Source: a virus
Reading direction: 5' to 3' (one strand)
Virus record (IMG/VR): IMGVR_UViG_3300003690_000002
Span: 1 to 64,000 of that record
Length of the DNA stretch: 64,000 nt
Shown: one piece after another, positions 1 through 64,000 of the stretch
Layout: each line of letters starts with the position of its first letter
Position numbering within the stretch: the first letter of the stretch is position 1
The notes under the pieces: generated by a model
What the model was told of the DNA's origin: nothing
Database searches by the model: none
The model's input: only the letters and a program-made list of their open reading frames with translations
Position numbers and translations under genes: made by a program

Positions 1-600
1 GTTTGGTGTAAAAGTTAAACCGCTTAAGGCACCAAGAAGACCTGAAACTGCGACTCCTCCCGAACTTCTAACTTCACGAAGTGTACGTAAATTTTCTTTT
101 AGCGCTTGCATTTTTTCGGTCGATTTACTGGAGGCTATAGATTGCTTGGTCAGATCTCCTATTGTTTCACTATAGGCACTTTCTTGATCTAATGTGGCAG
201 CTCCGCCAACACTTTGAATTAAATTCATAAATTTAATTCTAAAAAGTGGTGGAGATTGAATTGCAGATACTGCATCTGGGTTATTAGAGCTAGCATCGCC
301 GCTATATGATGGGTACAGCATAGAAGACAGCAGCGCACAATCTCCTAAATTTGCAACAGCTTCTTCCGCTGTGCTGGCTAGAACAGTCCACCCTAAAGAA
401 ATTTTTCTTTGAGTTTGGGTAAAAACCATTATTGGATCCATCCTGCCATATACATCATGGCTTTCCCACTTAGAATCCCAGGTATCTGAATAAGTTGTTA
501 AAAAAGCTTTAAAAGAAACCGTTGATTTTGATACTAAATGAAAAAAATCAATTTTTAAGCCAAATTCTTTTTGTGAGTCTGTAAGGTCAATTAATGCCAT
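1..600 (-). CDS. Baseplate tube-cap/initiator candidate (3' end outside window)
   Basis: The frame is open from an ATG at 598-600 to the left edge, giving 200 visible residues with no stop, so the C-terminus is missing. The N-terminal half contains a motif 'YGRMDPI' followed by a Q-T-Q-R-K-I-S-L-G-W stretch. I associate this pattern with tail-tube-like baseplate proteins of large myophages. After about residue 140 the protein becomes coiled-coil-like and then small-residue rich. It follows the tape measure gene directly, the place held in T4 by gp48 and gp54, which cap the baseplate and start tube polymerisation. The assignment rests on synteny and a remembered motif, so it is tentative. It could instead be another hub or LysM-type baseplate protein. 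Confidence 0.4.
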   Translation of the reverse strand, partial: MALIDLTDSQKEFGLKIDFFHLVSKSTVSFKAFLTTYSDTWDSKWESHDVYGRMDPIMVFTQTQRKISLGWTVLASTAEEAVANLGDCALLSSMLYPSYSGDASSNNPDAVSAIQSPPLFRIKFMNLIQSVGGAATLDQESAYSETIGDLTKQSIASSKSTEKMQALKENLRTLREVRSSGGVAVSGLLGALSGLTFTPN

Positions 601-612
601 TTGTGCATTTCC

Positions 613-3603
613 TTATATAAATAATCCATGTTTGACAGCCAAGTACTCTTCGGCAGATTCTCCGATTTTAGTTCCATCTAGATTAACTTGTATAATAATT
701 GGCTGTCCTTTTCCACCTCCACCACCAGGCTTGCCAGCACTCTTTCCGCCAACTACTTCTGCTAATTTATCCAGCAACCTTTCAAACGCTGGGGTTGTTG
801 CTGCAGCTTCTTCTTGTATCGCATCCGAATATCTAACAGCTTGAGTTACGAGAGCTTTTGTATTAGTAACTACCTCTGGTGTTACATTTGCTCCAATGGA
901 CTCCATGCTTGTGCCCACGCCTTTTACCATTGTAGTAAATACAATGGCTTTATCAGTTGCTAAATCTCCAACAACATTAACAACTTCTTGCAGTGCGACC
1001 GCCATTAAGCCAATATTGCTAACAGTTTCAGCAGTTACAGTGCTTATTGCAGTAAACATTTCTGTTAGTTTAGCAACGGCTGCAACATTCATTTCTCTAG
1101 TGGCACTGCTAATTAACGTTAGTCCCCACGCGATAGATTCAATACCTCCTACTTTGGCGGCAAGGGCAAGGGCAAGAAAAAGACCTGAAAGCGCACCAAT
1201 AGTTGCAAGATCGATATTAGCCATCGATGCCATTGCTACAGAAAAAGCTTGGAGATCCTCGGTGCTAACTGTCCAAAAGGCAGCTGCAAATATTGCCATC
1301 CCGACTGCCATAGCCATTAATCCACCTGATGCCGCTACTCCACCCAAGCCAATACTGAACATTGCTGCTCCCAATAGGGTCATCTGAGCTACAACTTCTC
1401 CAAGAACCTCATGATTTTCAAGCATTACCGTAAATAACCCAGTAATTGAATCAACAAGTGCGGCAATTGAATACATGATTAAAGCAATTGCAGCGCCAAC
1501 TAAAAACAAAGCGCCACCAAATAACAACATTGGTATTGCAGCAGTCATTGTTACAGGGGCTAATGCCGCAAATGTAGATATCATCACTATCACCGAAGTC
1601 ATTATAACTGCTATAACAGCAACTAATGCCCATGCTTCATGACCCATTCCTTTCATTGCCTCGGCTAAATCGACAATTGCATAAACTAAAAGAACTACTG
1701 ATAATATCACTATCGCAATCGCAACTCCCATAGCTAATTTTGCAGCTACACCTGCCCAAGTTGCACTAGTATTTATTGTTTGTGATGTTGTGTTTATATT
1801 TGTCTGTATTGTATTTACTCCTTTTGCTAGAGAATCTACCTCTTCTGCCACGGTGGAAGCAGCTGTAGCAGTAGTAAATAAACCCTTTACCCAAGCTGCT
1901 GCCGCAGTTATTGCTGTCCATGTCTTTGTCACAGCTGTCCATATCTTTGTAGCTTTAGAGGCTACCCAAATGAATCCAATAAGTGTTATAAGCGTTGGTA
2001 TAAGCCAACCACCTAGCGTTTTATCAAGACTCATTAGTCCATCAAGGAACCAATGAATTGCATTTACCAATGGCATGATTGCATCAACTGCTAGTAATTT
2101 TAATAGCGCCATTTGCTTTTCAAAGACTGGCATGACTGCTCGCGCTCTTTCTTCCATTTCTTTTTGCGACAAAGCTTCTTGTTCTGCAGCTGCAGCAAAT
2201 TTCTCATATTCTGAAGCGCTTGATCCAAGAATTTTTGCTGCTTCGTTCATATCTGAAATTCCTGCGGCGGCTGCCAATGCTTTTTTCTCAAATTTGCCGA
2301 GACTTTGCCAACTTTTACCTGATGCTGTAACACCGTCGCGAAGTAATTGTATTCTTTCTTCTTCGTCCGCAGAGAGCATTTCTACCGTGTTCATATATGG
2401 ACCGCCCAAGATAGCATTTAATTTACCAACTGCCCCTGCCGCATCTTCAAATGTATCAAATTTTTCCATATATGAAATTAATTTACTAGTTTCTACGCCA
2501 GTTGCTTTTGCTGCGGCGGCAACACGTTTAAAAACTTCCGGAGCCTTAGTACCATATGATGCTAACACTGGCATAGATTTCTGCATGCCTTCCATCATTT
2601 CTCGTGGCTGCATATCGATAGCTTTAGCTGTTGCCATAAGTTCTTTTTGAATACGCATCGCCTCTTTACCGCTAAAACCGAGCCCTTTTGTAAAATCATC
2701 TTGTAATTCACCCGTAGTTTCAAACTGTATTCCAAGCTTTTCCATAGTTACAGTAAACTTAGTTACGTCTTCCCGAGCTTGGACATTTAATTCACTAAAA
2801 CCACTCATGCTTCCGTGTAAGGCTTCCATTGCGCCGCCGACATCTTCGAATGATGCTCCGATATCTCGACTAGTAAAATATACGTCATTTAGTGTTTCGT
2901 CATATTTTTGTGTTTGACCCGTAAGTTGCCGTAAAGAAACTCGCGTGTTATCATAAGCCCATAGTGCTTCCATCGTTTGTTCTTTGATACCTAAAAGTAA
3001 AGATCCAAACATGTTTGCTGGAGACATTTGTTCTGCAAACGCGGCTCCAATTGCCTTAAGAGAACCTGCCAAATCATCTGCGAGCATAACGCCGCCCAGA
3101 AAAGTATTTTTCCATCGATCCGTAACACCAGTTAGGCTTTGTAATACATCTTTTGTTATTTCATTCGTTTGTTCTAGTGCATTTATTCGCTGGTGATCTA
3201 GTCTAAGCTGCTCTCTGGATCCTTCTAGTGCTGCCTGTTGGTTTTGGAGTTCTTTGTGTTGTGCTTCAATATAGTCTTTTGCTTCTCGGGTTAACTCTCC
3301 ACGACTTTCTAATTGATCACGCAGTATTAAAAGCTCTCTTTCTTCTTGAGCAAGTGTATCAACTTTATTTTGTAAAAGATCTATATCTTGTTGAAGTTGA
3401 GCTTGGCGAAGCTCTTGATCTAGTTGAAATGACTCTGAAATACCTTTAATAACTTTAAGGCGGTCCCTAACTAAATTTAGTCGTTGCTTTTCTAGTGCAA
3501 TATCATCTTGAACTTGTTGAGCTTGCTGTTCACGCAAAGCCATATTCTCTTCAAGTACCCGTCTGATTTCCTCTTGAATATTTAGTTCATCATTTGGTGG
3601 CAT
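613..3603 (-). CDS. Tail tape measure protein (gp29-like)
   Basis: This 996-residue protein has the usual tape measure architecture. Residues 1-150 are long, charged, Gln/Glu-rich coiled coils. The middle is helical, and a strongly hydrophobic, Ala/Val/Ile-rich region (roughly residues 540-800) resembles several membrane helices. The C-terminus carries a Gly-rich linker (GGGGGKGQ) before a short conserved-looking tail. Tape measures fix tail length and are injected with the DNA; the hydrophobic part is thought to meet the host membrane. It lies downstream of sheath, tube and the frameshifted chaperone gene, exactly where tape measures are found. At about 0.15 nm per residue, inferred from other phages, the tail would be near 150 nm. 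The ATG at 3601-3603 is the start. Confidence 0.85.
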   Translation of the reverse strand: MPPNDELNIQEEIRRVLEENMALREQQAQQVQDDIALEKQRLNLVRDRLKVIKGISESFQLDQELRQAQLQQDIDLLQNKVDTLAQEERELLILRDQLESRGELTREAKDYIEAQHKELQNQQAALEGSREQLRLDHQRINALEQTNEITKDVLQSLTGVTDRWKNTFLGGVMLADDLAGSLKAIGAAFAEQMSPANMFGSLLLGIKEQTMEALWAYDNTRVSLRQLTGQTQKYDETLNDVYFTSRDIGASFEDVGGAMEALHGSMSGFSELNVQAREDVTKFTVTMEKLGIQFETTGELQDDFTKGLGFSGKEAMRIQKELMATAKAIDMQPREMMEGMQKSMPVLASYGTKAPEVFKRVAAAAKATGVETSKLISYMEKFDTFEDAAGAVGKLNAILGGPYMNTVEMLSADEEERIQLLRDGVTASGKSWQSLGKFEKKALAAAAGISDMNEAAKILGSSASEYEKFAAAAEQEALSQKEMEERARAVMPVFEKQMALLKLLAVDAIMPLVNAIHWFLDGLMSLDKTLGGWLIPTLITLIGFIWVASKATKIWTAVTKTWTAITAAAAWVKGLFTTATAASTVAEEVDSLAKGVNTIQTNINTTSQTINTSATWAGVAAKLAMGVAIAIVILSVVLLVYAIVDLAEAMKGMGHEAWALVAVIAVIMTSVIVMISTFAALAPVTMTAAIPMLLFGGALFLVGAAIALIMYSIAALVDSITGLFTVMLENHEVLGEVVAQMTLLGAAMFSIGLGGVAASGGLMAMAVGMAIFAAAFWTVSTEDLQAFSVAMASMANIDLATIGALSGLFLALALAAKVGGIESIAWGLTLISSATREMNVAAVAKLTEMFTAISTVTAETVSNIGLMAVALQEVVNVVGDLATDKAIVFTTMVKGVGTSMESIGANVTPEVVTNTKALVTQAVRYSDAIQEEAAATTPAFERLLDKLAEVVGGKSAGKPGGGGGKGQPIIIQVNLDGTKIGESAEEYLAVKHGLFI

Positions 3604-3615
3604 TTATAAAATTCC

Positions 3616-3951
3616 CTATTTTAATGGCCATTTTAACCCAGTCGCTTTTTCGAACTGTTGTACTGCTTGGTCTAATTTGTATTTGCTTTGATATGTTTTT
3701 GGATCATTTAAACCAACTTTTTTAAAAAAGTTTATATAACGCTTTTCCCGACCAAGTACTTTTGTAAGCGATCCAAGTTCTGATTTGGTACCTCGAAGGA
3801 CAATATCTGTACCTGGTACAAAACCAAAGATACGCCTCAAAAGGAGCTTTATCTTAGCAGAAAACATATCAATCCAGCCTTCATTAAGTTCGCCTCTGCG
3901 ATGAGCACCCAAATCGATTATAACTGGAGCTAAATCCTTTTGCTTTTCCAT
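3616..3951 (-). CDS. Small unknown protein between chaperone and tape measure
   Basis: This 111-residue, basic protein has no family I recognise. I chose the ATG at 3949-3951 because AGGAGA stands about 7 bases upstream of it. A longer reading would need a TTG ten codons earlier with no such site. The N-terminus has a short acidic/hydrophobic segment ending in DLGAHRRGEL. The rest contains Lys/Arg-rich segments and a C-terminal helix ending in KWPLK. It has its own probable promoter motif (3989-3996) and follows a terminator hairpin, so it heads a new transcription unit with the tape measure gene. A role in tail assembly is inferred only from position. Confidence 0.6.
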   Translation of the reverse strand: MEKQKDLAPVIIDLGAHRRGELNEGWIDMFSAKIKLLLRRIFGFVPGTDIVLRGTKSELGSLTKVLGREKRYINFFKKVGLNDPKTYQSKYKLDQAVQQFEKATGLKWPLK

Positions 3952-3987
3952 TTTTATCTCTCCTAAATTAGAATAAAACAACCTATT

Positions 3988-3996
3988 AATAATTAG
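3988..3996 (-). promoter_or_regulatory. Candidate late promoter element (CTAATTAT type)
   Basis: The minus strand reads CTAATTAT here, preceded by T rather than the usual A, 37 bases before the ATG at 3951. It follows directly after the hairpin terminator at 4003-4043, so transcription would stop and restart here. It is one of nine intergenic copies of the motif ACTA(T/A)TTAT. Confidence 0.5.
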
Positions 3997-4002
3997 AATA
4001 AT

Positions 4003-4043
4003 AACTATAAAATAAAAGCCGAAATATTAAATATTTCGGCTTT
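4003..4043 (-). terminator. Hairpin terminator after the tail-chaperone frame
   Basis: A perfect 13-base inverted repeat (arms 4015-4027 and 4031-4043, AAAGCCGAAATAT with its complement) encloses a TAA loop. On the minus strand the stem is followed by TATTTTATAGTT. It begins 22 bases after the TAA at 4066-4068. The symmetric A/T flanks mean it could also act on the plus strand, but no plus-strand gene is present. Confidence 0.75.
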
Positions 4044-4065
4044 ATATGGGTATTTTTAATATATA

Positions 4066-5134
4066 TTAGCGTCTTTGTGATGATTTACTCTTCGCTTTTT
4101 TCATAATTTTATCATGTTGCTCTTTTTCTTGTTCAAATTGCCTAGTCAGCCGAGCAACAAACCACTCTCTTATTGGTAGTGGTAAATTATATGCTTCAAA
4201 AAAGCTCCATCCGCCATAATATTTTAATAAAAAGAATTGTTCATATACACTTTGAATATATTCATCCTTTAGGCCAAAAAAAGTCTGCCGTAAACGGCAC
4301 CTCCATTTCTTGCTCTACATCACATTCTAAACATTCAAAATTTTGTGTTAGGTCTATATTTGGCACAATTTTACTGTAAGTTTCTCTTAAGTATTTTGCA
4401 TCAGATGCGGGCATATTATCAACAAATGAATGGACTGAGTTGCCATCGCTATGACCATTTACAGAAACAATCATTAATTTAAATTGATCTGTAACGGCTG
4501 ATTCTGGCAATTTATGCTTTTTTCTTTTTTCCATAAGTTGCAGTAGCTTTTTTTCATCTGTGCCCAACAACATTCGCATTTCAACATCGACTTTGGATCT
4601 TGGAAGTTTGAGCAAGTAAGTTCCATCGTCTGTTAATGTTGTGCTGTGTTCTTCAAGGTTTTCATCGCCATGCACAATTTTTCCACTGTTTAAATCAAAC
4701 TCAAACTGGGAAGATGCACCACAATTTGGGCATGTAACTTTTGTTTTATAATCGGCTCCATAGCCCGTAATTCTTGCAGCTACCAATATTGCATTTTTGT
4801 CCCCAACTAGAAGATTACTAATATTTATACCTTTATTAACTATAATATTTTGCAAAAACCGATCAACAGCCAAACCTTTTCTTAAAAGTGGCTTCGATGT
4901 TAAAATATCTTCATCTTTTGCTGTCATAAATCGAATCTCAACAGTATCAATCCTGTGTAAAGGATGACCTTCAGGATAAAATCTACCTTGTGATGGTAAA
5001 TCTACAAACTCCGTTGGAGTTGCAAAAGAAAATGTTGCTTGTGATTCATTTTGAGTGCCAGCTAACACTTCAGGTGGAAGAGCGCCAGTATCAGGAGTTT
5101 TGGCTCCGATACGCTCATCATTATTTCTGTTCAT
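4066..5134 (-). CDS. Frameshifted long form of the tail-assembly chaperone
   Basis: The gene at 4262-5134 can be extended by a +1 (or -2) shift on the T7 run at 4276-4282. Reading then continues from GGC at 4275 to TAA at 4066, adding 69 residues for a total near 355. The added frame has no ATG, GTG or TTG near its beginning; its only ATG is close to the end. Yet it encodes protein-like sequence, with segments such as YYGGWSFFEAYNLPLPI and a Lys-rich C-terminus. Its place between tube and tape measure matches the G/GT genes of lambda and E/E' of P2, whose long forms arise by frameshifting and act as tail-assembly chaperones. The alternative is a homopolymer error: with six Ts the gene would be one continuous frame. 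Confidence 0.6.
4262..5134 (-). CDS. gp26-like baseplate/tail-assembly protein, zero-frame product
   Basis: This 290-residue protein starts at an ATG with AAGAGG upstream. It begins with a flexible segment, then a conserved-looking region from about residue 35 (FVDLPSQGRFYPEG, then a KPLLRKG segment). Two cysteine pairs, CPNC near residue 135 and CLEC near residue 273, probably form one split zinc ribbon. This layout fits the T4 gp26 (T4_baseplate) family as I know it. The position just after the tube gene and before the tape measure also fits a tail-assembly chaperone. The zero frame ends at TGA 4262-4264, a few codons after the slippery T run. The family call is moderate and the exact function is inferred. 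Confidence 0.65.
   Translation of the reverse strand: MNRNNDERIGAKTPDTGALPPEVLAGTQNESQATFSFATPTEFVDLPSQGRFYPEGHPLHRIDTVEIRFMTAKDEDILTSKPLLRKGLAVDRFLQNIIVNKGINISNLLVGDKNAILVAARITGYGADYKTKVTCPNCGASSQFEFDLNSGKIVHGDENLEEHSTTLTDDGTYLLKLPRSKVDVEMRMLLGTDEKKLLQLMEKRKKHKLPESAVTDQFKLMIVSVNGHSDGNSVHSFVDNMPASDAKYLRETYSKIVPNIDLTQNFECLECDVEQEMEVPFTADFFWPKG
4276..4304 (-). promoter_or_regulatory. Probable programmed frameshift signal
   Basis: On the minus strand the order is GGAGG (4304-4300), a hairpin TGCCG-TTTA-CGGCA (4299-4286), then GAC and seven Ts (4282-4276). The zero frame reads TTT TTT TGG; the next frame reads TTT TTT, skips one T, and continues with GGC. An internal Shine-Dalgarno-like sequence and a hairpin upstream of a slippery run are recognised stimulators of bacterial frameshifting. 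Confidence 0.55.
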
Positions 5135-5156
5135 TAAAACCTCTTAAATTATTATA

Positions 5157-5762
5157 TTAACTTCCTAAACTAAAGAATTTACCTTTGCCATTCATCTCTG
5201 GATCTGTCGAGATATTTGCTTTGAATGAACCAACATTTAGTTCAGCCCAGTCATACCTTACCGTACATTCAATTTCAGATAGCCCATCTTCTTCATAGCT
5301 TAGTTCACTAAACGCCACTTTAGAAAGCCATGCGTTTTTTAAACTCCATTTCTCAACATCATCTCCATTCGAGTCGATTTGACGAATTATAATGTCTCCT
5401 AGTGATTTAATTGCTTTTCCTTTCGACATTGTAGTAGTATCATCAGCATTAACTGGAGGGTGATACCCAGCAGCAGTTATAATAGCCGCCATATTTGCGG
5501 ATGCATTTGGAGTAACAGGATCGATTAAAGTAAAGCTAACTTCCTCCCATGTAACTCTCCCAGGATAGTAAAAGGTATGGTTAATATATGCATGTTCAGC
5601 AGCGTTAATTGACAAAGTAGGTTTGCCTACCTTTTTAACGATCCATTGGTCGCCTGTTGCAACAACATTTAACAAAAATCTAAATGCTCGTTTTGGATCT
5701 CTTATTGGATTATTTGCGCCATCAACTGTTCTTGTCCAAAAATTTGGGGATTTGTCTGCCAT
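5157..5762 (-). CDS. Tail tube protein (gp19-like)
   Basis: This 201-residue protein polymerises into the inner tube through which DNA passes. The N-terminal half carries features of the T4 gp19 family: an early FRFLLNV strand, KKVGKPTLS, and a following FYYPGRVTWEEVSFTLIDPV segment. The C-terminal half has a Glu/Asp-rich strand pair (ELSYEEDGLSEIECTVRYDW). Its length is close to the 163-200 residues usual for this family. It lies immediately downstream of the sheath gene, as in T4, and has a strong AAGGAGT ribosome site. A candidate late promoter (5790-5797) lies 27 bases before the ATG, fitting the high copy number needed. Confidence 0.9.
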   Translation of the reverse strand: MADKSPNFWTRTVDGANNPIRDPKRAFRFLLNVVATGDQWIVKKVGKPTLSINAAEHAYINHTFYYPGRVTWEEVSFTLIDPVTPNASANMAAIITAAGYHPPVNADDTTTMSKGKAIKSLGDIIIRQIDSNGDDVEKWSLKNAWLSKVAFSELSYEEDGLSEIECTVRYDWAELNVGSFKANISTDPEMNGKGKFFSLGS

Positions 5763-5788
5763 TATTTTTACTCCTTCTGTCCTTCATA

Positions 5789-5798
5789 GATAAATAGA
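5789..5798 (-). promoter_or_regulatory. Candidate late promoter element before tail tube
   Basis: The minus strand reads CTATTTAT at 5797-5790, ending 27 bases before the tube ATG. The surrounding gap (5763-5832) is very AT-rich and otherwise holds only the ribosome binding site. Confidence 0.55.
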
Positions 5799-5832
5799 TT
5801 ATAATTTAAAAAATTTAAAAAATTAATTTTAT

Positions 5833-8781
5833 TTAATCTGCAAATGCTGCCCCTTGGTTTGTAATTGTAAAGTCAAGTGCTATAAATTCAATTGCTTTAG
5901 CTGGTTTCAAATATACCCGTGCATACATGATATTTCTATCAATTAAGTCAGGAGTTGTGGTAGTTTTATCTAAAACAACTTTGAAGTCCACTAAGCCAAA
6001 ACCAGCTTTAACGCTACCTAAGAATGGCTCAACTTCTGACAAGAAGCGATCCCAAGTAACTTGAATATTTTGATCAAATAATAGCCTCGAAGCCATTCTT
6101 GAGACCTCTTTTTTAACAAAGATCATAAGCCTGCGAATATTAATTCTGTCAAGCGCTGACGAGCGCGCTTGTAAAGTTTTTTGTCCAAAAATTACAAGCC
6201 CTTCGGCGGGGAATGAAGCAATTGGGTTAATATTTGCCTCATAGAGATCATCTCTATTATCCGCTGTTAGCTTATCTCTTACGTTTGTAACTGCTAAACC
6301 TGCAGCCCCTTCGCTTAAGCCGCCTCTTGTAAACCCAGCGGGTGCAAACCATAACGCTGATTGCGCTTCCGCACTTCCAAGGACTCCAAGTGCCACTACA
6401 GACGGAGGTACCCAAACCATAGCTCCGTTAATTCCATCTCGAATTTGGACCCATGGATAATAAGCGCACCCATAACTAGAATCTAACTCACGAGTCTTAA
6501 GGTTGTTGACTGCCGTAGCTACTGTCCCGACTCTATTCGTTAGCGTTGAATTTGTTTCATACTGTGTTTCAAAACCAGAATCAATATCGATTATGGCAAG
6601 AGCATCGCCACGATCTTCACAAGTATTAATTAAGTGCTCTGTTAATTCTGAATTCCGCATGCCGGGTATCGTTGCAACATTAAATTCAACAACTTCTGCA
6701 TCAGAAATTGTATCAATTGCTCTCTTAATTGAATAATACTCATAGCTCGTTAATTCATCACCAGAAATTTGATTCTTTTGAAATGGTTCTTTTTCTACAA
6801 CGTCTAGCCCATCAAACCCACCAAACATTACCGTTGTAAATTTATTGAACCCTCTATCAAGGACGCTTTGATAGCCCCCTGAAAGAGCATTGACCGAAGT
6901 ACCGGCGCCGTGGCTACCGGAATCATAATACATTACTGCAGCCCCAGGCTCGTTTGAACTAGCACTAAGATCATCCATAGTAAATAAGTATTGATATCCA
7001 ACTTTACTATCAGTTTCGGCATCGATTGAGTCTGTGAAGGCACGAATTTGATCTAGTGTACTATCGTCAAAGCGTTGGCTAGATCCCGACCTTGTTAAAT
7101 CAACCCCGAAATAAGCATTTTTCTCATTTGACAATCCGCCCGCTTTGCTGCTTGCTCTTAGAGGAAGTGCTGGGAAGACAAATGAGGCTGTGTAAGCTGA
7201 TTTCTGGCTGGTTTCGGGCTCTCCGGAGGACCCGTAGTACCCACCGGCAGCACCAACGGAGACAAAATTTTCATCTGCCACGCCAAAGGATTCGTTTCGT
7301 GCGCCGCCAGCAGCATAAATGTCATCTGCACCTGCGACCAGCGTCGAGGCGGCGGCGACGACGGTTCGATCCATACCAGCGCCATCAGTTGGAAACGAAT
7401 TTCCACTTAAAATTGTAAAACCATTAAACCTTGGTGGCCCATAGACACCCCAAGGAAGCGCTTCTGGATTAATCGTTCCAGCGTCAACATCTTGGTTCAG
7501 TTCAACCCGAACAAACTTCGACAGGTTTGGATGATTGCCATATTCTCTATATCTCTTATCCGTATCGCTCCAAACAACATGCGAGTCGCCTATTTTCTTA
7601 CCAACAAAATCCATTGAATGCGGATTTAAATTGCATTGCGAGAATCTTTCTATAACTTCCAGTCTATTATCTGTATCTCTTAAAGATCTTATTGTCAGCG
7701 TAAATGATCCATATTTATTGGTATGTGGAGTTTGTGATGCTTTAAGATTTTCAATTGAAATCTTAAGATTATCTTGATTCCATCGTCCAGTGTCTTGAGA
7801 CACAATACGGAAAAGTTTTTGCTGTGATAGAGCCTGGAATCCAGATCCAGAGACTGTAACAAGGTCTTGTCCAATAAACCATCCGGTTTTAGATGAAGCC
7901 ATTTCGCTGTTCATGTTGCCATGGTGATCAGATCCGCTAACTAGCGCAAGAATAACTCCATATTGCTGTCCAGCGGTAGAACTAGTAACATATTGAGCAA
8001 GCGATCTATCGTACGATTCACCAAGCCAATAAGATTCTGTATTGGCAGCTGTTGTAATATTGCTATTTGTTAAAGTTGGATTTGTATTAAAAACTTTTCT
8101 AATGTATTTCTGAGAGTTTCTATTAAAATTAAATGTGTAAGTCTTCGTACTGTCGCCGCCTTTATCAACGACAACTTTAAATTGTTTATCAACACCCGCT
8201 GACTCAATCAAAATAGCGGTACCTTGAGCAGTAATAGAGGCTGTATTGTCGGCTCTTGCGTTCCCGGTCAGTTGTACGCTTCCGGTGTTTAAATACCAAA
8301 CTGCAGCAAGAGAGCCTGTATGGTTAGCGGTTCCGCTCACAGTGGTGTCTTTTTCTACAATAAATAATCCATAAGCACCACCATTTGTAGGCTTAGCAGC
8401 TGTCGGCGAGAGGTTCGTCGCCCAACCTGCGTTACCTGCGTCGGCTCTACCACTATGGTGAGCACCTAAAAGCCTAATAACTGATACCGGATTATTATTT
8501 GTTAAGTATGCCTGCGCTGCATATGCTGCGTAAGTAGGGGCAATAGTATTTCCATTTCTCCACAAATCATCTCCGGAGCCACCAGCTACTGGTTCACCAA
8601 ATATTTCTATAAATTCAGAAAAGGAACTAACAATCACTGGACGCATCGCTGGTCCACGCGCTGTTCTACCAATAACAAGGGGTCCCATTCTCGCTGGGGC
8701 GTTTGGTAACTGGCTATTATCAATTTCATTAATAAAAACACCAGGTGAAACAAATTTAAATTTTTTCACTGTCTCAGACAT
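5833..8781 (-). CDS. Contractile tail sheath protein (gp18-like), enlarged
   Basis: This 982-residue protein is well above the 659 residues of T4 gp18. The N-terminus has the sheath signature: SPGVFINEIDNS, then a GPLVIGRTARGPA strand region. The conserved C-terminal third includes GCAYYPWVQIRD, a segment with VPPSVVALGVLG, and a final NIRRLMIFVKKEV domain ending in strands that exchange with neighbouring subunits. The extra length lies between about residues 120 and 600 and should form surface-exposed domains. Within it, the stretch around 7140-7400 is visibly richer in G+C than its neighbours. The sheath contracts on infection and drives the tube into the cell. It precedes the tube gene. 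Confidence 0.92.
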   Translation of the reverse strand: MSETVKKFKFVSPGVFINEIDNSQLPNAPARMGPLVIGRTARGPAMRPVIVSSFSEFIEIFGEPVAGGSGDDLWRNGNTIAPTYAAYAAQAYLTNNNPVSVIRLLGAHHSGRADAGNAGWATNLSPTAAKPTNGGAYGLFIVEKDTTVSGTANHTGSLAAVWYLNTGSVQLTGNARADNTASITAQGTAILIESAGVDKQFKVVVDKGGDSTKTYTFNFNRNSQKYIRKVFNTNPTLTNSNITTAANTESYWLGESYDRSLAQYVTSSTAGQQYGVILALVSGSDHHGNMNSEMASSKTGWFIGQDLVTVSGSGFQALSQQKLFRIVSQDTGRWNQDNLKISIENLKASQTPHTNKYGSFTLTIRSLRDTDNRLEVIERFSQCNLNPHSMDFVGKKIGDSHVVWSDTDKRYREYGNHPNLSKFVRVELNQDVDAGTINPEALPWGVYGPPRFNGFTILSGNSFPTDGAGMDRTVVAAASTLVAGADDIYAAGGARNESFGVADENFVSVGAAGGYYGSSGEPETSQKSAYTASFVFPALPLRASSKAGGLSNEKNAYFGVDLTRSGSSQRFDDSTLDQIRAFTDSIDAETDSKVGYQYLFTMDDLSASSNEPGAAVMYYDSGSHGAGTSVNALSGGYQSVLDRGFNKFTTVMFGGFDGLDVVEKEPFQKNQISGDELTSYEYYSIKRAIDTISDAEVVEFNVATIPGMRNSELTEHLINTCEDRGDALAIIDIDSGFETQYETNSTLTNRVGTVATAVNNLKTRELDSSYGCAYYPWVQIRDGINGAMVWVPPSVVALGVLGSAEAQSALWFAPAGFTRGGLSEGAAGLAVTNVRDKLTADNRDDLYEANINPIASFPAEGLVIFGQKTLQARSSALDRINIRRLMIFVKKEVSRMASRLLFDQNIQVTWDRFLSEVEPFLGSVKAGFGLVDFKVVLDKTTTTPDLIDRNIMYARVYLKPAKAIEFIALDFTITNQGAAFAD

Positions 8782-8841
8782 TCTTCTGTAATCTCCTGTA
8801 CTATTTGATATTTTTTACAAAATTCTACTTTTTTGTTCTTA

Positions 8842-8850
8842 AATAAATAG
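8842..8850 (-). promoter_or_regulatory. Candidate late promoter element before sheath
   Basis: ACTATTTAT-type element: minus-strand CTATTTATTT starts at 8850 and is preceded by A. It ends 61 bases upstream of the sheath ATG, inside a 121-base AT-rich gap that shows no other gene. Confidence 0.5.
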
Positions 8851-8902
8851 TTGTAAAGTTCTTCAAAATCCTCTTTAAAATTTAAAATTAAAAATCATTC
8901 GA

Positions 8903-9733
8903 TCATTCGCGATAAGAAGTTTTATGAGAATCTCCGTGTTCGGGGATATCTCCCCATATGGCTCTTTCACGAGGTATTTTTACGTCAACTACGTTTTCTC
9001 TAATTATTACTTTAGGTTTTGATTGGTTATTTCCTTCGCCAATTAAATACCCTAAGACTTTAATATCTACTTTAGTTTTATATAATCTTTGTTCCTCTCC
9101 TATCGAAGCAATATTATTATTATAAGAAAAATTTGATTGTATAAATCCTGGATAAATGTGTTCATCCCTTCTCATAGTAAAATAATTTATACCACCTGTT
9201 TTTGTTATAAACGGAGTCAGCATTTCGTTCATTTGTTGTTGATATTCAGATATTAACTCAATTGAATAAATTATATCAATATATGCTGGCATTGGTATCG
9301 TAATTGTTTTATAAACTATTTTTTTATTTTTTCTTGGAAAATTAATCTGATTTCTCTTCCTAAGTGCATCTGCGTTTGCAAAATTTGATGTTTTTTCTTG
9401 CTGAATTGTTTGAACCCAAGGTATCGATCCTCCACGTTCATCATTAACTGGTGGAATATTTGCCCAAAATGCCCCCTTGCTTGATGGATTTTTTTCAGTT
9501 GAAGATCTAGTAATAGTTACTGTGGGCAAAATTAGTGTTCCGGAATCATCTCTTAGTTCTTTTTTATTTTTTGCATGGAATGCTCTCTCAGGTGTCGTCC
9601 AAGTGATAGGGGTTTTTTCCCAACCTTTATTGGTTGTTGTATGTAAATTTACTTCTTTATTAAGCCATTCAAATATTGCATAATCAATGCTTTCGAAAGT
9701 AGATGGTGTCATTGGAAGTTCTTTATGTGGCAT
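8903..9733 (-). CDS. Tail terminator / sheath stabiliser (gp15-like)
   Basis: This 276-residue protein is placed between the neck genes and the sheath, as gp15 is in T4. The central part (about residues 135-235) resembles T4 gp15. A P-x-Y-I-D-I-I-Y-S-I-E-L strand is followed by a helix with QQQMNEMLTPFI, then a region with IGEEQRLYKTKVDIKVLGYLIG. In T4 this protein forms a ring that ends tube and sheath growth and joins tail to neck. I take the ATG at 9731-9733, with AGGGGAG six bases upstream, rather than the TTG one codon earlier. It overlaps the end of the preceding gene by 11 bases, indicating translational coupling. Length matches T4 gp15 (272). Confidence 0.65.
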   Translation of the reverse strand: MPHKELPMTPSTFESIDYAIFEWLNKEVNLHTTTNKGWEKTPITWTTPERAFHAKNKKELRDDSGTLILPTVTITRSSTEKNPSSKGAFWANIPPVNDERGGSIPWVQTIQQEKTSNFANADALRKRNQINFPRKNKKIVYKTITIPMPAYIDIIYSIELISEYQQQMNEMLTPFITKTGGINYFTMRRDEHIYPGFIQSNFSYNNNIASIGEEQRLYKTKVDIKVLGYLIGEGNNQSKPKVIIRENVVDVKIPRERAIWGDIPEHGDSHKTSYRE

Positions 9734-10214
9734 CAAAAACTCCCCTACGAGCTTTAATACACTTTGCTTCTATTTCTATTTTGTGATCTACTTGACCAAA
9801 TATTTGTTTTGGTTCGTTTAAAGATACTATTTCATAAAAATCATTTCCATATACTACAAAATCTCCTTCTCTTATAAATAAATCTTGATCCTCCGTTAAT
9901 CTTCGTTTATGAAAATGAATAATAATTGAAGGTTTCCTATCTATTCCCATATTTGTTGTTTCAGTGACAAACCCTTCCCAAACAATTAATGCATATACTC
10001 TTATGGCTGGTAAGAAACTCTTTTCTATGGCTTCGCCGTATAAAGGATGAAAATTTGTATGGGACATGCTTATAGGATAATAAACAATTTGTTGTCCAAT
10101 GACTCTTTCTATAAGTTCATCATTGACTTGCTTGACAAGGTTACGCTCTTTTTCGCCCAAAAACATTGGGGGCGGTGGTTGACTTGGTTGTGTCCATTTG
10201 TTTTCACGTGACAT
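9723..10214 (-). CDS. Neck protein candidate (gp14-like position)
   Basis: This 163-residue protein starts with a Pro-rich segment (QPSQPPPPMFLG). A helix with NDELIERVIGQQIVYYPIS and a beta-rich half follow, with strands such as AIRVYALIVWEG and EGDFVVYGNDFYEI. That fold pattern suits head-closure or neck proteins. The order after the capsid gene (10221, 9723, 8903, then sheath) parallels gp13-gp14-gp15 of T4, and this gene holds the gp14 place. It is shorter than T4 gp14 (256 residues). Its job would be to close the filled head and dock the tail. I infer this mainly from order. Confidence 0.5.
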   Translation of the reverse strand: MSRENKWTQPSQPPPPMFLGEKERNLVKQVNDELIERVIGQQIVYYPISMSHTNFHPLYGEAIEKSFLPAIRVYALIVWEGFVTETTNMGIDRKPSIIIHFHKRRLTEDQDLFIREGDFVVYGNDFYEIVSLNEPKQIFGQVDHKIEIEAKCIKARRGVFDAT

Positions 10215-10220
10215 GCTTTG

Positions 10221-11486
10221 TTATCCTACAAACACTTTTAATGGAATTCGTTCTTGAATTTTGTTAACAGAATCTGCAAGAGCCGCATCGTTTTCCATGA
10301 GCTTATTATATATAAGGTCGTCTAAAACTTCTTTTAATTCATCTCTAAGAGCTTTTTGCTCTTCCTTGGATTGTGTTATTAAATCTGCGCCATTCAAAGT
10401 TACAGATTCTCCAGGAATGGGAATTGCTCCAAATTTACTTCTTATATATCCAAGCATCTCCTTGCACAAAGCCAAAGCAAATCTACGAATCCACTGTTTG
10501 CCAATGGAGTTTATATTTTGATAAGGAAGATTCTCAAAAGGTAACGTGTTCATGTTATTAATACCCAATACTCCTGCCTCGGAATTCCCAGACTCTTCCC
10601 ATGGAGTCTCATCCATAAAAAAGTGAATCCAAAATTTATCTGGACTTGCATCAACAGGGCTTGGATATAATCTTATTTTATTATTTTTAAGTTCATATGA
10701 ATAGTGTGAATTTCGTGTATAAATTGCATCTTCAAAAGCCATAGCTTGCGCTTTGTTTTGCCATGCGGGGATAACTTCAAAAGTCGAGTCATCTGCAAAC
10801 TGCCCATAGCTTGCCAAATCACCAACTGTATTCAAACCGCCATAATAGCCATAAAATCTCCACATTGCATGCGGCGTTTTATAAAAAACATTTGAAATAT
10901 TAATTCTTTTGTTTTTCACCTTGCCATAATATTCTACAGATGAACTATATGCAGCACTAGAAGAAATAATTGTCTGCAAATCATAGTCTTGCACACCTTC
11001 TGTAACATCAAAAGAAGCAGAATATATTGTTTTTTCTCCACCAAATCCTGCCTCGGTTGACATAGCCATAGAAACACGGCGAGCATATGCAAATTCGAAT
11101 CTTGGATATCTTAAAGCTATGTTTGAGCCTGACAATGTTTCGCCACTTTGTATTTGACCATCTTCGTCAAATGATCCGGTGGGTGAGCCCAAAAGATCTG
11201 ATAGAACATTTTTTGATTGATGTATATTGACAATATAGGAATATTCTAATACTGACTCTTCATAAGCAGTATAAACTTGTTCTTTTGTCAATTCAACATC
11301 TAAAACATCTCCACCAAGTTTTTTATATGTATAGGCAACTTGATCTGCTGCCCCTGAAAGAAAATATGAATCGCCCTGATAAATTCCAAAAGGAAGTGCC
11401 GCAGATGCTACCGAACTTACTAAACTCGAAGATGGTAAAGTAATGGCACTAGTTTGCGATGCTGGATTTAGAGTTGGTACAGCCAC
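10221..11486 (-). CDS. Neck / head-completion protein (gp13-like)
   Basis: This 421-residue protein starts at a GTG preceded by GGAGGG. After a Ser/Ala-rich N-terminus it has a helix containing LTKEQVYTAYEESVLEYSY, a pattern I associate with gp13-type neck proteins. A mixed region with aromatic strands follows (MWRFYGYYGGLNTVG). The C-terminal helical part carries LPYQNINSIGKQWIRRFALAL and a coiled coil near KEEQKALRDELKEVLDDL. T4 gp13 is 309 residues, so this form is longer. It is the first gene after the major capsid gene and its terminator, and has its own candidate promoter 20 bases upstream of the start. Confidence 0.6.
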   Translation of the reverse strand: MAVPTLNPASQTSAITLPSSSLVSSVASAALPFGIYQGDSYFLSGAADQVAYTYKKLGGDVLDVELTKEQVYTAYEESVLEYSYIVNIHQSKNVLSDLLGSPTGSFDEDGQIQSGETLSGSNIALRYPRFEFAYARRVSMAMSTEAGFGGEKTIYSASFDVTEGVQDYDLQTIISSSAAYSSSVEYYGKVKNKRINISNVFYKTPHAMWRFYGYYGGLNTVGDLASYGQFADDSTFEVIPAWQNKAQAMAFEDAIYTRNSHYSYELKNNKIRLYPSPVDASPDKFWIHFFMDETPWEESGNSEAGVLGINNMNTLPFENLPYQNINSIGKQWIRRFALALCKEMLGYIRSKFGAIPIPGESVTLNGADLITQSKEEQKALRDELKEVLDDLIYNKLMENDAALADSVNKIQERIPLKVFVG

Positions 11487-11505
11487 TAGCTAAAGCCCTC
11501 CGTAC

Positions 11506-11515
11506 AATAAATAGT
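11506..11515 (-). promoter_or_regulatory. Candidate late promoter element before neck genes
   Basis: Minus-strand ACTATTTATT lies immediately after the T-tract of the capsid-gene terminator. It ends 20 bases before the GTG of the gp13-like gene. A terminator directly followed by this motif is good evidence that the motif restarts transcription. Confidence 0.6.
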
Positions 11516-11518
11516 CTT

Positions 11519-11561
11519 GAAAAAACAAAACCCCATATCAACGAATGTCAATATGGGGTTT
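11519..11561 (-). terminator. Rho-independent terminator after major capsid gene
   Basis: A perfect 11-base inverted repeat (arms 11528-11538 and 11551-11561, AAACCCCATAT type) encloses a 12-base loop. On the minus strand the G-rich arm runs into TTTTGTTTTTT. It starts 24 bases after the capsid stop codon. It would isolate the very highly expressed capsid gene from the neck and tail genes. Confidence 0.9.
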
Positions 11562-11585
11562 CTTAAAAAATAATTTAGATTACTA

Positions 11586-13340
11586 TTAGCCGAGTAGATC
11601 AGCAACAATAACCACGCCGTACATATCAGGTCGAACCATCTTCTTCGCATACCGGGTCATAACTCCCTTACGAGGTACGAAATCTTCCGTACCGAAAATG
11701 GTGGGTGTAACCTGCAACGGTACATAAGGAGCATAAACGTAGCCGCTTTCAAGGAAGCTACCGCCCTTACGTCCAACCAGGACAACATTTCGCGGGAAAT
11801 ATGGGTCAACCCAAACGTCCCACTTCTTGCTGAGATTACCGGTTTTCACTGCACCTACAACACCCCTATCATCGTCAGCAGTAATGTTTGCGCGGAAGCC
11901 ACTAGTGAATTCCAAAACATTAGCAACCTCGGGGGAGACAACTAAGAAGTTGGCGCCGCCACGAAGAGTCTTACGATGAATCTGTGCGGATACATCATTA
12001 ATGGTTTCTACCAAAGTTTCATACCACTCTGATACTGTACCAGTAAAGTCTGGGTACAATGTCCCATTAGTCGACTTACCAGTGGTTTTATCTAAGAACT
12101 TACCTGGCTTGCGAGACCAGTAGTAAGTTGCCGCTTTAGCATCTTTCATCAAATCTTCAAGAATCTCACGGTCGATTTCGAGAGCAATGTGCTCTGAAAG
12201 GATACTTGTAAGCTCAACCTCTGCGTCAAGATTATGATAAGCATTCAAATCTTGACCCAATTCCGGTGTCCACTTAGCTTTAAGCTTCTTGGTGATTGCA
12301 GTGACGGACACTGAATCAACTTTGATGTCAAGTTCTGGAATATCTCGATTATCTTCGAGACCCCAACTAGTTTGACCAACAACGGCTCCAAGAGCATTGT
12401 TGCTACTAGCAGCTGGTGTGCCACCAAAATCATCGGTTAACGCAAACTTAACACCTGCATGCGGTATATCGTTGGTTGCGAAAGAGTATACCGTCTCAGA
12501 TCCTGTTGCTGCAACAACAATAAACAAAGTAGGATCTGATGGACTAGACGTACCACTAACAGTGGTCAACCTACGAATTTGTCTACCATCAACAATAGTG
12601 TTGCTAAAGTCAATAGTAACCAAGTTTGTCATGTTAAATTGATCAAATACTGTAGAAGCGGTCACAACTGTATAAATAGCCGCAACAGAACCAGACAAGT
12701 CCGGATCCCATCGAACAATACTATTCGCTATTTCGCTATCCATCGCAGCGTTGGCTTCAGCTTTCCAGTCGGTTCCACCGACCGTTCCACTAGCGTAAAT
12801 ATTCAAGAAACATGTTGCCGATCCGGTTGGAGACGAATAGCCTTGGTTTAATGCGTAAAAGCCCAATTGACTTCCAAGCGTTCCACCAATATTCATACCG
12901 CCAGTGATTGCCTGACCGACCAAATTATTGTCATCTCCATCAACGCCGCCGTATACCGAAGACGCACCATTTACCCCAAGACCACCTGGGGAAGCAGTAT
13001 ATTGGAAGTCCAAGAAGAACAGTAGCCCAGACGGCAAGCTCATTGGCTGTACCGATACCAGGTTGTTTGCAATCAAACCGCCGAAAACTCGACGAACGAT
13101 TGGAAACGCCACTGCCGCAAAACCTTCAACATCACCAGGGCTCGTAGAACCCATTGTTGAAGCCTCTCTTAAAAGCTCTTTTGCTTGATTTTCAAGTATG
13201 CGAGCCATGTTTTGTCTTTCGTAATCGTGTATGAGACCTTCTAAAAGTCCAGTTTGTTCCCACTTATCAAGTAGGGCTGCCCCTTCCTTTGACAGGTCTC
13301 TGTTAACGATTCCTTCTGTTAACTTTTGTAAAACAGACAT
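11586..13340 (-). CDS. Major capsid protein (gp23-like)
   Basis: This 584-residue precursor is HK97-fold by family. The clearest signature is at about residues 75-110: FPIVRRVFGGLIANNLVSVQ and the following MSLPSGLLFFLDFQY. A central insertion (about 115-300), rich in Gly, Ser and Thr, makes it longer than T4 gp23 (521). The second half has the expected ERK-type helix region (EHIALEIDREILEDLMKDA) and a C-terminal strand region (YVYAPYVPLQVTPTIF). T4 gp23 is cut after an (L/I)-x-E motif; here L57-R58-E59 before Ala60 is the likely gp21-type cleavage site, just ahead of the mature domain. Codon choice in this gene looks more G+C-rich than its neighbours. It follows the scaffold gene by 16 bases. 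Confidence 0.93.
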   Translation of the reverse strand: MSVLQKLTEGIVNRDLSKEGAALLDKWEQTGLLEGLIHDYERQNMARILENQAKELLREASTMGSTSPGDVEGFAAVAFPIVRRVFGGLIANNLVSVQPMSLPSGLLFFLDFQYTASPGGLGVNGASSVYGGVDGDDNNLVGQAITGGMNIGGTLGSQLGFYALNQGYSSPTGSATCFLNIYASGTVGGTDWKAEANAAMDSEIANSIVRWDPDLSGSVAAIYTVVTASTVFDQFNMTNLVTIDFSNTIVDGRQIRRLTTVSGTSSPSDPTLFIVVAATGSETVYSFATNDIPHAGVKFALTDDFGGTPAASSNNALGAVVGQTSWGLEDNRDIPELDIKVDSVSVTAITKKLKAKWTPELGQDLNAYHNLDAEVELTSILSEHIALEIDREILEDLMKDAKAATYYWSRKPGKFLDKTTGKSTNGTLYPDFTGTVSEWYETLVETINDVSAQIHRKTLRGGANFLVVSPEVANVLEFTSGFRANITADDDRGVVGAVKTGNLSKKWDVWVDPYFPRNVVLVGRKGGSFLESGYVYAPYVPLQVTPTIFGTEDFVPRKGVMTRYAKKMVRPDMYGVVIVADLLG

Positions 13341-13356
13341 TTGTTAATTCCTCCTA

Positions 13357-14391
13357 TTATTTCTGTTTAATTCCTGCCAAAATTTGCATCCTATCCGCGA
13401 ACGAATTGGATTGTTTTACCTCCCGACGAGGCAAAAACGCCGAAGAGCGTTTATTAACCACTTCATTTAGTGATTTTGGTGCTCTATTTGAAGAAGCACC
13501 TTGTATTGCACTTTGAAGGGTCTCAAAGATTGTTTTTGTCTCTTCAACTGAAGTTGATTTTGTAATAGTTTCGACAATTTTATTTTTTTGTCGCTCATTC
13601 AAGGAGTCGCTATTCAAAATACGATTTGTATATAATAGTTTTGCATTTGAAAGATTCACTTTATTAAGCTTTTTCTTTAATTGCAAAGCTAAATTTTTAA
13701 ATTTTTCATTTTCCTCTTTCAAGTCTTTATATTTGCTTGAAAGTTCTTCTAATGATCGTTCGGCTGCAGAGCTTTCATCGGTTTCTTCAACCAGCTCTTC
13801 TTCTTGTTCTTCGGAAACTAACTGTCCTGTATTAATATTTTTAACACGGCGCCCTGGCTCTTTTCCGGTAGCGGTATCTGATGTTTTTGTCGCTTCTTCA
13901 AGTTCCTCATCATCCTTTTGGAGATCAAGCATGCCTTCTAATTCTTCCTCGTTTAATTCCACTTCCTCATCGACATCTTCTACTACTTCATCTAGAATAT
14001 TTTGTAGCATTTCTTCATCAATTATTACACCTTCTTCTAATTCTTCGAGTTCTTCACCTGCAAACTCTTCTCGATCTGCCATTTCTCCTGCCTCCAATTC
14101 TTCTTCGGCTTCTAGCCGTTTAGAAAGCTCATCAAAATCTATTTCAATCTCTTCTTCATCATCTGGACAAGGGCAAAGCTCTTCTCCGTCTGTTGCAGCC
14201 AAAGGTACTTGCTCTGCAAATTCGCCCTCTTCTTCATCAGTGGGAAGTTCTTCATCTTGTTCTAGCAACCTGTTAACAGCTTCTTTAATATCTTTTGAAT
14301 ATTTTTCAATCACTGCCAGTTCGGCGTTTTTAATGGCGGCATCTTTAAGCGCGTCTGCATCAATAATGGCTTGTTCAAGCAATCTAGACAT
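13357..14391 (-). CDS. Prohead core scaffold protein (gp22-like)
   Basis: This 344-residue, very acidic protein lies directly upstream of the capsid gene, the place of gp22 in T4. Residues 45-210 are dominated by Glu and Asp with few aromatics. Residues 215-300 form a Lys/Glu coiled coil (SSKYKDLKEENEKFKN). The C-terminal 40 residues are basic with RKQS-like segments (PRREVKQSNSFADRM). That bipolar, acidic-plus-coiled-coil make-up is typical of scaffolding proteins that fill the prohead and are then digested by the protease. N-terminal L-L-E and several later L-x-E sites would suit gp21-type cleavage. An odd CPCP pair lies near residue 75. A candidate late promoter stands 34 bases upstream. 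Confidence 0.75.
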   Translation of the reverse strand: MSRLLEQAIIDADALKDAAIKNAELAVIEKYSKDIKEAVNRLLEQDEELPTDEEEGEFAEQVPLAATDGEELCPCPDDEEEIEIDFDELSKRLEAEEELEAGEMADREEFAGEELEELEEGVIIDEEMLQNILDEVVEDVDEEVELNEEELEGMLDLQKDDEELEEATKTSDTATGKEPGRRVKNINTGQLVSEEQEEELVEETDESSAAERSLEELSSKYKDLKEENEKFKNLALQLKKKLNKVNLSNAKLLYTNRILNSDSLNERQKNKIVETITKSTSVEETKTIFETLQSAIQGASSNRAPKSLNEVVNKRSSAFLPRREVKQSNSFADRMQILAGIKQK

Positions 14392-14424
14392 TTATAAGCT
14401 CCTATTTAAATCATTTTTGTCTTA

Positions 14425-14434
14425 AATAAATAGT
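14425..14434 (-). promoter_or_regulatory. Candidate late promoter element before scaffold/capsid
   Basis: Minus-strand ACTATTTATTT at 14434-14425 ends 34 bases before the scaffold ATG, in a 78-base gap. It would drive scaffold and major capsid together up to the terminator at 11519-11561. Confidence 0.55.
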
Positions 14435-14469
14435 ATGATATTTGGTAAAATCCCTTATTAATTAATAAA

Positions 14470-15801
14470 CTATTGGACTTGCTCCCAATATCCATCTGGC
14501 TTAAACTTAATCACATTGGATTGATCTGTGCAGTAGCCAATAATTCTTTTTGCATCGCCACTTCCAGATGGAGCTATAGTATCCATATAGCCAGGAAGAG
14601 TACGAGAAAATACAGCCTTACCTTTATCGAAATTCATCAAATAAGTGTGCGCATCGAAATAGCCTTCTAATAGCATCCCGTTGGCTTGTGGATCTCCCCC
14701 TAGCGCTATTCCCAATAGTTGATTAGCACCTTCGTTGGCATCATCTGCATCTACGATTTGCCAACCGCCTACTGTGTTTAAGAAATAAAGCTTTCCTGTG
14801 GTTGTAGATCCTGTACCGTAATAAACTCTATGACCACCCCCAGTATCATTACTTATCTGTGAGGGATCATAAGCAACATCAAGCACTGTCGTAGGGCTAC
14901 CGACACGGATACCTACACCATTTTCATGAACAATCAGGGCGGGCTTACCGTTATTGCCAGTAGAGGATCCAGCTTCTATCTTAAAGACATCATAATCGCC
15001 AGATCCAGTCATTGTCGTCGGACCGTTAATATTTACTCCGGCATTTGCGCCACCAGCAACAAAGAAATCTATTTTATCATCGTGCGGATTTATAGCTATA
15101 ATATGTTGACCGTCAGCACCTCCAACTCCAGCACCAAAATAAACACTTCCTGAAAATTCTGTTCCTAATGTGGATCCTGAAATTCTTAATCTGTCCCTAT
15201 TATCTGCATCATATTCTATGAACGCATTTGCAGCGCTGCCAAAATATAAAAATTTGTCATCAACTATTTGTCCATTTTGATTAAAAATTACTCCCTCTTG
15301 ACCATTCGTTGTTTGTATAGTTAGGTACGCAGTTGAAGCTTCTTTAATCTCTAGCGCATTGGAATCATTGTCTGGTACTATTATATCTATGCCGCCGAAC
15401 GCACCGGATATGATAAGCTCATCTGTTCCATCTTCATCATATTCAATTGATGCATTTTGATCATTGCCAAACCAAAGCTTATTATCGTCTTTTAGAATAA
15501 TTCCCTTACCAGAAGTATCTAAAAATAAATTACCAATAGACGAAACCGCAAAATTTGCATAATTAGCTCCATCGTAGTTAATTTTAAGTTGAGGATCAGT
15601 AGTGCCTGTAAGTCGCATATGATCAACAAGTATAATTGAACCGGATATGGTTCCCGCGACGGTCAAATCATGACTCGGACTCGCCGTGCCGATGCCAACG
15701 CGGTCATTTGCTTCATCCACGACAAGCGTTGGGCTATCAACAGAAAGAGCACCAGAGATTGTAAGTGTTGGTTGGTCTCCTCGTCCTGATCTAAATCCCA
15801 T
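14470..15801 (-). CDS. Fibre-like repetitive virion protein
   Basis: This 443-residue protein is rich in Gly, Ser, Thr and Asp. Its opening GAxSVDSPTLVVDEANDRVGIG is the pattern seen at the start of many phage fibre or collar proteins. Two internal repeats follow, each a 'FG...A-I-E-Y-D-x-D' unit (about residues 110-135 and 185-210), with other short strands. These suggest a trimeric beta-structured fibre. The C-terminal region (about 310-443) is more globular, with YYGTGSTTTGKLYFLN and an ending DGYWEQVQ. It sits between head genes, so it may decorate the head or neck, but a tail fibre or whisker is equally possible. Confidence 0.5.
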   Translation of the reverse strand: MGFRSGRGDQPTLTISGALSVDSPTLVVDEANDRVGIGTASPSHDLTVAGTISGSIILVDHMRLTGTTDPQLKINYDGANYANFAVSSIGNLFLDTSGKGIILKDDNKLWFGNDQNASIEYDEDGTDELIISGAFGGIDIIVPDNDSNALEIKEASTAYLTIQTTNGQEGVIFNQNGQIVDDKFLYFGSAANAFIEYDADNRDRLRISGSTLGTEFSGSVYFGAGVGGADGQHIIAINPHDDKIDFFVAGGANAGVNINGPTTMTGSGDYDVFKIEAGSSTGNNGKPALIVHENGVGIRVGSPTTVLDVAYDPSQISNDTGGGHRVYYGTGSTTTGKLYFLNTVGGWQIVDADDANEGANQLLGIALGGDPQANGMLLEGYFDAHTYLMNFDKGKAVFSRTLPGYMDTIAPSGSGDAKRIIGYCTDQSNVIKFKPDGYWEQVQ

Positions 15802-15815
15802 TTATAAATAATCTC

Positions 15816-16211
15816 CTAATCAGTTAGCCCAGAACCTGTGAGGGATCCTGGCACGATTTCTTCTGCAGAAATTCCAGTTAATTCGGCGTATAACTGCCAT
15901 GCGCTATTGGCTGTAACATTTGTTATATAAATTTCTTTACATCTAACATTAAAAGTCATTGCGTCTTCGTCTGAATCTAGTGTAATATAGTGTCCGTTGG
16001 ACATCACATTGCCATCAGAAGATGTGTTAAAATGCACTTTTATAATAGATGACCCGGAAGCAATCACGGTAACTGCTTTTGCAACAGCTGGAAAGCTAAC
16101 TTTAAATTCCTCGGCAGCCACGCCCCAGCCTTCTGAGCCTGTGATAAATGGCTTTCCCGACATTTGATAAGAGCCGACGCTTCCAAGTCCTGCTCTATAA
16201 TTATGTGCCAT
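15816..16211 (-). CDS. Small beta-rich virion protein, possible head decoration
   Basis: The product has 131 residues with a good AGGAG site. It starts with a Gly/Ser/Tyr-rich arm (MAHNYRAGLGSVGSYQ). A compact, alternating hydrophobic pattern typical of a beta-sandwich follows, with segments such as FPAVAKAVTVIASGSS, an IKVHFNTSSDG strand and REIYITNVT-like ends. I recognise no named family. It is co-linear with the fibre-like gene and the bS21 gene, ahead of scaffold and capsid. A capsid decoration or fibre-attachment role is inferred from size, fold pattern and position. Confidence 0.5.
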   Translation of the reverse strand: MAHNYRAGLGSVGSYQMSGKPFITGSEGWGVAAEEFKVSFPAVAKAVTVIASGSSIIKVHFNTSSDGNVMSNGHYITLDSDEDAMTFNVRCKEIYITNVTANSAWQLYAELTGISAEEIVPGSLTGSGLTD

Positions 16212-16235
16212 ATTTGTCTCCTATTCTTCTTCTAA

Positions 16236-16469
16236 CTAGTTCTGTTTTGTCATATTTTCTGTTTCTATCTGAAGTTTTTCCAATGTTCTTATTCTTTTTC
16301 GTTTGTCTTTTTTTCTCTTTTCGGATGGTTTTTCATAATATCTTTTTTCTCTATAATCTTCCATTATTCTTTCTTTTTTAATTTTTTTTGTAAACCGTCG
16401 AATCATTCTATCAATGGGCTCATTTGGATATCGTGGCGTAACTTCAACATTAATAGGTCTTTTTGCCAT
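16236..16469 (-). CDS. rpsU: Ribosomal protein bS21 homologue
   Basis: The product is a 77-residue, strongly basic protein. It matches bS21 along its core: NEPIDRMIRRFTKK corresponds to the bacterial NEPFDxALRRFKR helix. KRYYEKPSEKRKKDKRKR corresponds to REFYEKPTxERKR. Bacterial bS21 is about 60-71 residues, so this is complete, with a short C-terminal extension. bS21 binds the 30S platform near the anti-Shine-Dalgarno end of 16S rRNA and affects initiation. Phage copies are known from aquatic phages. Here it lies between head genes and should be co-expressed with them late in infection. A role in steering host ribosomes to phage mRNAs is inference. The ribosome site is AAGGAA. Confidence 0.88.
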   Translation of the reverse strand: MAKRPINVEVTPRYPNEPIDRMIRRFTKKIKKERIMEDYREKRYYEKPSEKRKKDKRKRIRTLEKLQIETENMTKQN

Positions 16470-16492
16470 TTTTTTATTATTTCCTTTTTACC

Positions 16493-16915
16493 CTATCTAA
16501 GTTTTTTCCATATTTTGCTGCCGATAGATGCAAGTCCAGATATATCAACACCTGCGTCTGATGGACTGGTTCCGGCGAGCGCTCCGCGTCGTGGTGATGC
16601 TTCATTAAGAACTCCAACTTCTGTTATTGGATCGATCCCTTCAAATATTTCAGTGTCTAATCCTGTTGCATTTAAAATCTTTTTTCTTCTTTCCCTGTCT
16701 TGTTCCCATTTTTCTTCTAAAAGTTTTTGCTGTTCTTTTGATCGTACGGAAGTTTGTTGTTCTAATTGTACTATAGGTTGTGGTGTGTTAGATGGTCTTA
16801 TACCACTAACAACTTCTGCAATTACTTTCGAAAGGATTCCACCTTCCAACAGGCTTTCTTTTATGCACTCTTTGACAATTGGTTTAAGTATTTTTTTTAA
16901 TTGTGCTTTTTTCAT
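16493..16915 (-). CDS. Unknown head-operon protein with N-terminal amphipathic helix
   Basis: The 140-residue product shows no recognised family. The first 35 residues form basic/hydrophobic helices (KKAQLKKILKPIVKECIKES). A Gln/Glu-rich coiled-coil part (about 50-85) and a Gly/Ser/Ala-rich C-terminal half end in GSKIWKKLR. Its N-terminus resembles that of the preceding gene product in style (Lys-rich helix ending I-K-E). I-K-E and L-L-E tripeptides near residues 20-25 would suit cleavage by the gp21-type protease. An internal head or core component, like gp67/gp68 of T4, is therefore possible but unproved. Confidence 0.5.
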   Translation of the reverse strand: MKKAQLKKILKPIVKECIKESLLEGGILSKVIAEVVSGIRPSNTPQPIVQLEQQTSVRSKEQQKLLEEKWEQDRERRKKILNATGLDTEIFEGIDPITEVGVLNEASPRRGALAGTSPSDAGVDISGLASIGSKIWKKLR

Positions 16916-16920
16916 TGCTA

Positions 16921-17532
16921 TTACTTTTGTTTTCTTTTTTTGGAGGGTTTTCGAGTTCTGCCTTCTGAAAAAGCGTGACGAGTTTTTATGCCTCCCTCAC
17001 GACCACGTGCCCGTGCCTGATATGCCTTCACTTCTTCTTCTCGGGCGCGATCAACTTCTCTTTTTTCGCCCATTAATTCATATGCTTGATCTGCAATCTT
17101 TCTCGCCCACTTGAGGGCTTCATCATAGCCTTTGTCTTCAGCCAAGTCTTTGAATGTAGCTAGTACTGCTGGTCGGATATGGCTTCCTTTTGGATAACCC
17201 TTCTCGCTGCCATACTTTTGTTCAATACGAGATCCCATATCTGAACCATATGGAAGCTTCGCATTCATAAGATGGTATTTGATTGGAGTTATTACGTCCC
17301 ATTTAATGCCGTGTTCTAATCCATAAGCTGCGTCTCGTGATAGTTGTTCTAATTCTTTATCAAGTTCTTTTTCCGCAGCTGCAGCTTCAGCAGGGTCGGG
17401 ACCGGATGGTTCTGGCTCCGGCTCGGCGGCGGCTTTCTTCTTTTTCTTGAACATATCAAAAAGGCCTTCATTCTTTGTGTTTTCTATTTCTTCTTTGATA
17501 ATTCTTCGTAATCGTAATTTTGTAATTTTCAC
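16921..17532 (-). CDS. Unknown head-operon protein, KEE-type N-terminus
   Basis: The product has 203 residues and starts at a GTG with AGAGGAG eight bases upstream. It opens with a short basic helix (MKITKLRLRRIIKEEIE), a start I have seen on many small structural or core proteins of large phages. Then come a Lys run, a Pro/Glu/Ala-rich linker (about 35-60), a globular helical centre (about 60-155) and a basic tail. No enzyme motif is visible. It lies directly after the prohead protease gene, so an internal head or core function is plausible. The I-K-E near residue 12 could be a protease site. Confidence 0.5.
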   Translation of the reverse strand: MKITKLRLRRIIKEEIENTKNEGLFDMFKKKKKAAAEPEPEPSGPDPAEAAAAEKELDKELEQLSRDAAYGLEHGIKWDVITPIKYHLMNAKLPYGSDMGSRIEQKYGSEKGYPKGSHIRPAVLATFKDLAEDKGYDEALKWARKIADQAYELMGEKREVDRAREEEVKAYQARARGREGGIKTRHAFSEGRTRKPSKKRKQK

Positions 17533-17535
17533 TTG

Positions 17536-18144
17536 TTATTCTCCTCTTAAAATTTCGTTTAATGTACGATTAATACGATCTGCTTTTGTCCATACTGTGT
17601 TCAAGTTTTGTTCTACATTTTCCGTCATCATATATGCACCTTGAGTTGATGGCTCTGAAACAAAATCAAAACATATTAATTGAAAATCATCTTCGACGAT
17701 TGTTTTTCCACTTTGTTCTCGGACGGAGCCTAATCCTCGGGAAGATATTCCAAGCTTAACTCCAGAATTAACTAAGCCTTTTAAAATATTTCCAGAAGGA
17801 GTATTTAATACTTGAATTTTACCCATAACCTCTTCACTATTCCACCAAACCTCTGTCACAAGATGGGAAGCATTTTTAAGGTTGATTACAGAATCTTCTG
17901 GGTGGTCTAGTTCGCCTAGTGCACGGCGCTCTTTCACAATTTTTTTATAATTTTCAATTTCTCTTTCTAATATTCGGCGGGGATAAATACGACCATTTCC
18001 ATTGAGTTCATCTGCCTTTTGTATGACACCGCTTAATATTAAAACACCATCTGCGACCAATCGTTTTTCATCTTCAGTTAAAAGATCTTCACACGTACCA
18101 CCAGGACAGAGTTCATAATATTCTTTAAGAAGCATTTTAGACAT
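17536..18144 (-). CDS. Prohead maturation protease (gp21-like)
   Basis: This 202-residue serine protease is of the herpes-assemblin-like prohead protease group. The catalytic His is H81 in GELDHPED; the nucleophile is in the KLGISSRGLGS motif (S134 or S135). A conserved strand pair follows (DDFQLICFDFVSEPS). After assembly it cleaves scaffold, core and capsid precursors, and finally itself. The length agrees with T4 gp21 (212). An N-terminal segment with two Cys (CPGGTC, residues 13-18) is unusual. It precedes the scaffold and capsid genes, with five other genes between, unlike the tight 21-22-23 order of T4. Confidence 0.9.
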   Translation of the reverse strand: MSKMLLKEYYELCPGGTCEDLLTEDEKRLVADGVLILSGVIQKADELNGNGRIYPRRILEREIENYKKIVKERRALGELDHPEDSVINLKNASHLVTEVWWNSEEVMGKIQVLNTPSGNILKGLVNSGVKLGISSRGLGSVREQSGKTIVEDDFQLICFDFVSEPSTQGAYMMTENVEQNLNTVWTKADRINRTLNEILRGE

Positions 18145-18260
18145 GGTATTTTTGGGCTCTCCTTTGAACTATCTTGAGCGCGGGCGTTACCCGCTCGAAT
18201 CTAGAACCTTTGCAACAGTTGCGAACTGGCTGTAGTGTCCATTTCTCAGTCCACATATTA
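18145..18260 (-). other. Structured, non-coding gap upstream of the protease gene
   Basis: This 116-base gap is less AT-rich than other gaps. On the minus strand it holds two hairpins: CAGTT-CGC-AACTG (18228-18216) and a stronger GC-rich stem, GAGC..GGG with CCC..GCTC (18196-18176). AAAGGAGAG then precedes the ATG at 18144. A 13-codon ORF (18240-18199) has no good ribosome site. I do not see a tRNA cloverleaf. A leader or regulatory RNA is possible. Confidence 0.35.
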
Positions 18261-18569
18261 TTAATATGTATCATTGTGTCTAAATCCTCCATCTCCGATT
18301 AAAGCGTTTAAAATATAAGAAGTTCCCGAGCTTAAACAACTTAAAATTAAAAAATTAGCTAAATTATACTCAAATGTAAATAGTTCTGTATATTCGTTTA
18401 TTCCAAATAAAAAAGCACCTGACCAAAACCCCATGCATAATGCACAGTGAAAGAGCTGTCCAAAGCCTTTTAGCCAATATGGAGGTGGACGTATTTTATT
18501 AAAAATTGAACCGTAAACTAAAATTTGTGTAAGCCCATGTGCACACAAAATAAAATATATTAAACTCAC
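18261..18569 (-). CDS. Small membrane protein with CxxCxGFW motif (DUF1360-like)
   Basis: The product has 102 residues and three likely membrane helices: about residues 3-22, 42-60 and 68-92. Between the first and second is HCALCMGFWSG, the C-x-x-C-x-G-F-W motif of the DUF1360 family, which is common in phages and bacteria but has no known function. Start is GTG at 18567-18569 with AGAGAGG just upstream. It sits between the portal-linked unknown genes and the protease gene and would act in the host inner membrane. Nothing ties it directly to the virion. Confidence 0.6.
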   Translation of the reverse strand: MSLIYFILCAHGLTQILVYGSIFNKIRPPPYWLKGFGQLFHCALCMGFWSGAFLFGINEYTELFTFEYNLANFLILSCLSSGTSYILNALIGDGGFRHNDTY

Positions 18570-18578
18570 AAACCCTCT

Positions 18579-19145
18579 CTATGCTCGATACATTCCCGTC
18601 AGTCCGTAGGCAGCAGTACTTCCTGGCCATCTATGATGAACACCTTTTCTTCGCTCATGCGGTATTTCACCAAGTTCTGTTGATTCGTCCTCGTTTGGTT
18701 CAAGTAGTTGTTTTTCCAAAGCCTCTTCATAGTCTTTTTCACGCATAAAATATGGTCTTTCCTCTTCAATAAACTTTCCGATTGAAAATACAGCAATTTG
18801 AATTGGATTTGATATATTGCTTTCTGGTATTGTTGCCTCTAAGGTCGCATATGTGTTTCCACCTCGAACGCTATCATATGCAACAACGCCCTTTTTTATT
18901 AAAAAATCAAAAAGGCGGCTCTGGGTGGCATATATATGATCGCCGCTTTCATCTTTAGAAAAAGCCACAATCTTGCTCTTTTCCGGCATCACTACAATAT
19001 TAATTTCTGGATGGTCAAAAATGATATAATTCCCATCAATCGTTCTTCGGATTTGTAGATAACTTTTTGCTTGCGATTTTTGTTTTGGATCTATCGGGTG
19101 CGCTTCGTCTGGTTGTCTTGCACCGACTGTAATTTTAATCGCCAT
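18579..19145 (-). CDS. Conserved-type unknown between portal and protease (gp68 position)
   Basis: The product has 188 residues. The first 120 residues look like a globular beta domain, with a strand-rich stretch around NYIIFDHPEINIVVMPEKSK and further strands to about 120. A charged helix (PYFMREKDYEEALEKQLL) and a polar tail follow, with HERRKGVHHRWPG. No family recognised. Its ATG overlaps the preceding stop (TAATG), so the two genes are translationally coupled. It occupies the interval between portal and protease that holds core proteins gp67 and gp68 in T4, but its composition is not that of a typical core protein. Confidence 0.5.
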   Translation of the reverse strand: MAIKITVGARQPDEAHPIDPKQKSQAKSYLQIRRTIDGNYIIFDHPEINIVVMPEKSKIVAFSKDESGDHIYATQSRLFDFLIKKGVVAYDSVRGGNTYATLEATIPESNISNPIQIAVFSIGKFIEEERPYFMREKDYEEALEKQLLEPNEDESTELGEIPHERRKGVHHRWPGSTAAYGLTGMYRA

Positions 19146-19969
19146 TAGCTTCGTATCTCTCTAGCTAGATTTTGAATTTTTAATATGCTAGTTAATGTAT
19201 TTTGATTAATATCTTCTAATTTAAAATTTTCAATCAAGTTTAATACTTTTTTTGTTTTATTTGTCATTTCGGTATCATCTTTAATTTCGCTTATCCGTAG
19301 AGATTCTTTTATAATATCGCGAAGCCTTCCGATTTCCTCATTGAGAAAAATTTTCAAGTCGATGCCGCCGTCGCTGAATGATAAAACATAATTATTCAAT
19401 AAGTTTTTTTGCTCTTCAAAGAGAGTGCCGCTATATTGTTCATTAAACTTATTAATAAAAGTTTTATAAATCAAGTTGTTAATTGGTACAGAGTTTTTCT
19501 TATCCTCGCTATCTTCTTTAGATATTAATCTCTCAAATATCGTCTCTTCTAGAAGAACACGAGATTTAATTGAAGTCTCTTGATTGAATATTTGGGAAAT
19601 GGTTGCCAAATTTTTAAAGTTTGGAACAAAATTTGAAAAAGCATTTTTAGATAATGCTTTATTAATTTTAGAAATTAATCTGCTTTGTTCATTAAATATT
19701 TTCTTTCTATCAAGATTCTGATGTTCATATTTAATTTCCTGAATCATTTTCTCTGCAGTGTGGGGCGCTAACTCGTGCGTCTCGTTCAGAACGCGGAAAA
19801 GCTCTAACTCTTTATATAAAAAACTTTTTTTGTGGAAGTATTCTTTTATTAAAAAAGTTATGTGTTGTGCTTTTTTATCTTGCTTGTGCATTACGCCTTT
19901 AGCCAATTCTTTAATTAATATTTCAAATAAAAAAGCAGTATTCCTTTTTTTATTATGTTTCAGTGCCAT
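19145..19969 (-). CDS. Unknown helical protein next to portal
   Basis: The product has 274 residues and is Lys/Asn/Ile-rich and almost entirely helical by composition. It starts with MALKHNKKRNTAFLFEILIK, a start I recall from large-phage conserved hypotheticals. Long helices run through about residues 50-130, and a helical C-terminal half ends with ILKIQNLAREIRS. It overlaps the portal gene's 3' end by 17 bases, so its translation is tied to portal. Possible roles include prohead core or portal assembly factor; neither is shown by any motif. Confidence 0.5.
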   Translation of the reverse strand: MALKHNKKRNTAFLFEILIKELAKGVMHKQDKKAQHITFLIKEYFHKKSFLYKELELFRVLNETHELAPHTAEKMIQEIKYEHQNLDRKKIFNEQSRLISKINKALSKNAFSNFVPNFKNLATISQIFNQETSIKSRVLLEETIFERLISKEDSEDKKNSVPINNLIYKTFINKFNEQYSGTLFEEQKNLLNNYVLSFSDGGIDLKIFLNEEIGRLRDIIKESLRISEIKDDTEMTNKTKKVLNLIENFKLEDINQNTLTSILKIQNLAREIRS

Positions 19970-21875
19970 CCTTTTTCAACTCCATTATTGATATTAAATC
20001 TTTAATTTCTCGGCTTACTTCTAAACATTGTTTTTCTTCTTGTTTATAATTAGTATCTATACTTTCAGAAATTCCTTTTCCAAGCCCTAGTATTTCCAAT
20101 GCGCCAGGGTATATTTGTCTTTTTGGAAGTTTGCCAGTCTCTGTTGAGCCTTTTGCTAAAAAATGTCGTTTTCTTGCGCCCATATCTCTTTTATCGTTTT
20201 TTGTTCGCTTATATAATTTCCCTTTTGATCCAGGTGTCAAATAAGGGTCGTCTCTTTTTCCCGGAGCTGCTAAAAGCGCGGATTCATCCTCCTCACCTTC
20301 TTCAGCCTCTTCTTCGGGAACTTCTTCACCCTCTTCGCCGAATTCTCCTTCTGCGCCTAATTCACCAAGCTCTCCTTCTGCGCCCAGTTCACCACCTGGC
20401 ATTCCACCTGCAGCCTCGGCGGCGGCTTCTTCACCTAGAGCTTCCAGAGCAGCCTCTATACTTCTATCAGAAAAAATTTCTCTTTGGTTACGTAAAAATT
20501 CTTCTTCGGATAAGTCAAATAGTTTTTGAGAAACCCAACGTTTTGAAAAGAACCCTTCCGTAGCATTGCTAGCAATTTCAAATTTAGTTCTCCAATGTTC
20601 AAGTTCTTGTAATTCAGCAATTTTTGATGGATTATTAAGTCGCAACGAGAATGATACTAAATCATCACCTCTGAAGCCTAAAGTATAAAGATGTATAATA
20701 CCAATTTTTTCCAATTCAGAAATAACCGATCTTTGAAGTCGCTGTACTGTTCTTGCAAAACGAATATCTTTCTGTGCTAACGTTGCTTTATCTTCTTCAG
20801 ACCCTTCTGCTCGGGACAAATAAGAAGCTGGAATTTTCAATGCCGAAAATAATTTATCTCTTAAATATTTAACATCTTCGATATCTCCAGTATAGGTGCC
20901 CCCTGGTAAGCTTTCTATTTTAGTTTGTGCTTGTCCACGCACTGGAATAAAATAGTCCTCATCAATACTCATAGGATTATAACGAAGGTCCACTCTTCCT
21001 GTCTCTGTATCGACAATTTGATTTCTTTTCATCGATGTTATAACTTTTTGCATATATTGTTCCACATCTTGTGGTGCAATATTTCCGACGTCAACGTAAA
21101 ACACTCTTCTTTCTGGGGAACGAACAATTCGGTATGCCATCATAGCATCCTCAAGTAGCGTTAATTGTCTCCATATTCTTCTTGCTGGCTCCAACACAGA
21201 TGTACCGTAAGGAGCATATTTATCATTTCCTAAAATTCTAAAATGCCCAATTTGCCAATTCTCAAATGTGATACCGCCTGAATTCCACTGAAACTGTACG
21301 TAGTTCGGATTTGTTTTATCTTCTCCTTCTAGTCTTTCTATATCCCCCGAGGGCAGACCAATGACATTTTTAATTCCCATTCCTTCATCAATATCTAAAT
21401 ATAGAAAAAAATCTCCATATTTGCACATGGTGCGACACCATCCGAATAGATTAAAATCAACATTTAAAATATTTTTATATAAAGATTCTAAAATAGATTT
21501 AATTTCTTCATTGTGACAATCAATAGTTAACATCTGTCGATAGCCATTGGATGTTGTCATCTCATCTGCGTATATATCAAGACCAGAAGCTATTTCCGGA
21601 GTATATTCCATTTGATCAAAATCCATATACCTTTGTACACGATTTTGAGCCGCCATTATATTGGCTTGTAGATTATCAAAAGGGTTATATGAAAGTCTTT
21701 GAAAGCTTTGACCCGCTACATCTTTAAAGGATCTTGCATATTTATCTAATCGCCGTCTACGAAGTTGCCTCGTTGTTTGAGATCTGTAATTTATTATTGG
21801 TCCAGAAAATAGGCGAGTTAGCCTTTTGAACAAAGGCGCAGTTGGATTTTTTGGGTTTTTGGTGGTATCAGCCAT
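19953..21875 (-). CDS. Portal protein (gp20-like)
   Basis: The 640-residue product makes the dodecameric ring at the head vertex that nucleates head assembly and passes DNA. Residues 60-480 have the gp20 family pattern, including EYTPEIASGLDIYADEMTT, the MCKYGDFFLYLDID region, and SAEGSEE-like residues in the LSRAEGSEEDKATLAQKD segment near residue 370. The C-terminal part has an unusual acidic low-complexity stretch (about residues 490-550) of repeated GELGAEGE-type units, then a basic tail. T4 gp20 is 524 residues; the extra length is mainly this tail. It is two bases downstream of the terminase gene, with an AAGGATAA ribosome site. Confidence 0.92.
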   Translation of the reverse strand: MADTTKNPKNPTAPLFKRLTRLFSGPIINYRSQTTRQLRRRRLDKYARSFKDVAGQSFQRLSYNPFDNLQANIMAAQNRVQRYMDFDQMEYTPEIASGLDIYADEMTTSNGYRQMLTIDCHNEEIKSILESLYKNILNVDFNLFGWCRTMCKYGDFFLYLDIDEGMGIKNVIGLPSGDIERLEGEDKTNPNYVQFQWNSGGITFENWQIGHFRILGNDKYAPYGTSVLEPARRIWRQLTLLEDAMMAYRIVRSPERRVFYVDVGNIAPQDVEQYMQKVITSMKRNQIVDTETGRVDLRYNPMSIDEDYFIPVRGQAQTKIESLPGGTYTGDIEDVKYLRDKLFSALKIPASYLSRAEGSEEDKATLAQKDIRFARTVQRLQRSVISELEKIGIIHLYTLGFRGDDLVSFSLRLNNPSKIAELQELEHWRTKFEIASNATEGFFSKRWVSQKLFDLSEEEFLRNQREIFSDRSIEAALEALGEEAAAEAAGGMPGGELGAEGELGELGAEGEFGEEGEEVPEEEAEEGEEDESALLAAPGKRDDPYLTPGSKGKLYKRTKNDKRDMGARKRHFLAKGSTETGKLPKRQIYPGALEILGLGKGISESIDTNYKQEEKQCLEVSREIKDLISIMELKKDGTET

Positions 21876-21878
21876 CGT

Positions 21879-23453
21879 TTATCCTTTTAGTAGCCATGCA
21901 AATTCTCTAACTTTGCTAATCTCATCATCAAACTGTGTTGATTTAGGTTTAATCATTCCAGGAATTGTTGTGTCTAGTGTTGAATTAGTTTTTATCATCG
22001 CGTCTAAACAAGCCTTCTTGTATTCAGCATCTCTTTGATTTTCAATCAATGCAGTGTCGCGAACCCAACAGCCAATTGCACAAGCAATAATCAAATCATC
22101 ATTATAGGCTCTCATTGATTCTGGACGACCGTTGTGCCAAACAAAAGTTTCTAGCTCGCTGCATAACCTTTGTGAATGTATAGTAAGTAGCTTATTTCTA
22201 ATGAATTCTTCAAATTTTGCGACAATTAAAGGTCTTGTTTTCAACGATGTTGTAAACCCTGCAATAGCATTTGACCTACTCTCAGCTTGAATCTGATCAA
22301 TATATTCGTGCGATGATTTAATTGAGTGATAAATGTTTGAATATTCTTTTTCTTTTAACTTTTCTAAAACTGAAAACCCGACTGTGTTATTTTCAACAAC
22401 AATCATACAACTTCCATACTCGTTTCCGGCATTATATATAATTTCTGAAAATATATCTGGTGTCACTTTTCCTTGATATTCGGCAATAATCTCCATTGTC
22501 TCTATTTTAAAAATGTGAAAGACTGAATAATCCTTACCATCTCCTCGGGCAACATCTGCAGATAATAAATAATTATTATCTGGCTGGAATTCTTCCCAAA
22601 TCCAAAAATTTCTATCGAAGGCGGTTTTATATTTTGGTTCTCTCGTATTTTTCTTTATTCTGTTTATATCATCAGAATGAATAACCGTTTCCCCAGAAGT
22701 ATTAAAATTACATTCAAGCTCTTGTGCAATCTGTCGGCGTGACATATTTTTTGTTTCATTTTCAAACCATTCTTGATCTCGTTCTGGGTGTACATCCCAC
22801 GCAAGATCTATTGGATAGAAATCATTTTTACTAGATACCGAATCAATATATGTTTGATGAAACCAATTACCTACACCATTTGGGGTTGAAAGCGCAATGC
22901 AGCGACCACCTGTTGAGAGGGTTGGGTATAGACCGGTCCATAACTCCCCCAAGCCTTCAACATGTGCCGCTTCATCCACAACTAATAAAGATAGTGCTTC
23001 TGAGCGCCCTGCATCTGCAGAAGTTGTAGAGGCTTTAATTTGAGATCCGTTGCTCAGTTCAAAAGATGTTCTATTGTCGATAGAAACTTCTGCAATTCTT
23101 AACCAGGGTGGCAAAGTTTTAATTATTGTTTTAACTTTCCTAACAAGATTTGTGGCGGTACTAAATTTAGTTGCCATAACAAGAACATTTTTATCGCGAT
23201 GAAAAAGCATTAGCCAAACAACATATGCTGCAGTGATAGTTGATATTCCCAGCTGTCTAGCTTTAAGGATGATTGTAAACCTATGATCATTGAACTTTTC
23301 TAACAATTCAGTTTGATAATCATATGTCTTAAAGGAGATTTGTCCTTTTAGCGGATGAGAAATTTTAGTATAATTGTTAATAAAATAATCTGGATCTTTG
23401 CCAGATTTAACGACTTCTTGAAGAATTTCTTTTTTGGTTAATTGATAGCTCAT
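21879..23453 (-). CDS. Terminase large subunit (gp17-like)
   Basis: This 524-residue packaging motor has an N-terminal ATPase and C-terminal nuclease. ATPase motifs: Walker A-like LKARQLGIST (about 64-72), Walker B LLVVDEAA (156-163), and coupling motif ALSTPNG (187-193). The RNase H-like nuclease has D300 in SADVARGDGKDYS, E354 in VVENNTVG and D452/D453 in NDDLIIA. It pumps DNA through the portal and cuts it. Length is somewhat below T4 gp17 (610). Unlike T4, the sheath and tube genes do not follow; portal does. No recognisable small terminase (gp16) lies beside it. Confidence 0.94.
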   Translation of the reverse strand: MSYQLTKKEILQEVVKSGKDPDYFINNYTKISHPLKGQISFKTYDYQTELLEKFNDHRFTIILKARQLGISTITAAYVVWLMLFHRDKNVLVMATKFSTATNLVRKVKTIIKTLPPWLRIAEVSIDNRTSFELSNGSQIKASTTSADAGRSEALSLLVVDEAAHVEGLGELWTGLYPTLSTGGRCIALSTPNGVGNWFHQTYIDSVSSKNDFYPIDLAWDVHPERDQEWFENETKNMSRRQIAQELECNFNTSGETVIHSDDINRIKKNTREPKYKTAFDRNFWIWEEFQPDNNYLLSADVARGDGKDYSVFHIFKIETMEIIAEYQGKVTPDIFSEIIYNAGNEYGSCMIVVENNTVGFSVLEKLKEKEYSNIYHSIKSSHEYIDQIQAESRSNAIAGFTTSLKTRPLIVAKFEEFIRNKLLTIHSQRLCSELETFVWHNGRPESMRAYNDDLIIACAIGCWVRDTALIENQRDAEYKKACLDAMIKTNSTLDTTIPGMIKPKSTQFDDEISKVREFAWLLKG

Positions 23454-23462
23454 GCATAACTT

Positions 23463-24041
23463 CTAATCTGCTTTTCTTGTTACGTTTTGTGGTTTTTTTG
23501 CACCTGGATATGTGTCTTTGCCAAAGGCTAACCACTTTTTAATCGATTGATCTAATCTCTCTTCCGGAGTATCTGTCTTTTTGGGCTCTACCGAATCTAC
23601 ATTCTTCAAATTACCAATTTGATATATCTTTGAGGATTGTACCCAAGAGCGTACTTGAGATAAATTTTGTGCCACACTATCAGCATCAGCCAATGAGGTT
23701 AATTGTAAAGAGCTTCCAGTTATCTTTTTATATTCTTTTTTAAGAAAACTTGAGATATCAGCAAATTTTTGTTCAATTTCTGTTTTAAAATTTTTGTCGT
23801 GGAGATCTTTAATAGATGCCTCTGCATGATAGCTTATTTTTAATTTGTTACCATGAAAATTTACTGCAAACCCATCCATTACTCTTGAATCAACAATCGG
23901 GTCGCCCTTTTCTCTTTCTAAGCCAATGGTTCTTGCTTCCCCGTCATATGAATAACGTTCATATTGCGAACCATCGTAAGCATTTGCTGCAGCTTGAGAA
24001 ATTCCTTGAACTATATCATATACAGATTGTTCTTTCGCCAT
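23463..24041 (-). CDS. Unknown protein upstream of terminase
   Basis: The product has 192 residues with a strong AAGGAGT site. The N-terminus is helical (VYDIVQGISQAAANAYDG), followed by a central beta-like region (about 55-75, with VNFHGNKLKISYHAE) and a helical, charged second half ending in a Pro/Lys-rich tail. I do not recognise the family. It directly precedes the terminase large subunit gene, the slot of a small terminase subunit in many phages, but the sequence gives no helix-turn-helix or oligomerisation signature that would establish this. A virion or packaging accessory role is possible. Confidence 0.5.
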   Translation of the reverse strand: MAKEQSVYDIVQGISQAAANAYDGSQYERYSYDGEARTIGLEREKGDPIVDSRVMDGFAVNFHGNKLKISYHAEASIKDLHDKNFKTEIEQKFADISSFLKKEYKKITGSSLQLTSLADADSVAQNLSQVRSWVQSSKIYQIGNLKNVDSVEPKKTDTPEERLDQSIKKWLAFGKDTYPGAKKPQNVTRKAD

Positions 24042-24047
24042 CCAATC

Positions 24048-24431
24048 TTACTCCTTGTTTGGTCTCCACCCAGTTAACCAACGGTCTTCCCTGCCCTCAA
24101 CATATTGTATATAACACTTAAAACAACATTGAAATTTATTTACATAAACATCATCTTTTAAGTCAAAAGAATAAATATTGCAAATAGGGCATTTTCTTTT
24201 GCTCGTCTTATTAATTAGATTCTTAGATATAAAAAAACCATCTTTTTCTATTTTATCACACTGTTCTAAAATCTTTTGTTCTTTTTTATAAAGCTTTTTT
24301 ATTTGTTGTAAGTGTTTTTTTTCTTTTTCTTTTGTCCACAAAGACTTTGGATTGATAATCGACCCTTTGCCATATTTTTTAGATATAGCTTTTTCTATTT
24401 TAACGATCTTGTCCAAGTCAATCTTTTTCAT
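24048..24431 (-). CDS. Zinc-binding protein with two CxxC pairs
   Basis: The product has 127 residues: a very Lys-rich helical N-terminal half (about 1-65), then a zinc-ribbon-like second half. Its cysteine pairs are CPIC (about residue 81) and CCFKC (about 103), separated by a short hydrophobic hairpin, and then an aromatic tail (YVEGREDRWLTGWRP). Such a module could bind nucleic acid. Its ATG overlaps the previous stop as ATGA. Two genes before the terminase, it is a candidate packaging or regulatory factor, but the family has no function that I know of. Confidence 0.5.
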   Translation of the reverse strand: MKKIDLDKIVKIEKAISKKYGKGSIINPKSLWTKEKEKKHLQQIKKLYKKEQKILEQCDKIEKDGFFISKNLINKTSKRKCPICNIYSFDLKDDVYVNKFQCCFKCYIQYVEGREDRWLTGWRPNKE

Positions 24432-24898
24432 TTATTGGTCATTTCTGAAGTGACGAAAAACAGAGCGACTGTTAGGGCAATACCCGCAGCGATGCCGCCT
24501 GTCAACCACCACATCGAATAATTATTTGAATTTTCAAGAGCTATTTTGTTTAGTCTATCGATTTCACTGCTCTTGATATCAATAATTGCTGTATATTTTT
24601 TATCCATCGTGTCTAAGCTAACTTTTGTAGTATCTAAAAGTAATTGCATTCGAAGATGTTCTTTTTGAACTTCGAAATTAATTCTCATTATACACTCTTG
24701 CGAAGAGAAATCTTTATCAGCAAAAATCTTGGCTGCCGCTGACGTGTTTAAAAGCACGCCATTATAGGGAGCTTCCTCACCTTTCTGTATCCCAGTAACT
24801 TTTGGAACCTCATCTGGACTTGGAGTGGTAGGAGTATCAGCAAATAAATGGGCTGGAAAAGCCAACATTGCAATTAATACTGGTATTATTATTCTCAT
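24428..24898 (-). CDS. Exported protein with signal peptide and C-terminal membrane anchor
   Basis: The product has 156 residues. The N-terminus is a clear signal peptide (MRIIIPVLIAMLAFPAHLFA, cleavage probably after AHLFA or nearby). The mature part begins with a Thr/Pro/Ser linker, then helices with coiled-coil character (about 80-120). A C-terminal membrane segment follows (about 128-150: MWWLTGGIAAGIALTVALFF). There is no lipobox cysteine, so it is not a classical outer-membrane spanin or a unimolecular spanin. It is coupled (ATGA overlap) to the TM-plus-coiled-coil gene upstream. A role in envelope disruption at lysis is inferred from this pairing. Confidence 0.45.
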   Translation of the reverse strand: MRIIIPVLIAMLAFPAHLFADTPTTPSPDEVPKVTGIQKGEEAPYNGVLLNTSAAAKIFADKDFSSQECIMRINFEVQKEHLRMQLLLDTTKVSLDTMDKKYTAIIDIKSSEIDRLNKIALENSNNYSMWWLTGGIAAGIALTVALFFVTSEMTNK

Positions 24899-25305
24899 TC
24901 GTTCTCTGTATACTCAAGCTCAAACTTTTCGCCAAGCATTTTAGCCAAAGTATCAGGATCATTATAATATTTTTCAACGATTTCTTTAATAGATTTTTTC
25001 TTTTTTTCATCTAATTCTTTATTATTTTTAGCAAACTCTTTTTCAAGATTAGAAACTGTCTTATTATATTTTTCTAGAATCTCATTCCTTTTTTTAATTT
25101 CTTCTTCATGTGCTTGGTTGATTGCATCAATTTGTGCTTTATAACTAGCTTCTCGAATTTTTAGAATCTGTTCAGCAACATTTTTTCTTCGTAAAATAAA
25201 CCAGGTAAATAACGCAAAAAGTACAACTAGTGGCGCTTTCCAATTGTGTTTAGTCCAAGTCCAGATTTTTTTAGACACTTTTTTTATTGTTAGCCAAAAT
25301 AACAT
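24895..25305 (-). CDS. Membrane-anchored coiled-coil protein (inner spanin-like)
   Basis: The product has 136 residues: a basic N-terminus, one membrane helix (about residues 24-40: APLVVLFALFTWFIL), then a long Lys/Glu coiled coil (about 45-115) and an acidic end. That is the architecture of i-spanins (Rz-like), which span the periplasm and fuse the inner and outer membranes with a partner. The partner would be the neighbouring exported protein, although that lacks a lipid anchor. Other coiled-coil membrane proteins share this layout, so the call is moderate. Confidence 0.45.
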   Translation of the reverse strand: MLFWLTIKKVSKKIWTWTKHNWKAPLVVLFALFTWFILRRKNVAEQILKIREASYKAQIDAINQAHEEEIKKRNEILEKYNKTVSNLEKEFAKNNKELDEKKKKSIKEIVEKYYNDPDTLAKMLGEKFELEYTENE

Positions 25306-25308
25306 TTT

Positions 25309-25782
25309 TTATTCTTTTAATTTTAAAACCCAATGAACTTTATTATCTTTTTGAATTTCATATTCCGCGACGACTCGGCGTCCACGTTTAGCCCAATACT
25401 CAATAACTTTGGGGGATATATCTGGATCTTCTCCTTTTTGAATCAAGGCTAGATATTTTATAGAGGCTTTTATTAACTTTATATCTTCAATTACGTTCTT
25501 ATCTTTGGTTTTATTTTTTTTAAGTTCATGTTTTTTTTCATCTCTATGCTTTTTTTCTAACCACACAATTGTACGAGCAAATTTTGCAATAATCTGTTTT
25601 TTAATAGCAATCTCTTGAGTTTGTACCAAATCATATAAAAATCCCTTAATTGAACTAATATGAAAGTCTACTAACTCTTTATCATTATAAAAAAGCTTTG
25701 CTTGCGCTGGCACAGAAAGGCAAAGGGTAATAAAAAAGCTGAATATGATATTTTTTAATAACGTCACTTGCCATGCTTCCAT
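25309..25782 (-). CDS. Exported unknown protein of the lysis-like block
   Basis: The product has up to 157 residues. It has a signal peptide (about residues 9-29: LLKNIIFSFFITLCLSVPAQA, with A-Q-A cleavage). The mature part is Lys-rich and helical with no cysteine-based or hydrolase motif that I can see. The ATG at 25780-25782 lies within the upstream gene and has a poor ribosome site. A GTG five codons later (25767) has GGAAG at a better distance and may be the true start; it would leave a cleaner signal peptide. Export suggests a periplasmic role, perhaps in lysis, as it lies between a holin-like and a spanin-like gene. Confidence 0.45.
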   Translation of the reverse strand: MEAWQVTLLKNIIFSFFITLCLSVPAQAKLFYNDKELVDFHISSIKGFLYDLVQTQEIAIKKQIIAKFARTIVWLEKKHRDEKKHELKKNKTKDKNVIEDIKLIKASIKYLALIQKGEDPDISPKVIEYWAKRGRRVVAEYEIQKDNKVHWVLKLKE

Positions 25783-25955
25783 CTTCCAGCGATATCTGCC
25801 AAGCCTTCAATACCTATATAGGCTAAAGATATCGCAACCCAATCCGAAGATTCAAGAGGAACGACATCAAAAAGCATAAAGCTGGTTGCAGTTAGCCAAA
25901 CTGTTAATTTTCTAGACATTAATTTTGTTATTAAAGAATCTATAAAAGGTCTCAT
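25764..25955 (-). CDS. Holin-like small membrane protein
   Basis: The product has 63 residues starting at the ATG at 25953-25955, which has AGGAG eight bases upstream. A longer reading would need a TTG inside the previous gene. After a basic start (RPFIDSLITKLMSRK) there is a hydrophobic stretch (about 16-33), then a second, weaker hydrophobic segment with VAISLAYIGIEGLADI, and a basic C-terminus (GRWKHGK). This size and charge layout fits small holins, which form the membrane lesion that starts lysis, but short phage membrane proteins have many other roles. Confidence 0.45.
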   Translation of the reverse strand: MRPFIDSLITKLMSRKLTVWLTATSFMLFDVVPLESSDWVAISLAYIGIEGLADIAGRWKHGK

Positions 25956-25959
25956 AGAT

Positions 25960-26187
25960 TTATCTCCTATTAAATATTGCCAACAAAACTCCAACAGCTA
26001 CAAGACCTACAAGCCCCTCACTGCCCAAACTTTTAGTAACAGCAACAACGTTTCCAACAACATCTACCGGAAAAAATGGCTGCCCGGTGCCAAAAAGTAC
26101 CTGTGCAACTATTGCCAAAGCAAGAATTGCAATCCCCGCCTCTGTTAATTGTTTCATAACTTCAACCGTTTTTCTTAACCATTCCAT
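25960..26187 (-). CDS. Two-helix membrane protein, possible holin/antiholin
   Basis: The product has 75 residues with a very strong AGGAGGC ribosome site. It has two membrane helices, about residues 17-33 (AGIAILALAIVAQVLFG) and 53-72 (SEGLVGLVAVGVLLAIF), joined by a loop with FFPVDVVGNV. Both ends carry charge and the tail is NRR. Similar short two-helix proteins occur in many marine T4-like phages near lysis or fibre genes. It has its own candidate late promoter 20 bases upstream and heads the downstream membrane-protein block. A holin role is inferred. Confidence 0.45.
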   Translation of the reverse strand: MEWLRKTVEVMKQLTEAGIAILALAIVAQVLFGTGQPFFPVDVVGNVVAVTKSLGSEGLVGLVAVGVLLAIFNRR

Positions 26188-26206
26188 TTTATCTTGCCTC
26201 CTTGTT

Positions 26207-26216
26207 TATAAATAGT
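26207..26216 (-). promoter_or_regulatory. Candidate late promoter element before membrane-protein block
   Basis: Minus-strand ACTATTTATAA ends 20 bases before the ATG of the 75-residue membrane protein, in a 42-base gap. It could drive the lysis-like block and perhaps the terminase and portal genes beyond. Confidence 0.5.
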
Positions 26217-26229
26217 TAAATAATATTTA

Positions 26230-27612
26230 TTATTCATGCCCACCATCAGATAATAAATCTTCAGGATTTGTAGATCGCGAAGTAAGATATGGCTTTTTTC
26301 TATCTCTAAAAATAATCCCTCTAGTTGTCAGAGAAAAGGGTATAGCGCTTGGTTTTGTATCTCTTGTGTGGGTATATATAACTTTATTGGGATCTACATA
26401 TTCATGTGCTCCGACGCTGACGATAAAATTAGTAGGATCTGGACTTCTTTTATGTTGTTTATAGGCGATTTCGAATGCATTTATTGTAAAATTTTCCGCA
26501 ACTCTAGGAGTTGGTGTCGTCTCATATTCAATCCAGGTAACTGCACCCCGAGTATTTCCAGATATGTCAACAGAAGTATTACTAGTCTCAAAAGTACAAT
26601 CGCTTATGCACCCTCCACTAATAGCAGGAGATGTAGATGATAATGTATAATCCATATTACTTGGCGCACTAAAACTTATAGCATTGGATAGCCACCCAAT
26701 ATAACCGGTGTTGGTTGCTGTATCAAAAGATCCGGAAGATCCGTCTATTTTCTGAATTACTTGACTACTCTTTGGACACGATACAATACAATTTGCGACC
26801 GGATTAAGTGTATTAAATATATACTGGTCGGGCTGTGAACAACTAACAATACAATTATCTACTTGTCCCCACTCCAGAGCACCATGACTGCTAGGCGAAC
26901 CTGCACCTGTCGAGGAAGTCGTATGGAATGTACAAAAGCTTGCTGTGCAGTGGTGATAATATTGACCGCCAAACAGATGACGATCTAATGCCGGGGTTCC
27001 GCATGAAAATATACAGTTTATAATCTTAACATTACCCGACGTCGCAAGAATCTGTCCGCCGCCGCCGCCAAAAGCACTATTTCTAATGAATTCGCATTCG
27101 TTAACAAGTGCATAATTTGTTGCTTGAAAGCCGCTATGATCTGCTTGAGAATCGACTCCTATGTTGCCCGTATTTTCATCCCCTGAAATGCGAGAAACTA
27201 TATTTCCCTTATTATCATGTACATAACATCCTGATATGCTAAGTTTGTATCCTGCAACATTAGTATAGTGCCAAACTGCACTTTCAAAGTTTTTAATCTC
27301 TAAATTTTCATAATAAGTACCGCTATAAGCTGTACGGAAGCAGTATGCTTGCTGATTGGAAGCATCTATTGTTCCATCAAATATTGGTCTTTCGTCATAT
27401 TTTGCTATGATTTGTCCATTCTCTCTTACACTGAGTGAAGTGGGGTAATATGTTTGAGAGGCACTTACAATTATAGGCTCACCCTGACCGGCTGAATTTG
27501 TAGCGTGGGCTGCTGCATATGCTAAATTTTTAAAAGGAGTATCCCAACTTGTCCCGTAGTCAAATTCATCCTTGGCTGTTGCGGATCCAGTATCTACATA
27601 AAATATTGCCAT
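26230..27612 (-). CDS. Beta-helix tail fibre or spike protein
   Basis: This 460-residue protein has the irregular repeating pattern of a right-handed parallel beta-helix: regularly spaced Asn/Cys/Ile-rich rungs such as NCIFSCG, DNCIVSC and NCIVSCPKSS between about residues 100 and 350. An N-terminal YVDTGSATAKDEFDYGTSW region resembles the start of many phage spike and pectate-lyase-like domains. The C-terminal 100 residues (ending in a basic/acidic tail) are different and may attach to the virion. Such proteins bind or cleave surface glycans. No catalytic triad can be named. It is separated from other fibre genes by the DNA-metabolism block. Confidence 0.6.
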   Translation of the reverse strand: MAIFYVDTGSATAKDEFDYGTSWDTPFKNLAYAAAHATNSAGQGEPIIVSASQTYYPTSLSVRENGQIIAKYDERPIFDGTIDASNQQAYCFRTAYSGTYYENLEIKNFESAVWHYTNVAGYKLSISGCYVHDNKGNIVSRISGDENTGNIGVDSQADHSGFQATNYALVNECEFIRNSAFGGGGGQILATSGNVKIINCIFSCGTPALDRHLFGGQYYHHCTASFCTFHTTSSTGAGSPSSHGALEWGQVDNCIVSCSQPDQYIFNTLNPVANCIVSCPKSSQVIQKIDGSSGSFDTATNTGYIGWLSNAISFSAPSNMDYTLSSTSPAISGGCISDCTFETSNTSVDISGNTRGAVTWIEYETTPTPRVAENFTINAFEIAYKQHKRSPDPTNFIVSVGAHEYVDPNKVIYTHTRDTKPSAIPFSLTTRGIIFRDRKKPYLTSRSTNPEDLLSDGGHE

Positions 27613-27618
27613 TATATT

Positions 27619-27849
27619 TTAATTAGTTTCTGGCTTGTTTTCTTTGGGGGATATTTGACTCTTTTTTTTCGTAGAATAACCATCTTTAAACCATCCACCG
27701 CCCTTAAGAGCAAAACTAGTTTTTGATACTATTTTTTTTATTTCTCCGTCGCACTCTTTGTTTTCACAAATTGGTAGAGGTTCATCGTATTTCTGAATTA
27801 CTTCAAATATATGATTGCACTTTTCGCATTTAAGTTCGTAAAGGGGCAT
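27619..27849 (-). CDS. FmdB-type zinc ribbon protein
   Basis: The product has 76 residues. The start MPLYELKCEKCNHIFEVIQK is the FmdB/CxxC_CXXC_SSSS family signature, followed by a second pair, CENKEC (about residues 28-33). Then comes the usual hydrophobic-Gly segment (SFALKGGGWFKDGY) and a Lys-rich tail. Family members are annotated as putative regulators and are frequent in phages; the function is unknown. It follows the nuclease gene by only a few bases, so it belongs to the same transcript. Confidence 0.75.
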   Translation of the reverse strand: MPLYELKCEKCNHIFEVIQKYDEPLPICENKECDGEIKKIVSKTSFALKGGGWFKDGYSTKKKSQISPKENKPETN

Positions 27850-27852
27850 TAT

Positions 27853-30800
27853 TTAATCTTCCATTACATATGCATAGTCATCTTTTTTATCAATTGTAAT
27901 TTGCATATCTACACAATCTTTAAGAGAGTCTAAATGTGAAATAAGGAATACTGTTTTAAAATAAGATTTTACTAAATCTAAAATACGAACAAAACCATCC
28001 ATATTCTCTGCATCTAAAGCTGCTCCCGGCTCGTCAAGGATAAAGATATTTGATTTTGGAAGATTAGAAACAGATAAAAGAGCTAAACGAATTGCCATTG
28101 CGGCAATTGTTTTTTCTGCTCCGCTTCCCATCTCAATTGGTCGAGGTTCATGGCTTGGATGTTTAATAAGAATTTTTAAATGTCTCCCATCATTCTCAAA
28201 AAACGCTTCAAAGTTCACAACATTGGCAAGAACTTTTGCAATCTCATTATTGATAACTGGAAGCTTCCTTTTAATAATATCATACGAAATTCCGTTACTA
28301 TGCATGCATCGCATAAATAAATCATAAGCCGAAAATTCTTCTCGCAAATCAACCAACTCTTGTTCCTGTTCTACGAGAGAAATGAGCTTTTGCTCAACAG
28401 AGCCGTGCTCTTTATAAAGATCTAAAAGTTTTTCTTGGCATTCTTCCAACTCTTCCTCTTTCTCTGAATAAAGTTTTCGTTCTTTCGCCAACTCTTTAAT
28501 AAACAATCCTTTATTTTCAATTACATCTTTATTTTTATAATATTCGTCTCGTGATTTATCCAATTCATCTAATTCTTTTTGTACTGCTTTGTATTCTATT
28601 TCATTTTTTCCAGCTAAGGCACTGTTTGTTTTAAGCTCTGCTTCAAGTTGTATCTTTTTATTCTTAACTTGTTCATATTTGTCCAAATGGCTTTCAATTT
28701 TCTCTGGATTTAACTCTGAGATCTCGTTATTGACTTTTTTTGAAGAATCTTGTAGCGAACTGCAATTTTGTTGTGTTAGAGATAATTTATCAACTGCAAC
28801 ATAAGCGTCTCGAATAAATTTGCAATGAGAGTATTCTGAACCGCAGGGCACTTCTTTTAATAGTTCTGCTTTTTTTTCTTGGTTCTGTAACTTAATTTCT
28901 TCGGTAGAGATTTCGCTAAGAATTTGTTCTAGCTCGTCGCGCTTTTCTTGTACATTCTCTTGTTGGTCTTCGAGTTCTTTTATGTTGAAGTCGTTTAAGA
29001 AAGTATTAATTTTATTTATTTTCTCTATGCCATCATTAACATTTCCATTTAATTCAATATTTTGTGCAATTAGTTCTATAGATTCTGTTTGTTTGCTATT
29101 TAAATCTCTTTCTACCTCTTCAATATTAATAACTTCGGCGCTAATAGAATTGATCTTGTCGTTTAATTTATCGCTAGATTCTTTAAGCTGGTTTAATTCT
29201 TCTTTTATTGTATCACATTTTTCAATGTGCTGTTCTGTAAAAATCTCATTAAGCGCAACTTCTCTTGTAGTGTTTGTAATATCTTCATCAAATTCTTTTC
29301 CTTCCAGTCTCTTTAGCGCTCCTCTTAAATCCGATGCGTCTTCTTTTGCCATCTTGTATTTTTTCTCAAACATTTCGAGATCAAGAAACTTGGCAAGAAT
29401 TTCTTTTCGTCTCGTTGAACCTTCACTAATAAATTGAAGCGAACCAAGTTGAGAAGACATTGAAGTTAAAAGGAAGTCTTCAAGTGTTCCAAAGTGTTTT
29501 CTTACAATCCTATCTGTTTCATTTCTTGTTAAGCCATTGAGGCTTTGCGTTTCGCCAGTGGCTTTATCGTAGCATTCAAAATTTAAATCAGTTTTTGCCT
29601 CAAGCGTTTCTTCACCCTTGAGTTTTTTTGTATACTTCTCTGTACTTCTTTGAATTGTGTATTTTTTATTTCCTATGGAAATCTCAACTTTTCCAGAACC
29701 ATTATTCTTGTTCTGATTAACAATGTTAAGATTTTTCCTCTCATTTTTACTAGTAGAATTAAAGAGAATGTAGAGTATACTGTCAACAATACTAGACTTT
29801 CCGCTGAAATTCTTTCCGAAAATACCAACGATTCCATTAAGATTTTTAAAGCTGACCCGATTCCCACTTCCATAATTAAATAAATTCTCCCACTCTAATG
29901 ATTCTAATTTCCAATTGACGTTTCTGCCTACCTCTTCCTGGTCTTCAACTACTATATTATATTTAGAGTTAAGCTTCTTGATACGACGTAATAAATCGCT
30001 GTCTAGTTGAAAGTCTTTTAGGTATTCTTCAATTAATTCTTCTTGTATGGCTGGATCACGAAGATTATCAATTGCCAACTCATCGGCAAACTCTTCTATG
30101 TTTCCATGTTCACCTACAGCACGATTTAAAAAGGTAATGCTTTCTGGTTTAAAGCGATGTTTGGCAATCTCTACTGCTTTTCTCATTGTGTTTAGAGCCA
30201 AATTATTATTAGAAACTAATCTCAACCTTGCCCCAGAGGGAATTTCAATCTTATTGGGCATCCTTCCTTTCGGAGTTAGCTCAATAGTGATAAAAGGTTT
30301 TGGGTTTTCTAATTTAATATGTTTCACGTCCCAATCATCACGATCACGAATATCCCAAATTAAAAAACCTTTATCGTTAGTTTCTCCGTGATTTTGTTGA
30401 ACTGTCGATCCTGCGTAGCGAATTCTACCTTCGAAATCTAATATTTGATTGGTTTTATGAATATCTCCAAGAAAAGCAAAATCATATCCATCAAAGATTG
30501 ATATATCATCTTCGCCGTGTTCCATTACCCACCCAAGATCTGTTTTGCAATTTGAAATGGACCCATGATAGAGTACAATATTAATACAGGCAGGATTGCT
30601 AAAAGGAATCCAATTATCGCGATCAAACACAGAAAGAACGTTAAGAGAAAATCTATCATCGAGTTGCACCTCTCCTGAATTTTTTAATAAGAAAAGTGAT
30701 GGATGCTCTAATGCTTTGACAATTGGCGTTAAAGCATCTTGCCTATTTGAATTTTTTAAATTACCATCGTGATTTCCTAAGATTATATATGTAGGGGCAA

Positions 30801-31008
30801 TATCTGCTAAGTTTTTGAAGAAATCTGTGCACATCTCTACAAACTCGGGAGACAGTTGCGTCTTAGTGTGTGCTATATCCCCACAATGAATTATATAGTC
30901 TACTTTTTCTTTGCGAAGAGTTTCATAGAGCTTCTTAAAAACCTCCCTATATTCACAATGATATTTTAAATTTTTTATATGTGTATCTGCGATGTGTGCA
31001 AATTTCAT
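27853..31008 (-). CDS. Fused SbcD-SbcC (gp47-gp46 / Mre11-Rad50) recombination nuclease
   Basis: This 1051-residue protein joins two proteins that are separate in T4 and bacteria. Residues 1-340 are a Mre11-type metallophosphatase: HIADTH (D8, H10), HCGDIAH (D44), GNHD (H80), YHGS (H148) and GDIHKT. From about 365 a Rad50-type ATPase begins, with Walker A FGKNFSGKS (about 397-405). Two long coiled-coil arms follow, then signature MGSGAEKTIAA (about 960), Walker B FILDEPGAALD (about 988-998) and H-loop ISHLD. Between the arms a C-x6-C pair (CGSEYSHC) replaces the canonical CxxC zinc hook. Start is the ATG at 31006-31008, with AGGTGA upstream. It processes DNA ends for recombination-dependent replication. 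Confidence 0.9.
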   Translation of the reverse strand: MKFAHIADTHIKNLKYHCEYREVFKKLYETLRKEKVDYIIHCGDIAHTKTQLSPEFVEMCTDFFKNLADIAPTYIILGNHDGNLKNSNRQDALTPIVKALEHPSLFLLKNSGEVQLDDRFSLNVLSVFDRDNWIPFSNPACINIVLYHGSISNCKTDLGWVMEHGEDDISIFDGYDFAFLGDIHKTNQILDFEGRIRYAGSTVQQNHGETNDKGFLIWDIRDRDDWDVKHIKLENPKPFITIELTPKGRMPNKIEIPSGARLRLVSNNNLALNTMRKAVEIAKHRFKPESITFLNRAVGEHGNIEEFADELAIDNLRDPAIQEELIEEYLKDFQLDSDLLRRIKKLNSKYNIVVEDQEEVGRNVNWKLESLEWENLFNYGSGNRVSFKNLNGIVGIFGKNFSGKSSIVDSILYILFNSTSKNERKNLNIVNQNKNNGSGKVEISIGNKKYTIQRSTEKYTKKLKGEETLEAKTDLNFECYDKATGETQSLNGLTRNETDRIVRKHFGTLEDFLLTSMSSQLGSLQFISEGSTRRKEILAKFLDLEMFEKKYKMAKEDASDLRGALKRLEGKEFDEDITNTTREVALNEIFTEQHIEKCDTIKEELNQLKESSDKLNDKINSISAEVINIEEVERDLNSKQTESIELIAQNIELNGNVNDGIEKINKINTFLNDFNIKELEDQQENVQEKRDELEQILSEISTEEIKLQNQEKKAELLKEVPCGSEYSHCKFIRDAYVAVDKLSLTQQNCSSLQDSSKKVNNEISELNPEKIESHLDKYEQVKNKKIQLEAELKTNSALAGKNEIEYKAVQKELDELDKSRDEYYKNKDVIENKGLFIKELAKERKLYSEKEEELEECQEKLLDLYKEHGSVEQKLISLVEQEQELVDLREEFSAYDLFMRCMHSNGISYDIIKRKLPVINNEIAKVLANVVNFEAFFENDGRHLKILIKHPSHEPRPIEMGSGAEKTIAAMAIRLALLSVSNLPKSNIFILDEPGAALDAENMDGFVRILDLVKSYFKTVFLISHLDSLKDCVDMQITIDKKDDYAYVMED

Positions 31009-31016
31009 CAAATCAC

Positions 31017-31286
31017 CTAATTTTTTCTGATTTTTTCTTTTTTGATTATAGTAGGGCTATAACGCCAATCACCCACGTCTATTTTCTCTCTAATTTCTAG
31101 TCCGGAAAATTCATCGATCATATGTTCCGTCATGCCGATCCAACGTATTTGAAAATAAAACCTGTCTCCTGTTCTAATTTTCCTTAGCACAAATCCAACT
31201 CGCCTATCAGCAAACAATAAATCACCAGGATATATATTGATACCAGGAGGCGTTAAAATCTTTTTTAAAATTTGTAAAAAATTCAT
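31017..31286 (-). CDS. Small unknown protein between primase and nuclease
   Basis: This 89-residue, basic protein has a beta-rich pattern. It opens with a hydrophobic helix (FLQILKKILTPPG), then strands DLLFADRRVGFVLRKI and RFYFQIRWIG, and a Lys-rich tail. No family recognised. It is sandwiched, with gaps of only 2 and 8 bases, between primase and the SbcD-SbcC fusion. It is therefore probably part of DNA metabolism, but its role cannot be read from sequence. Confidence 0.5.
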   Translation of the reverse strand: MNFLQILKKILTPPGINIYPGDLLFADRRVGFVLRKIRTGDRFYFQIRWIGMTEHMIDEFSGLEIREKIDVGDWRYSPTIIKKEKIRKN

Positions 31287-31288
31287 AT

Positions 31289-32221
31289 TTAAAGCATCGA
31301 AGCTTGGTGTAATAAATAATTATCATGATTTATATGCGCTGCGTTATTTTTTCTAATTATAAACTCTTTTTTTGTCATCTCGCCAACATCTTTATATCCT
31401 GTAGTGTCAATTTTATGTAATTCAATATTGTATTGAAGTAACAAATTAATCAATTTTAATGTTTTATTATTGGCATCTGAATCTAATGCCAGAAATATAG
31501 AGAGGCTATTGTGAATAATTTTTTTAAACAATGTTGAAGTTTCACGCAGTGTTGACCCTAAAAGCGGTATTGCGTTGCTAGCCTTAATTGCATCGAACAC
31601 CCCTTCAACTAAAACCAAATCCTTCTTCCAATCGATGCATAATTCATTAAAAATAATGTCTTTCGATACTTGTGGATTTTTATATTTCATTTTATTATTT
31701 GTATATGACCTTGCAACAAAATAATTACAGTACCCTTCTTTGTTGAATGATGGTATGATAATTCTATTTTTAAATTCTCCATCTTCGCAGAAGCCCATCT
31801 TCCATTTCAAGATATCATCTTTTATAATGCCTCGTCTTTTTAAATATCTTAAAGGTATTTTTGCAAGTAGTGGTAAATTTTTATTTGCAAGACTAATAAA
31901 TTCTTGTGGGAGTTGAACTTTTTGTTCATACTGGTCTTGCCCTTTTTCTTTAAAAAGATCATCAAATTCAGAAATCTTTATACTATTTTCAAAACTTTGC
32001 CAATCTCTTTTTTGCAGATTCGTTCCAAATTTATTAATAAGATAATAAATATTACGCCCAAAGCTATCACAAATCCAGCATTTATAAGTATTTTTAATTA
32101 AATTTATAGATAATTTGCGCTTGCGGTGGTCGCAATTTGGACAAAAGAAAAGATATTCGTTATTGGAACGATAATATTCTCCAAAGATCTGTGCAAGGAT
32201 TTGAAGCTTTTCAAGGCTCAT
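31289..32221 (-). CDS. DNA primase (DnaG-type, gp61-like)
   Basis: This 310-residue protein synthesises RNA primers for lagging-strand replication. The N-terminal zinc-binding domain has C27, C30 (FCPNC) and C48, C51 (KCWIC). The TOPRIM domain has the conserved Glu in LVLVEGVFDAI (E206) and the D-x-D in LALDSDANNK (D247, D249). A linker of about 60 residues lies between them. The length matches T4 gp61 (342). No helicase gene is adjacent; in T4 primase works with gp41. It lies at the start of the small block with the nuclease. The ribosome site is weak. Confidence 0.85.
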   Translation of the reverse strand: MSLEKLQILAQIFGEYYRSNNEYLFFCPNCDHRKRKLSINLIKNTYKCWICDSFGRNIYYLINKFGTNLQKRDWQSFENSIKISEFDDLFKEKGQDQYEQKVQLPQEFISLANKNLPLLAKIPLRYLKRRGIIKDDILKWKMGFCEDGEFKNRIIIPSFNKEGYCNYFVARSYTNNKMKYKNPQVSKDIIFNELCIDWKKDLVLVEGVFDAIKASNAIPLLGSTLRETSTLFKKIIHNSLSIFLALDSDANNKTLKLINLLLQYNIELHKIDTTGYKDVGEMTKKEFIIRKNNAAHINHDNYLLHQASML

Positions 32222-32269
32222 ACTACTATAATAGTATCAAAAATGATCTAAAAAGTAAAGAAATTAATG

Positions 32270-32824
32270 CTATTTTGTTCTTTTTATTATGTTAGATCGA
32301 TTTTTCTCTTTTTCAAGCAAAAAATATCCAGCACGAGCAATAATTACAGAGTCTGCCTTGTCATAACTACCTTTTACTGGATTTCCACGTTGTGTATATT
32401 TTACACTAAAGCTTTTTTCATTTTCATCTATAAATTTTAAAATAACTTTTTTTGTATTTTGTCCTCTTTTGATAGAAACTCCGCATAGTTTTCTTGCAGT
32501 CGATGCATTTATATATTGTGGATCTATGTCGAAAAGATCTCTTAATATCCAACAGACTATACCATTGAATCGTTGAATTTTTGAAATTACCTGTGCGGAG
32601 CTTCTTCCAGCTGCAAACATATTCAAAGGCTCCTCAACATAAATCTTTTCAATTGGATATTGAGACTTAATATAACAGAGGTTATCTCTTATAATATCAA
32701 GCTTTTGATAAAAAGAAAGATTTTTTTTATCCGTTCTCCATGCCGAACAATGTATCAATTCGTTATTTTTATCAAGTATTGATACACCAGTAGCACTAGT
32801 GCTTATGTCCATTCCTAATATCAT
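32270..32824 (-). CDS. RuvC-like Holliday junction resolvase
   Basis: This 184-residue RNase H-fold nuclease has acidic residues expected for metal binding: D6 in ILGMDISTSATG, E64/E65 in KIYVEEPLNMF, and D155 and D158 in SYDKADSVIIAR. In bacteria RuvC resolves Holliday junctions. In phages such proteins resolve recombination or replication branches before packaging, the task of the unrelated gp49 in T4. The tail is Lys/Arg/Asn-rich. It is five bases after the upstream virion gene's stop, so it is transcribed with virion genes, and it leads the DNA-metabolism block. Confidence 0.85.
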   Translation of the reverse strand: MILGMDISTSATGVSILDKNNELIHCSAWRTDKKNLSFYQKLDIIRDNLCYIKSQYPIEKIYVEEPLNMFAAGRSSAQVISKIQRFNGIVCWILRDLFDIDPQYINASTARKLCGVSIKRGQNTKKVILKFIDENEKSFSVKYTQRGNPVKGSYDKADSVIIARAGYFLLEKEKNRSNIIKRTK

Positions 32825-32828
32825 TTTT

Positions 32829-34037
32829 TTAAAAGTCTAATTTTAATTTAAACGTATATTCATCATTTTCTTTTTTACGAAGAGGTGTAGCTAGCTTAGC
32901 TATAGCAATTAAGTTTCTATTTTCATCATAAACTCCAATTTTACTTATATAAGTTTGTTTAACAAAACTTGAGCTATAGCCAGAATATGAACTACTTTCT
33001 ATATTTTTAATAGTAGTGCTTCCTGTTTCTGAATATGTAAAACTGCTTGTTTCTGTAGTTAAAGATTGTCCCTGTGCAACGTATGTCATGTTGCTTGAAT
33101 GATTTAGTTTTCCTCTTGGTGCGTGTGCGAACATTGTAACGGTGGGAATATAGCTTGTTCCTTTAAAAGATAAACTAAAACTTGAAGAAGCTGCCGCCGC
33201 AGTGCCAGATATTGTTTGCGCAAAATATGTCCACTTTGGTGCTTCGACTGATGATATCCCCGACCCCGATATGTATATGTCATTTGATTGTCCCGATGAA
33301 AGATCCCAGCTTCCTGTGAGAAAAATAAACCCTTCATTATATAATACGACACCTGCAACAGAACCTGGTCTATTTGAGCCAGTCGTCTCAATTAATTCCC
33401 CATTCCCATTTTTATCCTGAAGTTCTCCCAGCAAGGTTCCTGTTAAATAAAACTTTAAATTTACTGAACCTTTTTTAATCATGGAGCCATAAAATATAGA
33501 TGGTATACTTATTAATCCAACCTCTTGTGTTGATTTGTCCCACCCCCGACCTATAGATGACGAATATGCATAATGTGGTGTTAATGGTTTATAAAAATTT
33601 AATGTATTTCTTAATGCTTTAATATATCGCCTAGTAGTATCTGATGTAAAAAACAACTCTTTTGTAATATTGGCTACCATCGGATAACTTCCAGTGATTT
33701 CATCACCATAGGCGAAATCGGAATTAAAACTACCTTTCGAAACTGTGGAAAAAGAGGTTAAACTTCCCTGTTTTGTGACAAAAGGGTATACTAGTGTTTT
33801 AGTCCCCACTCCGGTAGATGGGTTGTATAAATGACCGATGGAATCTCTATTGATGTTTATCTCATGTAAACTAACTGCTCCGGCTTGAGCCATAAGTGAA
33901 GATGAATTGTATGTACCGCTTATATTATATTTATTATTATAATAAGTTGAACCACTATAAAAATAAAATTCTAATCTCGGGTACGCTTTTATACGATTAT
34001 GAAAAATATCATTTTTTTTAAACTTATAATAGGGCAT
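32829..34037 (-). CDS. Virion protein, paralogue of the next gene upstream
   Basis: The product has 402 residues, rich in Ser, Tyr, Thr and Gly, like phage fibre or baseplate components. Its C-terminus (about 360-402: YISKIGVYDENRNLIAIAK, then a 'PLRKKENDEYTFKLKLDF'-type ending) closely parallels that of the 376-residue product at 34105-35235. A central 'I-P-x-x-x-Y-G-x-x-I-K-K-G-S' stretch also has a counterpart there. Both probably belong to one structural family that arose by duplication. The exact place in the virion is unknown. A candidate promoter (34080-34087) precedes it by 42 bases. Confidence 0.5.
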   Translation of the reverse strand: MPYYKFKKNDIFHNRIKAYPRLEFYFYSGSTYYNNKYNISGTYNSSSLMAQAGAVSLHEININRDSIGHLYNPSTGVGTKTLVYPFVTKQGSLTSFSTVSKGSFNSDFAYGDEITGSYPMVANITKELFFTSDTTRRYIKALRNTLNFYKPLTPHYAYSSSIGRGWDKSTQEVGLISIPSIFYGSMIKKGSVNLKFYLTGTLLGELQDKNGNGELIETTGSNRPGSVAGVVLYNEGFIFLTGSWDLSSGQSNDIYISGSGISSVEAPKWTYFAQTISGTAAAASSSFSLSFKGTSYIPTVTMFAHAPRGKLNHSSNMTYVAQGQSLTTETSSFTYSETGSTTIKNIESSSYSGYSSSFVKQTYISKIGVYDENRNLIAIAKLATPLRKKENDEYTFKLKLDF

Positions 34038-34078
34038 GCCACCATTTCCAAATATCTACTTGTGTTATTATATGTTAT

Positions 34079-34088
34079 TATAATTAGT
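34079..34088 (-). promoter_or_regulatory. Candidate late promoter element (CTAATTAT type)
   Basis: Minus-strand ACTAATTATAA lies in the 67-base gap between the paralogous virion genes, ending 42 bases before the downstream ATG. It would serve the 402-residue protein and the resolvase-primase-nuclease block. Confidence 0.45.
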
Positions 34089-34104
34089 TAGTTTATAAAA
34101 TTGT

Positions 34105-35235
34105 TTAATAATCTAATCTAACACGAAGTGTTAATTCAGTATTTGGATCTTTTTTGAGCGGCTCGCTCACTTTTGCAACAGCAAGCAATTCATTATCTGC
34201 AGAATACATACCAATTGATGTAATATACGATACTGGCATATCACTTGTCGTGTTCTTTACTCTAAGCTGACTTGCGGTAAGATAAGTCGGGTTAGAACTA
34301 TAATTAAATTCATTGTGATTTGCTCTGCAAAAATAAATTGTTGAATTAAGCTCAGTCGTATTATTAAAAGCAATATTATGAATTCGATTCCGCAATCCAT
34401 CTGCGATATCTGTTATATTGGCACCGGTTATAACAGCTGCCATTGAAGAAGTATCATATGTTGCCCCTGCTGTGCCCCACTGAGAACTTGTTGAGTGGAC
34501 ATTAAGAAATGCCTCCGAAGAGTGCGATGCTGAAAACGCAGCAGTGGGAACAACTATAATTCCTGCTTGATAAAATATTAACCCAAGACCGCTACCTTCT
34601 ACAATATCTGCTACCACCGAAGATGTATATAGAATACCAAATTCTCCGGCTGGAGAAGTGGTTCGAAACTCATTTGCCGCATTTGTATCATATAAAGTTT
34701 TCAAATGAGGTCCAATATCACCGCTACCTGGTGATGCGGTACGGCTCCAAGCAGCATTAACATCAAATGGTATGCCCCCTGTATTAAAACCTATACTAAA
34801 AGTGCCTTTCTTAATTTCATCTTTTGTAAGAAGTCGAGAAAAGTTTACAAAATGAGTGTTTACAAACTTGCCTCCTGCTTGAGTCAAATCACCATCTGCG
34901 TCAAATTGTTGTATTCCTCCAGTATGATCATGACCCATCAAAACTTGTGCCATTTGATTGTATATATTTATCTTTTTGTTATTTTGTGGATTACCGACAT
35001 CCTGCAACAAAGAGCTAGAATGATAACCAAAGGTTATATCAAAAATATGATTTGCAGAAGAACTTAGATATGGATAATCATAAACAGATTCAAACATTCC
35101 ATGTGAATATTTTTTAATGTTTGCTTCGGCATAGGTTCCTGAGCCGATTGTTCCTGTAATTGGTATCGCCTCATGTAAAAGTGTTTTCGTAGATGTTCTA
35201 TCTGTATTTAAAAATGTTTTAAACGTTGTCGCCAT
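34105..35235 (-). CDS. Virion protein, paralogue of 32829-34037
   Basis: This 376-residue, Ser/Thr/Ala-rich protein has an N-terminal segment that includes a helix-poor ESVYDYPYLSSSANHIFDITFG region. A central 'LLTKDEIKKGTFSIGF' strand pair and a C-terminal 30-residue module (YITSIGMYSADNELLAVAK and an ending with 'RVRLDY') match the neighbouring 402-residue protein. The preserved ends with different middles suggest a shared attachment module plus a variable outer part. I take it as a baseplate- or fibre-associated protein on that basis. No enzymatic motif is visible. Confidence 0.5.
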   Translation of the reverse strand: MATTFKTFLNTDRTSTKTLLHEAIPITGTIGSGTYAEANIKKYSHGMFESVYDYPYLSSSANHIFDITFGYHSSSLLQDVGNPQNNKKINIYNQMAQVLMGHDHTGGIQQFDADGDLTQAGGKFVNTHFVNFSRLLTKDEIKKGTFSIGFNTGGIPFDVNAAWSRTASPGSGDIGPHLKTLYDTNAANEFRTTSPAGEFGILYTSSVVADIVEGSGLGLIFYQAGIIVVPTAAFSASHSSEAFLNVHSTSSQWGTAGATYDTSSMAAVITGANITDIADGLRNRIHNIAFNNTTELNSTIYFCRANHNEFNYSSNPTYLTASQLRVKNTTSDMPVSYITSIGMYSADNELLAVAKVSEPLKKDPNTELTLRVRLDY

Positions 35236-35255
35236 AGTTTATCCTTTAATTTTTC

Positions 35256-36203
35256 TTAATATTTTTTAATATATCGTATAGGAACATCAATTGAGTACCC
35301 AGTCGTAGCTCCTGAAATTTTTACAATCGTATCAATATAATAAACATTTGTGCCTGAAAATGTTGTTGTATCTGTTCCGCCGAGTTGAGTAAATAAATAA
35401 GTGCTTGTATTTAACTCAACAGAGGCTCGTACTTTAAATGTCATATATGTCCCTCTAGGTCCAGCTATGACCTGATCGGCTCCCCCTTCGGTTGCGCTGC
35501 TGCCATCTCCTGTTTCTGAATTATTATATACTAATCCGCTAGTCCCTAGTGAAAGAAAATAACTTGCAATGTTGTCATCATCAATAAATGATATCGGTGC
35601 GCCATTGCCAGCGATGTCGACAATACTGCCTAATCTATTATCCATTTCAACAATATATTGTCGCTCTTCTAAATCTGCATCAATTTGAAATTTTGGAGAA
35701 ATAGCTGTTGTGTCAAGCCCTTGATCAAGTCTTATATATGATACTGCCCCTGTGGCTCCTGGAGCTTCGCCGTTTAATACTCCATTAGTGCTGTTGCCTT
35801 TTACGTTTGCGTCGCCATATGTCTCTTGGTCAACACAAACAACAAATGTGCTCAAAGTAGAATGTCTTTCCGCTGCGCTGACATTGTCGGTCCCGGTAGT
35901 TCCATATATTTTAAGAACTGGAAGATATAATAAATTTGTGCGTGGAATAGAGATTAACTTAGATTTCATTGTCGAAGTGTTATTTGTAAATGCTTCCAAT
36001 ATCGGCGTTTGCAAAATCTCCAAGTCATAATATGCACTACCGCTCGAATGAGACTTATTATATGTACCATAATCAATTTCGTCATCACCAAAAGCGTATT
36101 TTGCGATCTTAAAAGAACCGTCGCCTTTTGCTAATCGAAATCGTCCGGTATCTGTTAACACTGCATCTAAAATAATATCACCAGAATTGTCCAAAAATGC
36201 CAT
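35256..36203 (-). CDS. Virion protein, N-terminal domain shared with 43052-44068
   Basis: The product has 315 residues. Its N-terminus, with LTDTGRFRLAKG and then IAKYAFGDDEIDY, aligns with LTQHGKYLLSLG and then LYYAFFDDDIIYD in the 338-residue product at 43052-44068. Both therefore share a roughly 50-residue attachment-like module followed by unrelated or strongly diverged beta-rich bodies. The body has Thr/Ser/Gly-rich strands and ends in SIDVPIRYIKKY. I know of no function for the family; such genes are frequent in large marine phages near fibre genes. Confidence 0.5.
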   Translation of the reverse strand: MAFLDNSGDIILDAVLTDTGRFRLAKGDGSFKIAKYAFGDDEIDYGTYNKSHSSGSAYYDLEILQTPILEAFTNNTSTMKSKLISIPRTNLLYLPVLKIYGTTGTDNVSAAERHSTLSTFVVCVDQETYGDANVKGNSTNGVLNGEAPGATGAVSYIRLDQGLDTTAISPKFQIDADLEERQYIVEMDNRLGSIVDIAGNGAPISFIDDDNIASYFLSLGTSGLVYNNSETGDGSSATEGGADQVIAGPRGTYMTFKVRASVELNTSTYLFTQLGGTDTTTFSGTNVYYIDTIVKISGATTGYSIDVPIRYIKKY

Positions 36204-36223
36204 AATAAGTTCCTTTTTTCTTT

Positions 36224-36233
36224 AATAATTAGT
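36224..36233 (-). promoter_or_regulatory. Candidate late promoter element (CTAATTAT type)
   Basis: Minus-strand ACTAATTATTA fills most of the 31-base gap after the 972-residue gene and ends 21 bases before the next ATG. Confidence 0.45.
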
Positions 36234-36234
36234 A

Positions 36235-39153
36235 TTATATTGTTGTTTTCGTACTACCATCTTCATTTTTTATTATTTCTTTTTGTCTTGTTTTAAAAAT
36301 GAGATTAAAATTTAATTTTCGCCCAGTTGATTTTGATGTAATTATAAATTTAAATTTCTGATCCCACACTTTTTCTCCCGCCACTATTCCAGGCATTATA
36401 GAATCCGGAACAACCCTAATATTTGGCGGCACCCTCTTTGGGGAGTCAACAATGGCGTCGTCAAGTAGGGTTTGACCCAGAGAAGGAAATATTTGAATAT
36501 ATTTTTTCATTGTCTTGGCTGGTTGTGAGTCTTTTCGTCTTTTTTCTTCTTCAAGATCTAAAATCTTCACACTTAAATATGCAGTGTGTGTTGCGCCTGC
36601 TTGGATCGCATCGGGCGGGGGTGAATTATCAACCAATTCAACTTCATATATCACTGTTGGGTTAGAAAAGAATCCATGTGAATCTCTAGTCCTAAATGTA
36701 TAATAATATTTTTTATTTGTTTCTTGAATTATATCTACAGTTGCGTTATACATTGGCGATAAAAGTCTTCCCGTCTCTGCAAAATCTTCATACTCAGTCG
36801 GTTTAATGTCGGTTTTAAAAATTTCAAACCCACCAATAGAGTTGCTTCCCAATATTGGATCGTCTGATTTAAATTTTATTTTCTCTGCTGATTTAAATAG
36901 AAGCCCAGTTTTATCATCATATATGGTACCGCCTTGTTGATTTAATCTTATTTTGTTTATAGCCTCTTCGTCTTCTTTATTTATTATAATTGGCTTAGCG
37001 GACATTTCACCCGTCGTGTCATTAAATGTTATTAATACTCTATCATTTTTGTCTTTATATGGAATCATTGCAACTTCTGGCGTGAGAGGTGGTTTGCTGA
37101 CAATAAGCTTATTATAAAATGAATAATACGGAACTTCAAATATTTTAACAGAAGGTCTTGTTGTAACATTAAAATTCGCAAGATGTGGAGTACCCTTGCT
37201 TTCTCCGTTAACGAAAGATACGTCACCGTACTTATATTCTCTTCCATATACCAATTGAAAAGCCACTATATTATATTTATATGTTTCATTGAACCTTACC
37301 TGCGTATCAATATATCGAAATACATCAACATCGTTCGAATTGGGGATGTAAAAACTCTGTATATGCTGTCCGCCGAGGTCTAATTTATCAATCCTATAAC
37401 ATATTGTTTCAGAAAATGCCTTTTTCTCGCCAAGCATCATCTCTCTATATGATATTCGATGTTCTCTTACTTTTTCTTCTTTTTTGGCTTTGAACATTAT
37501 TGGAAATATTTGTTGAAAAAACTTAATCTTTTCACCACTTTCAGATCCTGGCTCTTTCGTTGGGTCAAGAAAAGTAATAGGTCCTCCTTCTCCCATCGCA
37601 TCAGTAACATCATCCCATGTTGCCGGTCCGCCTAACCACATCAACCAGTCATCAAAATCCCAATATGTTCTAGTGTCCCCTTTGCTTAGGGTAAGCTCGT
37701 TTGCAAGCTTGGTCGTCGAGGTAGTTTCACTTCCGTATGATTCGATTGTTTGTAGTGTTTCTGTGTTTTGTTCCCCGTCTTGTGGTGCATTTGTGCTCGT
37801 ATAAGCAATAAATGTGTCCGTGGCAACATCGTATTCTCCTTTTTGTATAAAAGGTCGTTTAATTAATGAAGTGGTGTCCATTGTGCCGATGAACCCTGTT
37901 GACCATGGCGTGAGATGTTTTGGATATAGCGTTAAATAAGTAGTTAATAATTTACTCAACCCTGTCTTTTTAATAAGATCAGAAAATTCATTCGCACCTG
38001 TTGAAAACTCAATATCAACATACATAGGAAAACTTCCTCTGGTGTCAATATAATCTGTTAAAAGATTAATATCTGTTAATGTAAAACAAATATTCGTAAA
38101 TGAATTCGATATGTTCTCATATTCTGGTTTTAACTTTTGACCCAGATGAGATATTATAGTTAATCCATTTGGTTGAGTGTTTCCTTTCATTGTCTCTATA
38201 AGCAGTTTATGAACTATTGGCCATTTCTTAAAATAGTGATTAAAATTTAAATTTCTTGTTGCAACTGCGTCGATAACTTCGCCAGTTTCAGGCTTAGTAA
38301 CAGGTTCTATTTTTATATCTGAAAGACCAGACGAACCACCAATACCAGTGTCAACCTCTAAATTAAACAATGTTGTATGCTTCCAGAGGTTTTGTTGATA
38401 AATTGTCCATTTTGGATTGCCAATTTTAATTGTTTCTGTGTTTGGACCGGTATCGTTGATGGAGACAGTAGTGCTGAATATTTTTTCTTTGTCTGGCATG
38501 AGTTCTTGAGCCATTATTGCATATAGATTTGGTAACCATTTGACTGATATCTGGTTAGAATTAATATACTGTTCATAAAAAAGCGCCGTATGGTTATAAA
38601 CTGCTTCACATTTTGCATATATGGGTCTTCCTGGTAAATCTGTGTATCTATTAATTTCGCTAATAGAATATGGTACAGGAATTTCAATTGTATGGTCAGC
38701 AAACCACTGATTTGTTGCCACATCTGCATTAACAAATGCCTTAAACTGTTCAAAAGTTGGATGTTCGTGTTGAAGTCCAAGTTCTGCACTAAATAACTTC
38801 ATTGATTTTAATGTTACTTCTGCTGATCCAATGTTTGTTTCATGATTCCATGTATCTTGAGTGATCTCATCAGCTTTAGAAAAATCTACATTATATCCTT
38901 TGCTTTGACCGGTGGCACCTCCCTGCTCAGTTCCTGCTGTGTTTTTGGCAGCAGGGTCGGTATTTCCCCATTTATAATCAGATGGTCCCGTGCCGTTATT
39001 ATATATAAAATAACAAAAGCCATTATTATATCGAAATCTATCCCTGACTACATCACCTTGAGGGTTAAGAACTGTGTTCGCGTTCTTACCCCCTGTCGAG
39101 GTGAAGAGTTCAACTAATAAATTTTCTGGTGAGAAAATTACCGTTTTAGACAT
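36235..39153 (-). CDS. Large virion protein with FN3-like C-terminal region
   Basis: The product has 972 residues and starts at an ATG with AAGGAGTG upstream. Most of the chain is a mixed polar protein without a family I can name. It includes an early Gly/Thr/Asn-rich part, a helical centre around 590-640 (KKEEKVREHRISYREMML), and a long beta-rich second half. Around residues 840-890 a stretch with YYYTFRTRDSHGFFSNPT resembles a fibronectin-III strand pattern, common in phage fibre and baseplate proteins. The final part is basic, with FKIFKFKFIIT-like strands. I infer a baseplate or fibre component. Confidence 0.5.
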   Translation of the reverse strand: MSKTVIFSPENLLVELFTSTGGKNANTVLNPQGDVVRDRFRYNNGFCYFIYNNGTGPSDYKWGNTDPAAKNTAGTEQGGATGQSKGYNVDFSKADEITQDTWNHETNIGSAEVTLKSMKLFSAELGLQHEHPTFEQFKAFVNADVATNQWFADHTIEIPVPYSISEINRYTDLPGRPIYAKCEAVYNHTALFYEQYINSNQISVKWLPNLYAIMAQELMPDKEKIFSTTVSINDTGPNTETIKIGNPKWTIYQQNLWKHTTLFNLEVDTGIGGSSGLSDIKIEPVTKPETGEVIDAVATRNLNFNHYFKKWPIVHKLLIETMKGNTQPNGLTIISHLGQKLKPEYENISNSFTNICFTLTDINLLTDYIDTRGSFPMYVDIEFSTGANEFSDLIKKTGLSKLLTTYLTLYPKHLTPWSTGFIGTMDTTSLIKRPFIQKGEYDVATDTFIAYTSTNAPQDGEQNTETLQTIESYGSETTSTTKLANELTLSKGDTRTYWDFDDWLMWLGGPATWDDVTDAMGEGGPITFLDPTKEPGSESGEKIKFFQQIFPIMFKAKKEEKVREHRISYREMMLGEKKAFSETICYRIDKLDLGGQHIQSFYIPNSNDVDVFRYIDTQVRFNETYKYNIVAFQLVYGREYKYGDVSFVNGESKGTPHLANFNVTTRPSVKIFEVPYYSFYNKLIVSKPPLTPEVAMIPYKDKNDRVLITFNDTTGEMSAKPIIINKEDEEAINKIRLNQQGGTIYDDKTGLLFKSAEKIKFKSDDPILGSNSIGGFEIFKTDIKPTEYEDFAETGRLLSPMYNATVDIIQETNKKYYYTFRTRDSHGFFSNPTVIYEVELVDNSPPPDAIQAGATHTAYLSVKILDLEEEKRRKDSQPAKTMKKYIQIFPSLGQTLLDDAIVDSPKRVPPNIRVVPDSIMPGIVAGEKVWDQKFKFIITSKSTGRKLNFNLIFKTRQKEIIKNEDGSTKTTI

Positions 39154-39167
39154 ATATTAACACTCCT

Positions 39168-42100
39168 TTAACCATATGTGCCACCACCGCCACCGCCACC
39201 CATCGTGCCTGCTCCACCACCGACAGTGCCCACAGTCTGCCCAGAGGCTACAGTGACTGCCGTTGTACTATATTCAATTTGCGATCCATCTATTAAGTCT
39301 GTAAATTCCTTAATCTGGGCAGTTATCTTCGTCATCATGCTTTCAAACGCCACGCTCTTAGAGCCAGCCATGCCTGTCATCACGGTCTCAAGAATAAATA
39401 TTTCATTAAAAGTTGGCAAGTCCAGACTTTTAGAATTTGTTGACATCGGAGGTGGTAATAAGTTATTAATATATTGTTTCAATCTGCAGACCATAATATT
39501 TCCGCTGTTATTTTCAAATTCTTGGAAATTTAAAGGCACCCAAACTGGTCGTTGGAGAGATCTTCCATTTGTTGTTTTCGCAAAACCAGTCAAGACCTCT
39601 ACTCTCATTATTCTTCCATAGTTAAAATAAAACGCACCAGCGAGCGAAGCGTGCTGCATTGGATCTGGTGGGGGGTTCACGTGTGGAGAGTCCTGGGGCG
39701 ACATATTATCAAGCTTTAACCGTTGTGTGATTTTTGAATCCTCTTCCAACCCTGATGAAAACCAATTATAATTGACGCTTTCGGGATCCGTACTTGATAA
39801 AAATAATGATTTAAGCTGATTTGGTAAATTTATTATAAAATTATTTAAAAATCTATTGGGGGGTACTGTACTAGAAAAAGGCTCTATATCCGCTGTATCA
39901 CTTGATGGTGGCAGTTTTGCTTTAATTGCTGTCAATATATTGTTTGTACTGTTTAAATTAAATTGTTGAATTGTTGCTATAGCTGGTGATTGGAATTTAT
40001 TTCCTAATGCTAATGGAGTGGCTGAGAATTCTGTACCAAATATTTTATCTTTTTGGAGCGTCAATAGCAACGAGTTTGGATTAGAATCTTCTTCTTTGGA
40101 TTTTTGCGAGTCTAAATTTAAGTCATCAAATTCATCTAATATAAAATCTTCTTGTAAAAACTTTGATTCTTTTCCTACATATTCACCTACACCTATCTTT
40201 TGATTGTTTGTTACCAGAAAATCATCTATAATAGCAAAAGAATTTGCAATTTTTGTAACTGGAGTTATCATCATGTTTTCATCTGCACTCATTGCGACTA
40301 AAGGTGCTTTTATGTTTTGTTGGTCTGTGGTTAATTTAGATTTTGAACTAAGTCCGAAATTTGGAATTGGTATTTGTGGAGACTTTTTTAGTGAATTATA
40401 GATCATAATTTTAGTTACAAGTTTTGAATAAACATCTGGGTCAAAAGCTTCTTTGCCGGATGGAACATCAACAATTTCATGCGGATCATCAAAAGATGGT
40501 AACGATACAGCAATTGGAGATAAATATGTTAAAGCTGTATTATTAAGACTATCATTTAATGAAGTAATATTTTCTGGGTGTGCTGCTAATGATGGATCAA
40601 CCTTATAATTTTTAAAATATTTTAAAACTTCTTTAGTTACTCTTTTAAAATATTGTGAGGCAGTATATGTAACAAGTCCACTACTCGCAAGACCATGGTT
40701 GGCGCCGCCGCCGCCTTGAAACATAGACCCAAAATAATTATATCCAGCTTGACTTCCGGCAACGTTAAGATTAGATTTAAAAATTGTTGGAAATGTTTTT
40801 TCAATTTTAAAAATTCTTCGGGGTGATTTGACCATTGTGCCAGAACTAGTCTTTCCGGTACGCTTAAATGTTGAAGTGGTTGATGCTTCATCCCCAATTT
40901 GATCTTCTAGGACTTTTAAAACTTTTGCCATTAGGTTTTCAAATAAAAGTAATGTTTCTATAGTCGCCGTCTTGGGATGTGCCATTAACCAAAAAATATT
41001 TAAAAGCGGGGAGAGGGCGCCCTCCACGCCGGGGGGGACGCCAAAAACATATTCCATTGTTGAATGTAATGTAGCTACTGCTGTCATGGCGCGTGCTGCG
41101 TAAGAGTTTACACCCACTCCGGCAGCTCTTTTAATAAAATCTTGAGTAAAAGTGTTTGTTTTATAATCATAGTTGCCCCCCGACATTTTGATAGTTGCAT
41201 CATGAAAAGATTCCTCTTCGATTTTCTTTGAATATTCCCAATCTTCTATGTGTGGACTTTGTAATGTGTTTTTTAATTGTTCAGTTGTTTGCCGAAAAGA
41301 TGGTATTTTTGCTTCTTCTATTAAACTTTTCCAACCGCTGTATGCATCTCGCAACTCCATTAGTTGTTCACTTAACCATTGAATAGACCCATCTTGCATT
41401 TCTAATTCAACTATATATTGATAATTGCTCTCTCCTCCATTTTTTGCAGAAGAATCAATTCCTTGAAAATAAATAATTTGATCAGTAGTGGTGGGAGACG
41501 AAAATGTCATATCAAATGAAAGATTATCTACAGAGATTAAAGGTTGCTCTGGTGGAGTTTTTTCCACATCTGGATTAAGTAGCGCTATAAGCTCTGGTAT
41601 TTGATTTTTATCGAGAGAGTATGCGCCAGATTTATTAACAGCTTGTGTAAGTTCGTTTTCTGTAACTTCTTCTCTAACTTTCTTTCTAAACAATTTTATA
41701 TCTATTATATGAGATTGTCCCATTATACTAGCCGCCACGGCATTGTTAATATCTAAAAATTTTGGATATCTCATATGGTCTCTCATAATATTATAAATGT
41801 CTATTCCAAAAAAGAATCTACAATTACCATTTTGATCTTTTGACGAAAAGAAATCTGTAAAATAATTATTTTTTAATACCTTATGACAAGGAGATGGATT
41901 GCGAATCGCAACATCAGGATTACTAAGTTCTTTTTCAAGTATTGTTTTAATTTGATCAAATTTAATAGTTTTATTAAATATTTTATTTAAAGATCTCATA
42001 TCTTGGATTTTAAAATTTGGAGTTTTCTTTGCTATCAAAGATTCTTCTGTCCCAGGGGTAGAAGTAGAATCTGCACTAGTCATCCATTTCCCAGATGGCA

Positions 42101-43052
42101 GTTGATGGACCTGCCCTGTCCATATTCTACCAACACTATCATAAAAAGTTGTAGAGAAAGGGTTAACCTTCCCATCGCTAATAACAACCTCAGAAGATAT
42201 TTTTCCATTAATAGCTTTAACATTCTGTGGTCCGCTATTCATAAAGCTTAATTGTAAATCATATAACTCTGCTAAATCTGAAAAGTCTATGAAGGCAAAA
42301 ACAAAATATGACAAATGAGAGGTGCTACTTGATATCGAACTTAATGGTGCGTTTGTCCATTCGAATAATATATGTTGAAACTTATTCCCGTCGTCATCAT
42401 ATTCAATTATGCCTTTAAAAGCATCTGGTTTTTTTTCATCAGGTTCTTCTTCGAGCCTATCTCTCAAAAGAAATCTCTCTTCTTGTAACATACCGATGGG
42501 TCCTGAATACATAATTTCCATATACTCGTCACTACCTATAATCAAACTTCCTGCTAATATTTTTTGTGTGGTTTCAGCAGAAGTACATTGAACTACTCTT
42601 ATTTTTAAAAAATCAAGCAGTCCGTGCCCGTCGCCTAATAATACATTTGAAAGCCATGAAGCTGCAGAGTTTCCATTCATTTTTTCTTTTAAAGATATTT
42701 GAAGCGTTGTTCCTATATCTTCTGTATTATAGAGCGCTGGATTGTCGGAAATAAAAGTTTCCATAGCTTTATTCTCGCCCATGCTTAAAACACCTTTTTT
42801 GTGCAATAGTTTATAAGCTTCGTCTGCAAATTTATTTATAGTTTCATCTGCTGATATTGTAATGCCTTCATTCGCGATGCCCCCCATATTAAAACCCCCC
42901 ACTGTTTTGTTGCGTATATGGGGATTGTTTGCGGACGATTGAGGAGATTTTGCAAATGTAGAAGATTGACTAGTCGTTTCTAATATAATCTTTTTTATAT
43001 TAACATCAGGGGTAAAATCACCTAAAAAACTTTTTTGATTAATAGCAACCAT
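39168..43052 (-). CDS. Giant virion protein, function unknown
   Basis: The product is 1294 residues from the ATG at 43050-43052, which overlaps the preceding stop (TAATG) and has GGGAGTG upstream. A GTG three codons earlier is less likely. The N-terminal 60 residues are Ser/Asn-rich. There are long mixed domains with helical stretches (for example about 680-730, a hydrophobic segment with LSPLLNIFWLMAHP) and many Asp/Asn loops. A Gly-rich C-terminal tail (GGGAGTMGGGGGGGTYG) ends the chain. No catalytic signature is visible. The gene lies in the run of very large baseplate and fibre genes and probably contributes to the baseplate periphery. Confidence 0.5.
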   Translation of the reverse strand: MVAINQKSFLGDFTPDVNIKKIILETTSQSSTFAKSPQSSANNPHIRNKTVGGFNMGGIANEGITISADETINKFADEAYKLLHKKGVLSMGENKAMETFISDNPALYNTEDIGTTLQISLKEKMNGNSAASWLSNVLLGDGHGLLDFLKIRVVQCTSAETTQKILAGSLIIGSDEYMEIMYSGPIGMLQEERFLLRDRLEEEPDEKKPDAFKGIIEYDDDGNKFQHILFEWTNAPLSSISSSTSHLSYFVFAFIDFSDLAELYDLQLSFMNSGPQNVKAINGKISSEVVISDGKVNPFSTTFYDSVGRIWTGQVHQLPSGKWMTSADSTSTPGTEESLIAKKTPNFKIQDMRSLNKIFNKTIKFDQIKTILEKELSNPDVAIRNPSPCHKVLKNNYFTDFFSSKDQNGNCRFFFGIDIYNIMRDHMRYPKFLDINNAVAASIMGQSHIIDIKLFRKKVREEVTENELTQAVNKSGAYSLDKNQIPELIALLNPDVEKTPPEQPLISVDNLSFDMTFSSPTTTDQIIYFQGIDSSAKNGGESNYQYIVELEMQDGSIQWLSEQLMELRDAYSGWKSLIEEAKIPSFRQTTEQLKNTLQSPHIEDWEYSKKIEEESFHDATIKMSGGNYDYKTNTFTQDFIKRAAGVGVNSYAARAMTAVATLHSTMEYVFGVPPGVEGALSPLLNIFWLMAHPKTATIETLLLFENLMAKVLKVLEDQIGDEASTTSTFKRTGKTSSGTMVKSPRRIFKIEKTFPTIFKSNLNVAGSQAGYNYFGSMFQGGGGANHGLASSGLVTYTASQYFKRVTKEVLKYFKNYKVDPSLAAHPENITSLNDSLNNTALTYLSPIAVSLPSFDDPHEIVDVPSGKEAFDPDVYSKLVTKIMIYNSLKKSPQIPIPNFGLSSKSKLTTDQQNIKAPLVAMSADENMMITPVTKIANSFAIIDDFLVTNNQKIGVGEYVGKESKFLQEDFILDEFDDLNLDSQKSKEEDSNPNSLLLTLQKDKIFGTEFSATPLALGNKFQSPAIATIQQFNLNSTNNILTAIKAKLPPSSDTADIEPFSSTVPPNRFLNNFIINLPNQLKSLFLSSTDPESVNYNWFSSGLEEDSKITQRLKLDNMSPQDSPHVNPPPDPMQHASLAGAFYFNYGRIMRVEVLTGFAKTTNGRSLQRPVWVPLNFQEFENNSGNIMVCRLKQYINNLLPPPMSTNSKSLDLPTFNEIFILETVMTGMAGSKSVAFESMMTKITAQIKEFTDLIDGSQIEYSTTAVTVASGQTVGTVGGGAGTMGGGGGGGTYG

Positions 43053-44068
43053 TAATCGCACTCCCGAATTTGTTCTGGTGGTACAAGTATGTCAGATATC
43101 CCTGCCAGGGTCTCATCAGGGCAATCAAGGATATCATCAATGAAAACGTCCTCAGCACCACGACCTTTGACAGCAGCGCATAAAAACTCTTCATCAATTT
43201 CTTTGTCTACAAAAACATTAAAATAATATTCAACATAATTAGAATCAACGTCCATAAATTCTCCGCCAGCAAAATCATCTATATCTGAAATATATTCTTT
43301 ATCTCTTGCAAAATACAACGGTAATAATATCTCTTTTGTTGTCGCACTACCTGCTCCTTGATTAGATTCAATTATTTGTGTCTCGACTTTGCAAACTTCA
43401 ATTTCAAAATTATCTTTGTCAAACATAACATTTCTTTCATTAATTTGAAGTAACAAAGAATTTCCCTGGATAAAAACACCTGCCATTTCGGCATAAGCTT
43501 CTGGGCTTGAGACTGGAATTTTATCAACACTTTGCTGCCAAGTGTTTGGACTAAAGTCTAAGAATGCCTCTTTATCAACTGTAATATCATAATAAATTGT
43601 TGAATTCAACTGGGGGGTTCTTAAATTAAAGTTCGATCCAGTTGTAAAATTTGCGGATGAAGATAGATCAGCATCTAAATATTCTATAATCCATTGTGGA
43701 TTATATGGATTTCCAAGCTCTGATGTACCCAGCGGTGATGCTAGTGCATAGTGTTTTTCTGCCGTTGGTTGAATCGTAAATATTTCAGATAACTTTTTTT
43801 CATTTGAAAAATAATGTTCATTAGTTTGATGTACTCGGCTCTCGATTGAAGAAAAAACATATTGAGTTTTTGGGCGTAGAGCTTCTTGGATTCGTGGTTT
43901 TGCTTCATTTTGTTCTTCTATGATACCTGTATGTTGGTTATCGTATATAATATCATCATCAAAGAAGGCATAGTATAGAGGCTTAAGTTTGCCCAGTGAT
44001 AATAAATACTTTCCATGTTGAGTTAGCTGTAAATCTATAACGTCTTCTTTTCTATTAAAAAATCCCAT
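43052..44068 (-). CDS. Virion protein sharing an N-terminal module with 35256-36203
   Basis: The product has 338 residues. The N-terminal 55 residues contain LTQHGKYLLSLGKLKPLYYA and a DDDIIYD acidic turn. This module is shared with the 315-residue protein further downstream. The body contains beta-type strands and an acidic C-terminal region rich in Asp/Glu and Cys (CAAVKGRGAEDVFIDDILDC and a terminal REC D). The stop overlaps the start of the giant gene downstream, so translation is coupled. A connector or adaptor for larger fibre proteins is a reasonable guess from the shared module. Confidence 0.5.
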   Translation of the reverse strand: MGFFNRKEDVIDLQLTQHGKYLLSLGKLKPLYYAFFDDDIIYDNQHTGIIEEQNEAKPRIQEALRPKTQYVFSSIESRVHQTNEHYFSNEKKLSEIFTIQPTAEKHYALASPLGTSELGNPYNPQWIIEYLDADLSSSANFTTGSNFNLRTPQLNSTIYYDITVDKEAFLDFSPNTWQQSVDKIPVSSPEAYAEMAGVFIQGNSLLLQINERNVMFDKDNFEIEVCKVETQIIESNQGAGSATTKEILLPLYFARDKEYISDIDDFAGGEFMDVDSNYVEYYFNVFVDKEIDEEFLCAAVKGRGAEDVFIDDILDCPDETLAGISDILVPPEQIRECD

Positions 44069-44095
44069 TTATTAATATGTTTCCTATCCCTTGGA

Positions 44096-47000
44096 TCATT
44101 CGTCGTCTTCTTTAATTAGTGTATCTTGAACAGCTTTTTTATCTTCAAGTTGTGACGTTGCGATCTTCGCTGCTTTTGAGCTTGCTATCTGCGCTTCTGT
44201 TGGCGATGTGCTTATTGTAAATGCCTCTTTCGGAACAGTAGATAACGATTCATAAGGACTAACTTGTTCTGTAGTTGATGGAATCGTTACCCTTGCATCT
44301 ATTTTGACTAATTCTACTAACGAAAAATAATCATATGGCCAGTTATAACTATATGGTAATTCACCCTCTATTGTAGAGGTTTTTCCACCCTGTTCAAATT
44401 TAAACTTAAATTTTGCATCATCTTTTGAATCAGATGTTAATTTATAGTAGTTACTTTTTCCTCTTTGCTTAACTTTAAATACCATCCATCTTAACTTACT
44501 TGGCACTCTTCCATCTGTTGATTTATAAAATTCATTTGCCAAAAGTTGGTGATTTACTGTGGCGTGAGCTGTTTTAAATGGGGTTTTTGGATCCATTCCC
44601 ATATCTGGTGGTAAGTTCTGCCACATGTCTGCTAAGTCTTTTTGGGTAAATTTAACTCCAAAATTAAAAAGATACATCGCAATAGGATTTATATCTGGAT
44701 ATGTAAGAAAATCAAACTGGGGAGGGAATACATAATTTTTCATTGAATTGACCATGTGTCGTATAGACACTCCAGGTCTTTTTGCCTCTTCTATATCTTC
44801 AAGTTTGGTTGCACCTACATTAAGTGCTATAGCCTCTTTTATCATAGCTCTATCAAGAGTAAAAAACTTCTTCTCAACGCCTTCTTCAACAAAAGGTATT
44901 GCCACAACAGCTTCCAAAACTGTTTTCATTTCTGCGACTGTACCAAGTTTATATGATTTTTTTGTATCAAATCCGACAAGATCTGCTAAAGATTTATAGT
45001 TCGGGTATACTCCGATATCAGTTGGATCTATAATATCCATAAATACTCCTTTATTGGATCCAGTTGGAATTTGTCCATATTGGTGCCACATTCCTTTGGC
45101 AATCGAAGCAGTGCCATATTGAGGTAAAGTAACAATTGAGCCGCTAAAATCTAATATTGGACATTCCCATTTGGGTTGAATAGCCCATCGTTGGTTATCG
45201 GCAGAAGAAACTGAAGTTATATTTCCATCTGCATCAAATGTGGGGCTTGGCTCATTTGACAATTGGAGAAAATTTAAACACGAATCAGGTTTCATTTCAG
45301 GTGAAGGATCTCCCTTGTGCGCAGCATAGGGCGAGGCAAACGTATTGTGCACATCCGTACCGTTATCCTGAACCCAATAGTGAGACATCCATTTGGTTTC
45401 TTTAATCCGCCATGGGATTATATTGCAATTATTCATAATTTCTGTCAAGGTTAACCTAAGAGGTTTATCGGGCATGCCTTCTATTGGACCGCCGATTGCC
45501 CCTTTTGCTAGCGCGCCGGTTATTGTAAGTGTAAATTTGAGTCTTGATGACCCATTATAATAAGGTGGTGTGTGCGATGAATATGATGCACTAGTAGTCC
45601 CCTGGATGGTTAAGGAATTTGCTGGTCCGATATCGTCGCTGAGCAGCGAACCTACTGCATAAGGTGGTCCGAATGAAGAACCATAACTATCAATACTTGC
45701 TGTTCTTTCATACATTTTTATTGTTGGCGGATTATAAATAAGATTTGATTCGCGTTGTTCGAGATTCTTCAAAGCAACAGATGGTCGCCACGGAGTATAA
45801 TCTGAAAAACCGTCGCCACCGCCGTTGACTATCTCTGAATTTCTAATTGTGCCATGGCTAAGCTCTACATGCATCACATATGTTGCACCAGATACAACAT
45901 TAAAATAGTTTGGATCTTTTTCCGGAGCCGAAAGCGCTGTTGTCAGTTTTCCACCTGCTAAGAAAAAATCTGGGACTGCTGCTAGGAAGTTATGCATTCC
46001 CAATGTATATAATTGATTGTGAGCTGCTTTGATGGAGGCTGTGCTGTCAATATGAGCATGGGGGTGTGGTTCTGCATCAACAATTAAAATTCCGCCATAT
46101 TTACTTGGATCAATTATTGCTTCAAATGGCATTCTATATCGAGGAAGGGTTTTAATTCTCGGTATACCAGCAACAACAACACCGCCCCGATCAGATTCGT
46201 AGCTATCATTTCTTGAACTGCCAGTAGTAACAAAAGAACCAGTATGAACTGGATAATCAACAGACATGCCAGATTTAATACTATTATATAATATCCCAGG
46301 AGCAAAAAATGGCGTAAGTGCAGTTCTAAAACTTTTCTGAGTGCCGCTTAATTCCACCGTTGGACCATATGATTCTGAAAATAAAGTAGCTAATTGAAGC
46401 GTTCTTAAGGCAGGATAAAATCCATCATATGGTAAAAATTTCATGTAAGCCTTGCATTGCAAACCAAGGTAGTGAGGCTCGTCTGAAACGCTAACATGAT
46501 CATCATTTATTTGATCGAAATATTTTAAAAACTCTGTATTACTGTAAGTTGTATAAAAATTAGCCTCGCCGCTACTACTAATAGAAGAGCCTGTCAGCGA
46601 TAAAAATTTTGGATTTTCTGCTCTAAAGTTTCCGCCGTGTTCATTAATATAAAATGGCATATGCTCACTTATTCTAAATTCGGGAATAATTGTATAATCT
46701 TTACCACAGCGTCTCATTTGATCAGCCCATGTATTATAATTTTCTGGGAACGGATCTTTCCCTGCTTGCGCGCCTGCTTCCCAAAGAGTATCATTAGTAA
46801 ATATTTCTGCACGTGCAGATTGAGAGGTATAAACTTCACCAAAAGTTGATGCAATTGGTCTTGCGTAAAGTGCCCCATATGGTTTCGAGGCTGGTGTTGC
46901 CTGCCAATCAGAATCAGAACCAATATTCCCTGAAAAAACTTGATAATTATTTAATAATTCGCCCGCTCCAGTAAACCCACCACTCAAAATATCAGTGGAG

Positions 47001-50000
47001 GCTGTTAAAAACCCAAGTCTTGCATCTAATGGCCATCTGCTTTGTCTAGCAATAGTCAATCCTTGTGAGTTTGTTATACTAGCGGTTACTAAATCTGTTG
47101 CTCTTCCGTTTCCGGGGTTTTCATATGGTAATTCGACTCGTTGAGTACCATGTGTGGTGCCTCTATCTTTTCTCCAGAACGGCGCAACAAACATCTCTCG
47201 ACTTCTAGCTTTATTAAAATAAGTATATTTTTCTTTTGGATAGATTGTTTCTCGATATAATAATTTTCCAAACTTTTTAATTGGATTTGATTCTTTTGGC
47301 AATGTGATAAGATCGGGATCGTATAATGAAAGAAGCTTGTAGTATTTTTGATTTAGATTTGGTGAAGTAATGCCTAGCTTGTTATTTAATTCGCAGTTTA
47401 CAAATTTTACTAAATTATTAGCATAAGTGTGTCTAACTGACAGTGGTTGAAGCTTGCCATTCTCTGTCTCAATTACAAACGTTTGGCTAATTGGCTTAAA
47501 TTTTGATGTACAAACTGATTCTGAATAATGCGTAAAAGTATCACCTCTAATTGCTTTAGATGATGTAAGCACATTAGAGGACTTCCCCTTTCCATCGTGG
47601 GCAGATTTAATAATAAAAGTTTTTGTTTTTGGGGCGTCTTGTATTGATAAGATATTCTTTTTTCTGTGGAGACGTGCGACTGGATGCTCTCCAGTTCTAA
47701 TTTGCTTCCACGATGGATATCCATAGTTGCCTCCACGGTGGTGTAATAAACCGTTTAAACCACACATGCCTTCGTCGTAATTCACGTAATCTAAAGACAA
47801 TGAATAGCGAGGCTTTACCGCATCAGAAATTGATAAATAATAATTAGGTCCGATGGTAGTAGACGGTGAGTAAATGGTATGATTTCCCAGAATGCCGCTT
47901 ATATGACTAGCTGCGAGGCTGCGACCGTCAATTGAAGCTTCTGGCGGGTATCCAAGAGTGTTCTGAGATGCTGATATAGGCTCATGCATGACCAAATTCA
48001 TGCCGACAAAATCAACTTTTATTCTATGGTAATATGCGGCGCCGTATTGTAAGGCATTTGCCGTAAGCAATCGACTGCCCCCTTGACCCACTGCGGCCAC
48101 TTCGCTCTCACTAATGAATGTAATACTAGTCGATGCCCCGCCAGCATTGCTTCGATCAGGCTCTTCATAACCAAAAAATGGTAGATTCCCAGACATCGAA
48201 GCAGTAATCCATGCATATTGTTTGTCACTTCTTGGAATTTGATGTTGAACCCAATAATTATCATGGACCGTGGCAGTTAAATATGCCTCGCCACCGTAGA
48301 AAGGATCGCCAGAAAATATACTAGATCCAGTATGAGATCCAGAAAGCACTATCCGCTTTCTTGAATTTCTATTAGTTTTATAAAATGATGCGCTACTATG
48401 ATAAGTTGTTTCAGAAACGGATCCACTAGTGCCAGGAAAATATGTTTGATCAGCCAAGAAATAACTTGCTGAATTATGTTGGTCACTAAAATATCCAAAT
48501 TGTTTAACATGGTCTGTATATAATAGTCTAAGAGGTTCTCTGACTGTAAAGTTTCTATAATTTAGCATATTTTGTACAGCGTATTCTTCTGATTCAACAT
48601 CAAGATAACCTCTTGACATAACTTCCGGACCGCCAGGGGCAGAAAATCTTTCTACAAAAACAAACTTATTGGTTCCAGATACAGCCCGGTTAGGAAGTGT
48701 AAAATCGAAAACACCAGAAACGGCAGCAGATTCGACAATTTCTAAAGTAAAACCTTCATTTTTCACAAAAGCTCTATTGTTTGTTCTTCTTCCCGATGTA
48801 TGAAGTATCTCATAATCATGCATATAATTTCCAATTTGCGTCTCATATCTTACACCAGTTGAACCACTTGAACCTGTTGTTTGTCGAATATTTCTAATAT
48901 TCACTGGTCTTTTTGCAGTCCCATCTCTATAGAATGATGCTCTTGGAAGAGTAGAATCGAAACTTCCTATTGGATCACCCTCTCTAAAAGCGGGATTAAT
49001 TACGGAGATGTGATGATTAAGACCAATTCTAAATGCTTCGGGTCTATTATCTTTGGCATCCATTGCGCCGGAATTTATATTAATATGTCGATGTTGATTT
49101 CCTCCGACAAACTTTTCGGTAAATGGACCCTGCATTGGCGTTTCGTAGTCTGGTCCATATATGTCAGCGTGGATATTTGTTATATCATACGTAAACATAG
49201 GTCCGGTGGATGCAGTAGAAGGTTGGTAGCCATAATTGGTAAATCTCGATGACAAATAACTTGGCGAAATTGAAGAACTATGAATATTAAACGGATATAA
49301 AAGATCGCCCTTATATTTTTTATTGTCCTTATGTATTGTTGCTCCAAATCTGGCTTTTGTTTGATCATTTTTATACAAATCATAAGCATCAGTACAATCT
49401 TGAAATAATTCTAAATCTTGACCATATAATGGCGCTGCTGAACCCGTAAAAGAGCGACTAACTTGTGTATACAAAACTGGTTTCAATGAAGAGCTTCCAA
49501 ATCCTTGAAGCGTTTTATAAAAGTCCGGTTTCTTATTGTTAGAATAGTTAATACCGCCGTGTAAAACTTGTGTTTTTTTAACAAATAATTTGTATGGTTT
49601 GGAAAACTTTCTTAATGCGTATGAAGATCCTTCATAGTTATCAACATCATAAAAACTGCTCGATAGATTTGGACCACTCCTCGAAACTACAGTTGTAAAA
49701 GTTTTTAATATAGAGTTTTTATCAGCATCAATATTAGAATCTCCAGACGACAAGGAGGCATCACTTCGCTCTGCACGATCTTTCCACCAAAGACAATTAT
49801 TATATTGTGCTTGTTCGTCTGTTCCACCAGTTAAAGTTGCTGGTGATGATGACGCGCCGTTTTCAACCATAACCCCTATAATATCAGTAAACACAATGCC
49901 ATTGCCAGTTATACCTAGTTGAGTCGCGGTTATAGTTATCCGATTGGAAGTTCCTTCTGCGGCGGTAATCCCTGCGATGCCGTTAGTCACATCCCCGGCG

Positions 50001-53000
50001 CCTGATCCATACGCGACAGAATTGGAAGGCGAGGGAGTACCTCCAGCAATAGCAGTAACGAGGCGTGCGAGCAAGGCGGCGCCGGTTCCGGCTGTGCTAA
50101 CTTCTACTTGATTTGCGGTGGAGGACGAAGGTGTTCCAGCTACCAATTTAACTGTTATATCAACGCCAGTTCCGCCAGCAGCAGTGGGGACATTGACTTT
50201 AAATCTATCATTATTATTATTACCGGCTATTGTTAATAAATTAACTACTTCTGCTTTAATATCGCCGCTCGGTATCGGAGCATGCCCAAATTTCCAATTA
50301 TAGCGTGCGTCTTCTCCACCAAGTAAACTCGCTGCATCTGGCTCAGCGGTTTTCATCTCCAAAGTTGGGAATTTAGTCCAATATTTGTTTCTTTCCAAAA
50401 CATGGCTTTCAACAATCGTTCGAAGGTTTGGAGAAAAGTTTGCTGCGGCTGGGATAAGTTGTAATAACATATCTCCAATAGCAGAATCAACCCATTTATA
50501 GTAACTTACATACCTATCGATATCTGGGGTATTATCGATTCTTTCGAAAAATAATTGTCTTAATTTGGATAAATCTTTATATTCTTGACGATATCTGTTG
50601 ATAGGTTCGCCAATCAAATTATTAAAATCTTTAACTGAAGCAAAATATTTAATTACTTCATCAGAAATTGTTTGATACATGCTTTTTTCAAATGCAAAAA
50701 ATAAATTACCGGGTCGATGATCTTTTGTAAAAACTTTATCAATACTTAATTCAATATTGATCATGTCTTTGCTATTAAGTGTTTCTGGCAATTGGCTTTT
50801 TACGGAATGAACATACTCTCTTTCAATGGAACCACTATCGCTAGTGTAAAAGAAATTTCCTTTACCTGTGTGTTTATTTTTAATAATATTACCAAGCCAT
50901 GAATATCGACTTGATAATGTGGCTGAACCTGTGGCGGCATCTGGTACGAGAAATTGACCGTCTGAGTTTGATCCAGAAACGGTTTCGAAATCCCAATGAA
51001 GTGCCAATGTGTCTATTTTTGGAACATATATAGCTGTGGACCCTGTTGAAATGGTGTTTTGAAACAAATACGCATTTTTATAAGGATCTTCTGCTCCAAA
51101 ATTTAAAGCATCATGGGCGTGCAATTTGATGACATCATTCGATAAATAATCCATCCAATATCTTAATGAAGATATTTTAACATCTGTTCTCTGTAAAATT
51201 GTTCCTGTGAAGTTTGTTCTATGTGCACCAATATATAATCTTTTAGGGGTGGTCATAAAATTGATACCATTATCATATGACATGGTTCCAGTAACTAAAA
51301 ATTCTTCAGCAACAGTATCAGCCACTGCATTAACACCATAAAATTCTACAGTATATGTTTTGCTAAAAACAGCATCGCTTCCAGAAATAAAATCCACAAG
51401 AGGATAATTTGTTGGTTTGACACGAACTGCAAAATTCCATTTTTTATTAGTATACACACCTCTAAACACACTACTGGTAAGATCGGGAATAAAACCGCCT
51501 ATCGATCCAGTTAATCTAAAATAAGCATCCTCGCCGCTATATTGTTCAGTGGCACTATATGACCCTTGCGTAGCTTTTCTTACGGCATATACTTGAAAAT
51601 TTGCATAATCAGGCGCTACTACAGTTAGCCGCCCTGATGCTGTGTGTGCGGTGTGCATTCCAAATAGTGATGATGTATAATGTGGGTAATCAACATACAA
51701 ATCGCTGGCAGGTTCAAACTTTTTAGGAAACATAACTTCTGCTTCAACTGTTGCTGGGAAACCGGCTTCTTTTTTATTACCCCTGGAGGCAGAAATAAAT
51801 GCAACAGAACTAGGACTTTTACTAGAAGTTTGTTGATATACAGTTGCTTCGTATTTTAAATAAGTGCCCGGTGTAGATGCATTAAAATCTACATAATTTT
51901 TTCGTGCTAGAGTTGTTCTATAATTATCTTTAAGTTCATATGTGGCATTCTCACCATAAAGATTTAATTTAACAACATTCTCGTCGATTCCAAAACAATG
52001 TAATAAATTTCGAAACGCAGTCTCCGTTCCTTTTGATTTATAAATATGCGTTAAATTATTATAAATATTTTGATAAATTAAATTTTTAGTATCATGTAGT
52101 TTTTGTTCAAAAGCTTCAGTCTCACTGCGGGAACCAATATTCTCCAAAGTTTCTGCATCTGCAAACAAATCAGGCGTAATAAACCCTTTCGATTCCAAAA
52201 GTCGATGTGAAAAGGGAAGCGGTTTACGACTTCCTGTAGATGGATATGAAGTGTTTTTTAACTCTGTTAAGGATTCAATTTGTAAAAATAATGTGTCAAA
52301 GTAACTTGATAGAATCTGCGTTAATTGTAATAAAGTTCCGTCATCTTCTTCCGTTATCCATTGCGGAATCATATTATATAATCCTGCATTGTTTTCACGG
52401 TCGTAAAGCTCACCTATTTTCTTTTTTTCTACTAATAAATTATTAACTTCTGGATGTATTGAATATATAATTGGGTCTTTATATTCTTGAGTGGCAGCAT
52501 CAGCTTCAACAATTGCAGATGCTGTGTTCCTAGATCCAAGTACGTATCCAGTCCATGTTCCATTGGAAACTCTTCCAGAGTAATCTAAAACTGTCTTATC
52601 TTCTGTTTGTACACTAGAAGTATTGTTAATGCCTTCATTAAATTTATAATATATACCTAAATTAATATTTGCATCGATTGTATTTGTTCCACCTTGAACT
52701 TGCGTAAACCAATGCCTGCCGATATCCCTAGAAGTTCTTGGATTTTTCCAAAATCTAAATTCATCAATTGATGCAGATAGTTTACCCCATCCACGCGCTG
52801 GTGCATCTGCTGAATATCGGCGTTCTCCATCAGATGAGGCTGATGGCGAGGCAACAAGAGATCCGATTGTTGATACTATCGCTCCGCTAACATAGTTAAC
52901 ATTTGTTGAATCAGCAGTTATTTTATGATCATACTGTCCATCAATATATAATTTACAACTTACGTCACTTCCTGTGTTATGAAATACAAAAGCATAATGA

Positions 53001-53797
53001 TGCCATGTGTTTCCTGCAACGAACGTGGTAGTTGCGTTACTAGAACCGATGGATTGCTCTGCAAACCCTGATGTTCCAGACATATATGTAACAAGAAACG
53101 GTGTGGTTGTTAAACCACCAGTCATTTCAATTGTAAGCCTACCATAATTTGCACTAGAAGAATTGCTCGACGTAGTGTGCACATCAAAAATAACTTCTCT
53201 ACCAGTTTGATTTTCTGTATCAAAAGCCTTCTTTTTGAGCCAAAATTCAACTGTGTTTCCTAAATTAGGTCCTCCGCCGATTGCTAAATTTGATGTTCTC
53301 TGTTTTGAATCGTCCCAAATATTATTATTCGGAGAATCTGAATATTTTATATTCGTGCCTGCATTTGGACCACCATATGATAAAATATATTCATAAGATG
53401 CTGAAGCGGGGGCTGCATATCCATTTGATGATGTTCCTGCTAGTGTTCCCCAATCAGTAGGAGAAAATATCGCATATCCGTTTGTTGTTGGATATACATT
53501 GTTAAGAATATACAAATCTAAATATGAAGAACTATTAAACCACTGTGTGCGCTCAATGAGTGCACCATCGTAAGGGTACGTATTGTATATTCTTTTTATA
53601 CTATCTTCATAATATTTTTCTGCAGAGCCGAACTTAGTAAAATTTGATGCACTAGAAAAGTCTATATTTGGTAAAAACCTATCTTTATTGGTGTCGTGTA
53701 CGCCGATGAACGCCTCGCCCTCAATTTCAGATGTAAGATCTGCTCTATTTGTTTTAGAAAGAAGCTTATGTCCTTCGAAAAGTTTTTTAATTGCCAT
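44096..53797 (-). CDS. Giant 3233-residue baseplate/fibre protein with LamG domain
   Basis: This is the largest gene in the window. Residues 180-355 form a LamG/concanavalin-like domain (NTVEFWLKKK, WHHYAFVFHN, KLYIDGQYD, SIDEFRFWKNPR), which commonly binds glycans. At about 570-605 a helical segment with IYKSKGTETAFRNLLHCFGI resembles the KGT motif of phage P2 gpI/T4 gp7-type wedge proteins. Because gp25- and gp6-like genes precede it, a gp7-equivalent role with large extra domains is likely. A Gly/Ala/Thr-rich module at about residues 1178-1327 looks inserted. The rest is beta-rich with many Ser/Tyr/Gly loops; the last 150 residues are charged and Lys-rich. Its ATG overlaps the previous stop (TAATG). 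Confidence 0.55.
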   Translation of the reverse strand: MAIKKLFEGHKLLSKTNRADLTSEIEGEAFIGVHDTNKDRFLPNIDFSSASNFTKFGSAEKYYEDSIKRIYNTYPYDGALIERTQWFNSSSYLDLYILNNVYPTTNGYAIFSPTDWGTLAGTSSNGYAAPASASYEYILSYGGPNAGTNIKYSDSPNNNIWDDSKQRTSNLAIGGGPNLGNTVEFWLKKKAFDTENQTGREVIFDVHTTSSNSSSANYGRLTIEMTGGLTTTPFLVTYMSGTSGFAEQSIGSSNATTTFVAGNTWHHYAFVFHNTGSDVSCKLYIDGQYDHKITADSTNVNYVSGAIVSTIGSLVASPSASSDGERRYSADAPARGWGKLSASIDEFRFWKNPRTSRDIGRHWFTQVQGGTNTIDANINLGIYYKFNEGINNTSSVQTEDKTVLDYSGRVSNGTWTGYVLGSRNTASAIVEADAATQEYKDPIIYSIHPEVNNLLVEKKKIGELYDRENNAGLYNMIPQWITEEDDGTLLQLTQILSSYFDTLFLQIESLTELKNTSYPSTGSRKPLPFSHRLLESKGFITPDLFADAETLENIGSRSETEAFEQKLHDTKNLIYQNIYNNLTHIYKSKGTETAFRNLLHCFGIDENVVKLNLYGENATYELKDNYRTTLARKNYVDFNASTPGTYLKYEATVYQQTSSKSPSSVAFISASRGNKKEAGFPATVEAEVMFPKKFEPASDLYVDYPHYTSSLFGMHTAHTASGRLTVVAPDYANFQVYAVRKATQGSYSATEQYSGEDAYFRLTGSIGGFIPDLTSSVFRGVYTNKKWNFAVRVKPTNYPLVDFISGSDAVFSKTYTVEFYGVNAVADTVAEEFLVTGTMSYDNGINFMTTPKRLYIGAHRTNFTGTILQRTDVKISSLRYWMDYLSNDVIKLHAHDALNFGAEDPYKNAYLFQNTISTGSTAIYVPKIDTLALHWDFETVSGSNSDGQFLVPDAATGSATLSSRYSWLGNIIKNKHTGKGNFFYTSDSGSIEREYVHSVKSQLPETLNSKDMINIELSIDKVFTKDHRPGNLFFAFEKSMYQTISDEVIKYFASVKDFNNLIGEPINRYRQEYKDLSKLRQLFFERIDNTPDIDRYVSYYKWVDSAIGDMLLQLIPAAANFSPNLRTIVESHVLERNKYWTKFPTLEMKTAEPDAASLLGGEDARYNWKFGHAPIPSGDIKAEVVNLLTIAGNNNNDRFKVNVPTAAGGTGVDITVKLVAGTPSSSTANQVEVSTAGTGAALLARLVTAIAGGTPSPSNSVAYGSGAGDVTNGIAGITAAEGTSNRITITATQLGITGNGIVFTDIIGVMVENGASSSPATLTGGTDEQAQYNNCLWWKDRAERSDASLSSGDSNIDADKNSILKTFTTVVSRSGPNLSSSFYDVDNYEGSSYALRKFSKPYKLFVKKTQVLHGGINYSNNKKPDFYKTLQGFGSSSLKPVLYTQVSRSFTGSAAPLYGQDLELFQDCTDAYDLYKNDQTKARFGATIHKDNKKYKGDLLYPFNIHSSSISPSYLSSRFTNYGYQPSTASTGPMFTYDITNIHADIYGPDYETPMQGPFTEKFVGGNQHRHININSGAMDAKDNRPEAFRIGLNHHISVINPAFREGDPIGSFDSTLPRASFYRDGTAKRPVNIRNIRQTTGSSGSTGVRYETQIGNYMHDYEILHTSGRRTNNRAFVKNEGFTLEIVESAAVSGVFDFTLPNRAVSGTNKFVFVERFSAPGGPEVMSRGYLDVESEEYAVQNMLNYRNFTVREPLRLLYTDHVKQFGYFSDQHNSASYFLADQTYFPGTSGSVSETTYHSSASFYKTNRNSRKRIVLSGSHTGSSIFSGDPFYGGEAYLTATVHDNYWVQHQIPRSDKQYAWITASMSGNLPFFGYEEPDRSNAGGASTSITFISESEVAAVGQGGSRLLTANALQYGAAYYHRIKVDFVGMNLVMHEPISASQNTLGYPPEASIDGRSLAASHISGILGNHTIYSPSTTIGPNYYLSISDAVKPRYSLSLDYVNYDEGMCGLNGLLHHRGGNYGYPSWKQIRTGEHPVARLHRKKNILSIQDAPKTKTFIIKSAHDGKGKSSNVLTSSKAIRGDTFTHYSESVCTSKFKPISQTFVIETENGKLQPLSVRHTYANNLVKFVNCELNNKLGITSPNLNQKYYKLLSLYDPDLITLPKESNPIKKFGKLLYRETIYPKEKYTYFNKARSREMFVAPFWRKDRGTTHGTQRVELPYENPGNGRATDLVTASITNSQGLTIARQSRWPLDARLGFLTASTDILSGGFTGAGELLNNYQVFSGNIGSDSDWQATPASKPYGALYARPIASTFGEVYTSQSARAEIFTNDTLWEAGAQAGKDPFPENYNTWADQMRRCGKDYTIIPEFRISEHMPFYINEHGGNFRAENPKFLSLTGSSISSSGEANFYTTYSNTEFLKYFDQINDDHVSVSDEPHYLGLQCKAYMKFLPYDGFYPALRTLQLATLFSESYGPTVELSGTQKSFRTALTPFFAPGILYNSIKSGMSVDYPVHTGSFVTTGSSRNDSYESDRGGVVVAGIPRIKTLPRYRMPFEAIIDPSKYGGILIVDAEPHPHAHIDSTASIKAAHNQLYTLGMHNFLAAVPDFFLAGGKLTTALSAPEKDPNYFNVVSGATYVMHVELSHGTIRNSEIVNGGGDGFSDYTPWRPSVALKNLEQRESNLIYNPPTIKMYERTASIDSYGSSFGPPYAVGSLLSDDIGPANSLTIQGTTSASYSSHTPPYYNGSSRLKFTLTITGALAKGAIGGPIEGMPDKPLRLTLTEIMNNCNIIPWRIKETKWMSHYWVQDNGTDVHNTFASPYAAHKGDPSPEMKPDSCLNFLQLSNEPSPTFDADGNITSVSSADNQRWAIQPKWECPILDFSGSIVTLPQYGTASIAKGMWHQYGQIPTGSNKGVFMDIIDPTDIGVYPNYKSLADLVGFDTKKSYKLGTVAEMKTVLEAVVAIPFVEEGVEKKFFTLDRAMIKEAIALNVGATKLEDIEEAKRPGVSIRHMVNSMKNYVFPPQFDFLTYPDINPIAMYLFNFGVKFTQKDLADMWQNLPPDMGMDPKTPFKTAHATVNHQLLANEFYKSTDGRVPSKLRWMVFKVKQRGKSNYYKLTSDSKDDAKFKFKFEQGGKTSTIEGELPYSYNWPYDYFSLVELVKIDARVTIPSTTEQVSPYESLSTVPKEAFTISTSPTEAQIASSKAAKIATSQLEDKKAVQDTLIKEDDE
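49815..50265 (-). other. Inserted Gly/Ala/Thr-rich module within the giant gene
   Basis: About 150 codons differ sharply from their surroundings in composition: Gly, Ala, Thr, Val and Ser dominate, and the DNA is clearly richer in G+C. The module begins near GDIKAEVVNLLTIAG and ends near TLTGGTDEQAQ. The flanking sequence reads as if it could join directly (HAPIP...YNNCLWWKDRAER). It probably folds as a small beta-domain of the kind exchanged between phage structural proteins. Confidence 0.5.
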
Positions 53798-55314
53798 TAT
53801 TGTTCAACCCTAAATGAAAACAACTCCGACTGCTCGTGGTATGAATTATTAATATAATAAACAAATTTAATTCCATACTGATAATCTGGTTCTAATAGCT
53901 TCATATCTAAATCAAAATAATTTCCAGATACGTCAAAAGAAGTTTTTGTATAATTTGTGCTGCCAGAGCCATATTCTATAACATCTTTATCGTCAGAAAT
54001 TCTAATTATTTTATAATATGCATTATCAATTGTTGTTCCCGTTATAACCATTGTAGCTTTTGAATAAATTGTTGGGTTCCAATTTTTTTCTCTAATATAA
54101 AATCTAAATCTTGCATTTTCATCTTTATGATAGGTTGATTTAAGATTGGTGCACGCCGTAACAAATTTTGGGCTTGGATTATATCCAGAACCTAGTAAAA
54201 CGTCTGGAAAAATTGAACCACTATAATATTCTACACTAGCGCTATGCCAGACATCATTAAGTGTAATTAATGGGGTAGCTGTAGCAGTGATTGCCAACGA
54301 AGCAGAATAAGTTCCAGTTGTTACATATCCACCAGTAATATTTGTGTTACCATCATAAAGATATAATTTTGATCCAGATGGGGTTGTTGATCCAGAATAT
54401 AAACTAACTAATATCGTACCTGTATCCACACCCGGAATATTTTTCAATTGCCCTCTGACATAGTTATAAAGATATAAAGTATTTAAATTATCAGCTGCTG
54501 AAGCTAGTGAGCTACTATAGTAAAAATTACCCCTATCGTCTTGTGTCGAAGAATCCCATTGTGCCTCAATTACTGGTCGTTTATAAAAATACTCCGTTCC
54601 TTTTCCAAAAAATCTTTTTGTATAATAAGATCTTGATGCGCCTGTTACATTATGAAGAACATATTTGCTAGTACCTGATCCTGAGTTTTCTCCGGTGGAA
54701 CTTGAAAAATAAGCTTCATGACTAGCAGTTAATTTTATTAAAATGCCATAATTTGTTTTTGAACCCAGAACGTTTCCGGTGCTATTAACCCACTGTTCAA
54801 CCAATTGTGTAATATCAACTTCTAGATCTTCAGTTCCATTAAGAAATGACATTTCAAAAGATGAAGACGCATCAACATATACATCTGCTCCTGCCGTTAC
54901 CCACGATACGTTTTTTGAGGCTGTTAGCCAATTTGATAAATCTTCATCTTTATATGTTTCCATGTCTAGACCAAAGCCTTCACTCCAAGACGTCGAAACT
55001 GCGTTGACAGTTGCTTTAAAATCTTTAGGTAAAGTTAATGAATGTTCAGCATTATATAACTTTAAAATAAAATTAACGCTTCCGCTCGCTGGAATGGTAC
55101 TGCTAAGCCTATCTGTTGCAATATCAGCAGATGGGAATTGTATCAGAACTCTTGCCAATTCAGCAGAACTAGTATTTGCCTGTGCGTAAATTGAAAAAAT
55201 TTCCAAAGTATCGGAAGCGCCCATATTCGATCCTGTTCCCCGAGTAGATAAATTTGACTTATACGCATTTGTTATTGTATTGTCTTTGTTTGCTATATAT
55301 CTTTTAATAGCCAC
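53797..55314 (-). CDS. DNRLRE-like virion protein next to baseplate wedge genes
   Basis: The product has 505 residues and starts at a GTG that overlaps the gp6-like stop (TAGTG). The first 220 residues resemble a DNRLRE-type beta-sandwich: MAIKRYIANKDNTITNAY, then LEIFSIYAQ, ARVLIQFPSADI, and a later DITQLVEQWV plus NYGILIKL. This pattern occurs on surface and virion proteins. The second half is Tyr/Ser/Thr-rich with many strands and a C-terminal YINNSYHEQSELFSFRVEQ. Its position between gp6-like and the giant wedge/fibre protein suggests a baseplate component, perhaps anchoring fibres. Confidence 0.5.
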   Translation of the reverse strand: MAIKRYIANKDNTITNAYKSNLSTRGTGSNMGASDTLEIFSIYAQANTSSAELARVLIQFPSADIATDRLSSTIPASGSVNFILKLYNAEHSLTLPKDFKATVNAVSTSWSEGFGLDMETYKDEDLSNWLTASKNVSWVTAGADVYVDASSSFEMSFLNGTEDLEVDITQLVEQWVNSTGNVLGSKTNYGILIKLTASHEAYFSSSTGENSGSGTSKYVLHNVTGASRSYYTKRFFGKGTEYFYKRPVIEAQWDSSTQDDRGNFYYSSSLASAADNLNTLYLYNYVRGQLKNIPGVDTGTILVSLYSGSTTPSGSKLYLYDGNTNITGGYVTTGTYSASLAITATATPLITLNDVWHSASVEYYSGSIFPDVLLGSGYNPSPKFVTACTNLKSTYHKDENARFRFYIREKNWNPTIYSKATMVITGTTIDNAYYKIIRISDDKDVIEYGSGSTNYTKTSFDVSGNYFDLDMKLLEPDYQYGIKFVYYINNSYHEQSELFSFRVEQ

Positions 55315-57116
55315 TATTTAATTGTTCCTTGTATATCAATGTTTGAAAATTTAAGTTCAATAACTGTATCATTTGGCACTATTAAATATCTTCCATCTTG
55401 GGATAAATTTTCTTCAATATCAAATGCCATATCTGAATAAGTTCCACCATATTTTCGTGTTATTTGAACCTTTATTGTATCAATAACTCCTGGAACCCTG
55501 TTTATTACTTGATATAGGTCTGTTAAAAAAACTGATTCACCTATATCAAATGGAGTTCTAAAATAATCGTTTATAGCATCCGATATACTGGTAAATATAC
55601 TTTGTTTCCCTGCTGTTTGGTCGCTTAAAACAACAAAGTTTATACCGATATTTAATATTCTTGTATCAAGTATGTCTATTGTATCATTAATCATTTTACG
55701 ATCATTAAGCCATATTTTTAGATTATTTTTTAGCACAGTATTTGATTCAACAAAATTACCGAATGCGTTTTCTGAAATTATATATAATTTTAAATTTCTT
55801 TTTGTTGAATCTGTATCTTGTACTATAGTACAACGCTTAATTGCCCCGAATTTTGTTGGCATCCTATAAACCAAAGCTACATAATCCTGAGCGGTGACTG
55901 CTCTATTTTGTGCAGCATGGACATTTAATATTCTTTGTTTCATCTCTTCGGCGGACATCAAAGTAACATTGCCGACAACAGGTTCTTCGTTTGTCACTTC
56001 CAAAGAACCGGCTACATCGCTTGTTTTAGATGTATCTAATACAGTATCAGTTGCAAATGAAAATCTTGGCTCAGAAACTGTTGTTACAGAATTGATAGCA
56101 GCATTAACATTAGTTGCTCTGTTCCTTCTATAAACAACCCTTAATGCTGTATTTGAGGGAGATACTCCTAATTTATCTGACGACAATAGATCTGATGGAT
56201 CAAACGACTCGTTAGAAAAATAGTTTTTTGCATGTCTTTGTAAAACTACATTTGCAGGATCATTAATGGTTTCACTATTTATTTCTGAGTCTGACCCGTG
56301 CCCAAATTGTAAAAATGTATTAGTTCTTGTTTGTTCAACAACAAATCTCCTTGGTACAGGCAACGGCTTCAATATTGACCCTGCTTGTTCTTTGGTGTTT
56401 GTATCGTAGTTTGTCACAGCTATATAAACAACATCCTGAGATAGATATTCTACTTCAAAGTATTCATGCCCCTCTGAGTCAACAACGGAAAGAACTTCAG
56501 AAACATTAGAAGAGCCTAGACTAATTCTTAAAAACTTTTGGAAATCACGAACAGTCACTATCTCAGTAACCAATTCTCCTGAAACGGCGTTTCCATATGC
56601 TTTAACTGCATAATGTGTTGGAGCTTGCGTTCCCGAGTCTACCCTAGCAACTATAGTTTCATTTGCTGTTTTTGAAAAATCAACATCTTCAATAAGCGTA
56701 TACATATTGCTTGGTGAAGCGAATCTGCTGCCAGCGGTTAATATTGGAATATAGTTTGTGTCTGGCGCTGTACCAAATGAATCTGCTGGTATTAAAATAT
56801 AAAATGCAAGTCTTCCATATGCTGTCATATTTTGAGAATATTTAAAGCCGATTTGTTTTCCTAATTGAATGATATTATCAAATTCATTTGCTGTATCTAA
56901 AAAATTTTCATTTGCTTGGAAATCTAAATAAAAAGATAGCATATCTCCAACATAAGAAACAAGATCTATCATTAATGATCCAAAAGAAGCTTCATTAAAA
57001 TCTTTATATGTGTCCGGGTAATATCTCTTTGTATAATTTAATAAATCGTTTTTTATGCTATTAAATTCTCTGTTTGTGTACTTAATAGCTTTTCGTGGTG
57101 ATACTCGGTCAACCAT
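55314..57116 (-). CDS. Baseplate wedge protein (gp6-like, J-family)
   Basis: The 600-residue product forms the dimeric ring that joins wedges around the hub. N-terminal signature: YTNREFNSIKNDLLNYTKRY, PDTYKDFNEASFGSLMIDLV and a helix with SFYLDFQANENFL. Together these are typical of T4 gp6 of marine T4-like phages. The C-terminal half carries the Baseplate_J pattern, with AVTAQDYVALVYRMPTKFGAI, NRVPGVIDTIKVQITR and a final strand region. The length is near that of T4 gp6 (660). It is 23 bases after the gp25-like gene, as expected for a gpW/gp25-gpJ/gp6 pair. A candidate promoter lies 19 bases before the ATG. Confidence 0.9.
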   Translation of the reverse strand: MVDRVSPRKAIKYTNREFNSIKNDLLNYTKRYYPDTYKDFNEASFGSLMIDLVSYVGDMLSFYLDFQANENFLDTANEFDNIIQLGKQIGFKYSQNMTAYGRLAFYILIPADSFGTAPDTNYIPILTAGSRFASPSNMYTLIEDVDFSKTANETIVARVDSGTQAPTHYAVKAYGNAVSGELVTEIVTVRDFQKFLRISLGSSNVSEVLSVVDSEGHEYFEVEYLSQDVVYIAVTNYDTNTKEQAGSILKPLPVPRRFVVEQTRTNTFLQFGHGSDSEINSETINDPANVVLQRHAKNYFSNESFDPSDLLSSDKLGVSPSNTALRVVYRRNRATNVNAAINSVTTVSEPRFSFATDTVLDTSKTSDVAGSLEVTNEEPVVGNVTLMSAEEMKQRILNVHAAQNRAVTAQDYVALVYRMPTKFGAIKRCTIVQDTDSTKRNLKLYIISENAFGNFVESNTVLKNNLKIWLNDRKMINDTIDILDTRILNIGINFVVLSDQTAGKQSIFTSISDAINDYFRTPFDIGESVFLTDLYQVINRVPGVIDTIKVQITRKYGGTYSDMAFDIEENLSQDGRYLIVPNDTVIELKFSNIDIQGTIK

Positions 57117-57134
57117 ATTGTAAAAGCTCCTTTA

Positions 57135-57144
57135 TATAATTAGT
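57135..57144 (-). promoter_or_regulatory. Candidate late promoter element (CTAATTAT type)
   Basis: Minus-strand ACTAATTATAT overlaps the stop codon of the gp25-like gene (57140-57142) and ends 19 bases before the gp6-like ATG. AAAGGAG lies between. The overlap with a stop codon weakens the case. Confidence 0.4.
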
Positions 57145-57547
57145 TAAAAGATACAGGTAAGTCTATATCTAATATTTGAGGTTTATCTAATGGTACAAGC
57201 AAATAACGTATTCTAATATATAAAGTATTTATTGCTAACGTCTCATATCCAGCATCTTCTGATGTAAAAAAATTCATATCTATTATTTTTATAAATGGTA
57301 AATATTTTGTAATTTGCTGATTAATTTTCGCATATATCTCTCCCTCTATCTCATTTCCCTTGTGTTTAAATAAATAGTGCTTAAGACCTACGCCAAAATC
57401 TGGATTCATGACTCTTTCACCTGGGCTTGTTAAAAGTAACATTTTAAAATTTTGCTGTACAGTCTCTTCAAAATTTTTATTTAACTCATAGGCACCATCA
57501 GTTTCATCAGTCGCCAATGGGAGCTTGGGAGAAATTCCTATAGCCAT
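57140..57547 (-). CDS. Baseplate wedge protein (gp25-like)
   Basis: The 135-residue product, of usual length for the GPW_gp25 family, is needed for sheath nucleation on the baseplate. Signatures are ELNKNFEETVQQNFKMLLLT, then SPGERVMNPDFGVGL (the very conserved G-E-R-x-x-x-P-x-F-G motif) followed by a helix (IYAKINQQITKYLPFI) and C-terminal strands ending LDIDLPVSFN. It precedes gp6 as in most contractile injection systems. The 99-base gap before it is AT-rich and contains no clear terminator; a weak CTAGTATA near 20 bases upstream is only distantly like the late motif. Confidence 0.92.
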   Translation of the reverse strand: MAIGISPKLPLATDETDGAYELNKNFEETVQQNFKMLLLTSPGERVMNPDFGVGLKHYLFKHKGNEIEGEIYAKINQQITKYLPFIKIIDMNFFTSEDAGYETLAINTLYIRIRYLLVPLDKPQILDIDLPVSFN

Positions 57548-57646
57548 TTTTTAATATTCCTCTTTTATACTAGTAAATACTATTTTTATTCATTTTTCTT
57601 AATGTTATTGAACTATAAAAGGCTTTTTATTTAGATTGTTTTGTGA

Positions 57647-60600
57647 TCAACAACCACCTGGATGTCCTGGGCAGCCTGCAGCAACCCATGCCTCAACGTC
57701 GCCTTCCCCGGTGCCGTGGTAATAGCCATGTTCAAATGCGAGCTTTTTTGCATATTCTTGAGCGACGGTGCCTGCGGTTTCTTGCAGGTCGTCCACTGGG
57801 TCAATCCAGGCTCTTAGTTCTGGCTCTAAATCATTATAGTCTTCGCCAAAAGTTGTAAGTATTGCATCTGTTAATTCTTCTTCTTCTTGCGCACACAAAG
57901 GCTCTTCAAGGGGTGAATCTGTAGAATCTTTACCTTTACAGTCGGGATATATATTCGTATATTTACAAAATGCCCATGTAGCCCAACCGATTGGAGTCCA
58001 TGGGCCTGGTCCGAATGGTGGGGGTATTCCGCTTTTCCATTTTGGATCAATCAAATCCGCTATTCCTCTTATCATTGTTATTGGAGTAGCTGTAATTATT
58101 GACATCAAATTAAATGATATATTTGGAATGCCTAGTGCTTTTTGTTCTTTTAATTGTTCGGGTGGTTGGTTTTGCCCTGCGGCTTCAAATGTATAATCAT
58201 CACTATTTAATAACATATCAAATAACTGCATCAAAGAATTCTTGGTGGATGCAAATGTCTCATCAAGCAAATCAATGTCAGACATATGTCTGTGATTATA
58301 AATTGCAAAGAGTGTCATTAACTTTTTCAGTGGAAAAGCTGAATCTGGAAGACCGGCGGCGGCCGCAGTGGCGGTGGCACCTGTAGTTGTCTCACCGGGT
58401 GTGTCAGTAGCTGTTTCAATGGTGTCTCCGGATGGTGGTGACTGACCCGTGGTGGTACCAGTTATGCCACCGATAGGACTTGATTCATTGGCAACACCAT
58501 CATCAGGCTGTATAGGTTGTTGAATAAGCCATGAAGCTTGTTCGCTGAATAAATTTTTCCACGTTTCTGTTTGATGTAATTTCTTTAATAGTTCCGCTTC
58601 AGGGTAAGTTATATCGAGATCTGTCCTAAATGTATCTTCTATTGGTATTTCAATGCTGATGAGAGGAACTGGAATGAATTTATACCTTTGCTTTGCTTTG
58701 GCGGCTATCTCTCCCTGCGCCCATTCATTAAGTGACCATCTTTCTATTGGGTTATGGTATACATAATAGCTTTTATTGTGCACATTACGAGGGACCTCAT
58801 AAGTTCCTTCTGTATGTGGGCTTCCGGCGTTTTGCTTGCCTTTGTCCGATGCCTGCGAGCCTTCCCACCCTAACGAACCGAGGTCTCCCAAGAGACCTCG
58901 CCCTTCCATGATGGCGCCCTCTGGGTAGTTTATTTTCATCATATTTGTCAAAGATAGAGTGAGGTCATTGTCGTTCTTGATGATCTTATCTATATCTTCT
59001 TTTGCCATTTCATAAGTATTTTCTAACTCATTTTGTGTTGGCATAATGTATACTAATCTTAATCCGTATTTTGCCTCTTTAAAAACGTCACTATATGTAA
59101 GATCAAGAATTTGTGGATAATTTTCTAAAGAATCCTTATAAGCGTCCACAGAGTTTTCGCTAGTATGATACTCTTGCTGCTCCGGGGGCATGGAATCGAT
59201 ATCGACGATCCAAGAATTTATTGGGTTGCCGTCAGCATCGGACGTATTATAAAGTGCCATGTTCTTTCTCCACTTTACTAAGTTTTCAAATCCAGGCATT
59301 GCCCAATTTATATATCTCATCCATTCCTTTATATTTACAACACCATAATAGTTATGGGTCTTCGAAGGGACAGAATATGTGTATCTAATCTTAACGGTGT
59401 CTGAAGCTGCACCTGGGGGGCTTAATTCTGTGGTTTCTTCGAAGTACTTCGCGCTCAGCTTGGCACCCCATGGTATATATGGGCTTAAGTCCTTTACACT
59501 AGATGGCTTGGTTCCCTCCGTTACACTTGGAAAACTTACTGTGGCGGGACCATGAGCCGATCTCAATCCCCACTCTTGAATGTCTCCTTTTTTGAGACCG
59601 GAGTAACTAGTTGATGGTCTTGCTCTTCTCGTAATACACTCAAGGAACATTTGGTATGCATGGCCTTGCGAACCGAGAAGATGTCCCTTTTCTAAGAGAT
59701 GAGGATATTTTGGGACTTTATTCACCGTTTTTGCGGCAGCGTCGGTCCAGTATATCTCTTTTTCATCATTAAGTTCTCCGCTTATCTTAACATAGCGCTC
59801 TAAAATAAATTTTCCATACATACGTTCATTAGTTCTATCTTCAGATACTGCGGAAACTATGCCCTCAAGTGCTTTTTGGTTTGCTTTTACTTCTGGAACA
59901 CCCGCCGGAGCAGCAAACCTTGACTCAAGAGCATGGTCAAATGTGGGCACAAAATCATCTAAAAACCCACCTACCCAGTGATTTGTTTTTGCGTTCGACT
60001 TTGTTTCTGTTTGACTCGGGGTATCTGTCCCAGGTGCAGTGTGTGTAGTAATTGCTGTTTGATAAAAAATGGGAGAATATATAGGTGTATCATATATTTC
60101 CAGAGCATCGCTTGAAAAGATTAGTTTAGAAAAAGCTTCATTAATTGAATTATACGTATTTGCGCTTACTTTTCTCAATGGTACTTCAAACTTTTCATTC
60201 AAGTCTGTGAAATCGCCCTGTGCGATATATCTTACTGCATCGGCAGAATCTTTAATTTCTATCGGGTTTCCCAAGCTATCTTTAAATACATATCCTAATT
60301 TTCTCATTCTTTCAATAGCATATTGTAAATGAAGAAAAAACTGTTCGCTTAATGGAGGAGAACCTAGTCGCATTCTATCTTTATCATCATCGAGCGTATC
60401 CGGAATTAAATTAATTAAATATTCCATAAAAATCTTATCATCAAATATATCTTTTGAATTAAATTCCGAAAATAAAAATATATTTTTAAGAATAGCTTCA
60501 AGAACGTGTAGACGAATTAATAAACGAATAATTACTTCCATGTTTGCTAAATTAAACACTTTATCAACCGGCTGTAGACCTGGGATGTTTGCTGTAATAG

Positions 60601-63600
60601 CAGAAAAGTCTTTTGTGATACAAGCTAATTCTTGCATAATTTGATCTGCAAGTCCGGGAGATTTACTAATTTGAAGTAAATCTCCTTCTAGTAAGCAATT
60701 ATCTTCTACAATATCACCTATATCCATGCCAACACTCGGCGTAAAAGCTCCTTCTAATTTTCTTAGTGTTGGCTCTTCAAAAACTTTAGAATTTGTTATA
60801 TCTCTTGCTATCTGTAGCAATACACCTTTAAGTGTTTTTTGATATAACTTCTTTTTAATCATGGCAGTAAAATTTATAATATGATTGTTAGACACAATAT
60901 TGGAATTTGCAAACCCAAGTCCTGCCATGATGGCTTGAGAGAATAATTCTGCTTGTGGTGAATATTCAGGGTTCCCTTCACCATGATAACTTGCCCCAAT
61001 AATATCTGTTTCGTTAAAAGTCGGAGCTGTAAACATCGCATCTCTCTGTGGGTATGCTACTTGACTAATCCCATCTTCCAATGACAGTTGCCACTTTCCT
61101 TTAACAAATTTGGTTATTGCCGAGATATCGCTTGATTGGTGTGGTAAGCGTAAAATAATTTTCTTTCCAGACATCCAACCATCCGGGGCAAAGGCTATTG
61201 TTGTCATAGCTGCTGCCACGCCTGTTTCAATATAGGCGTTTTTAGCATAAATACTGTTTCTATCGATTAATTTTTCTCGAAGTTCTGGCAACACCTTTGC
61301 CTTTTTCACTTTCATATCTGCCAACATTGATTCCGGGGACGTCTCAGTCCCACCCGCCAAACTTTGAAGGGTATTAGTCGTCTGCATATCCATAACGCTT
61401 ACACCTCGGCTGGATAAAATCATAAGTGGAACAAAAGATTCAACATCTCCGTTAAAAGATAAAGATACAGTTCTATACATTCCATCCATTGCCACTTCAT
61501 TTGAATATTGTGATGAAGCTGGCAATGGTACTGCTGCACCACCAATACATGGAAAATCTATCTCTATGTCTGGATTTTCCATAAATCCCATTAAATTTCT
61601 AATTTGCTCACTTTTTCTTTTTTTTGCTGAATCGAGCTGCAATCTTACTAATTCAGGATCTAAATTATTTGTCCCGAGTTGGTCTCTAAAGGTTTTTTCA
61701 ACATTGATTAAGTCACATTCATCTATTGCAGGATGTTCCAAAAAGGCAGAAAGCGGGTTCAATAGCTCACAAAAATCTAAATTAACAATCTTTCCAAATT
61801 CCACAAATAAATCTATAACTTTATTTCGCGATCTTAGTTGCTCTGCAAGGTGTGGATATTTAGCTTTAATAATGTTTTGTACTCTTCTTACGGTAGTTGA
61901 GCTTGCATTTCCTTGTAACATATCACAAAGTTCTGTTGGTAATAGCACTAATGAAATATCTTCTAACATTGCAGGCAGAGTATTAATATCAAAATTTAAT
62001 CCAAATTTTGCTAGAATATTAGCGGCAGCGGCAAGATTATAGTTGTCATTATTATAATCTGAAGCTTGATTAATAAGGTCCATTAAATTTTCTTGTTCTA
62101 CGTATTCCTCTTCATCGAATAATCCAGCCAATTTATCTCTAAGCCACTGGCAGGCTGCCAATAATTCTTCCAAAACCCATTTTATACCATCCAATATTAA
62201 ATCAGTTAATAGATCTATCAAAAATTTTTCTAATTTTTTATAGAACCACTTGTTCAAATCTTCCATATTTATTGTTTCAGGTATTCGAGTTTTAATCTGA
62301 GGAAGTTCTGAAGCTTTGTTACTCATAGCTTCGTCGGCATTTTTTGCGCCCTCTTGGGCATCTTTTGCCTTCTCTTCCTCTTTTTTCTCCGAGGTGGGCT
62401 CGCCCTTAATTGCGCCCTCAGCAGCCTCTTCCACGTTTTTAAGCCCTTTTCTGTTTAAATATGGTGCTATTAATTTACCAACCTTTGGAAAAATTATAGA
62501 CATCTTTTGACATAAGCCTTTTTTTGCCAGGTCGTCTAAAAATTTCAAAGCATCTAAAAACCGCTGATTTGCATACTCCAAGTTATCAGAACCCGGATTG
62601 AGATTAGCATAAAGAGGAGTATTAAGATTATGATCTTTTAGATTTTGTTTTAGTTTCTTTTCTTTTGCTCGGTTTGATCTTTCTTCCGCTTCCAAACCTT
62701 TTACTATTAATCTTTGATTCTCTAGATCTAATTCTAAATTTTTCAGCTCTTGCAATTGAGGGGCAACGGTGTAGCTCCATTGGTCCAATTCATATTCTGA
62801 CATGGCATCAGGCGCAGTTGCCAAGAGTGGGAGTGATAGAGAGGCTTTCATTTCTTTTAATAATGTTTGAAGTTGTTCATACTCTAGATATGCCTCATTG
62901 GCTGCTATATACGATTCTAATGTAGCCGCTTTTGCGTCTAGCCTTTGTAAGTTTATAGCTTGGCGTTTACTCTCATGATTTTTTTTGTTTGTGTGTACTT
63001 GATTAATAGCATCTGCTAACCCTTCGGAATTGTTCATCATTTGATGTAAAATCCCGTCTGGCTCTCTAAAGAGATAATCGGAATATCCAGCTTTTTTAAA
63101 CGCTTCAACAAACTCCTCAAATCCAATTTTATCCAGAACAAACTTACATGCTATCACTAACAGCTCTTCTAGTGTCATATCCAAAGATAAACATGAAGCT
63201 AGTTGAGAAGCTAACATTGTAATATCTGTCCTATTTAAAAGATTCTTATAAAGATGATCCAACTCTGGAACGCCTTGAACATCTCGTTCAAAATCTTTAG
63301 CTAAGTCATCAAAAACTAACTCGGCTACTGGTTTTTGAGAAAGTGTTATCCATTTTTTAACATTCTCATTTAATAGTTCTTCTTCGGTTTTTTTTTGTGT
63401 GGCTGTTTTGTAAGGCTTGTTGTTCATCATTCTCTCAAGCCTTTCGGTTTGAGCATTTCGTTCCTCTTTGGATATTTTTTCTGGTGCTCTAGGTGCTGAT
63501 GGGCGTGGGGTTGCCATCCAACGAATAGTTACCGGTGGAACTGTTCTTATATATCTTCTAACAAACTCCGTCCATGGAACTTCACTTAATGGTTTTCTGG

Positions 63601-64000
63601 TAAATAAACCATGAGTCATCCAATATGTATAAAATGCTAATGCATTTGTGGTAGGAGAATCGCCAAAGTTCAAATGTATACAAGACAATCCTATGCCACA
63701 GAATGTCCCTGACCATGCTGGTGACTCCGGACTGTCTGGATCTCCATATGTCATTTGTATTAACTGCGGTGCGCCAAGAACCATTGCTTTTTTTACTACT
63801 TTAGTTTCTGATTCGGGTGCAGGCCCCAAAGTGTTATCACCATCATCAACTGCTCTGATTGCAGTTTGTGTCTCGCTATCTTCTTCGTCACCCCAGACAG
63901 ATGGTAATTTATGACCTGTAGCAACTGCCTTCGGATCGTTATGAAAAAGTATGTATGATATATTAAATGGATGACCAGCTAGGGTTATTGGGTCTTCATA
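57647..64000 (-). CDS. Giant virion protein (5' end outside window)
   Basis: At least 2117 residues are visible. The frame stays open to base 64000 with no ATG near the edge, and the residues there (for example ISYILFHNDPKAVATGHK) read as protein. The start must therefore lie beyond the window; a TTG at 63829 is an internal Leu, not the start. The chain contains helical regions with coiled-coil potential (about 360-440 of the visible part) and a hydrophobic/helical stretch with LLTDLILDGIKWVLEELLA. A Thr/Gly/Ala-rich linker lies about 200 residues before the end, and the tail is Gly/Cys-containing (CPGHPGGC). No family recognised. Its place before gp25-like suggests a baseplate hub or vertex component. 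Confidence 0.55.
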   Translation of the reverse strand, partial: YEDPITLAGHPFNISYILFHNDPKAVATGHKLPSVWGDEEDSETQTAIRAVDDGDNTLGPAPESETKVVKKAMVLGAPQLIQMTYGDPDSPESPAWSGTFCGIGLSCIHLNFGDSPTTNALAFYTYWMTHGLFTRKPLSEVPWTEFVRRYIRTVPPVTIRWMATPRPSAPRAPEKISKEERNAQTERLERMMNNKPYKTATQKKTEEELLNENVKKWITLSQKPVAELVFDDLAKDFERDVQGVPELDHLYKNLLNRTDITMLASQLASCLSLDMTLEELLVIACKFVLDKIGFEEFVEAFKKAGYSDYLFREPDGILHQMMNNSEGLADAINQVHTNKKNHESKRQAINLQRLDAKAATLESYIAANEAYLEYEQLQTLLKEMKASLSLPLLATAPDAMSEYELDQWSYTVAPQLQELKNLELDLENQRLIVKGLEAEERSNRAKEKKLKQNLKDHNLNTPLYANLNPGSDNLEYANQRFLDALKFLDDLAKKGLCQKMSIIFPKVGKLIAPYLNRKGLKNVEEAAEGAIKGEPTSEKKEEEKAKDAQEGAKNADEAMSNKASELPQIKTRIPETINMEDLNKWFYKKLEKFLIDLLTDLILDGIKWVLEELLAACQWLRDKLAGLFDEEEYVEQENLMDLINQASDYNNDNYNLAAAANILAKFGLNFDINTLPAMLEDISLVLLPTELCDMLQGNASSTTVRRVQNIIKAKYPHLAEQLRSRNKVIDLFVEFGKIVNLDFCELLNPLSAFLEHPAIDECDLINVEKTFRDQLGTNNLDPELVRLQLDSAKKRKSEQIRNLMGFMENPDIEIDFPCIGGAAVPLPASSQYSNEVAMDGMYRTVSLSFNGDVESFVPLMILSSRGVSVMDMQTTNTLQSLAGGTETSPESMLADMKVKKAKVLPELREKLIDRNSIYAKNAYIETGVAAAMTTIAFAPDGWMSGKKIILRLPHQSSDISAITKFVKGKWQLSLEDGISQVAYPQRDAMFTAPTFNETDIIGASYHGEGNPEYSPQAELFSQAIMAGLGFANSNIVSNNHIINFTAMIKKKLYQKTLKGVLLQIARDITNSKVFEEPTLRKLEGAFTPSVGMDIGDIVEDNCLLEGDLLQISKSPGLADQIMQELACITKDFSAITANIPGLQPVDKVFNLANMEVIIRLLIRLHVLEAILKNIFLFSEFNSKDIFDDKIFMEYLINLIPDTLDDDKDRMRLGSPPLSEQFFLHLQYAIERMRKLGYVFKDSLGNPIEIKDSADAVRYIAQGDFTDLNEKFEVPLRKVSANTYNSINEAFSKLIFSSDALEIYDTPIYSPIFYQTAITTHTAPGTDTPSQTETKSNAKTNHWVGGFLDDFVPTFDHALESRFAAPAGVPEVKANQKALEGIVSAVSEDRTNERMYGKFILERYVKISGELNDEKEIYWTDAAAKTVNKVPKYPHLLEKGHLLGSQGHAYQMFLECITRRARPSTSYSGLKKGDIQEWGLRSAHGPATVSFPSVTEGTKPSSVKDLSPYIPWGAKLSAKYFEETTELSPPGAASDTVKIRYTYSVPSKTHNYYGVVNIKEWMRYINWAMPGFENLVKWRKNMALYNTSDADGNPINSWIVDIDSMPPEQQEYHTSENSVDAYKDSLENYPQILDLTYSDVFKEAKYGLRLVYIMPTQNELENTYEMAKEDIDKIIKNDNDLTLSLTNMMKINYPEGAIMEGRGLLGDLGSLGWEGSQASDKGKQNAGSPHTEGTYEVPRNVHNKSYYVYHNPIERWSLNEWAQGEIAAKAKQRYKFIPVPLISIEIPIEDTFRTDLDITYPEAELLKKLHQTETWKNLFSEQASWLIQQPIQPDDGVANESSPIGGITGTTTGQSPPSGDTIETATDTPGETTTGATATAAAAGLPDSAFPLKKLMTLFAIYNHRHMSDIDLLDETFASTKNSLMQLFDMLLNSDDYTFEAAGQNQPPEQLKEQKALGIPNISFNLMSIITATPITMIRGIADLIDPKWKSGIPPPFGPGPWTPIGWATWAFCKYTNIYPDCKGKDSTDSPLEEPLCAQEEEELTDAILTTFGEDYNDLEPELRAWIDPVDDLQETAGTVAQEYAKKLAFEHGYYHGTGEGDVEAWVAAGCPGHPGGC

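Follow-up and report, generated by a model that had tools for sequence, protein, structure and literature searches.

A repeated ACTA(T/A)TTAt element as a probable late promoter of a T4-like phage and its uncultured relatives, and its candidate gp55-like sigma

Nine copies of the element in the window

The window analysed here comprises 64,000 bases of a 186,398-base phage record and carries, on the minus strand, the genes for the tail tube, tail sheath, neck, major capsid protein (11586-13340, identified by PHROGs) and baseplate wedge. The initial annotation had described nine copies of the motif CTA(T/A)TTAT in the larger gaps of this region, and had read them as a late promoter unlike that of T4. 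All nine were recovered on the coding (minus) strand, each 19-61 bases ahead of the next called start codon and seven of them preceded by an A, exactly as described. The copies, taken as candidate late -10-type elements, are listed here with the sequences associated with them.

3989..3997, minus strand: candidate late -10-type element TCTAATTAT, 37 bases before the gene for a 111-aa protein (3616-3951); weak PWM score of 6.5
5790..5798, minus strand: candidate late -10-type element TCTATTTAT, 27 bases before the tail tube gene (5157-5762, PHROGs); PWM score 8.8
8843..8851, minus strand: candidate late -10-type element ACTATTTAT, 61 bases before the tail sheath gene (5833-8781, PHROGs); PWM score 13.9
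8838, minus strand: putative start of the sheath promoter
8865..8871, minus strand: GGATTTT as a -35-like element, spaced 13 bases from the -10 element of the sheath gene downstream
11507..11515, minus strand: candidate late -10-type element ACTATTTAT, 20 bases before the neck gene (10221-11486), directly after a terminator-like hairpin
11529..11535, minus strand: TGGGGTT at the -35 position, a weak match that is part of the terminator-like hairpin end
14426..14434, minus strand: candidate late -10-type element ACTATTTAT, 34 bases before a scaffold-type gene (13357-14391), which is followed by the major capsid gene (11586-13340)
14421, minus strand: putative start of the scaffold/capsid promoter
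14448..14454, minus strand: GGGATTT as a -35-like element, spaced 13 bases from the -10 element of the scaffold/capsid genes downstream
26208..26216, minus strand: candidate late -10-type element ACTATTTAT, 20 bases before gene 25960-26187
34080..34088, minus strand: candidate late -10-type element ACTAATTAT, 42 bases before gene 32829-34037
36225..36233, minus strand: candidate late -10-type element ACTAATTAT, 21 bases before gene 35256-36203
57136..57144, minus strand: candidate late -10-type element ACTAATTAT, 19 bases before the baseplate wedge gene (55314-57116)

By eye, a hairpin-plus-T sequence can be seen ahead of two of the copies, those at 11507 and 3989, in agreement with the earlier remark that two lie just after terminators. 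The copy at 57136 overlaps the last bases of gene 57140-57547 and is thus not strictly intergenic.

The gaps of the window contain nine copies of CTA(A/T)TTAT on the coding strand and none on the opposite strand, compared to a mean of 0.41 and a maximum of 4 in shuffled gaps (0 of 2000 shuffles reached nine). The intergenic total behind the earlier rough estimate of less than one expected copy, about 1.2 kb, was too low: under our own gene calls, 2,637 bases of the window remain non-coding, 612 of them at its left end. Counting the motif over the whole window turned out to be uninformative as a test: the 19 copies on both strands (15 coding, six of which sit within genes, and 4 other) compare with a mean of 12.8 after shuffling, a total reached by 6 of 100 shuffles, so that the enrichment is confined to the gaps. 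Scoring of the whole record, run as a further check, gave 27 copies on the coding strand, 14 of them non-coding, and 7 on the other strand, none of them non-coding (18,512 non-coding bases; Fisher p = 5e-8). No clear copy was seen upstream of the genes at 57.6-72 kb. In addition, 21 of the 31 scored sites near starts in this phage lie outside the virion block, and the designation "late" is thus drawn from the genes of the window. As to the host, three genome bins carry conflicting names.

The element in relatives and a -35-like sequence at fixed spacing

De novo motif discovery on 80 uncultured relatives returned ACTATTTAt, with an estimated occupancy of 0.66 of 420 upstream regions (LLR 1050), and on held-out loci ACTATTTAtt, with an occupancy of 0.44 of 119 (LLR 152). 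The same method gave TATAAATA for T4, tATAAaTA for S-CAM1 and CTAAATA for Aeh1 as controls, and aTATTTAt and ATATTTATA for Flavobacterium phage immuto and Microcystis phage Mel-JY01, respectively. A first run, in which the ribosome-binding region was left untrimmed, had picked up Shine-Dalgarno-like signals in T4, S-CAM1 and Mel-JY01 and was repeated after trimming; in neither run did LR756508 yield a clear late motif. For this genome alone, the best motif of the trimmed run was cTTgA.AattT, an early-promoter -35, because the early and late classes were pooled.

The first held-out set (L099-L178) consisted of loci around gp55, with only 38 upstream motif matches in 1.47 Mb. The second was picked around clusters of motif copies, and 4 of its 20 loci, having 40-mers in common with the training set, were removed; held-out locus L202 is a different region of a training record. 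Among whole records, ACTATTTAT is present in 12 of 12, three of which also gave training loci, with 111 copies on the coding strand and 2 on the other, compared to 24 and 45 for a reversed-pattern control. In the open-access literature, which was the coverage of our search (subscription papers lie outside it), we found no report of the motif or of late promoters of this clade.

In the relatives, the element maps to positions -13 to -5 before a putative purine start, which is the register of T4 late promoters. Specifically, a purine occupies the putative +1 in 0.90 of 104 non-redundant, hairpin-free instances, and in 0.94 of 66 after stricter pruning, while the distances from the element to the start codon are widely spread.

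Many of the relatives' sites also show, at -33 to -27, a weaker -35-like element of about GKMNTTT (G-G/T-C/A-N-TTT), at a fixed spacing of 13 bases upstream of the -10 element; it is an addition to the single-motif reading of the initial annotation. The pattern RKHHTTT stands at offset -20 in 42 of the 104 hairpin-free instances, compared with 1.45 on average elsewhere among the offsets, and in 24 of 66 and 11 of 37 with stricter pruning. A -35 matrix derived from the relatives' loci peaks exactly at -20 in held-out loci (1.09 versus a mean of -3.26, sd 0.90, max -0.60). It also scores best at -20 in this genome (0.09 versus a mean of -3.05, sd 0.96, max -0.12), in which the -35-like element is found at only about five sites. 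The simple pattern is met in only 4 of 39 cases in the held-out set, and the L099-L178 loci have it in 0 of 12 pruned instances. When scored on T4 and Aeh1, the matrix gave no best score at -20; in immuto GKMNTTT is absent from -20, and Mel-JY01 is ambiguous. Some of the signals upstream of the element are clear terminator ends. A folding energy of -6 or lower, the cut-off of the terminator filter, is reached by 0.60 of 320 coding windows as well, so that the filter does not detect terminators as such; it served only to leave out anything hairpin-like, and we draw no conclusion on what fraction of the sequences are terminators.

The gp55-like sigma and the sliding clamp

The departure from the T4 consensus had been taken to imply a divergent gp55-type sigma, and such a gene is indeed encoded elsewhere in the same genome, at 72002-72682, beyond the window (phrog_234 match). 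The modelled structure of a relative's sigma has T4 gp55 (7d7c_F) as its first match, with a Z of 10.6 over 119 residues, which together with phrog_234 points to a sigma-2-like domain related to gp55. At the level of sequence, cyanophage late sigmas match this sigma only at E 0.3-0.8, and a profile comparison with T4 gp55 alone is weak (E 0.11). T4 gp55 is described as flipping out bases -12, -9 and -8, read by Y97, N13/H95 and T99 (PMC7892883), and the promoter differences from T4 fall exactly at these three bases. The pocket residues align to Y, T/F and S in the clade, an alignment that is uncertain, above all at N13, given the 16% identity and the weak profile match.

At the C-terminus, where T4 has its clamp-binding tail, the sigma carries a conserved domain, predicted to be a helix-turn-helix and possibly similar to sigma region 4. 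T4 gp55 has no such domain; conversely, a hydrophobic-acidic tail like T4 SLDFLYEAND is absent here, as the sigma ends in the extra domain. The domain model (pLDDT 90) finds its best structure match in sigma region 4 (3mzy, with a Z of 7.0 and an rmsd of 1.6 over 57 residues), followed by DesR at 6.5, although a Z of 7 falls in the range that the structure-search tool deems possibly common among helical folds. Foldseek gave no significant match for this domain, and a comparison with PF08281 gave no match. The gp55 homologues of immuto and Mel-JY01 have the C-terminal domain as well.

A gp45-type clamp, searched with phrog_223, was detected in 0 of 9 clade records and in all three controls (T4, Aeh1 and S-CAM1); a highly diverged clamp would escape this search. 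PF02916 and PF09116 had been tried for the same purpose and dropped, phrog_223 being used instead because PF02916 missed the annotated gp45 of S-CAM1. The phrog_223 clamp was likewise not found in immuto and Mel-JY01. Pol III alpha was detected in 6 of the 8 clade records searched and also in this record, with no match in immuto and Mel-JY01. A sequence-profile search of the PDB returned no match. Among RNA polymerase families, a PF00940 match within the terminase gene and a PF00562 match at 121333-121554 were both below cut-off and were taken as chance.

A proposed two-part late promoter and the alternatives

All together, the strand-specific placement in the phage and its relatives, the T4-register purine start and the presence of a gp55-like sigma gene in this genome support the proposal of a late promoter distinct from the T4 consensus: the motif is very probably the start signal for the late genes of this marine T4-like phage, common to many uncultured relatives, and its reader appears to be an unusual T4-type late sigma working without a sliding clamp. 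What was computed directly is the motif itself with its strand and location, the -35 and +1 signals at constant distance, a sigma homologue bearing an additional domain, and no gp45-type clamp that could be detected. From this we infer that transcription begins at the sites and does so late in infection, that both elements are recognised by this sigma, and that the phage can do without the clamp. We consider it probable that the element belongs to a late promoter of the T4 family in a novel bipartite form, recognised by a gp55 of two domains that works without a clamp. ACTA(T/A)TTAt (-13 to -5) would be the -10 part, read by the host RNA polymerase core with the phage gp55-like sigma as T4 gp55 reads TATAAATA, with a specificity altered at the three flipped bases (C at position -12, T or A at -9 and T at -8). 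The C-terminal helix-turn-helix domain would most likely bind the -35-like element, so that, as we propose, no gp45 clamp would be needed to position the polymerase.

The putative promoter has in common with T4 late promoters an AT-rich element of 8-9 bases at -13 to -6/-5, in which T-11, A-10, T-7 and A-6 are kept, together with a gp55-family sigma and, presumably, the host core polymerase. It differs in that TATAAATA is not matched at -12, -9 and -8, and in that clade sites often carry a -35-like element whereas T4 late promoters have no conserved -35; T4 has the gp45 clamp, while none was detected in the clade records, whose sigma has the extra C-terminal domain in place of the clamp tail. 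The late promoter of Aeromonas phage Aeh1, reported as CTAAATA, has the C at -12 and the same register (PMC1524935), and the motif is therefore not foreign to the T4 family, which, as Aeh1 shows, accepts an altered late-promoter consensus. Aeh1 differs in having A at both -9 and -8, in lacking a -35 signal and in possessing a gp45. Immuto and Mel-JY01 share the gp55 homologue with the C-terminal domain and the lack of a phrog_223 clamp, but have mostly A, not C, at -12, and their -35 is not clear (immuto) or ambiguous (Mel-JY01). Outside the gp55/T4 family, the same pairing of region 4 with a two-part promoter is described in work on SaPh711_gp47 of phage 7-11 and gp36 of phiEco32: a phage sigma that has region 4 is reported to read bipartite late promoters (GTAAtg-16-aCTA), and the relative that lacks region 4 to read a single element (PMC8948821).

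An ordinary single-element T4-type promoter, drifted as in Aeh1, with GGnTTTT representing terminators or the ends of upstream genes and the C-terminal domain having another role, seems to us unlikely. Such drift is documented in Aeh1 (PMC1524935), some upstream signals are plainly terminator ends, the simple -35 pattern is weak in held-out loci, and immuto has the domain without the -35. Against this, the -35 stays exactly at -20 in instances without predicted hairpins and after strict pruning, and in held-out loci, too, its matrix scores highest at this offset. It is very unlikely, in our view, that a host sigma, primary or alternative, reads the element rather than the phage gp55-like protein, since the early regions of the phage have TTGACA/GATAAT promoters as a class of their own and the element stands in the T4 late register, altered at just the bases flipped by gp55. 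Bacteroidota primary promoters (TAnnTTTG) do resemble the element, and immuto carries such repeats.

The location of the copies 19-61 bases ahead of start codons would also suit an RNA element, such as a processing or translation site. The upstream element at fixed spacing, the purine 13 bases downstream, the wide spread of start-codon distances and the copies placed directly after terminator-like hairpins make that reading highly improbable. Chance, or the composition of AT-rich gaps, agrees with the unenriched count over the whole window, but its probability is negligible in view of the 0 of 2000 shuffles, the strand bias of 111 to 2 in 12 records and the de novo recovery of the motif.

Returning to the two-part promoter, the coupling of late transcription to the clamp has been regarded in the literature as probably the rule among T4-related phages (PMC2988020). 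In a common marine clade that pairs a two-domain gp55 and a putative bipartite promoter with no gp45 that could be detected, the contrary can be put to the test, and the clade and T4 form a natural pair for asking how the base-flipping pockets of gp55 set promoter choice. More tentatively, with a chance that we put slightly below even, this widespread marine T4-like clade may have clamp-free late transcription with a gp55 that is a complete sigma of region 2 plus a region-4-like domain, a -35 kept or regained, and replication by a bacterial-type Pol III alpha in place of gp43/gp45; the split gp55/gp33/gp45 system of T4 would then be one derived branch, and the clade would either have retained a whole sigma from the ancestor or have regained one. 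The promoter model could also help to tell early from late genes in many uncultured phages. In this record, early-type TTGACA-17-GATAAT promoters form a separate class, with 19 non-coding matches versus 3 on the other strand, all of them at or beyond 72 kb.

A strand-specific element upstream of virion genes

The nine CTA(A/T)TTAT copies listed in the initial annotation are all present in the window gaps, on the coding strand and 19–61 bases upstream of start codons, with none on the other strand. The rough chance estimate of less than one copy compares with 0.41 in shuffled gaps (maximum 4), and nine was reached in 0 of 2000 shuffles. Over the whole record (186,398 bases, of which the window covers 1-64000; probably complete, because its first 51 bases are repeated at its end), where a simple in-house script called 204 of 205 genes on the minus strand, the motif occurs 27 times on the coding strand (14 non-coding) versus 7 times on the other (0 non-coding).

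At least 594 IMG/VR stretches are related to the window phage by major capsid protein, and 80 of these loci, totalling 948 kb, were kept. On the capsid-gene strand the motif was found at 159 non-coding and 46 coding positions, against 3 and 2 on the opposite strand. A motif search without prior motif, carried out on 420 upstream regions, returned ACTATTTAt with an estimated occupancy of 0.66, and the motif was recovered de novo again in 16 held-out loci (out of 20 further ones) sharing no 40-mers with the training loci. The same script recovered TATAAATA in T4, so that a consensus unlike that of T4, as proposed, is borne out, and CTAAATA in Aeh1; these are the late motifs given for the two phages in PMC1524935. 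S-CAM1 yielded tATAAaTA, while the cultured relatives Flavobacterium phage immuto and Microcystis phage Mel-JY01 yielded aTATTTAt and ATATTTATA, respectively. In 12 whole records ACTATTTAT was counted 111 times on the coding versus 2 times on the other strand, and the reversed-pattern control 24 and 45 times. Related sequences are present in all counts, and the motif-aligned sites described below were pruned at 60%, 50% and 45% flank identity.

The virion block, up to 72.9 kb, has the highest density of late-type sites (10 sites, 2,696 non-coding bases), and 21 lie in the 15,030 non-coding bases elsewhere. The proposed late-promoter role therefore fits the window copies and may not hold for every copy elsewhere. 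No clear late element precedes the large virion-type genes at 57647-72682 (-), which encode 3170, 512 and 988 aa. Non-coding matches to the host-type pattern TTGACA-17-GATAAT number 19 on the coding strand, with one place entered under two spacings, and 3 on the other; they lie only beyond 72 kb, in a region of small early-type genes. In immuto (L097, L184), eight upstream regions carry GTTG about 20 bases before TATATTT, then tatcaataattaaa or a near copy; these form a second promoter class, probably read by a host sigma.

A second element at fixed spacing

In the motif-aligned relatives, a purine lies 13 bases past the first A of the element in 0.90 of 104 pruned sites and 0.94 of 66, so that the element spans -13 to -5, the register of T4 late promoters. 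Exactly 20 to 14 bases 5' of it, at -33 to -27, sits another signal, approximately G-G/T-C/A-N-TTT. Because some of these signals are terminator ends, sites with any predicted hairpin were excluded; the pattern was then found at -20 in 42 of 104 hairpin-free sites, other offsets averaging 1.45. As this simple pattern was picked after inspection of the same sites, the fair test is a matrix trained on them and then scored on held-out loci, where -20 came out highest at 1.09; the other offsets averaged -3.26 (sd 0.90) and none exceeded -0.60.

The matrix also scored best at -20 in the window phage's genome and tied between -20 and -21 in Mel-JY01; -20 was not the best offset in T4, Aeh1, S-CAM1 or immuto (n = 9 to 24), and the pattern was absent at -20 in all 12 sites of the gp55 loci. 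In the genome the two clearest cases, and further ones, are:

GGATTTT, before the sheath gene
GGGATTT, before the scaffold/capsid genes
148203 and 157810, further -35-like cases

In several late sites of the relatives (L009-L088), a terminator-like hairpin end and T run fall exactly at -33 to -27, as if one stretch doubled as terminator and -35 element.

The gp55-like sigma and its C-terminal domain

A gp55-like gene, sought elsewhere in the genome, was found outside the window:

72002-72682, gp55-like protein, 226 aa (phrog_234, E 7e-5)

Its Sigma70_r2 match reaches only E 0.09. Homologues occur in immuto (27%), Mel-JY01 (31%) and LR756508 (33%), and cyanophage late sigmas match far more weakly; 80 of 293 gp55-related IMG/VR stretches were retained. 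A model of a relative at 73% identity (pLDDT 81) best matched 7d7c_F, T4 gp55 within a promoter complex (Z 10.6, 119 residues).

In T4 gp55, the pockets that take up the flipped-out bases -12, -9 and -8 contain Y97, N13/H95 and T99 (PMC7892883). The clade element differs from that of T4 at exactly these positions, keeping T, A, T and A at -11, -10, -7 and -6. The aligned clade residues are T for N13, F for H95, Y for Y97 and S for T99, the last being S in 32 of 33 cases and Q in immuto. S-CAM1 keeps TATAAATA yet has F at the H95 position, so this residue does not track promoter type, and at 16% alignment identity the match of pocket changes to altered bases is suggestive only.

T4 gp55 ends in a clamp-binding tail, whereas the clade proteins carry about 65 further residues, among their best-conserved parts. 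Predicted alone (pLDDT 90), this domain forms three helices; its best structural match is sigma region 4 (3mzy, Z 7.0), the next matches listed including DesR (6.5) and more sigma-4 chains, and Foldseek alone gave no significant match. The T4-type clamp family model recovered the clamp of each control phage (T4, Aeh1, S-CAM1) and gave no match in any of the 9 clade records or in immuto, Mel-JY01 and LR756508. Bacterial Pol III alpha is present in the window phage and 6 of 8 other clade records; the two lacking it, of 155 and 162 kb, are perhaps fragments.

In a gp55 review (PMC2988020), gp55-plus-clamp transcription is considered probably general across the T4 family, and T4 late promoters are described as having no -35 conservation. 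The closest logic is that of phage 7-11, where a sigma with region 4 goes together with a two-part late promoter; the sigma of phiEco32 lacks region 4 and reads a single element (PMC8948821). By analogy, the clade looks like a switch of this type inside the gp55 family; no report of this case was found in the open-access literature searched.

Other genes of the record

Small genes directly flank the gp55-like gene on both sides, the one before it overlapping it, and a sugar-nucleotide cluster adjoins:

71706-72017 and 72675-72881, (-), small genes, no family match over cut-off
73496-78355, (-), UDP-glucose dehydrogenase-like, epimerase, FdtA, aminotransferase, NeuB, short-chain dehydrogenase

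Small genes also flank the homologue in immuto (L184:7900-9256) and Mel-JY01 (L185:5634-7139); one of these genes may encode a gp33-like or anti-sigma partner.

A bacterial-type Pol III alpha and a protein partially matching family A polymerases coexist with a T4-type head and terminase, and the record also carries tRNA-Leu, tRNA-Ile and tRNA-Arg:

100984-101366 (approximate; L091:2984-3366), (-), phage-encoded tmRNA, tag ANDNVEFDYAMAA, outside the window
151254-152822, (-), GroEL-type phage chaperonin (phrog_5725, E 9e-145)
153243-154172, Mom-like DNA modification protein
161112-164540, (-), bacterial-type Pol III alpha, 1142 aa, PHP domain
179984-181183, (-), 399-aa protein, partial family A polymerase match

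Follow-up and report, generated by a model that had tools for sequence, protein, structure and literature searches.

We analyzed a 64 kb window out of a 186-kb virus record. On the minus strand of this window, a gp26-like gene with the 3′ end GAC TTT TTT TGG CCT AAA GGA TGA is overlapped in the +1 frame by a 69-codon extension. The features of the locus and its neighbours are:

5157-5762, minus strand: tail tube protein, upstream neighbour (phrog_4542, E 2.3e-20)
5134-4262, minus strand: gp26-like gene in frame 0, putative short chaperone isoform (TAC-N), 290 aa, stop TGA at 4264-4262
4304-4300, minus strand: GGAGG, internal Shine-Dalgarno (SD)-like element, read from the sequence and from codon bias
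4299-4286, minus strand: hairpin TGCCG-TTTA-CGGCA with a 5-bp stem, between GGAGG and the slip site
4282-4276, minus strand: run of seven Ts, with the putative slip codon UUU at 4279-4277 followed by the skipped U at 4276
4275-4066, minus strand: +1-frame extension, putative C-terminal part of the long isoform (TAC-NC), 69 codons and TAA
613-3603, minus strand: probable tape measure protein, 996 aa, downstream neighbour, assigned from size, position and weak BLAST similarity

The gp26-like frame and the +1 frame meet at TTT TTT TGG (4282-4274, minus strand); the extension opens with GGC at 4275 and ends with TAA at 4068-4066. It contains no ATG, GTG or TTG ahead of residue 58, confirming the preliminary description of a frame without a nearby start codon, and the coordinates given there for the seven Ts, GGAGG and the 5-bp hairpin all match the sequence. 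Directly past the extension and ahead of the next gene lies an intrinsic-terminator-like inverted repeat (AAAGCCGAAATATT/AATATTTCGGCTTT; window 4014-4045, minus strand) followed by T-rich DNA. A small ORF (3616-3951, 111 aa from its ATG) is situated between the chaperone and tape measure genes, and no family match was found for it.

Upstream of the gp26-like gene are the tail tube and sheath genes. By BLAST, the 996-aa downstream protein showed weak similarity to the one annotated as tape measure in Flavobacterium phage immuto (E 1e-4), and family profile searches (PHROG, Pfam) returned no match for it. The gene order is tube, gp26-like gene and probable tape measure, which is the position of G/GT in lambda, the assignment at the tape measure end being a weak one. 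As at G/GT-type loci, two frames overlap, the downstream frame has no start codon and the slip site is conserved. Lambda G/GT and P2 E/E′ share with the window phage both this gene position and the logic of a short and a long isoform; the lambda tail chaperone, however, shifts -1 (PMC5009743), whereas the shift in the window phage would be +1.

The gp26-like part matched PF12322 (T4_baseplate; E 2.4e-16, 60.5 bits against a cut-off of 24.5) and phrog_150 (E 2.4e-19). T4 gp26 and gp51 both belong to PF12322, gp51 being about 48 residues longer. T4 thus has two PF12322 genes, whereas one was found in the 186-kb record, which may be incomplete, with no separate gp51 paralogue of the T4 kind. In profile alignments, whose E-values are those of single comparisons, the fusion of gp26-like part and extension could be aligned over its whole length with gp26-gp51 of cyanophages, itself taken as a fusion (280 columns, E 1.4e-13). 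The extension by itself matched cyanophage gp51 at E 2.7e-8, and the cyanophage fusion in turn matched T4 gp51 in an alignment that crosses the join (E 1.2e-19). The direct alignment of the fusion with T4 gp51 was colinear and weak (probability 28%). These comparisons relate the extension to the C-terminus of gp51, weakly when made directly and strongly by way of cyanophage gp51, and through this intermediate T4 gp51 corresponds to the long isoform, including its C-terminal helical part. In T4, two diverging genes give the two forms with no frameshift, whereas in the window phage a single gene and a +1 slip would do so.

The product is likely a pair of short and long tail-assembly chaperones. 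Frameshifting could be real and yet serve mainly another role, for example in a hub component or in expression control, and some studies have put T4 gp26 in the hub (PMC3004832). That source also lists gp26 and gp51 as hub assembly chaperones, and PMC10885494 and PMC12846349 cite Vladimirov et al. 2022 for identifying T4-like gp26/gp51 as tail-assembly chaperones. With the homology to these proteins and the position of the gene between tube and tape measure, we regard a main role outside the chaperone pair as improbable.

We used two sets of relatives with few contigs in common: the 80 closest relatives, found with the gp26-like protein (set 1), and 80 loci picked by the extension alone, the join not being used (set 2). 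The startless +1 arrangement was present at 81/81 loci of set 1 plus the window, with the join TTT TTT TGG or TTC TTT TGG (the latter in 9/81) followed by the +1-frame motif GL...Y[IM]..VYE.(F/L)F.... It was likewise present in 79/80 loci of set 2, where the joins were TTT TTT TGG in 67, TTC TTT TGG in 7, TTT CTT TGG in 5 and a longer T run in 1. The remaining locus (L181, near 2501) has nine Ts and CCT in place of TGG at the join, and keeps the +1 arrangement. Among 80 Flavobacterium-phage-type loci, the shift site was readable in 78, all with a startless +1 extension (40 TTT TTT TGG, 34 TTT CTT TGG and 4 TTT CTA TGG); of the other two, one lacks a W codon there and the second is truncated. 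A startless +1 extension was also present on three contigs from bacterial bins and in the isolate genomes of Microcystis phage Mel-JY01 (TTT TTT TGG) and Flavobacterium phage immuto (TTT CTT TGG), bringing the arrangement to more than 200 loci overall. No continuous gp26-extension fusion was found in set 1, set 2, the Flavobacterium-phage-type loci or the three bin contigs. This comparison of the homologous locus supports the claim of the preliminary description that a programmed frameshift makes a fused tail-assembly chaperone. In the public annotation of immuto (L083:5833-5943) and Mel-JY01 (L082:6734-6970), the extension begins at an internal ATG or TTG, and the fusion is therefore missed.

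Comparison of relatives shows protein selection on the extension: differences at the three codon positions were 0.32/0.19/0.56, and residues G1, L2, G21, Y29, P32 and R36 were invariant, the two phage isolates included. The gp26-like part and the extension were folded separately by structure prediction. The short isoform gave a confident predicted fold that matched viral baseplate hub proteins, including those of Bacillus phage SP-15 and Aeromonas phage 25 gp26, and the extension was predicted as a three-helix domain (pLDDT 88.8). In a fold search, the extension matched nothing in the PDB and only weakly matched viral proteins, cyanophage gp51 among them; searching PDB sequences turned up no match with the gp26-like part, and the matches to the extension were at chance level.

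The extension might instead be a separate small protein, for which translation would re-initiate after the gp26 stop at residue 7 of the extension, a weak start codon (ATT/ATG). This codon is ATG in 12/42 non-redundant relatives and ATT, ATC or ATA in 27, and the short ORF of jumbo phage BF has its own ATG overlapping the stop. Three non-redundant loci, however, have Ala or Thr at residue 7, and the +1-frame residues ahead of it are conserved (G1 and L2 invariant, Y6 nearly so). Re-initiation would also leave unexplained both the invariant UUU slip codon and the frozen synonymous sites upstream of the stop, and we consider it quite unlikely.

The slip codon behaves as expected of +1 slippage. 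The codon before the shift was UUU, sometimes CUU and never UUC in the clade of the window (sets 1 and 2), and both UUU and CUU re-pair on UUU one base forward. Among the non-redundant relatives, the slip codon was TTT in 42/42, whereas elsewhere in the gene 25% of Phe codons were TTC (log10 P about -6.4, assuming independence; kinship inflates this significance). UUC was allowed ahead of the slip codon, which abolishes -2 pairing and brings the T run down to four. At the four TTT CTA TGG loci, a slip from UUU to UUC is possible one codon earlier.

The preliminary description had left the shift as either +1 or -2. A -2 ribosomal shift, as used by Mu (PMC5009743), would reach the same frame, and either this or RNA polymerase slippage on the T run would suit the seven Ts found in most loci. 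But with TTC TTT TGG (9/81 and 7/80 loci) or TTT CTT TGG (5/80 loci and 34 of the Flavobacterium-phage type), -2 re-pairing is impossible and the T runs are only three or four long. The shift at such loci would therefore be +1, on UUU_U or CUU_U; of the two directions +1 was borne out and -2 was not, and we hold -2 shifting or polymerase slippage to be very unlikely. A homopolymer in a metagenome contig might raise the suspicion of misassembly, sequencing error or gene decay, but conservation refutes this: the closest 80 relatives and the 80 extension-picked loci keep the arrangement, as do isolates Mel-JY01 and immuto, and a wrong T count is untenable given the independent contigs, the isolate genomes and the TTC TTT TGG variants.

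The +1 reading is accompanied by constraint on the RNA just upstream of the slip codon. In 42 non-redundant relatives, with related sequences treated as independent, synonymous choice looked near neutral upstream of about codon -13, except at column -17, and strongly biased from codon -9 to -1 (z up to 9.5). The biased codons, GAG (z 7.0), GTG (6.0), CCG (9.5), GCG (7.7) and GAC (6.8), are those that form GGAGG and the hairpin. In particular, the Glu codon forming GGAGG was GAG in 31/32 loci with Glu at that position, against 12.4 expected. The hairpin of the window has a predicted energy of -7.0 kcal/mol, compared with -0.2 for synonymous recodings drawn with each gene's own codon usage; the family mean was -4.08 kcal/mol against -0.51 when recoded, and 0/200 recoded sets reached the observed stability. 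Exchanging the 3′ halves between 124 distinct sites weakened the hairpin from -4.24 to -3.04, with 0/300 exchanges reaching the observed value. Two stem registers predominate at these sites, and the stem shows compensatory changes (CCG/CGG to CCA/TGG and TGCCG/CGGCA to TGCCC/GGGCA). Synonymous constraint, hairpin stability and compensatory changes together support the SD-hairpin-slip arrangement proposed in the preliminary description.

In most loci, the 3′ end of the hairpin lies 4-7 nt ahead of the slip codon. GGAGG is 20 nt from the slip codon, a distance reduced to about 5-7 nt once the hairpin is looped out. GGAGG occupies its exact position in 82/124 sites and is absent there in about a third, and a stable hairpin is missing at about a fifth; neither element is therefore strictly required. 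On 70S ribosomes, +1 shifting is stimulated by an SD duplex lying upstream and, separately, by a hairpin in that position (PMC6321510), and the two may act jointly at the slip site of the window. Tentatively, and with confidence just short of even, we propose a new bacterial +1 stimulator, in which an SD 20 nt upstream is drawn near the slip codon by a hairpin forming behind the moving ribosome, and which would set the ratio of two tail chaperones in a large environmental phage group.

A close parallel to this signal is prfB, which uses CUUU, with a poly-T version read by tRNA-Phe in 21 genomes; its SD lies 3 nt from the slip sequence, and the A site holds a stop codon (PMC12421855). The locus, in the window phage and its relatives, resembles prfB in having an SD-like element, a slip on CUU_U or UUU_U (tetramers CUUU and UUUU) and an A-site codon that begins with UG. 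It differs in that 20 nt spanned by a hairpin replace the 3 nt, the distance falling to 5-7 nt only with the hairpin looped out, and in that UGG occupies the A site, the stop codon coming some codons later.

Taken together, the comparisons make it very probable that the locus encodes a tail-assembly chaperone as two isoforms, the long one arising by a +1 slip. Most ribosomes would terminate at 4262, at the end of the gp26-like gene, giving the short form. We infer that slipping occurs in a fraction of ribosomes, which would reach UUU (4279-4277) with UGG in the A site; peptidyl-tRNA-Phe would move ahead by one base, from UUU onto UUU, GGC would be read next, and translation of 69 more codons would yield a 355-residue long form. 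Pairing of GGAGG with 16S rRNA and the small hairpin would probably stimulate the slip. On the model of lambda gpG/gpGT, the short part would be expected to cover the tape measure protein, with the extension drawing in subunits of the tail tube.

Cyanophages of the P-HM1 (Kyanoviridae) type likewise have a short gp26 gene followed by a homologous extension, gp51. Unlike the +1 case of the window phage, the -1 frame of cyanophage gp26 is open through U UUU UUC ahead of the stop, and the shift there would therefore be -1. At cyanophage-type loci, the -1 frame was open through the T run in 76/76 untruncated cases, the heptamer U UUU UUC being located in 70; cyanophage gp26 ends with this heptamer and its -1 frame runs into a short gp51 (L279:9350-9557 and L280-L359). 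Cyanophage gp26 and gp51 are thus likely joined by a -1 frameshift. In the closest cyanophage group, a GCCCTC/GAGGGC hairpin directly follows the putative slip region.

Bacillus phage SP-15, Listeria phage LIS04 and Streptococcus phage GXN1 (L084, L085 and L086) have a startless +1-frame extension after a gp26-like gene and share NCC CGA TTY near the join; from these three sequences, the slip site of the SP-15 type may be NCC_C rather than UUU_U. In jumbo phages (Serratia phage BF, L087, and L089) the short ORF is separate, with an ATG that overlaps the gp26 stop (TAATG).

Frameshifted tail chaperones with -1, -2 and +1 shifts have all been recorded, including one with a very likely +1 shift in the haloarchaeal virus HSTV-2 (PMC5009743), which has an archaeal host and resembles the window phage in the proposed chaperone role and +1 shift. 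HSTV-2 is a better precedent than Listeria phage PSA, which the preliminary description had cited as a +1 tail-chaperone case and whose work, going by its title, concerns structural proteins. According to PMC10885494, some T4-like phages do without frameshifting and have one short gene plus a distinct gene for the long fusion, and poly-T -1 sites in T4-like chaperones are cited by PMC12846349. The literature thus already contains frameshifted chaperones, a likely archaeal +1 case and the chaperone role of gp26/gp51. Of the novelty claimed in the preliminary description, the chaperone role of gp26 has been known since the 2022 study, as cited by later papers; +1 frameshifting in the gp26/gp51 family and the SD-hairpin-slip signal appear to be new, with an earlier mention of +1 members in that study possible.

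Going by its title, the 2022 study on T4-like phages pointed away from frameshifting, whereas the present comparison indicates frameshifting as the means by which a large environmental clade makes its T4-type tail chaperones. Current annotation misses the extension or starts it wrongly, as in the immuto and Mel-JY01 records. The comparison also provides more than 100 naturally occurring versions of a compact +1 signal. Within one family, the long isoform would be reached by a +1 shift (the clade of the window), probably by a -1 shift (cyanophages), by a separate gene (T4) or by a split ORF (BF), a four-route series natural for asking how the ratio of short to long form is kept.

Follow-up and report, generated by a model that had tools for sequence, protein, structure and literature searches.

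The window, a stretch of 64,000 nucleotides covering positions 1 to 64,000 of the 186,398-base virus record IMGVR_UViG_3300003690_000002, carries a gene for the ribosomal protein bS21 within a minus-strand cassette of head genes (Table 1). Along the direction of transcription, the cassette reads terL, portal, three genes, protease, two small genes, bS21, two genes, a scaffold-like gene and the major capsid gene, and the gaps that separate bS21 from its two neighbours are 23 and 24 nt long. A sequence-only reading of the window had placed bS21 between the protease and scaffold genes. Its position in the cassette stands, with two small genes before it and two genes after it, whereas the acidic gene that precedes the capsid gene is a scaffold candidate by position only and has zero Pfam or PHROG matches.

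Table 1. Genes and sequence features of the head cassette around bS21, in window coordinates.
Feature	Position	Strand	Basis
Large terminase subunit (terL)	21879..23453	minus	Pfam Terminase_6N, PHROG 2
Portal protein, T4 gp20 type	19953..21875	minus	Pfam Portal_T4
Prohead core protease, T4 gp21 type	17536..18144	minus	Pfam Peptidase_S77, PHROG 207
Small gene with N-terminal KLRLRRIIKEEI motif	16921..17532	minus	Directly after protease
Conserved small gene, 140 aa, immediately upstream of bS21	16493..16915	minus	Alignment of 4
Shine-Dalgarno-like AAGGA, at a long spacing of 12 nt from the bS21 ATG	16482..16486	minus	Read from sequence
bS21 gene, 77 aa, ATG start	16236..16469	minus	Pfam, TIGRFAM, PHROG and PDB sequence matches; AlphaFold2; dN/dS
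Small gene immediately downstream of bS21	15816..16211	minus	Homologues in many relatives
Gene between the preceding gene and the acidic gene	14470..15801	minus	Position in cassette
Acidic gene before capsid gene, putative scaffold	13357..14391	minus	Position and composition
Major capsid protein, T4 gp23 type	11586..13340	minus	Pfam Gp23
Terminator-like stem, 16 pairs and T run, just after capsid gene	11527..11562	minus	7 sites in region vs 8.0 expected

The 140-aa gene immediately upstream of bS21 gave zero family matches at E 0.001 in a profile search, and its family adjoins bS21 in most relatives. The other small gene begins with a motif of the type K-x-K-L-x-x-I-I-K-E-E-L/I, which recurs in several otherwise different ORFs, with further examples at 122.8 kb and 141.5-143.8 kb of the window's record; it is perhaps a shared targeting peptide. 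The longest ORF called in the window (44096-53797, minus strand) spans 3.2 kilocodons.

The identity of the 77-residue product, in which the bS21 core had been recognised from the letters, was borne out. Both of the strings cited for it (EPIDRMIRRF and YYEKPSEKRKK) are present, residues 15-61 match the Pfam family Ribosomal_S21 (PF01165) with 55.5 bits (curated cut-off 27; E 4.7e-15), and TIGR00030 gives 48.6 bits against a curated cut-off of 28.95. The product also matches PHROG 21469, 'ribosomal protein S21' (E 1.8e-10), its top solved relatives in a PDB sequence search are bS21 chains (E 2.1e-8), and PF01165 has this one match in the entire record. An AlphaFold2 model, made from an alignment of 23 viral sequences that included the window's, consists of two helices (residues 19-43 and 48-76; mean pLDDT 84, pTM 0.41). 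In a PDB fold search with this model, the top match was chain U of the E. coli 30S subunit, which is bS21; the match is weak (E 0.079), as expected for a protein whose two helices take their final shape on rRNA. Viral bS21 genes are under purifying selection, with a median dN/dS of 0.09 and a maximum of 0.33 over 65 close pairs. Judged by its sequence, the gene is a true bS21.

A maximum likelihood tree of bS21 does not contradict this identity. It was built on 79 columns from 111 sequences, 57 viral and 54 bacterial, after removal of duplicates and of sequences shorter than 45 aa. The window lies among the viral sequences, with L002 as its nearest neighbour; 45 of the 107 inner branches are open and no supported group holds the window. 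Viral and bacterial sequences part with two label changes, at weak support, and the window has no bacterial sister among the bacterial sequences listed, a lack that means little because these are a subset of the matches. The hope that the bS21 sequence might help to identify the host was thus not realised: with so short a protein, weak support and no bacterial sister, the tree names no host. A tblastn search for isolate phages with the window's bS21, as another route to the host, gave zero matches at E 0.01, and a scan of bacterial genomes with this bS21 alone confirmed zero relatives.

In the near clade of the window, bS21 is nearly fixed on the strand of the head genes. The bS21 alignment, used as a query, retrieved 80 of 91 viral relatives. 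In the majority of those related to the window the cassette recurs, again on a single strand, while the DNA covered around more distant bS21 relatives (e.g. L066-L068 and L072-L090) contains none of the window's head genes. To avoid circularity, two anchors other than bS21 were used, the protease and the 140-aa gene, and bS21 was sought at the anchored loci with an HMM of viral and bacterial bS21 sequences plus that of the window. Each anchor set consists of the best 80 loci of a larger set (at least 421 and at least 593 relatives), so that the fractions apply solely to the near clade, and the two sets overlap in some contigs. With the 140-aa gene as anchor, bS21 lies downstream on the same strand in 73 of the 80 best loci, and on the opposite strand in none; in 66 of these 73 it is no more than 100 nt from the anchor gene. 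Among the seven misses, four have less than 600 bases downstream and three (L202, L239 and L248) are without bS21 in the DNA covered. The protease anchor gave bS21 in 57 of the 80 best loci, always on the same strand, and 19 of the 23 misses have less than 2 kb downstream. When only usable loci are counted, namely those where the capsid gene was found or at least 2 kb lay downstream, bS21 is present in 51 of 55, with six short bS21-bearing loci left uncounted. Each of twelve long records also has one PF01165 match at E <= 0.001; eleven of these matches are above the family cut-off, and four of the records had been reached via bS21 itself.

The isolates closest to the window in portal, capsid and protease are the Flavobacterium phage immuto and the Microcystis phage Mel-JY01 (PP395634). 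In Mel-JY01 the order and strand of the window recur, from terL, portal and protease through a small gene and an annotated RpsU S21 to capsid; this phage differs in having another small gene before bS21 and a more divergent bS21. The cassette of immuto is of the same type as the window's but without bS21 at that place, and a search of the entire immuto genome found bS21 to be absent, which makes bS21 dispensable for this type of head.

Late expression of bS21 together with the head genes is likely, given that the gene lies within the head cassette. Co-orientation is uninformative on this point, since 147 of the 151 genes called in 184 kb of the record (the window and six 20-kb stretches, L007-L012) share one strand. 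The stem just past the capsid gene is by far the longest of the terminator-like sites in the region, the other, weaker ones on the minus strand sit within genes, and a scan for terminators from the protease to bS21 revealed no convincing one; a single late transcript that stops just beyond capsid would fit this arrangement. T4 late promoter octamers (TATAAATA) are not enriched (11 seen vs 9.2 expected), and sigma-70-like sites, at 33 seen vs 37.7 expected, are uninformative. In the phages of Chen 2022 (PMC9723584), bS21 and core structural genes were highly expressed and the phages were judged to be in late-stage replication; the bS21 region of those phages is described as not being a single operon.

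We consider it probable, with good confidence, that the gene is a true bS21 of a T4-like myovirus, most likely expressed from a late transcript shared with the head genes, whose product probably joins host 30S subunits beside the 3' end of 16S rRNA and replaces or supplements the host's bS21 during the bulk production of virion proteins. What the sequences themselves show is the identity and position of the gene, its near-fixation in the clade, the purifying selection on it and the lack of the aromatic residue that hides the anti-SD; late timing, ribosome entry and a benefit to phage translation we infer. The benefit could equally well be a steady supply of initiation-competent 30S subunits. 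Entry into the ribosome need not mean help, however, because the bS21 of pelagiphage HTVC008M, after entering E. coli 70S ribosomes, left them inactive (Mizuno 2019, PMC6375957). Since Mel-JY01 is in culture and has the layout of the window, late timing and ribosome entry could be tested in a native host, for which immuto offers a natural comparison without bS21.

The sequence-only reading had proposed that exchanging bS21 could favour the strong AGGAG sites of the phage genes. Among genes defined as the longest ORF from the first ATG, with at least 100 codons, Shine-Dalgarno (SD) sites are clearly enriched: sites of at least 4 nt precede 79 of the 151 starts in the window's record, compared with 16.7% of 2706 internal ATGs, and sites of at least 5 nt precede 43 of 151, compared with 4.0%. 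Four bS21-bearing relatives have sites of at least 4 nt at 20/33, 21/30, 26/33 and 26/37 starts; at annotated starts the counts are 27/42 for Mel-JY01 and 2/51 for immuto. Within the 90-140 kb part of immuto (L359), such sites are rarer at starts (2/43) than at internal ATGs (27.7%), and this phage seems to avoid SD-like sequence. Because SD use is genome-wide in the window's record, and immuto is without bS21 and almost without SD sites, the phage of the window probably infects an SD-using bacterium. A retuning of ribosomes by the phage bS21 towards the strong SD sites of virion mRNAs would agree with the overall enrichment, with the location of bS21 next to the anti-SD and with the shifted SD preference of F. 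johnsoniae bS21 mutants (PMC9976891), but we think it unlikely. Sites of at least 5 nt are not significantly more frequent in the head and tail part (10/25 genes) than elsewhere (33/126; Fisher p = 0.22), which leaves the AGGAG idea unsupported; bS21 itself is preceded by AAGGA, spaced a long 12 nt from the start, and retuning would be superfluous in an SD-using host. For the same reason, a bS21 that replaces or tops up that of the host need not alter the choice of mRNA.

In a second alternative, bS21 would belong to the virion or prohead and travel inside the head along with the DNA; Chen 2022 (PMC9723584) put packaging forward for testing. The gene does lie among prohead genes and beside two small genes that could encode core proteins, yet the product has kept the full bS21 core under purifying selection, a small basic protein of this kind already has a ready role in the ribosome, and the same type of head cassette does without bS21 in immuto. 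We regard packaging as decidedly improbable.

Tyr54 of F. johnsoniae bS21 stacks on the anti-SD region, and each of the 61 phage proteins in Chen 2022 (PMC9723584) has an aromatic residue there. Flavobacteria hide their anti-SD (PMC9976891). By an ungapped count from the KPS motif, with the F. johnsoniae sequence verified against 7jil, this position is R61 in the window's bS21, in contrast to the aromatic of the Chen 2022 proteins, and no aromatic follows Y45. With a YEKP-type anchor, the aromatic is missing from all 57 distinct viral sequences, the window's included, and likewise from all 54 distinct bacterial ones, among which no Bacteroidota are listed. It could be argued that the host is a Bacteroidete whose own bS21 hides the anti-SD, which the aromatic-less phage protein would free for SD-bearing phage mRNAs, the more so as F. 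johnsoniae ribosomes with the Y54A change yield 3-fold more protein when the template has a strong SD (PMC9976891) and Flavobacterium is the host of one of the isolates nearest in head proteins; this is very improbable indeed, given that immuto, a genuine phage of Flavobacterium whose cassette is the same, has neither bS21 nor SD sites, that the other near isolate, the cyanobacterial Mel-JY01, has both, and that an SD-using host is the simplest reading.

The window's record also encodes a one-piece tmRNA with the tag ANDNVEFDYAMAA at 100984-101366 (L008:16984-17366), on the minus strand, with an Rfam score of 96 bits. Over-cut-off tmRNAs, with varied tags, were present in 6 of 24 related records in one scan and in 4 of 8 in a second. 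Each of the eight related records examined that exceed 150 kb has a tmRNA, as does that of the window (nine with bS21), while it is absent from 2 of 4 records of 120-150 kb, and neither Mel-JY01 nor immuto has one over the cut-off. We suggest tentatively, and with more doubt than belief, that bS21 is a core rather than an accessory gene of the clade, a constant member of the head cassette that is produced alongside virion proteins and has a phage tmRNA as its companion, the two forming a small ribosome-maintenance kit for initiation and rescue that would sustain translation as the cell fails late in infection; joint action of bS21 and tmRNA is speculation.

That phages carry bS21 genes, as the earlier reading stated, is well documented (Chen 2022, PMC9723584; Mizuno 2019, PMC6375957), and the phage protein clearly exemplifies how a virus can bring along a replaceable part of the ribosome. 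Mizuno 2019 describes it from HTVC008M and many uncultured viruses, and HTVC008M itself, a Pelagibacter phage, is a marine myovirus that, like the phage of the window, encodes its own bS21, which in that case enters E. coli ribosomes (PMC6375957, PMC7029224). Al-Shayeb 2020 (PMC7162821) reported huge phages with rpS21 and tmRNA and proposed an interception of ribosomes; those genomes exceed 200 kb, N-terminal extensions of S21 are stressed, and the text of that report, as far as it is drawn on here, states no location in a head cassette. Another close precedent is Chen 2022 (PMC9723584), where the phages are likewise myoviruses whose bS21 lies amid the genes for terminase, portal, protease and capsid, and where late-stage expression has been reported and late substitution in the ribosome proposed; of the 900 phages with bS21 that had been published, 310 have the prohead protease no more than 10 genes away from it. 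Both the placement of bS21 next to head genes and its expression late in infection are thus previously published, and the window is a good new example that brings no surprise on this score.

The phages of Chen 2022 differ from that of the window in several respects. Their bS21 gene runs counter to the head genes, whereas it shares their strand in the window and in all 57 bS21-bearing protease loci, and their complete genomes measure 293-331 kb with 5-25 tRNAs, compared with a record of 186 kb in which 3 tRNAs were detected over 184 kb. Their hosts are Bacteroidetes, while the phage of the window makes wide use of SD sites, sharply unlike immuto. We found no published precedent for a near-fixed, same-strand bS21 or for its link to the 140-aa gene in a literature search that left most subscription journals outside, and we see the two together as a modest extension of the published work. 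The near-fixation of bS21 beside the head genes, in phages whose hosts probably use SD sites, suggests a role that goes beyond dealing with the hidden anti-SD of Bacteroidetes.
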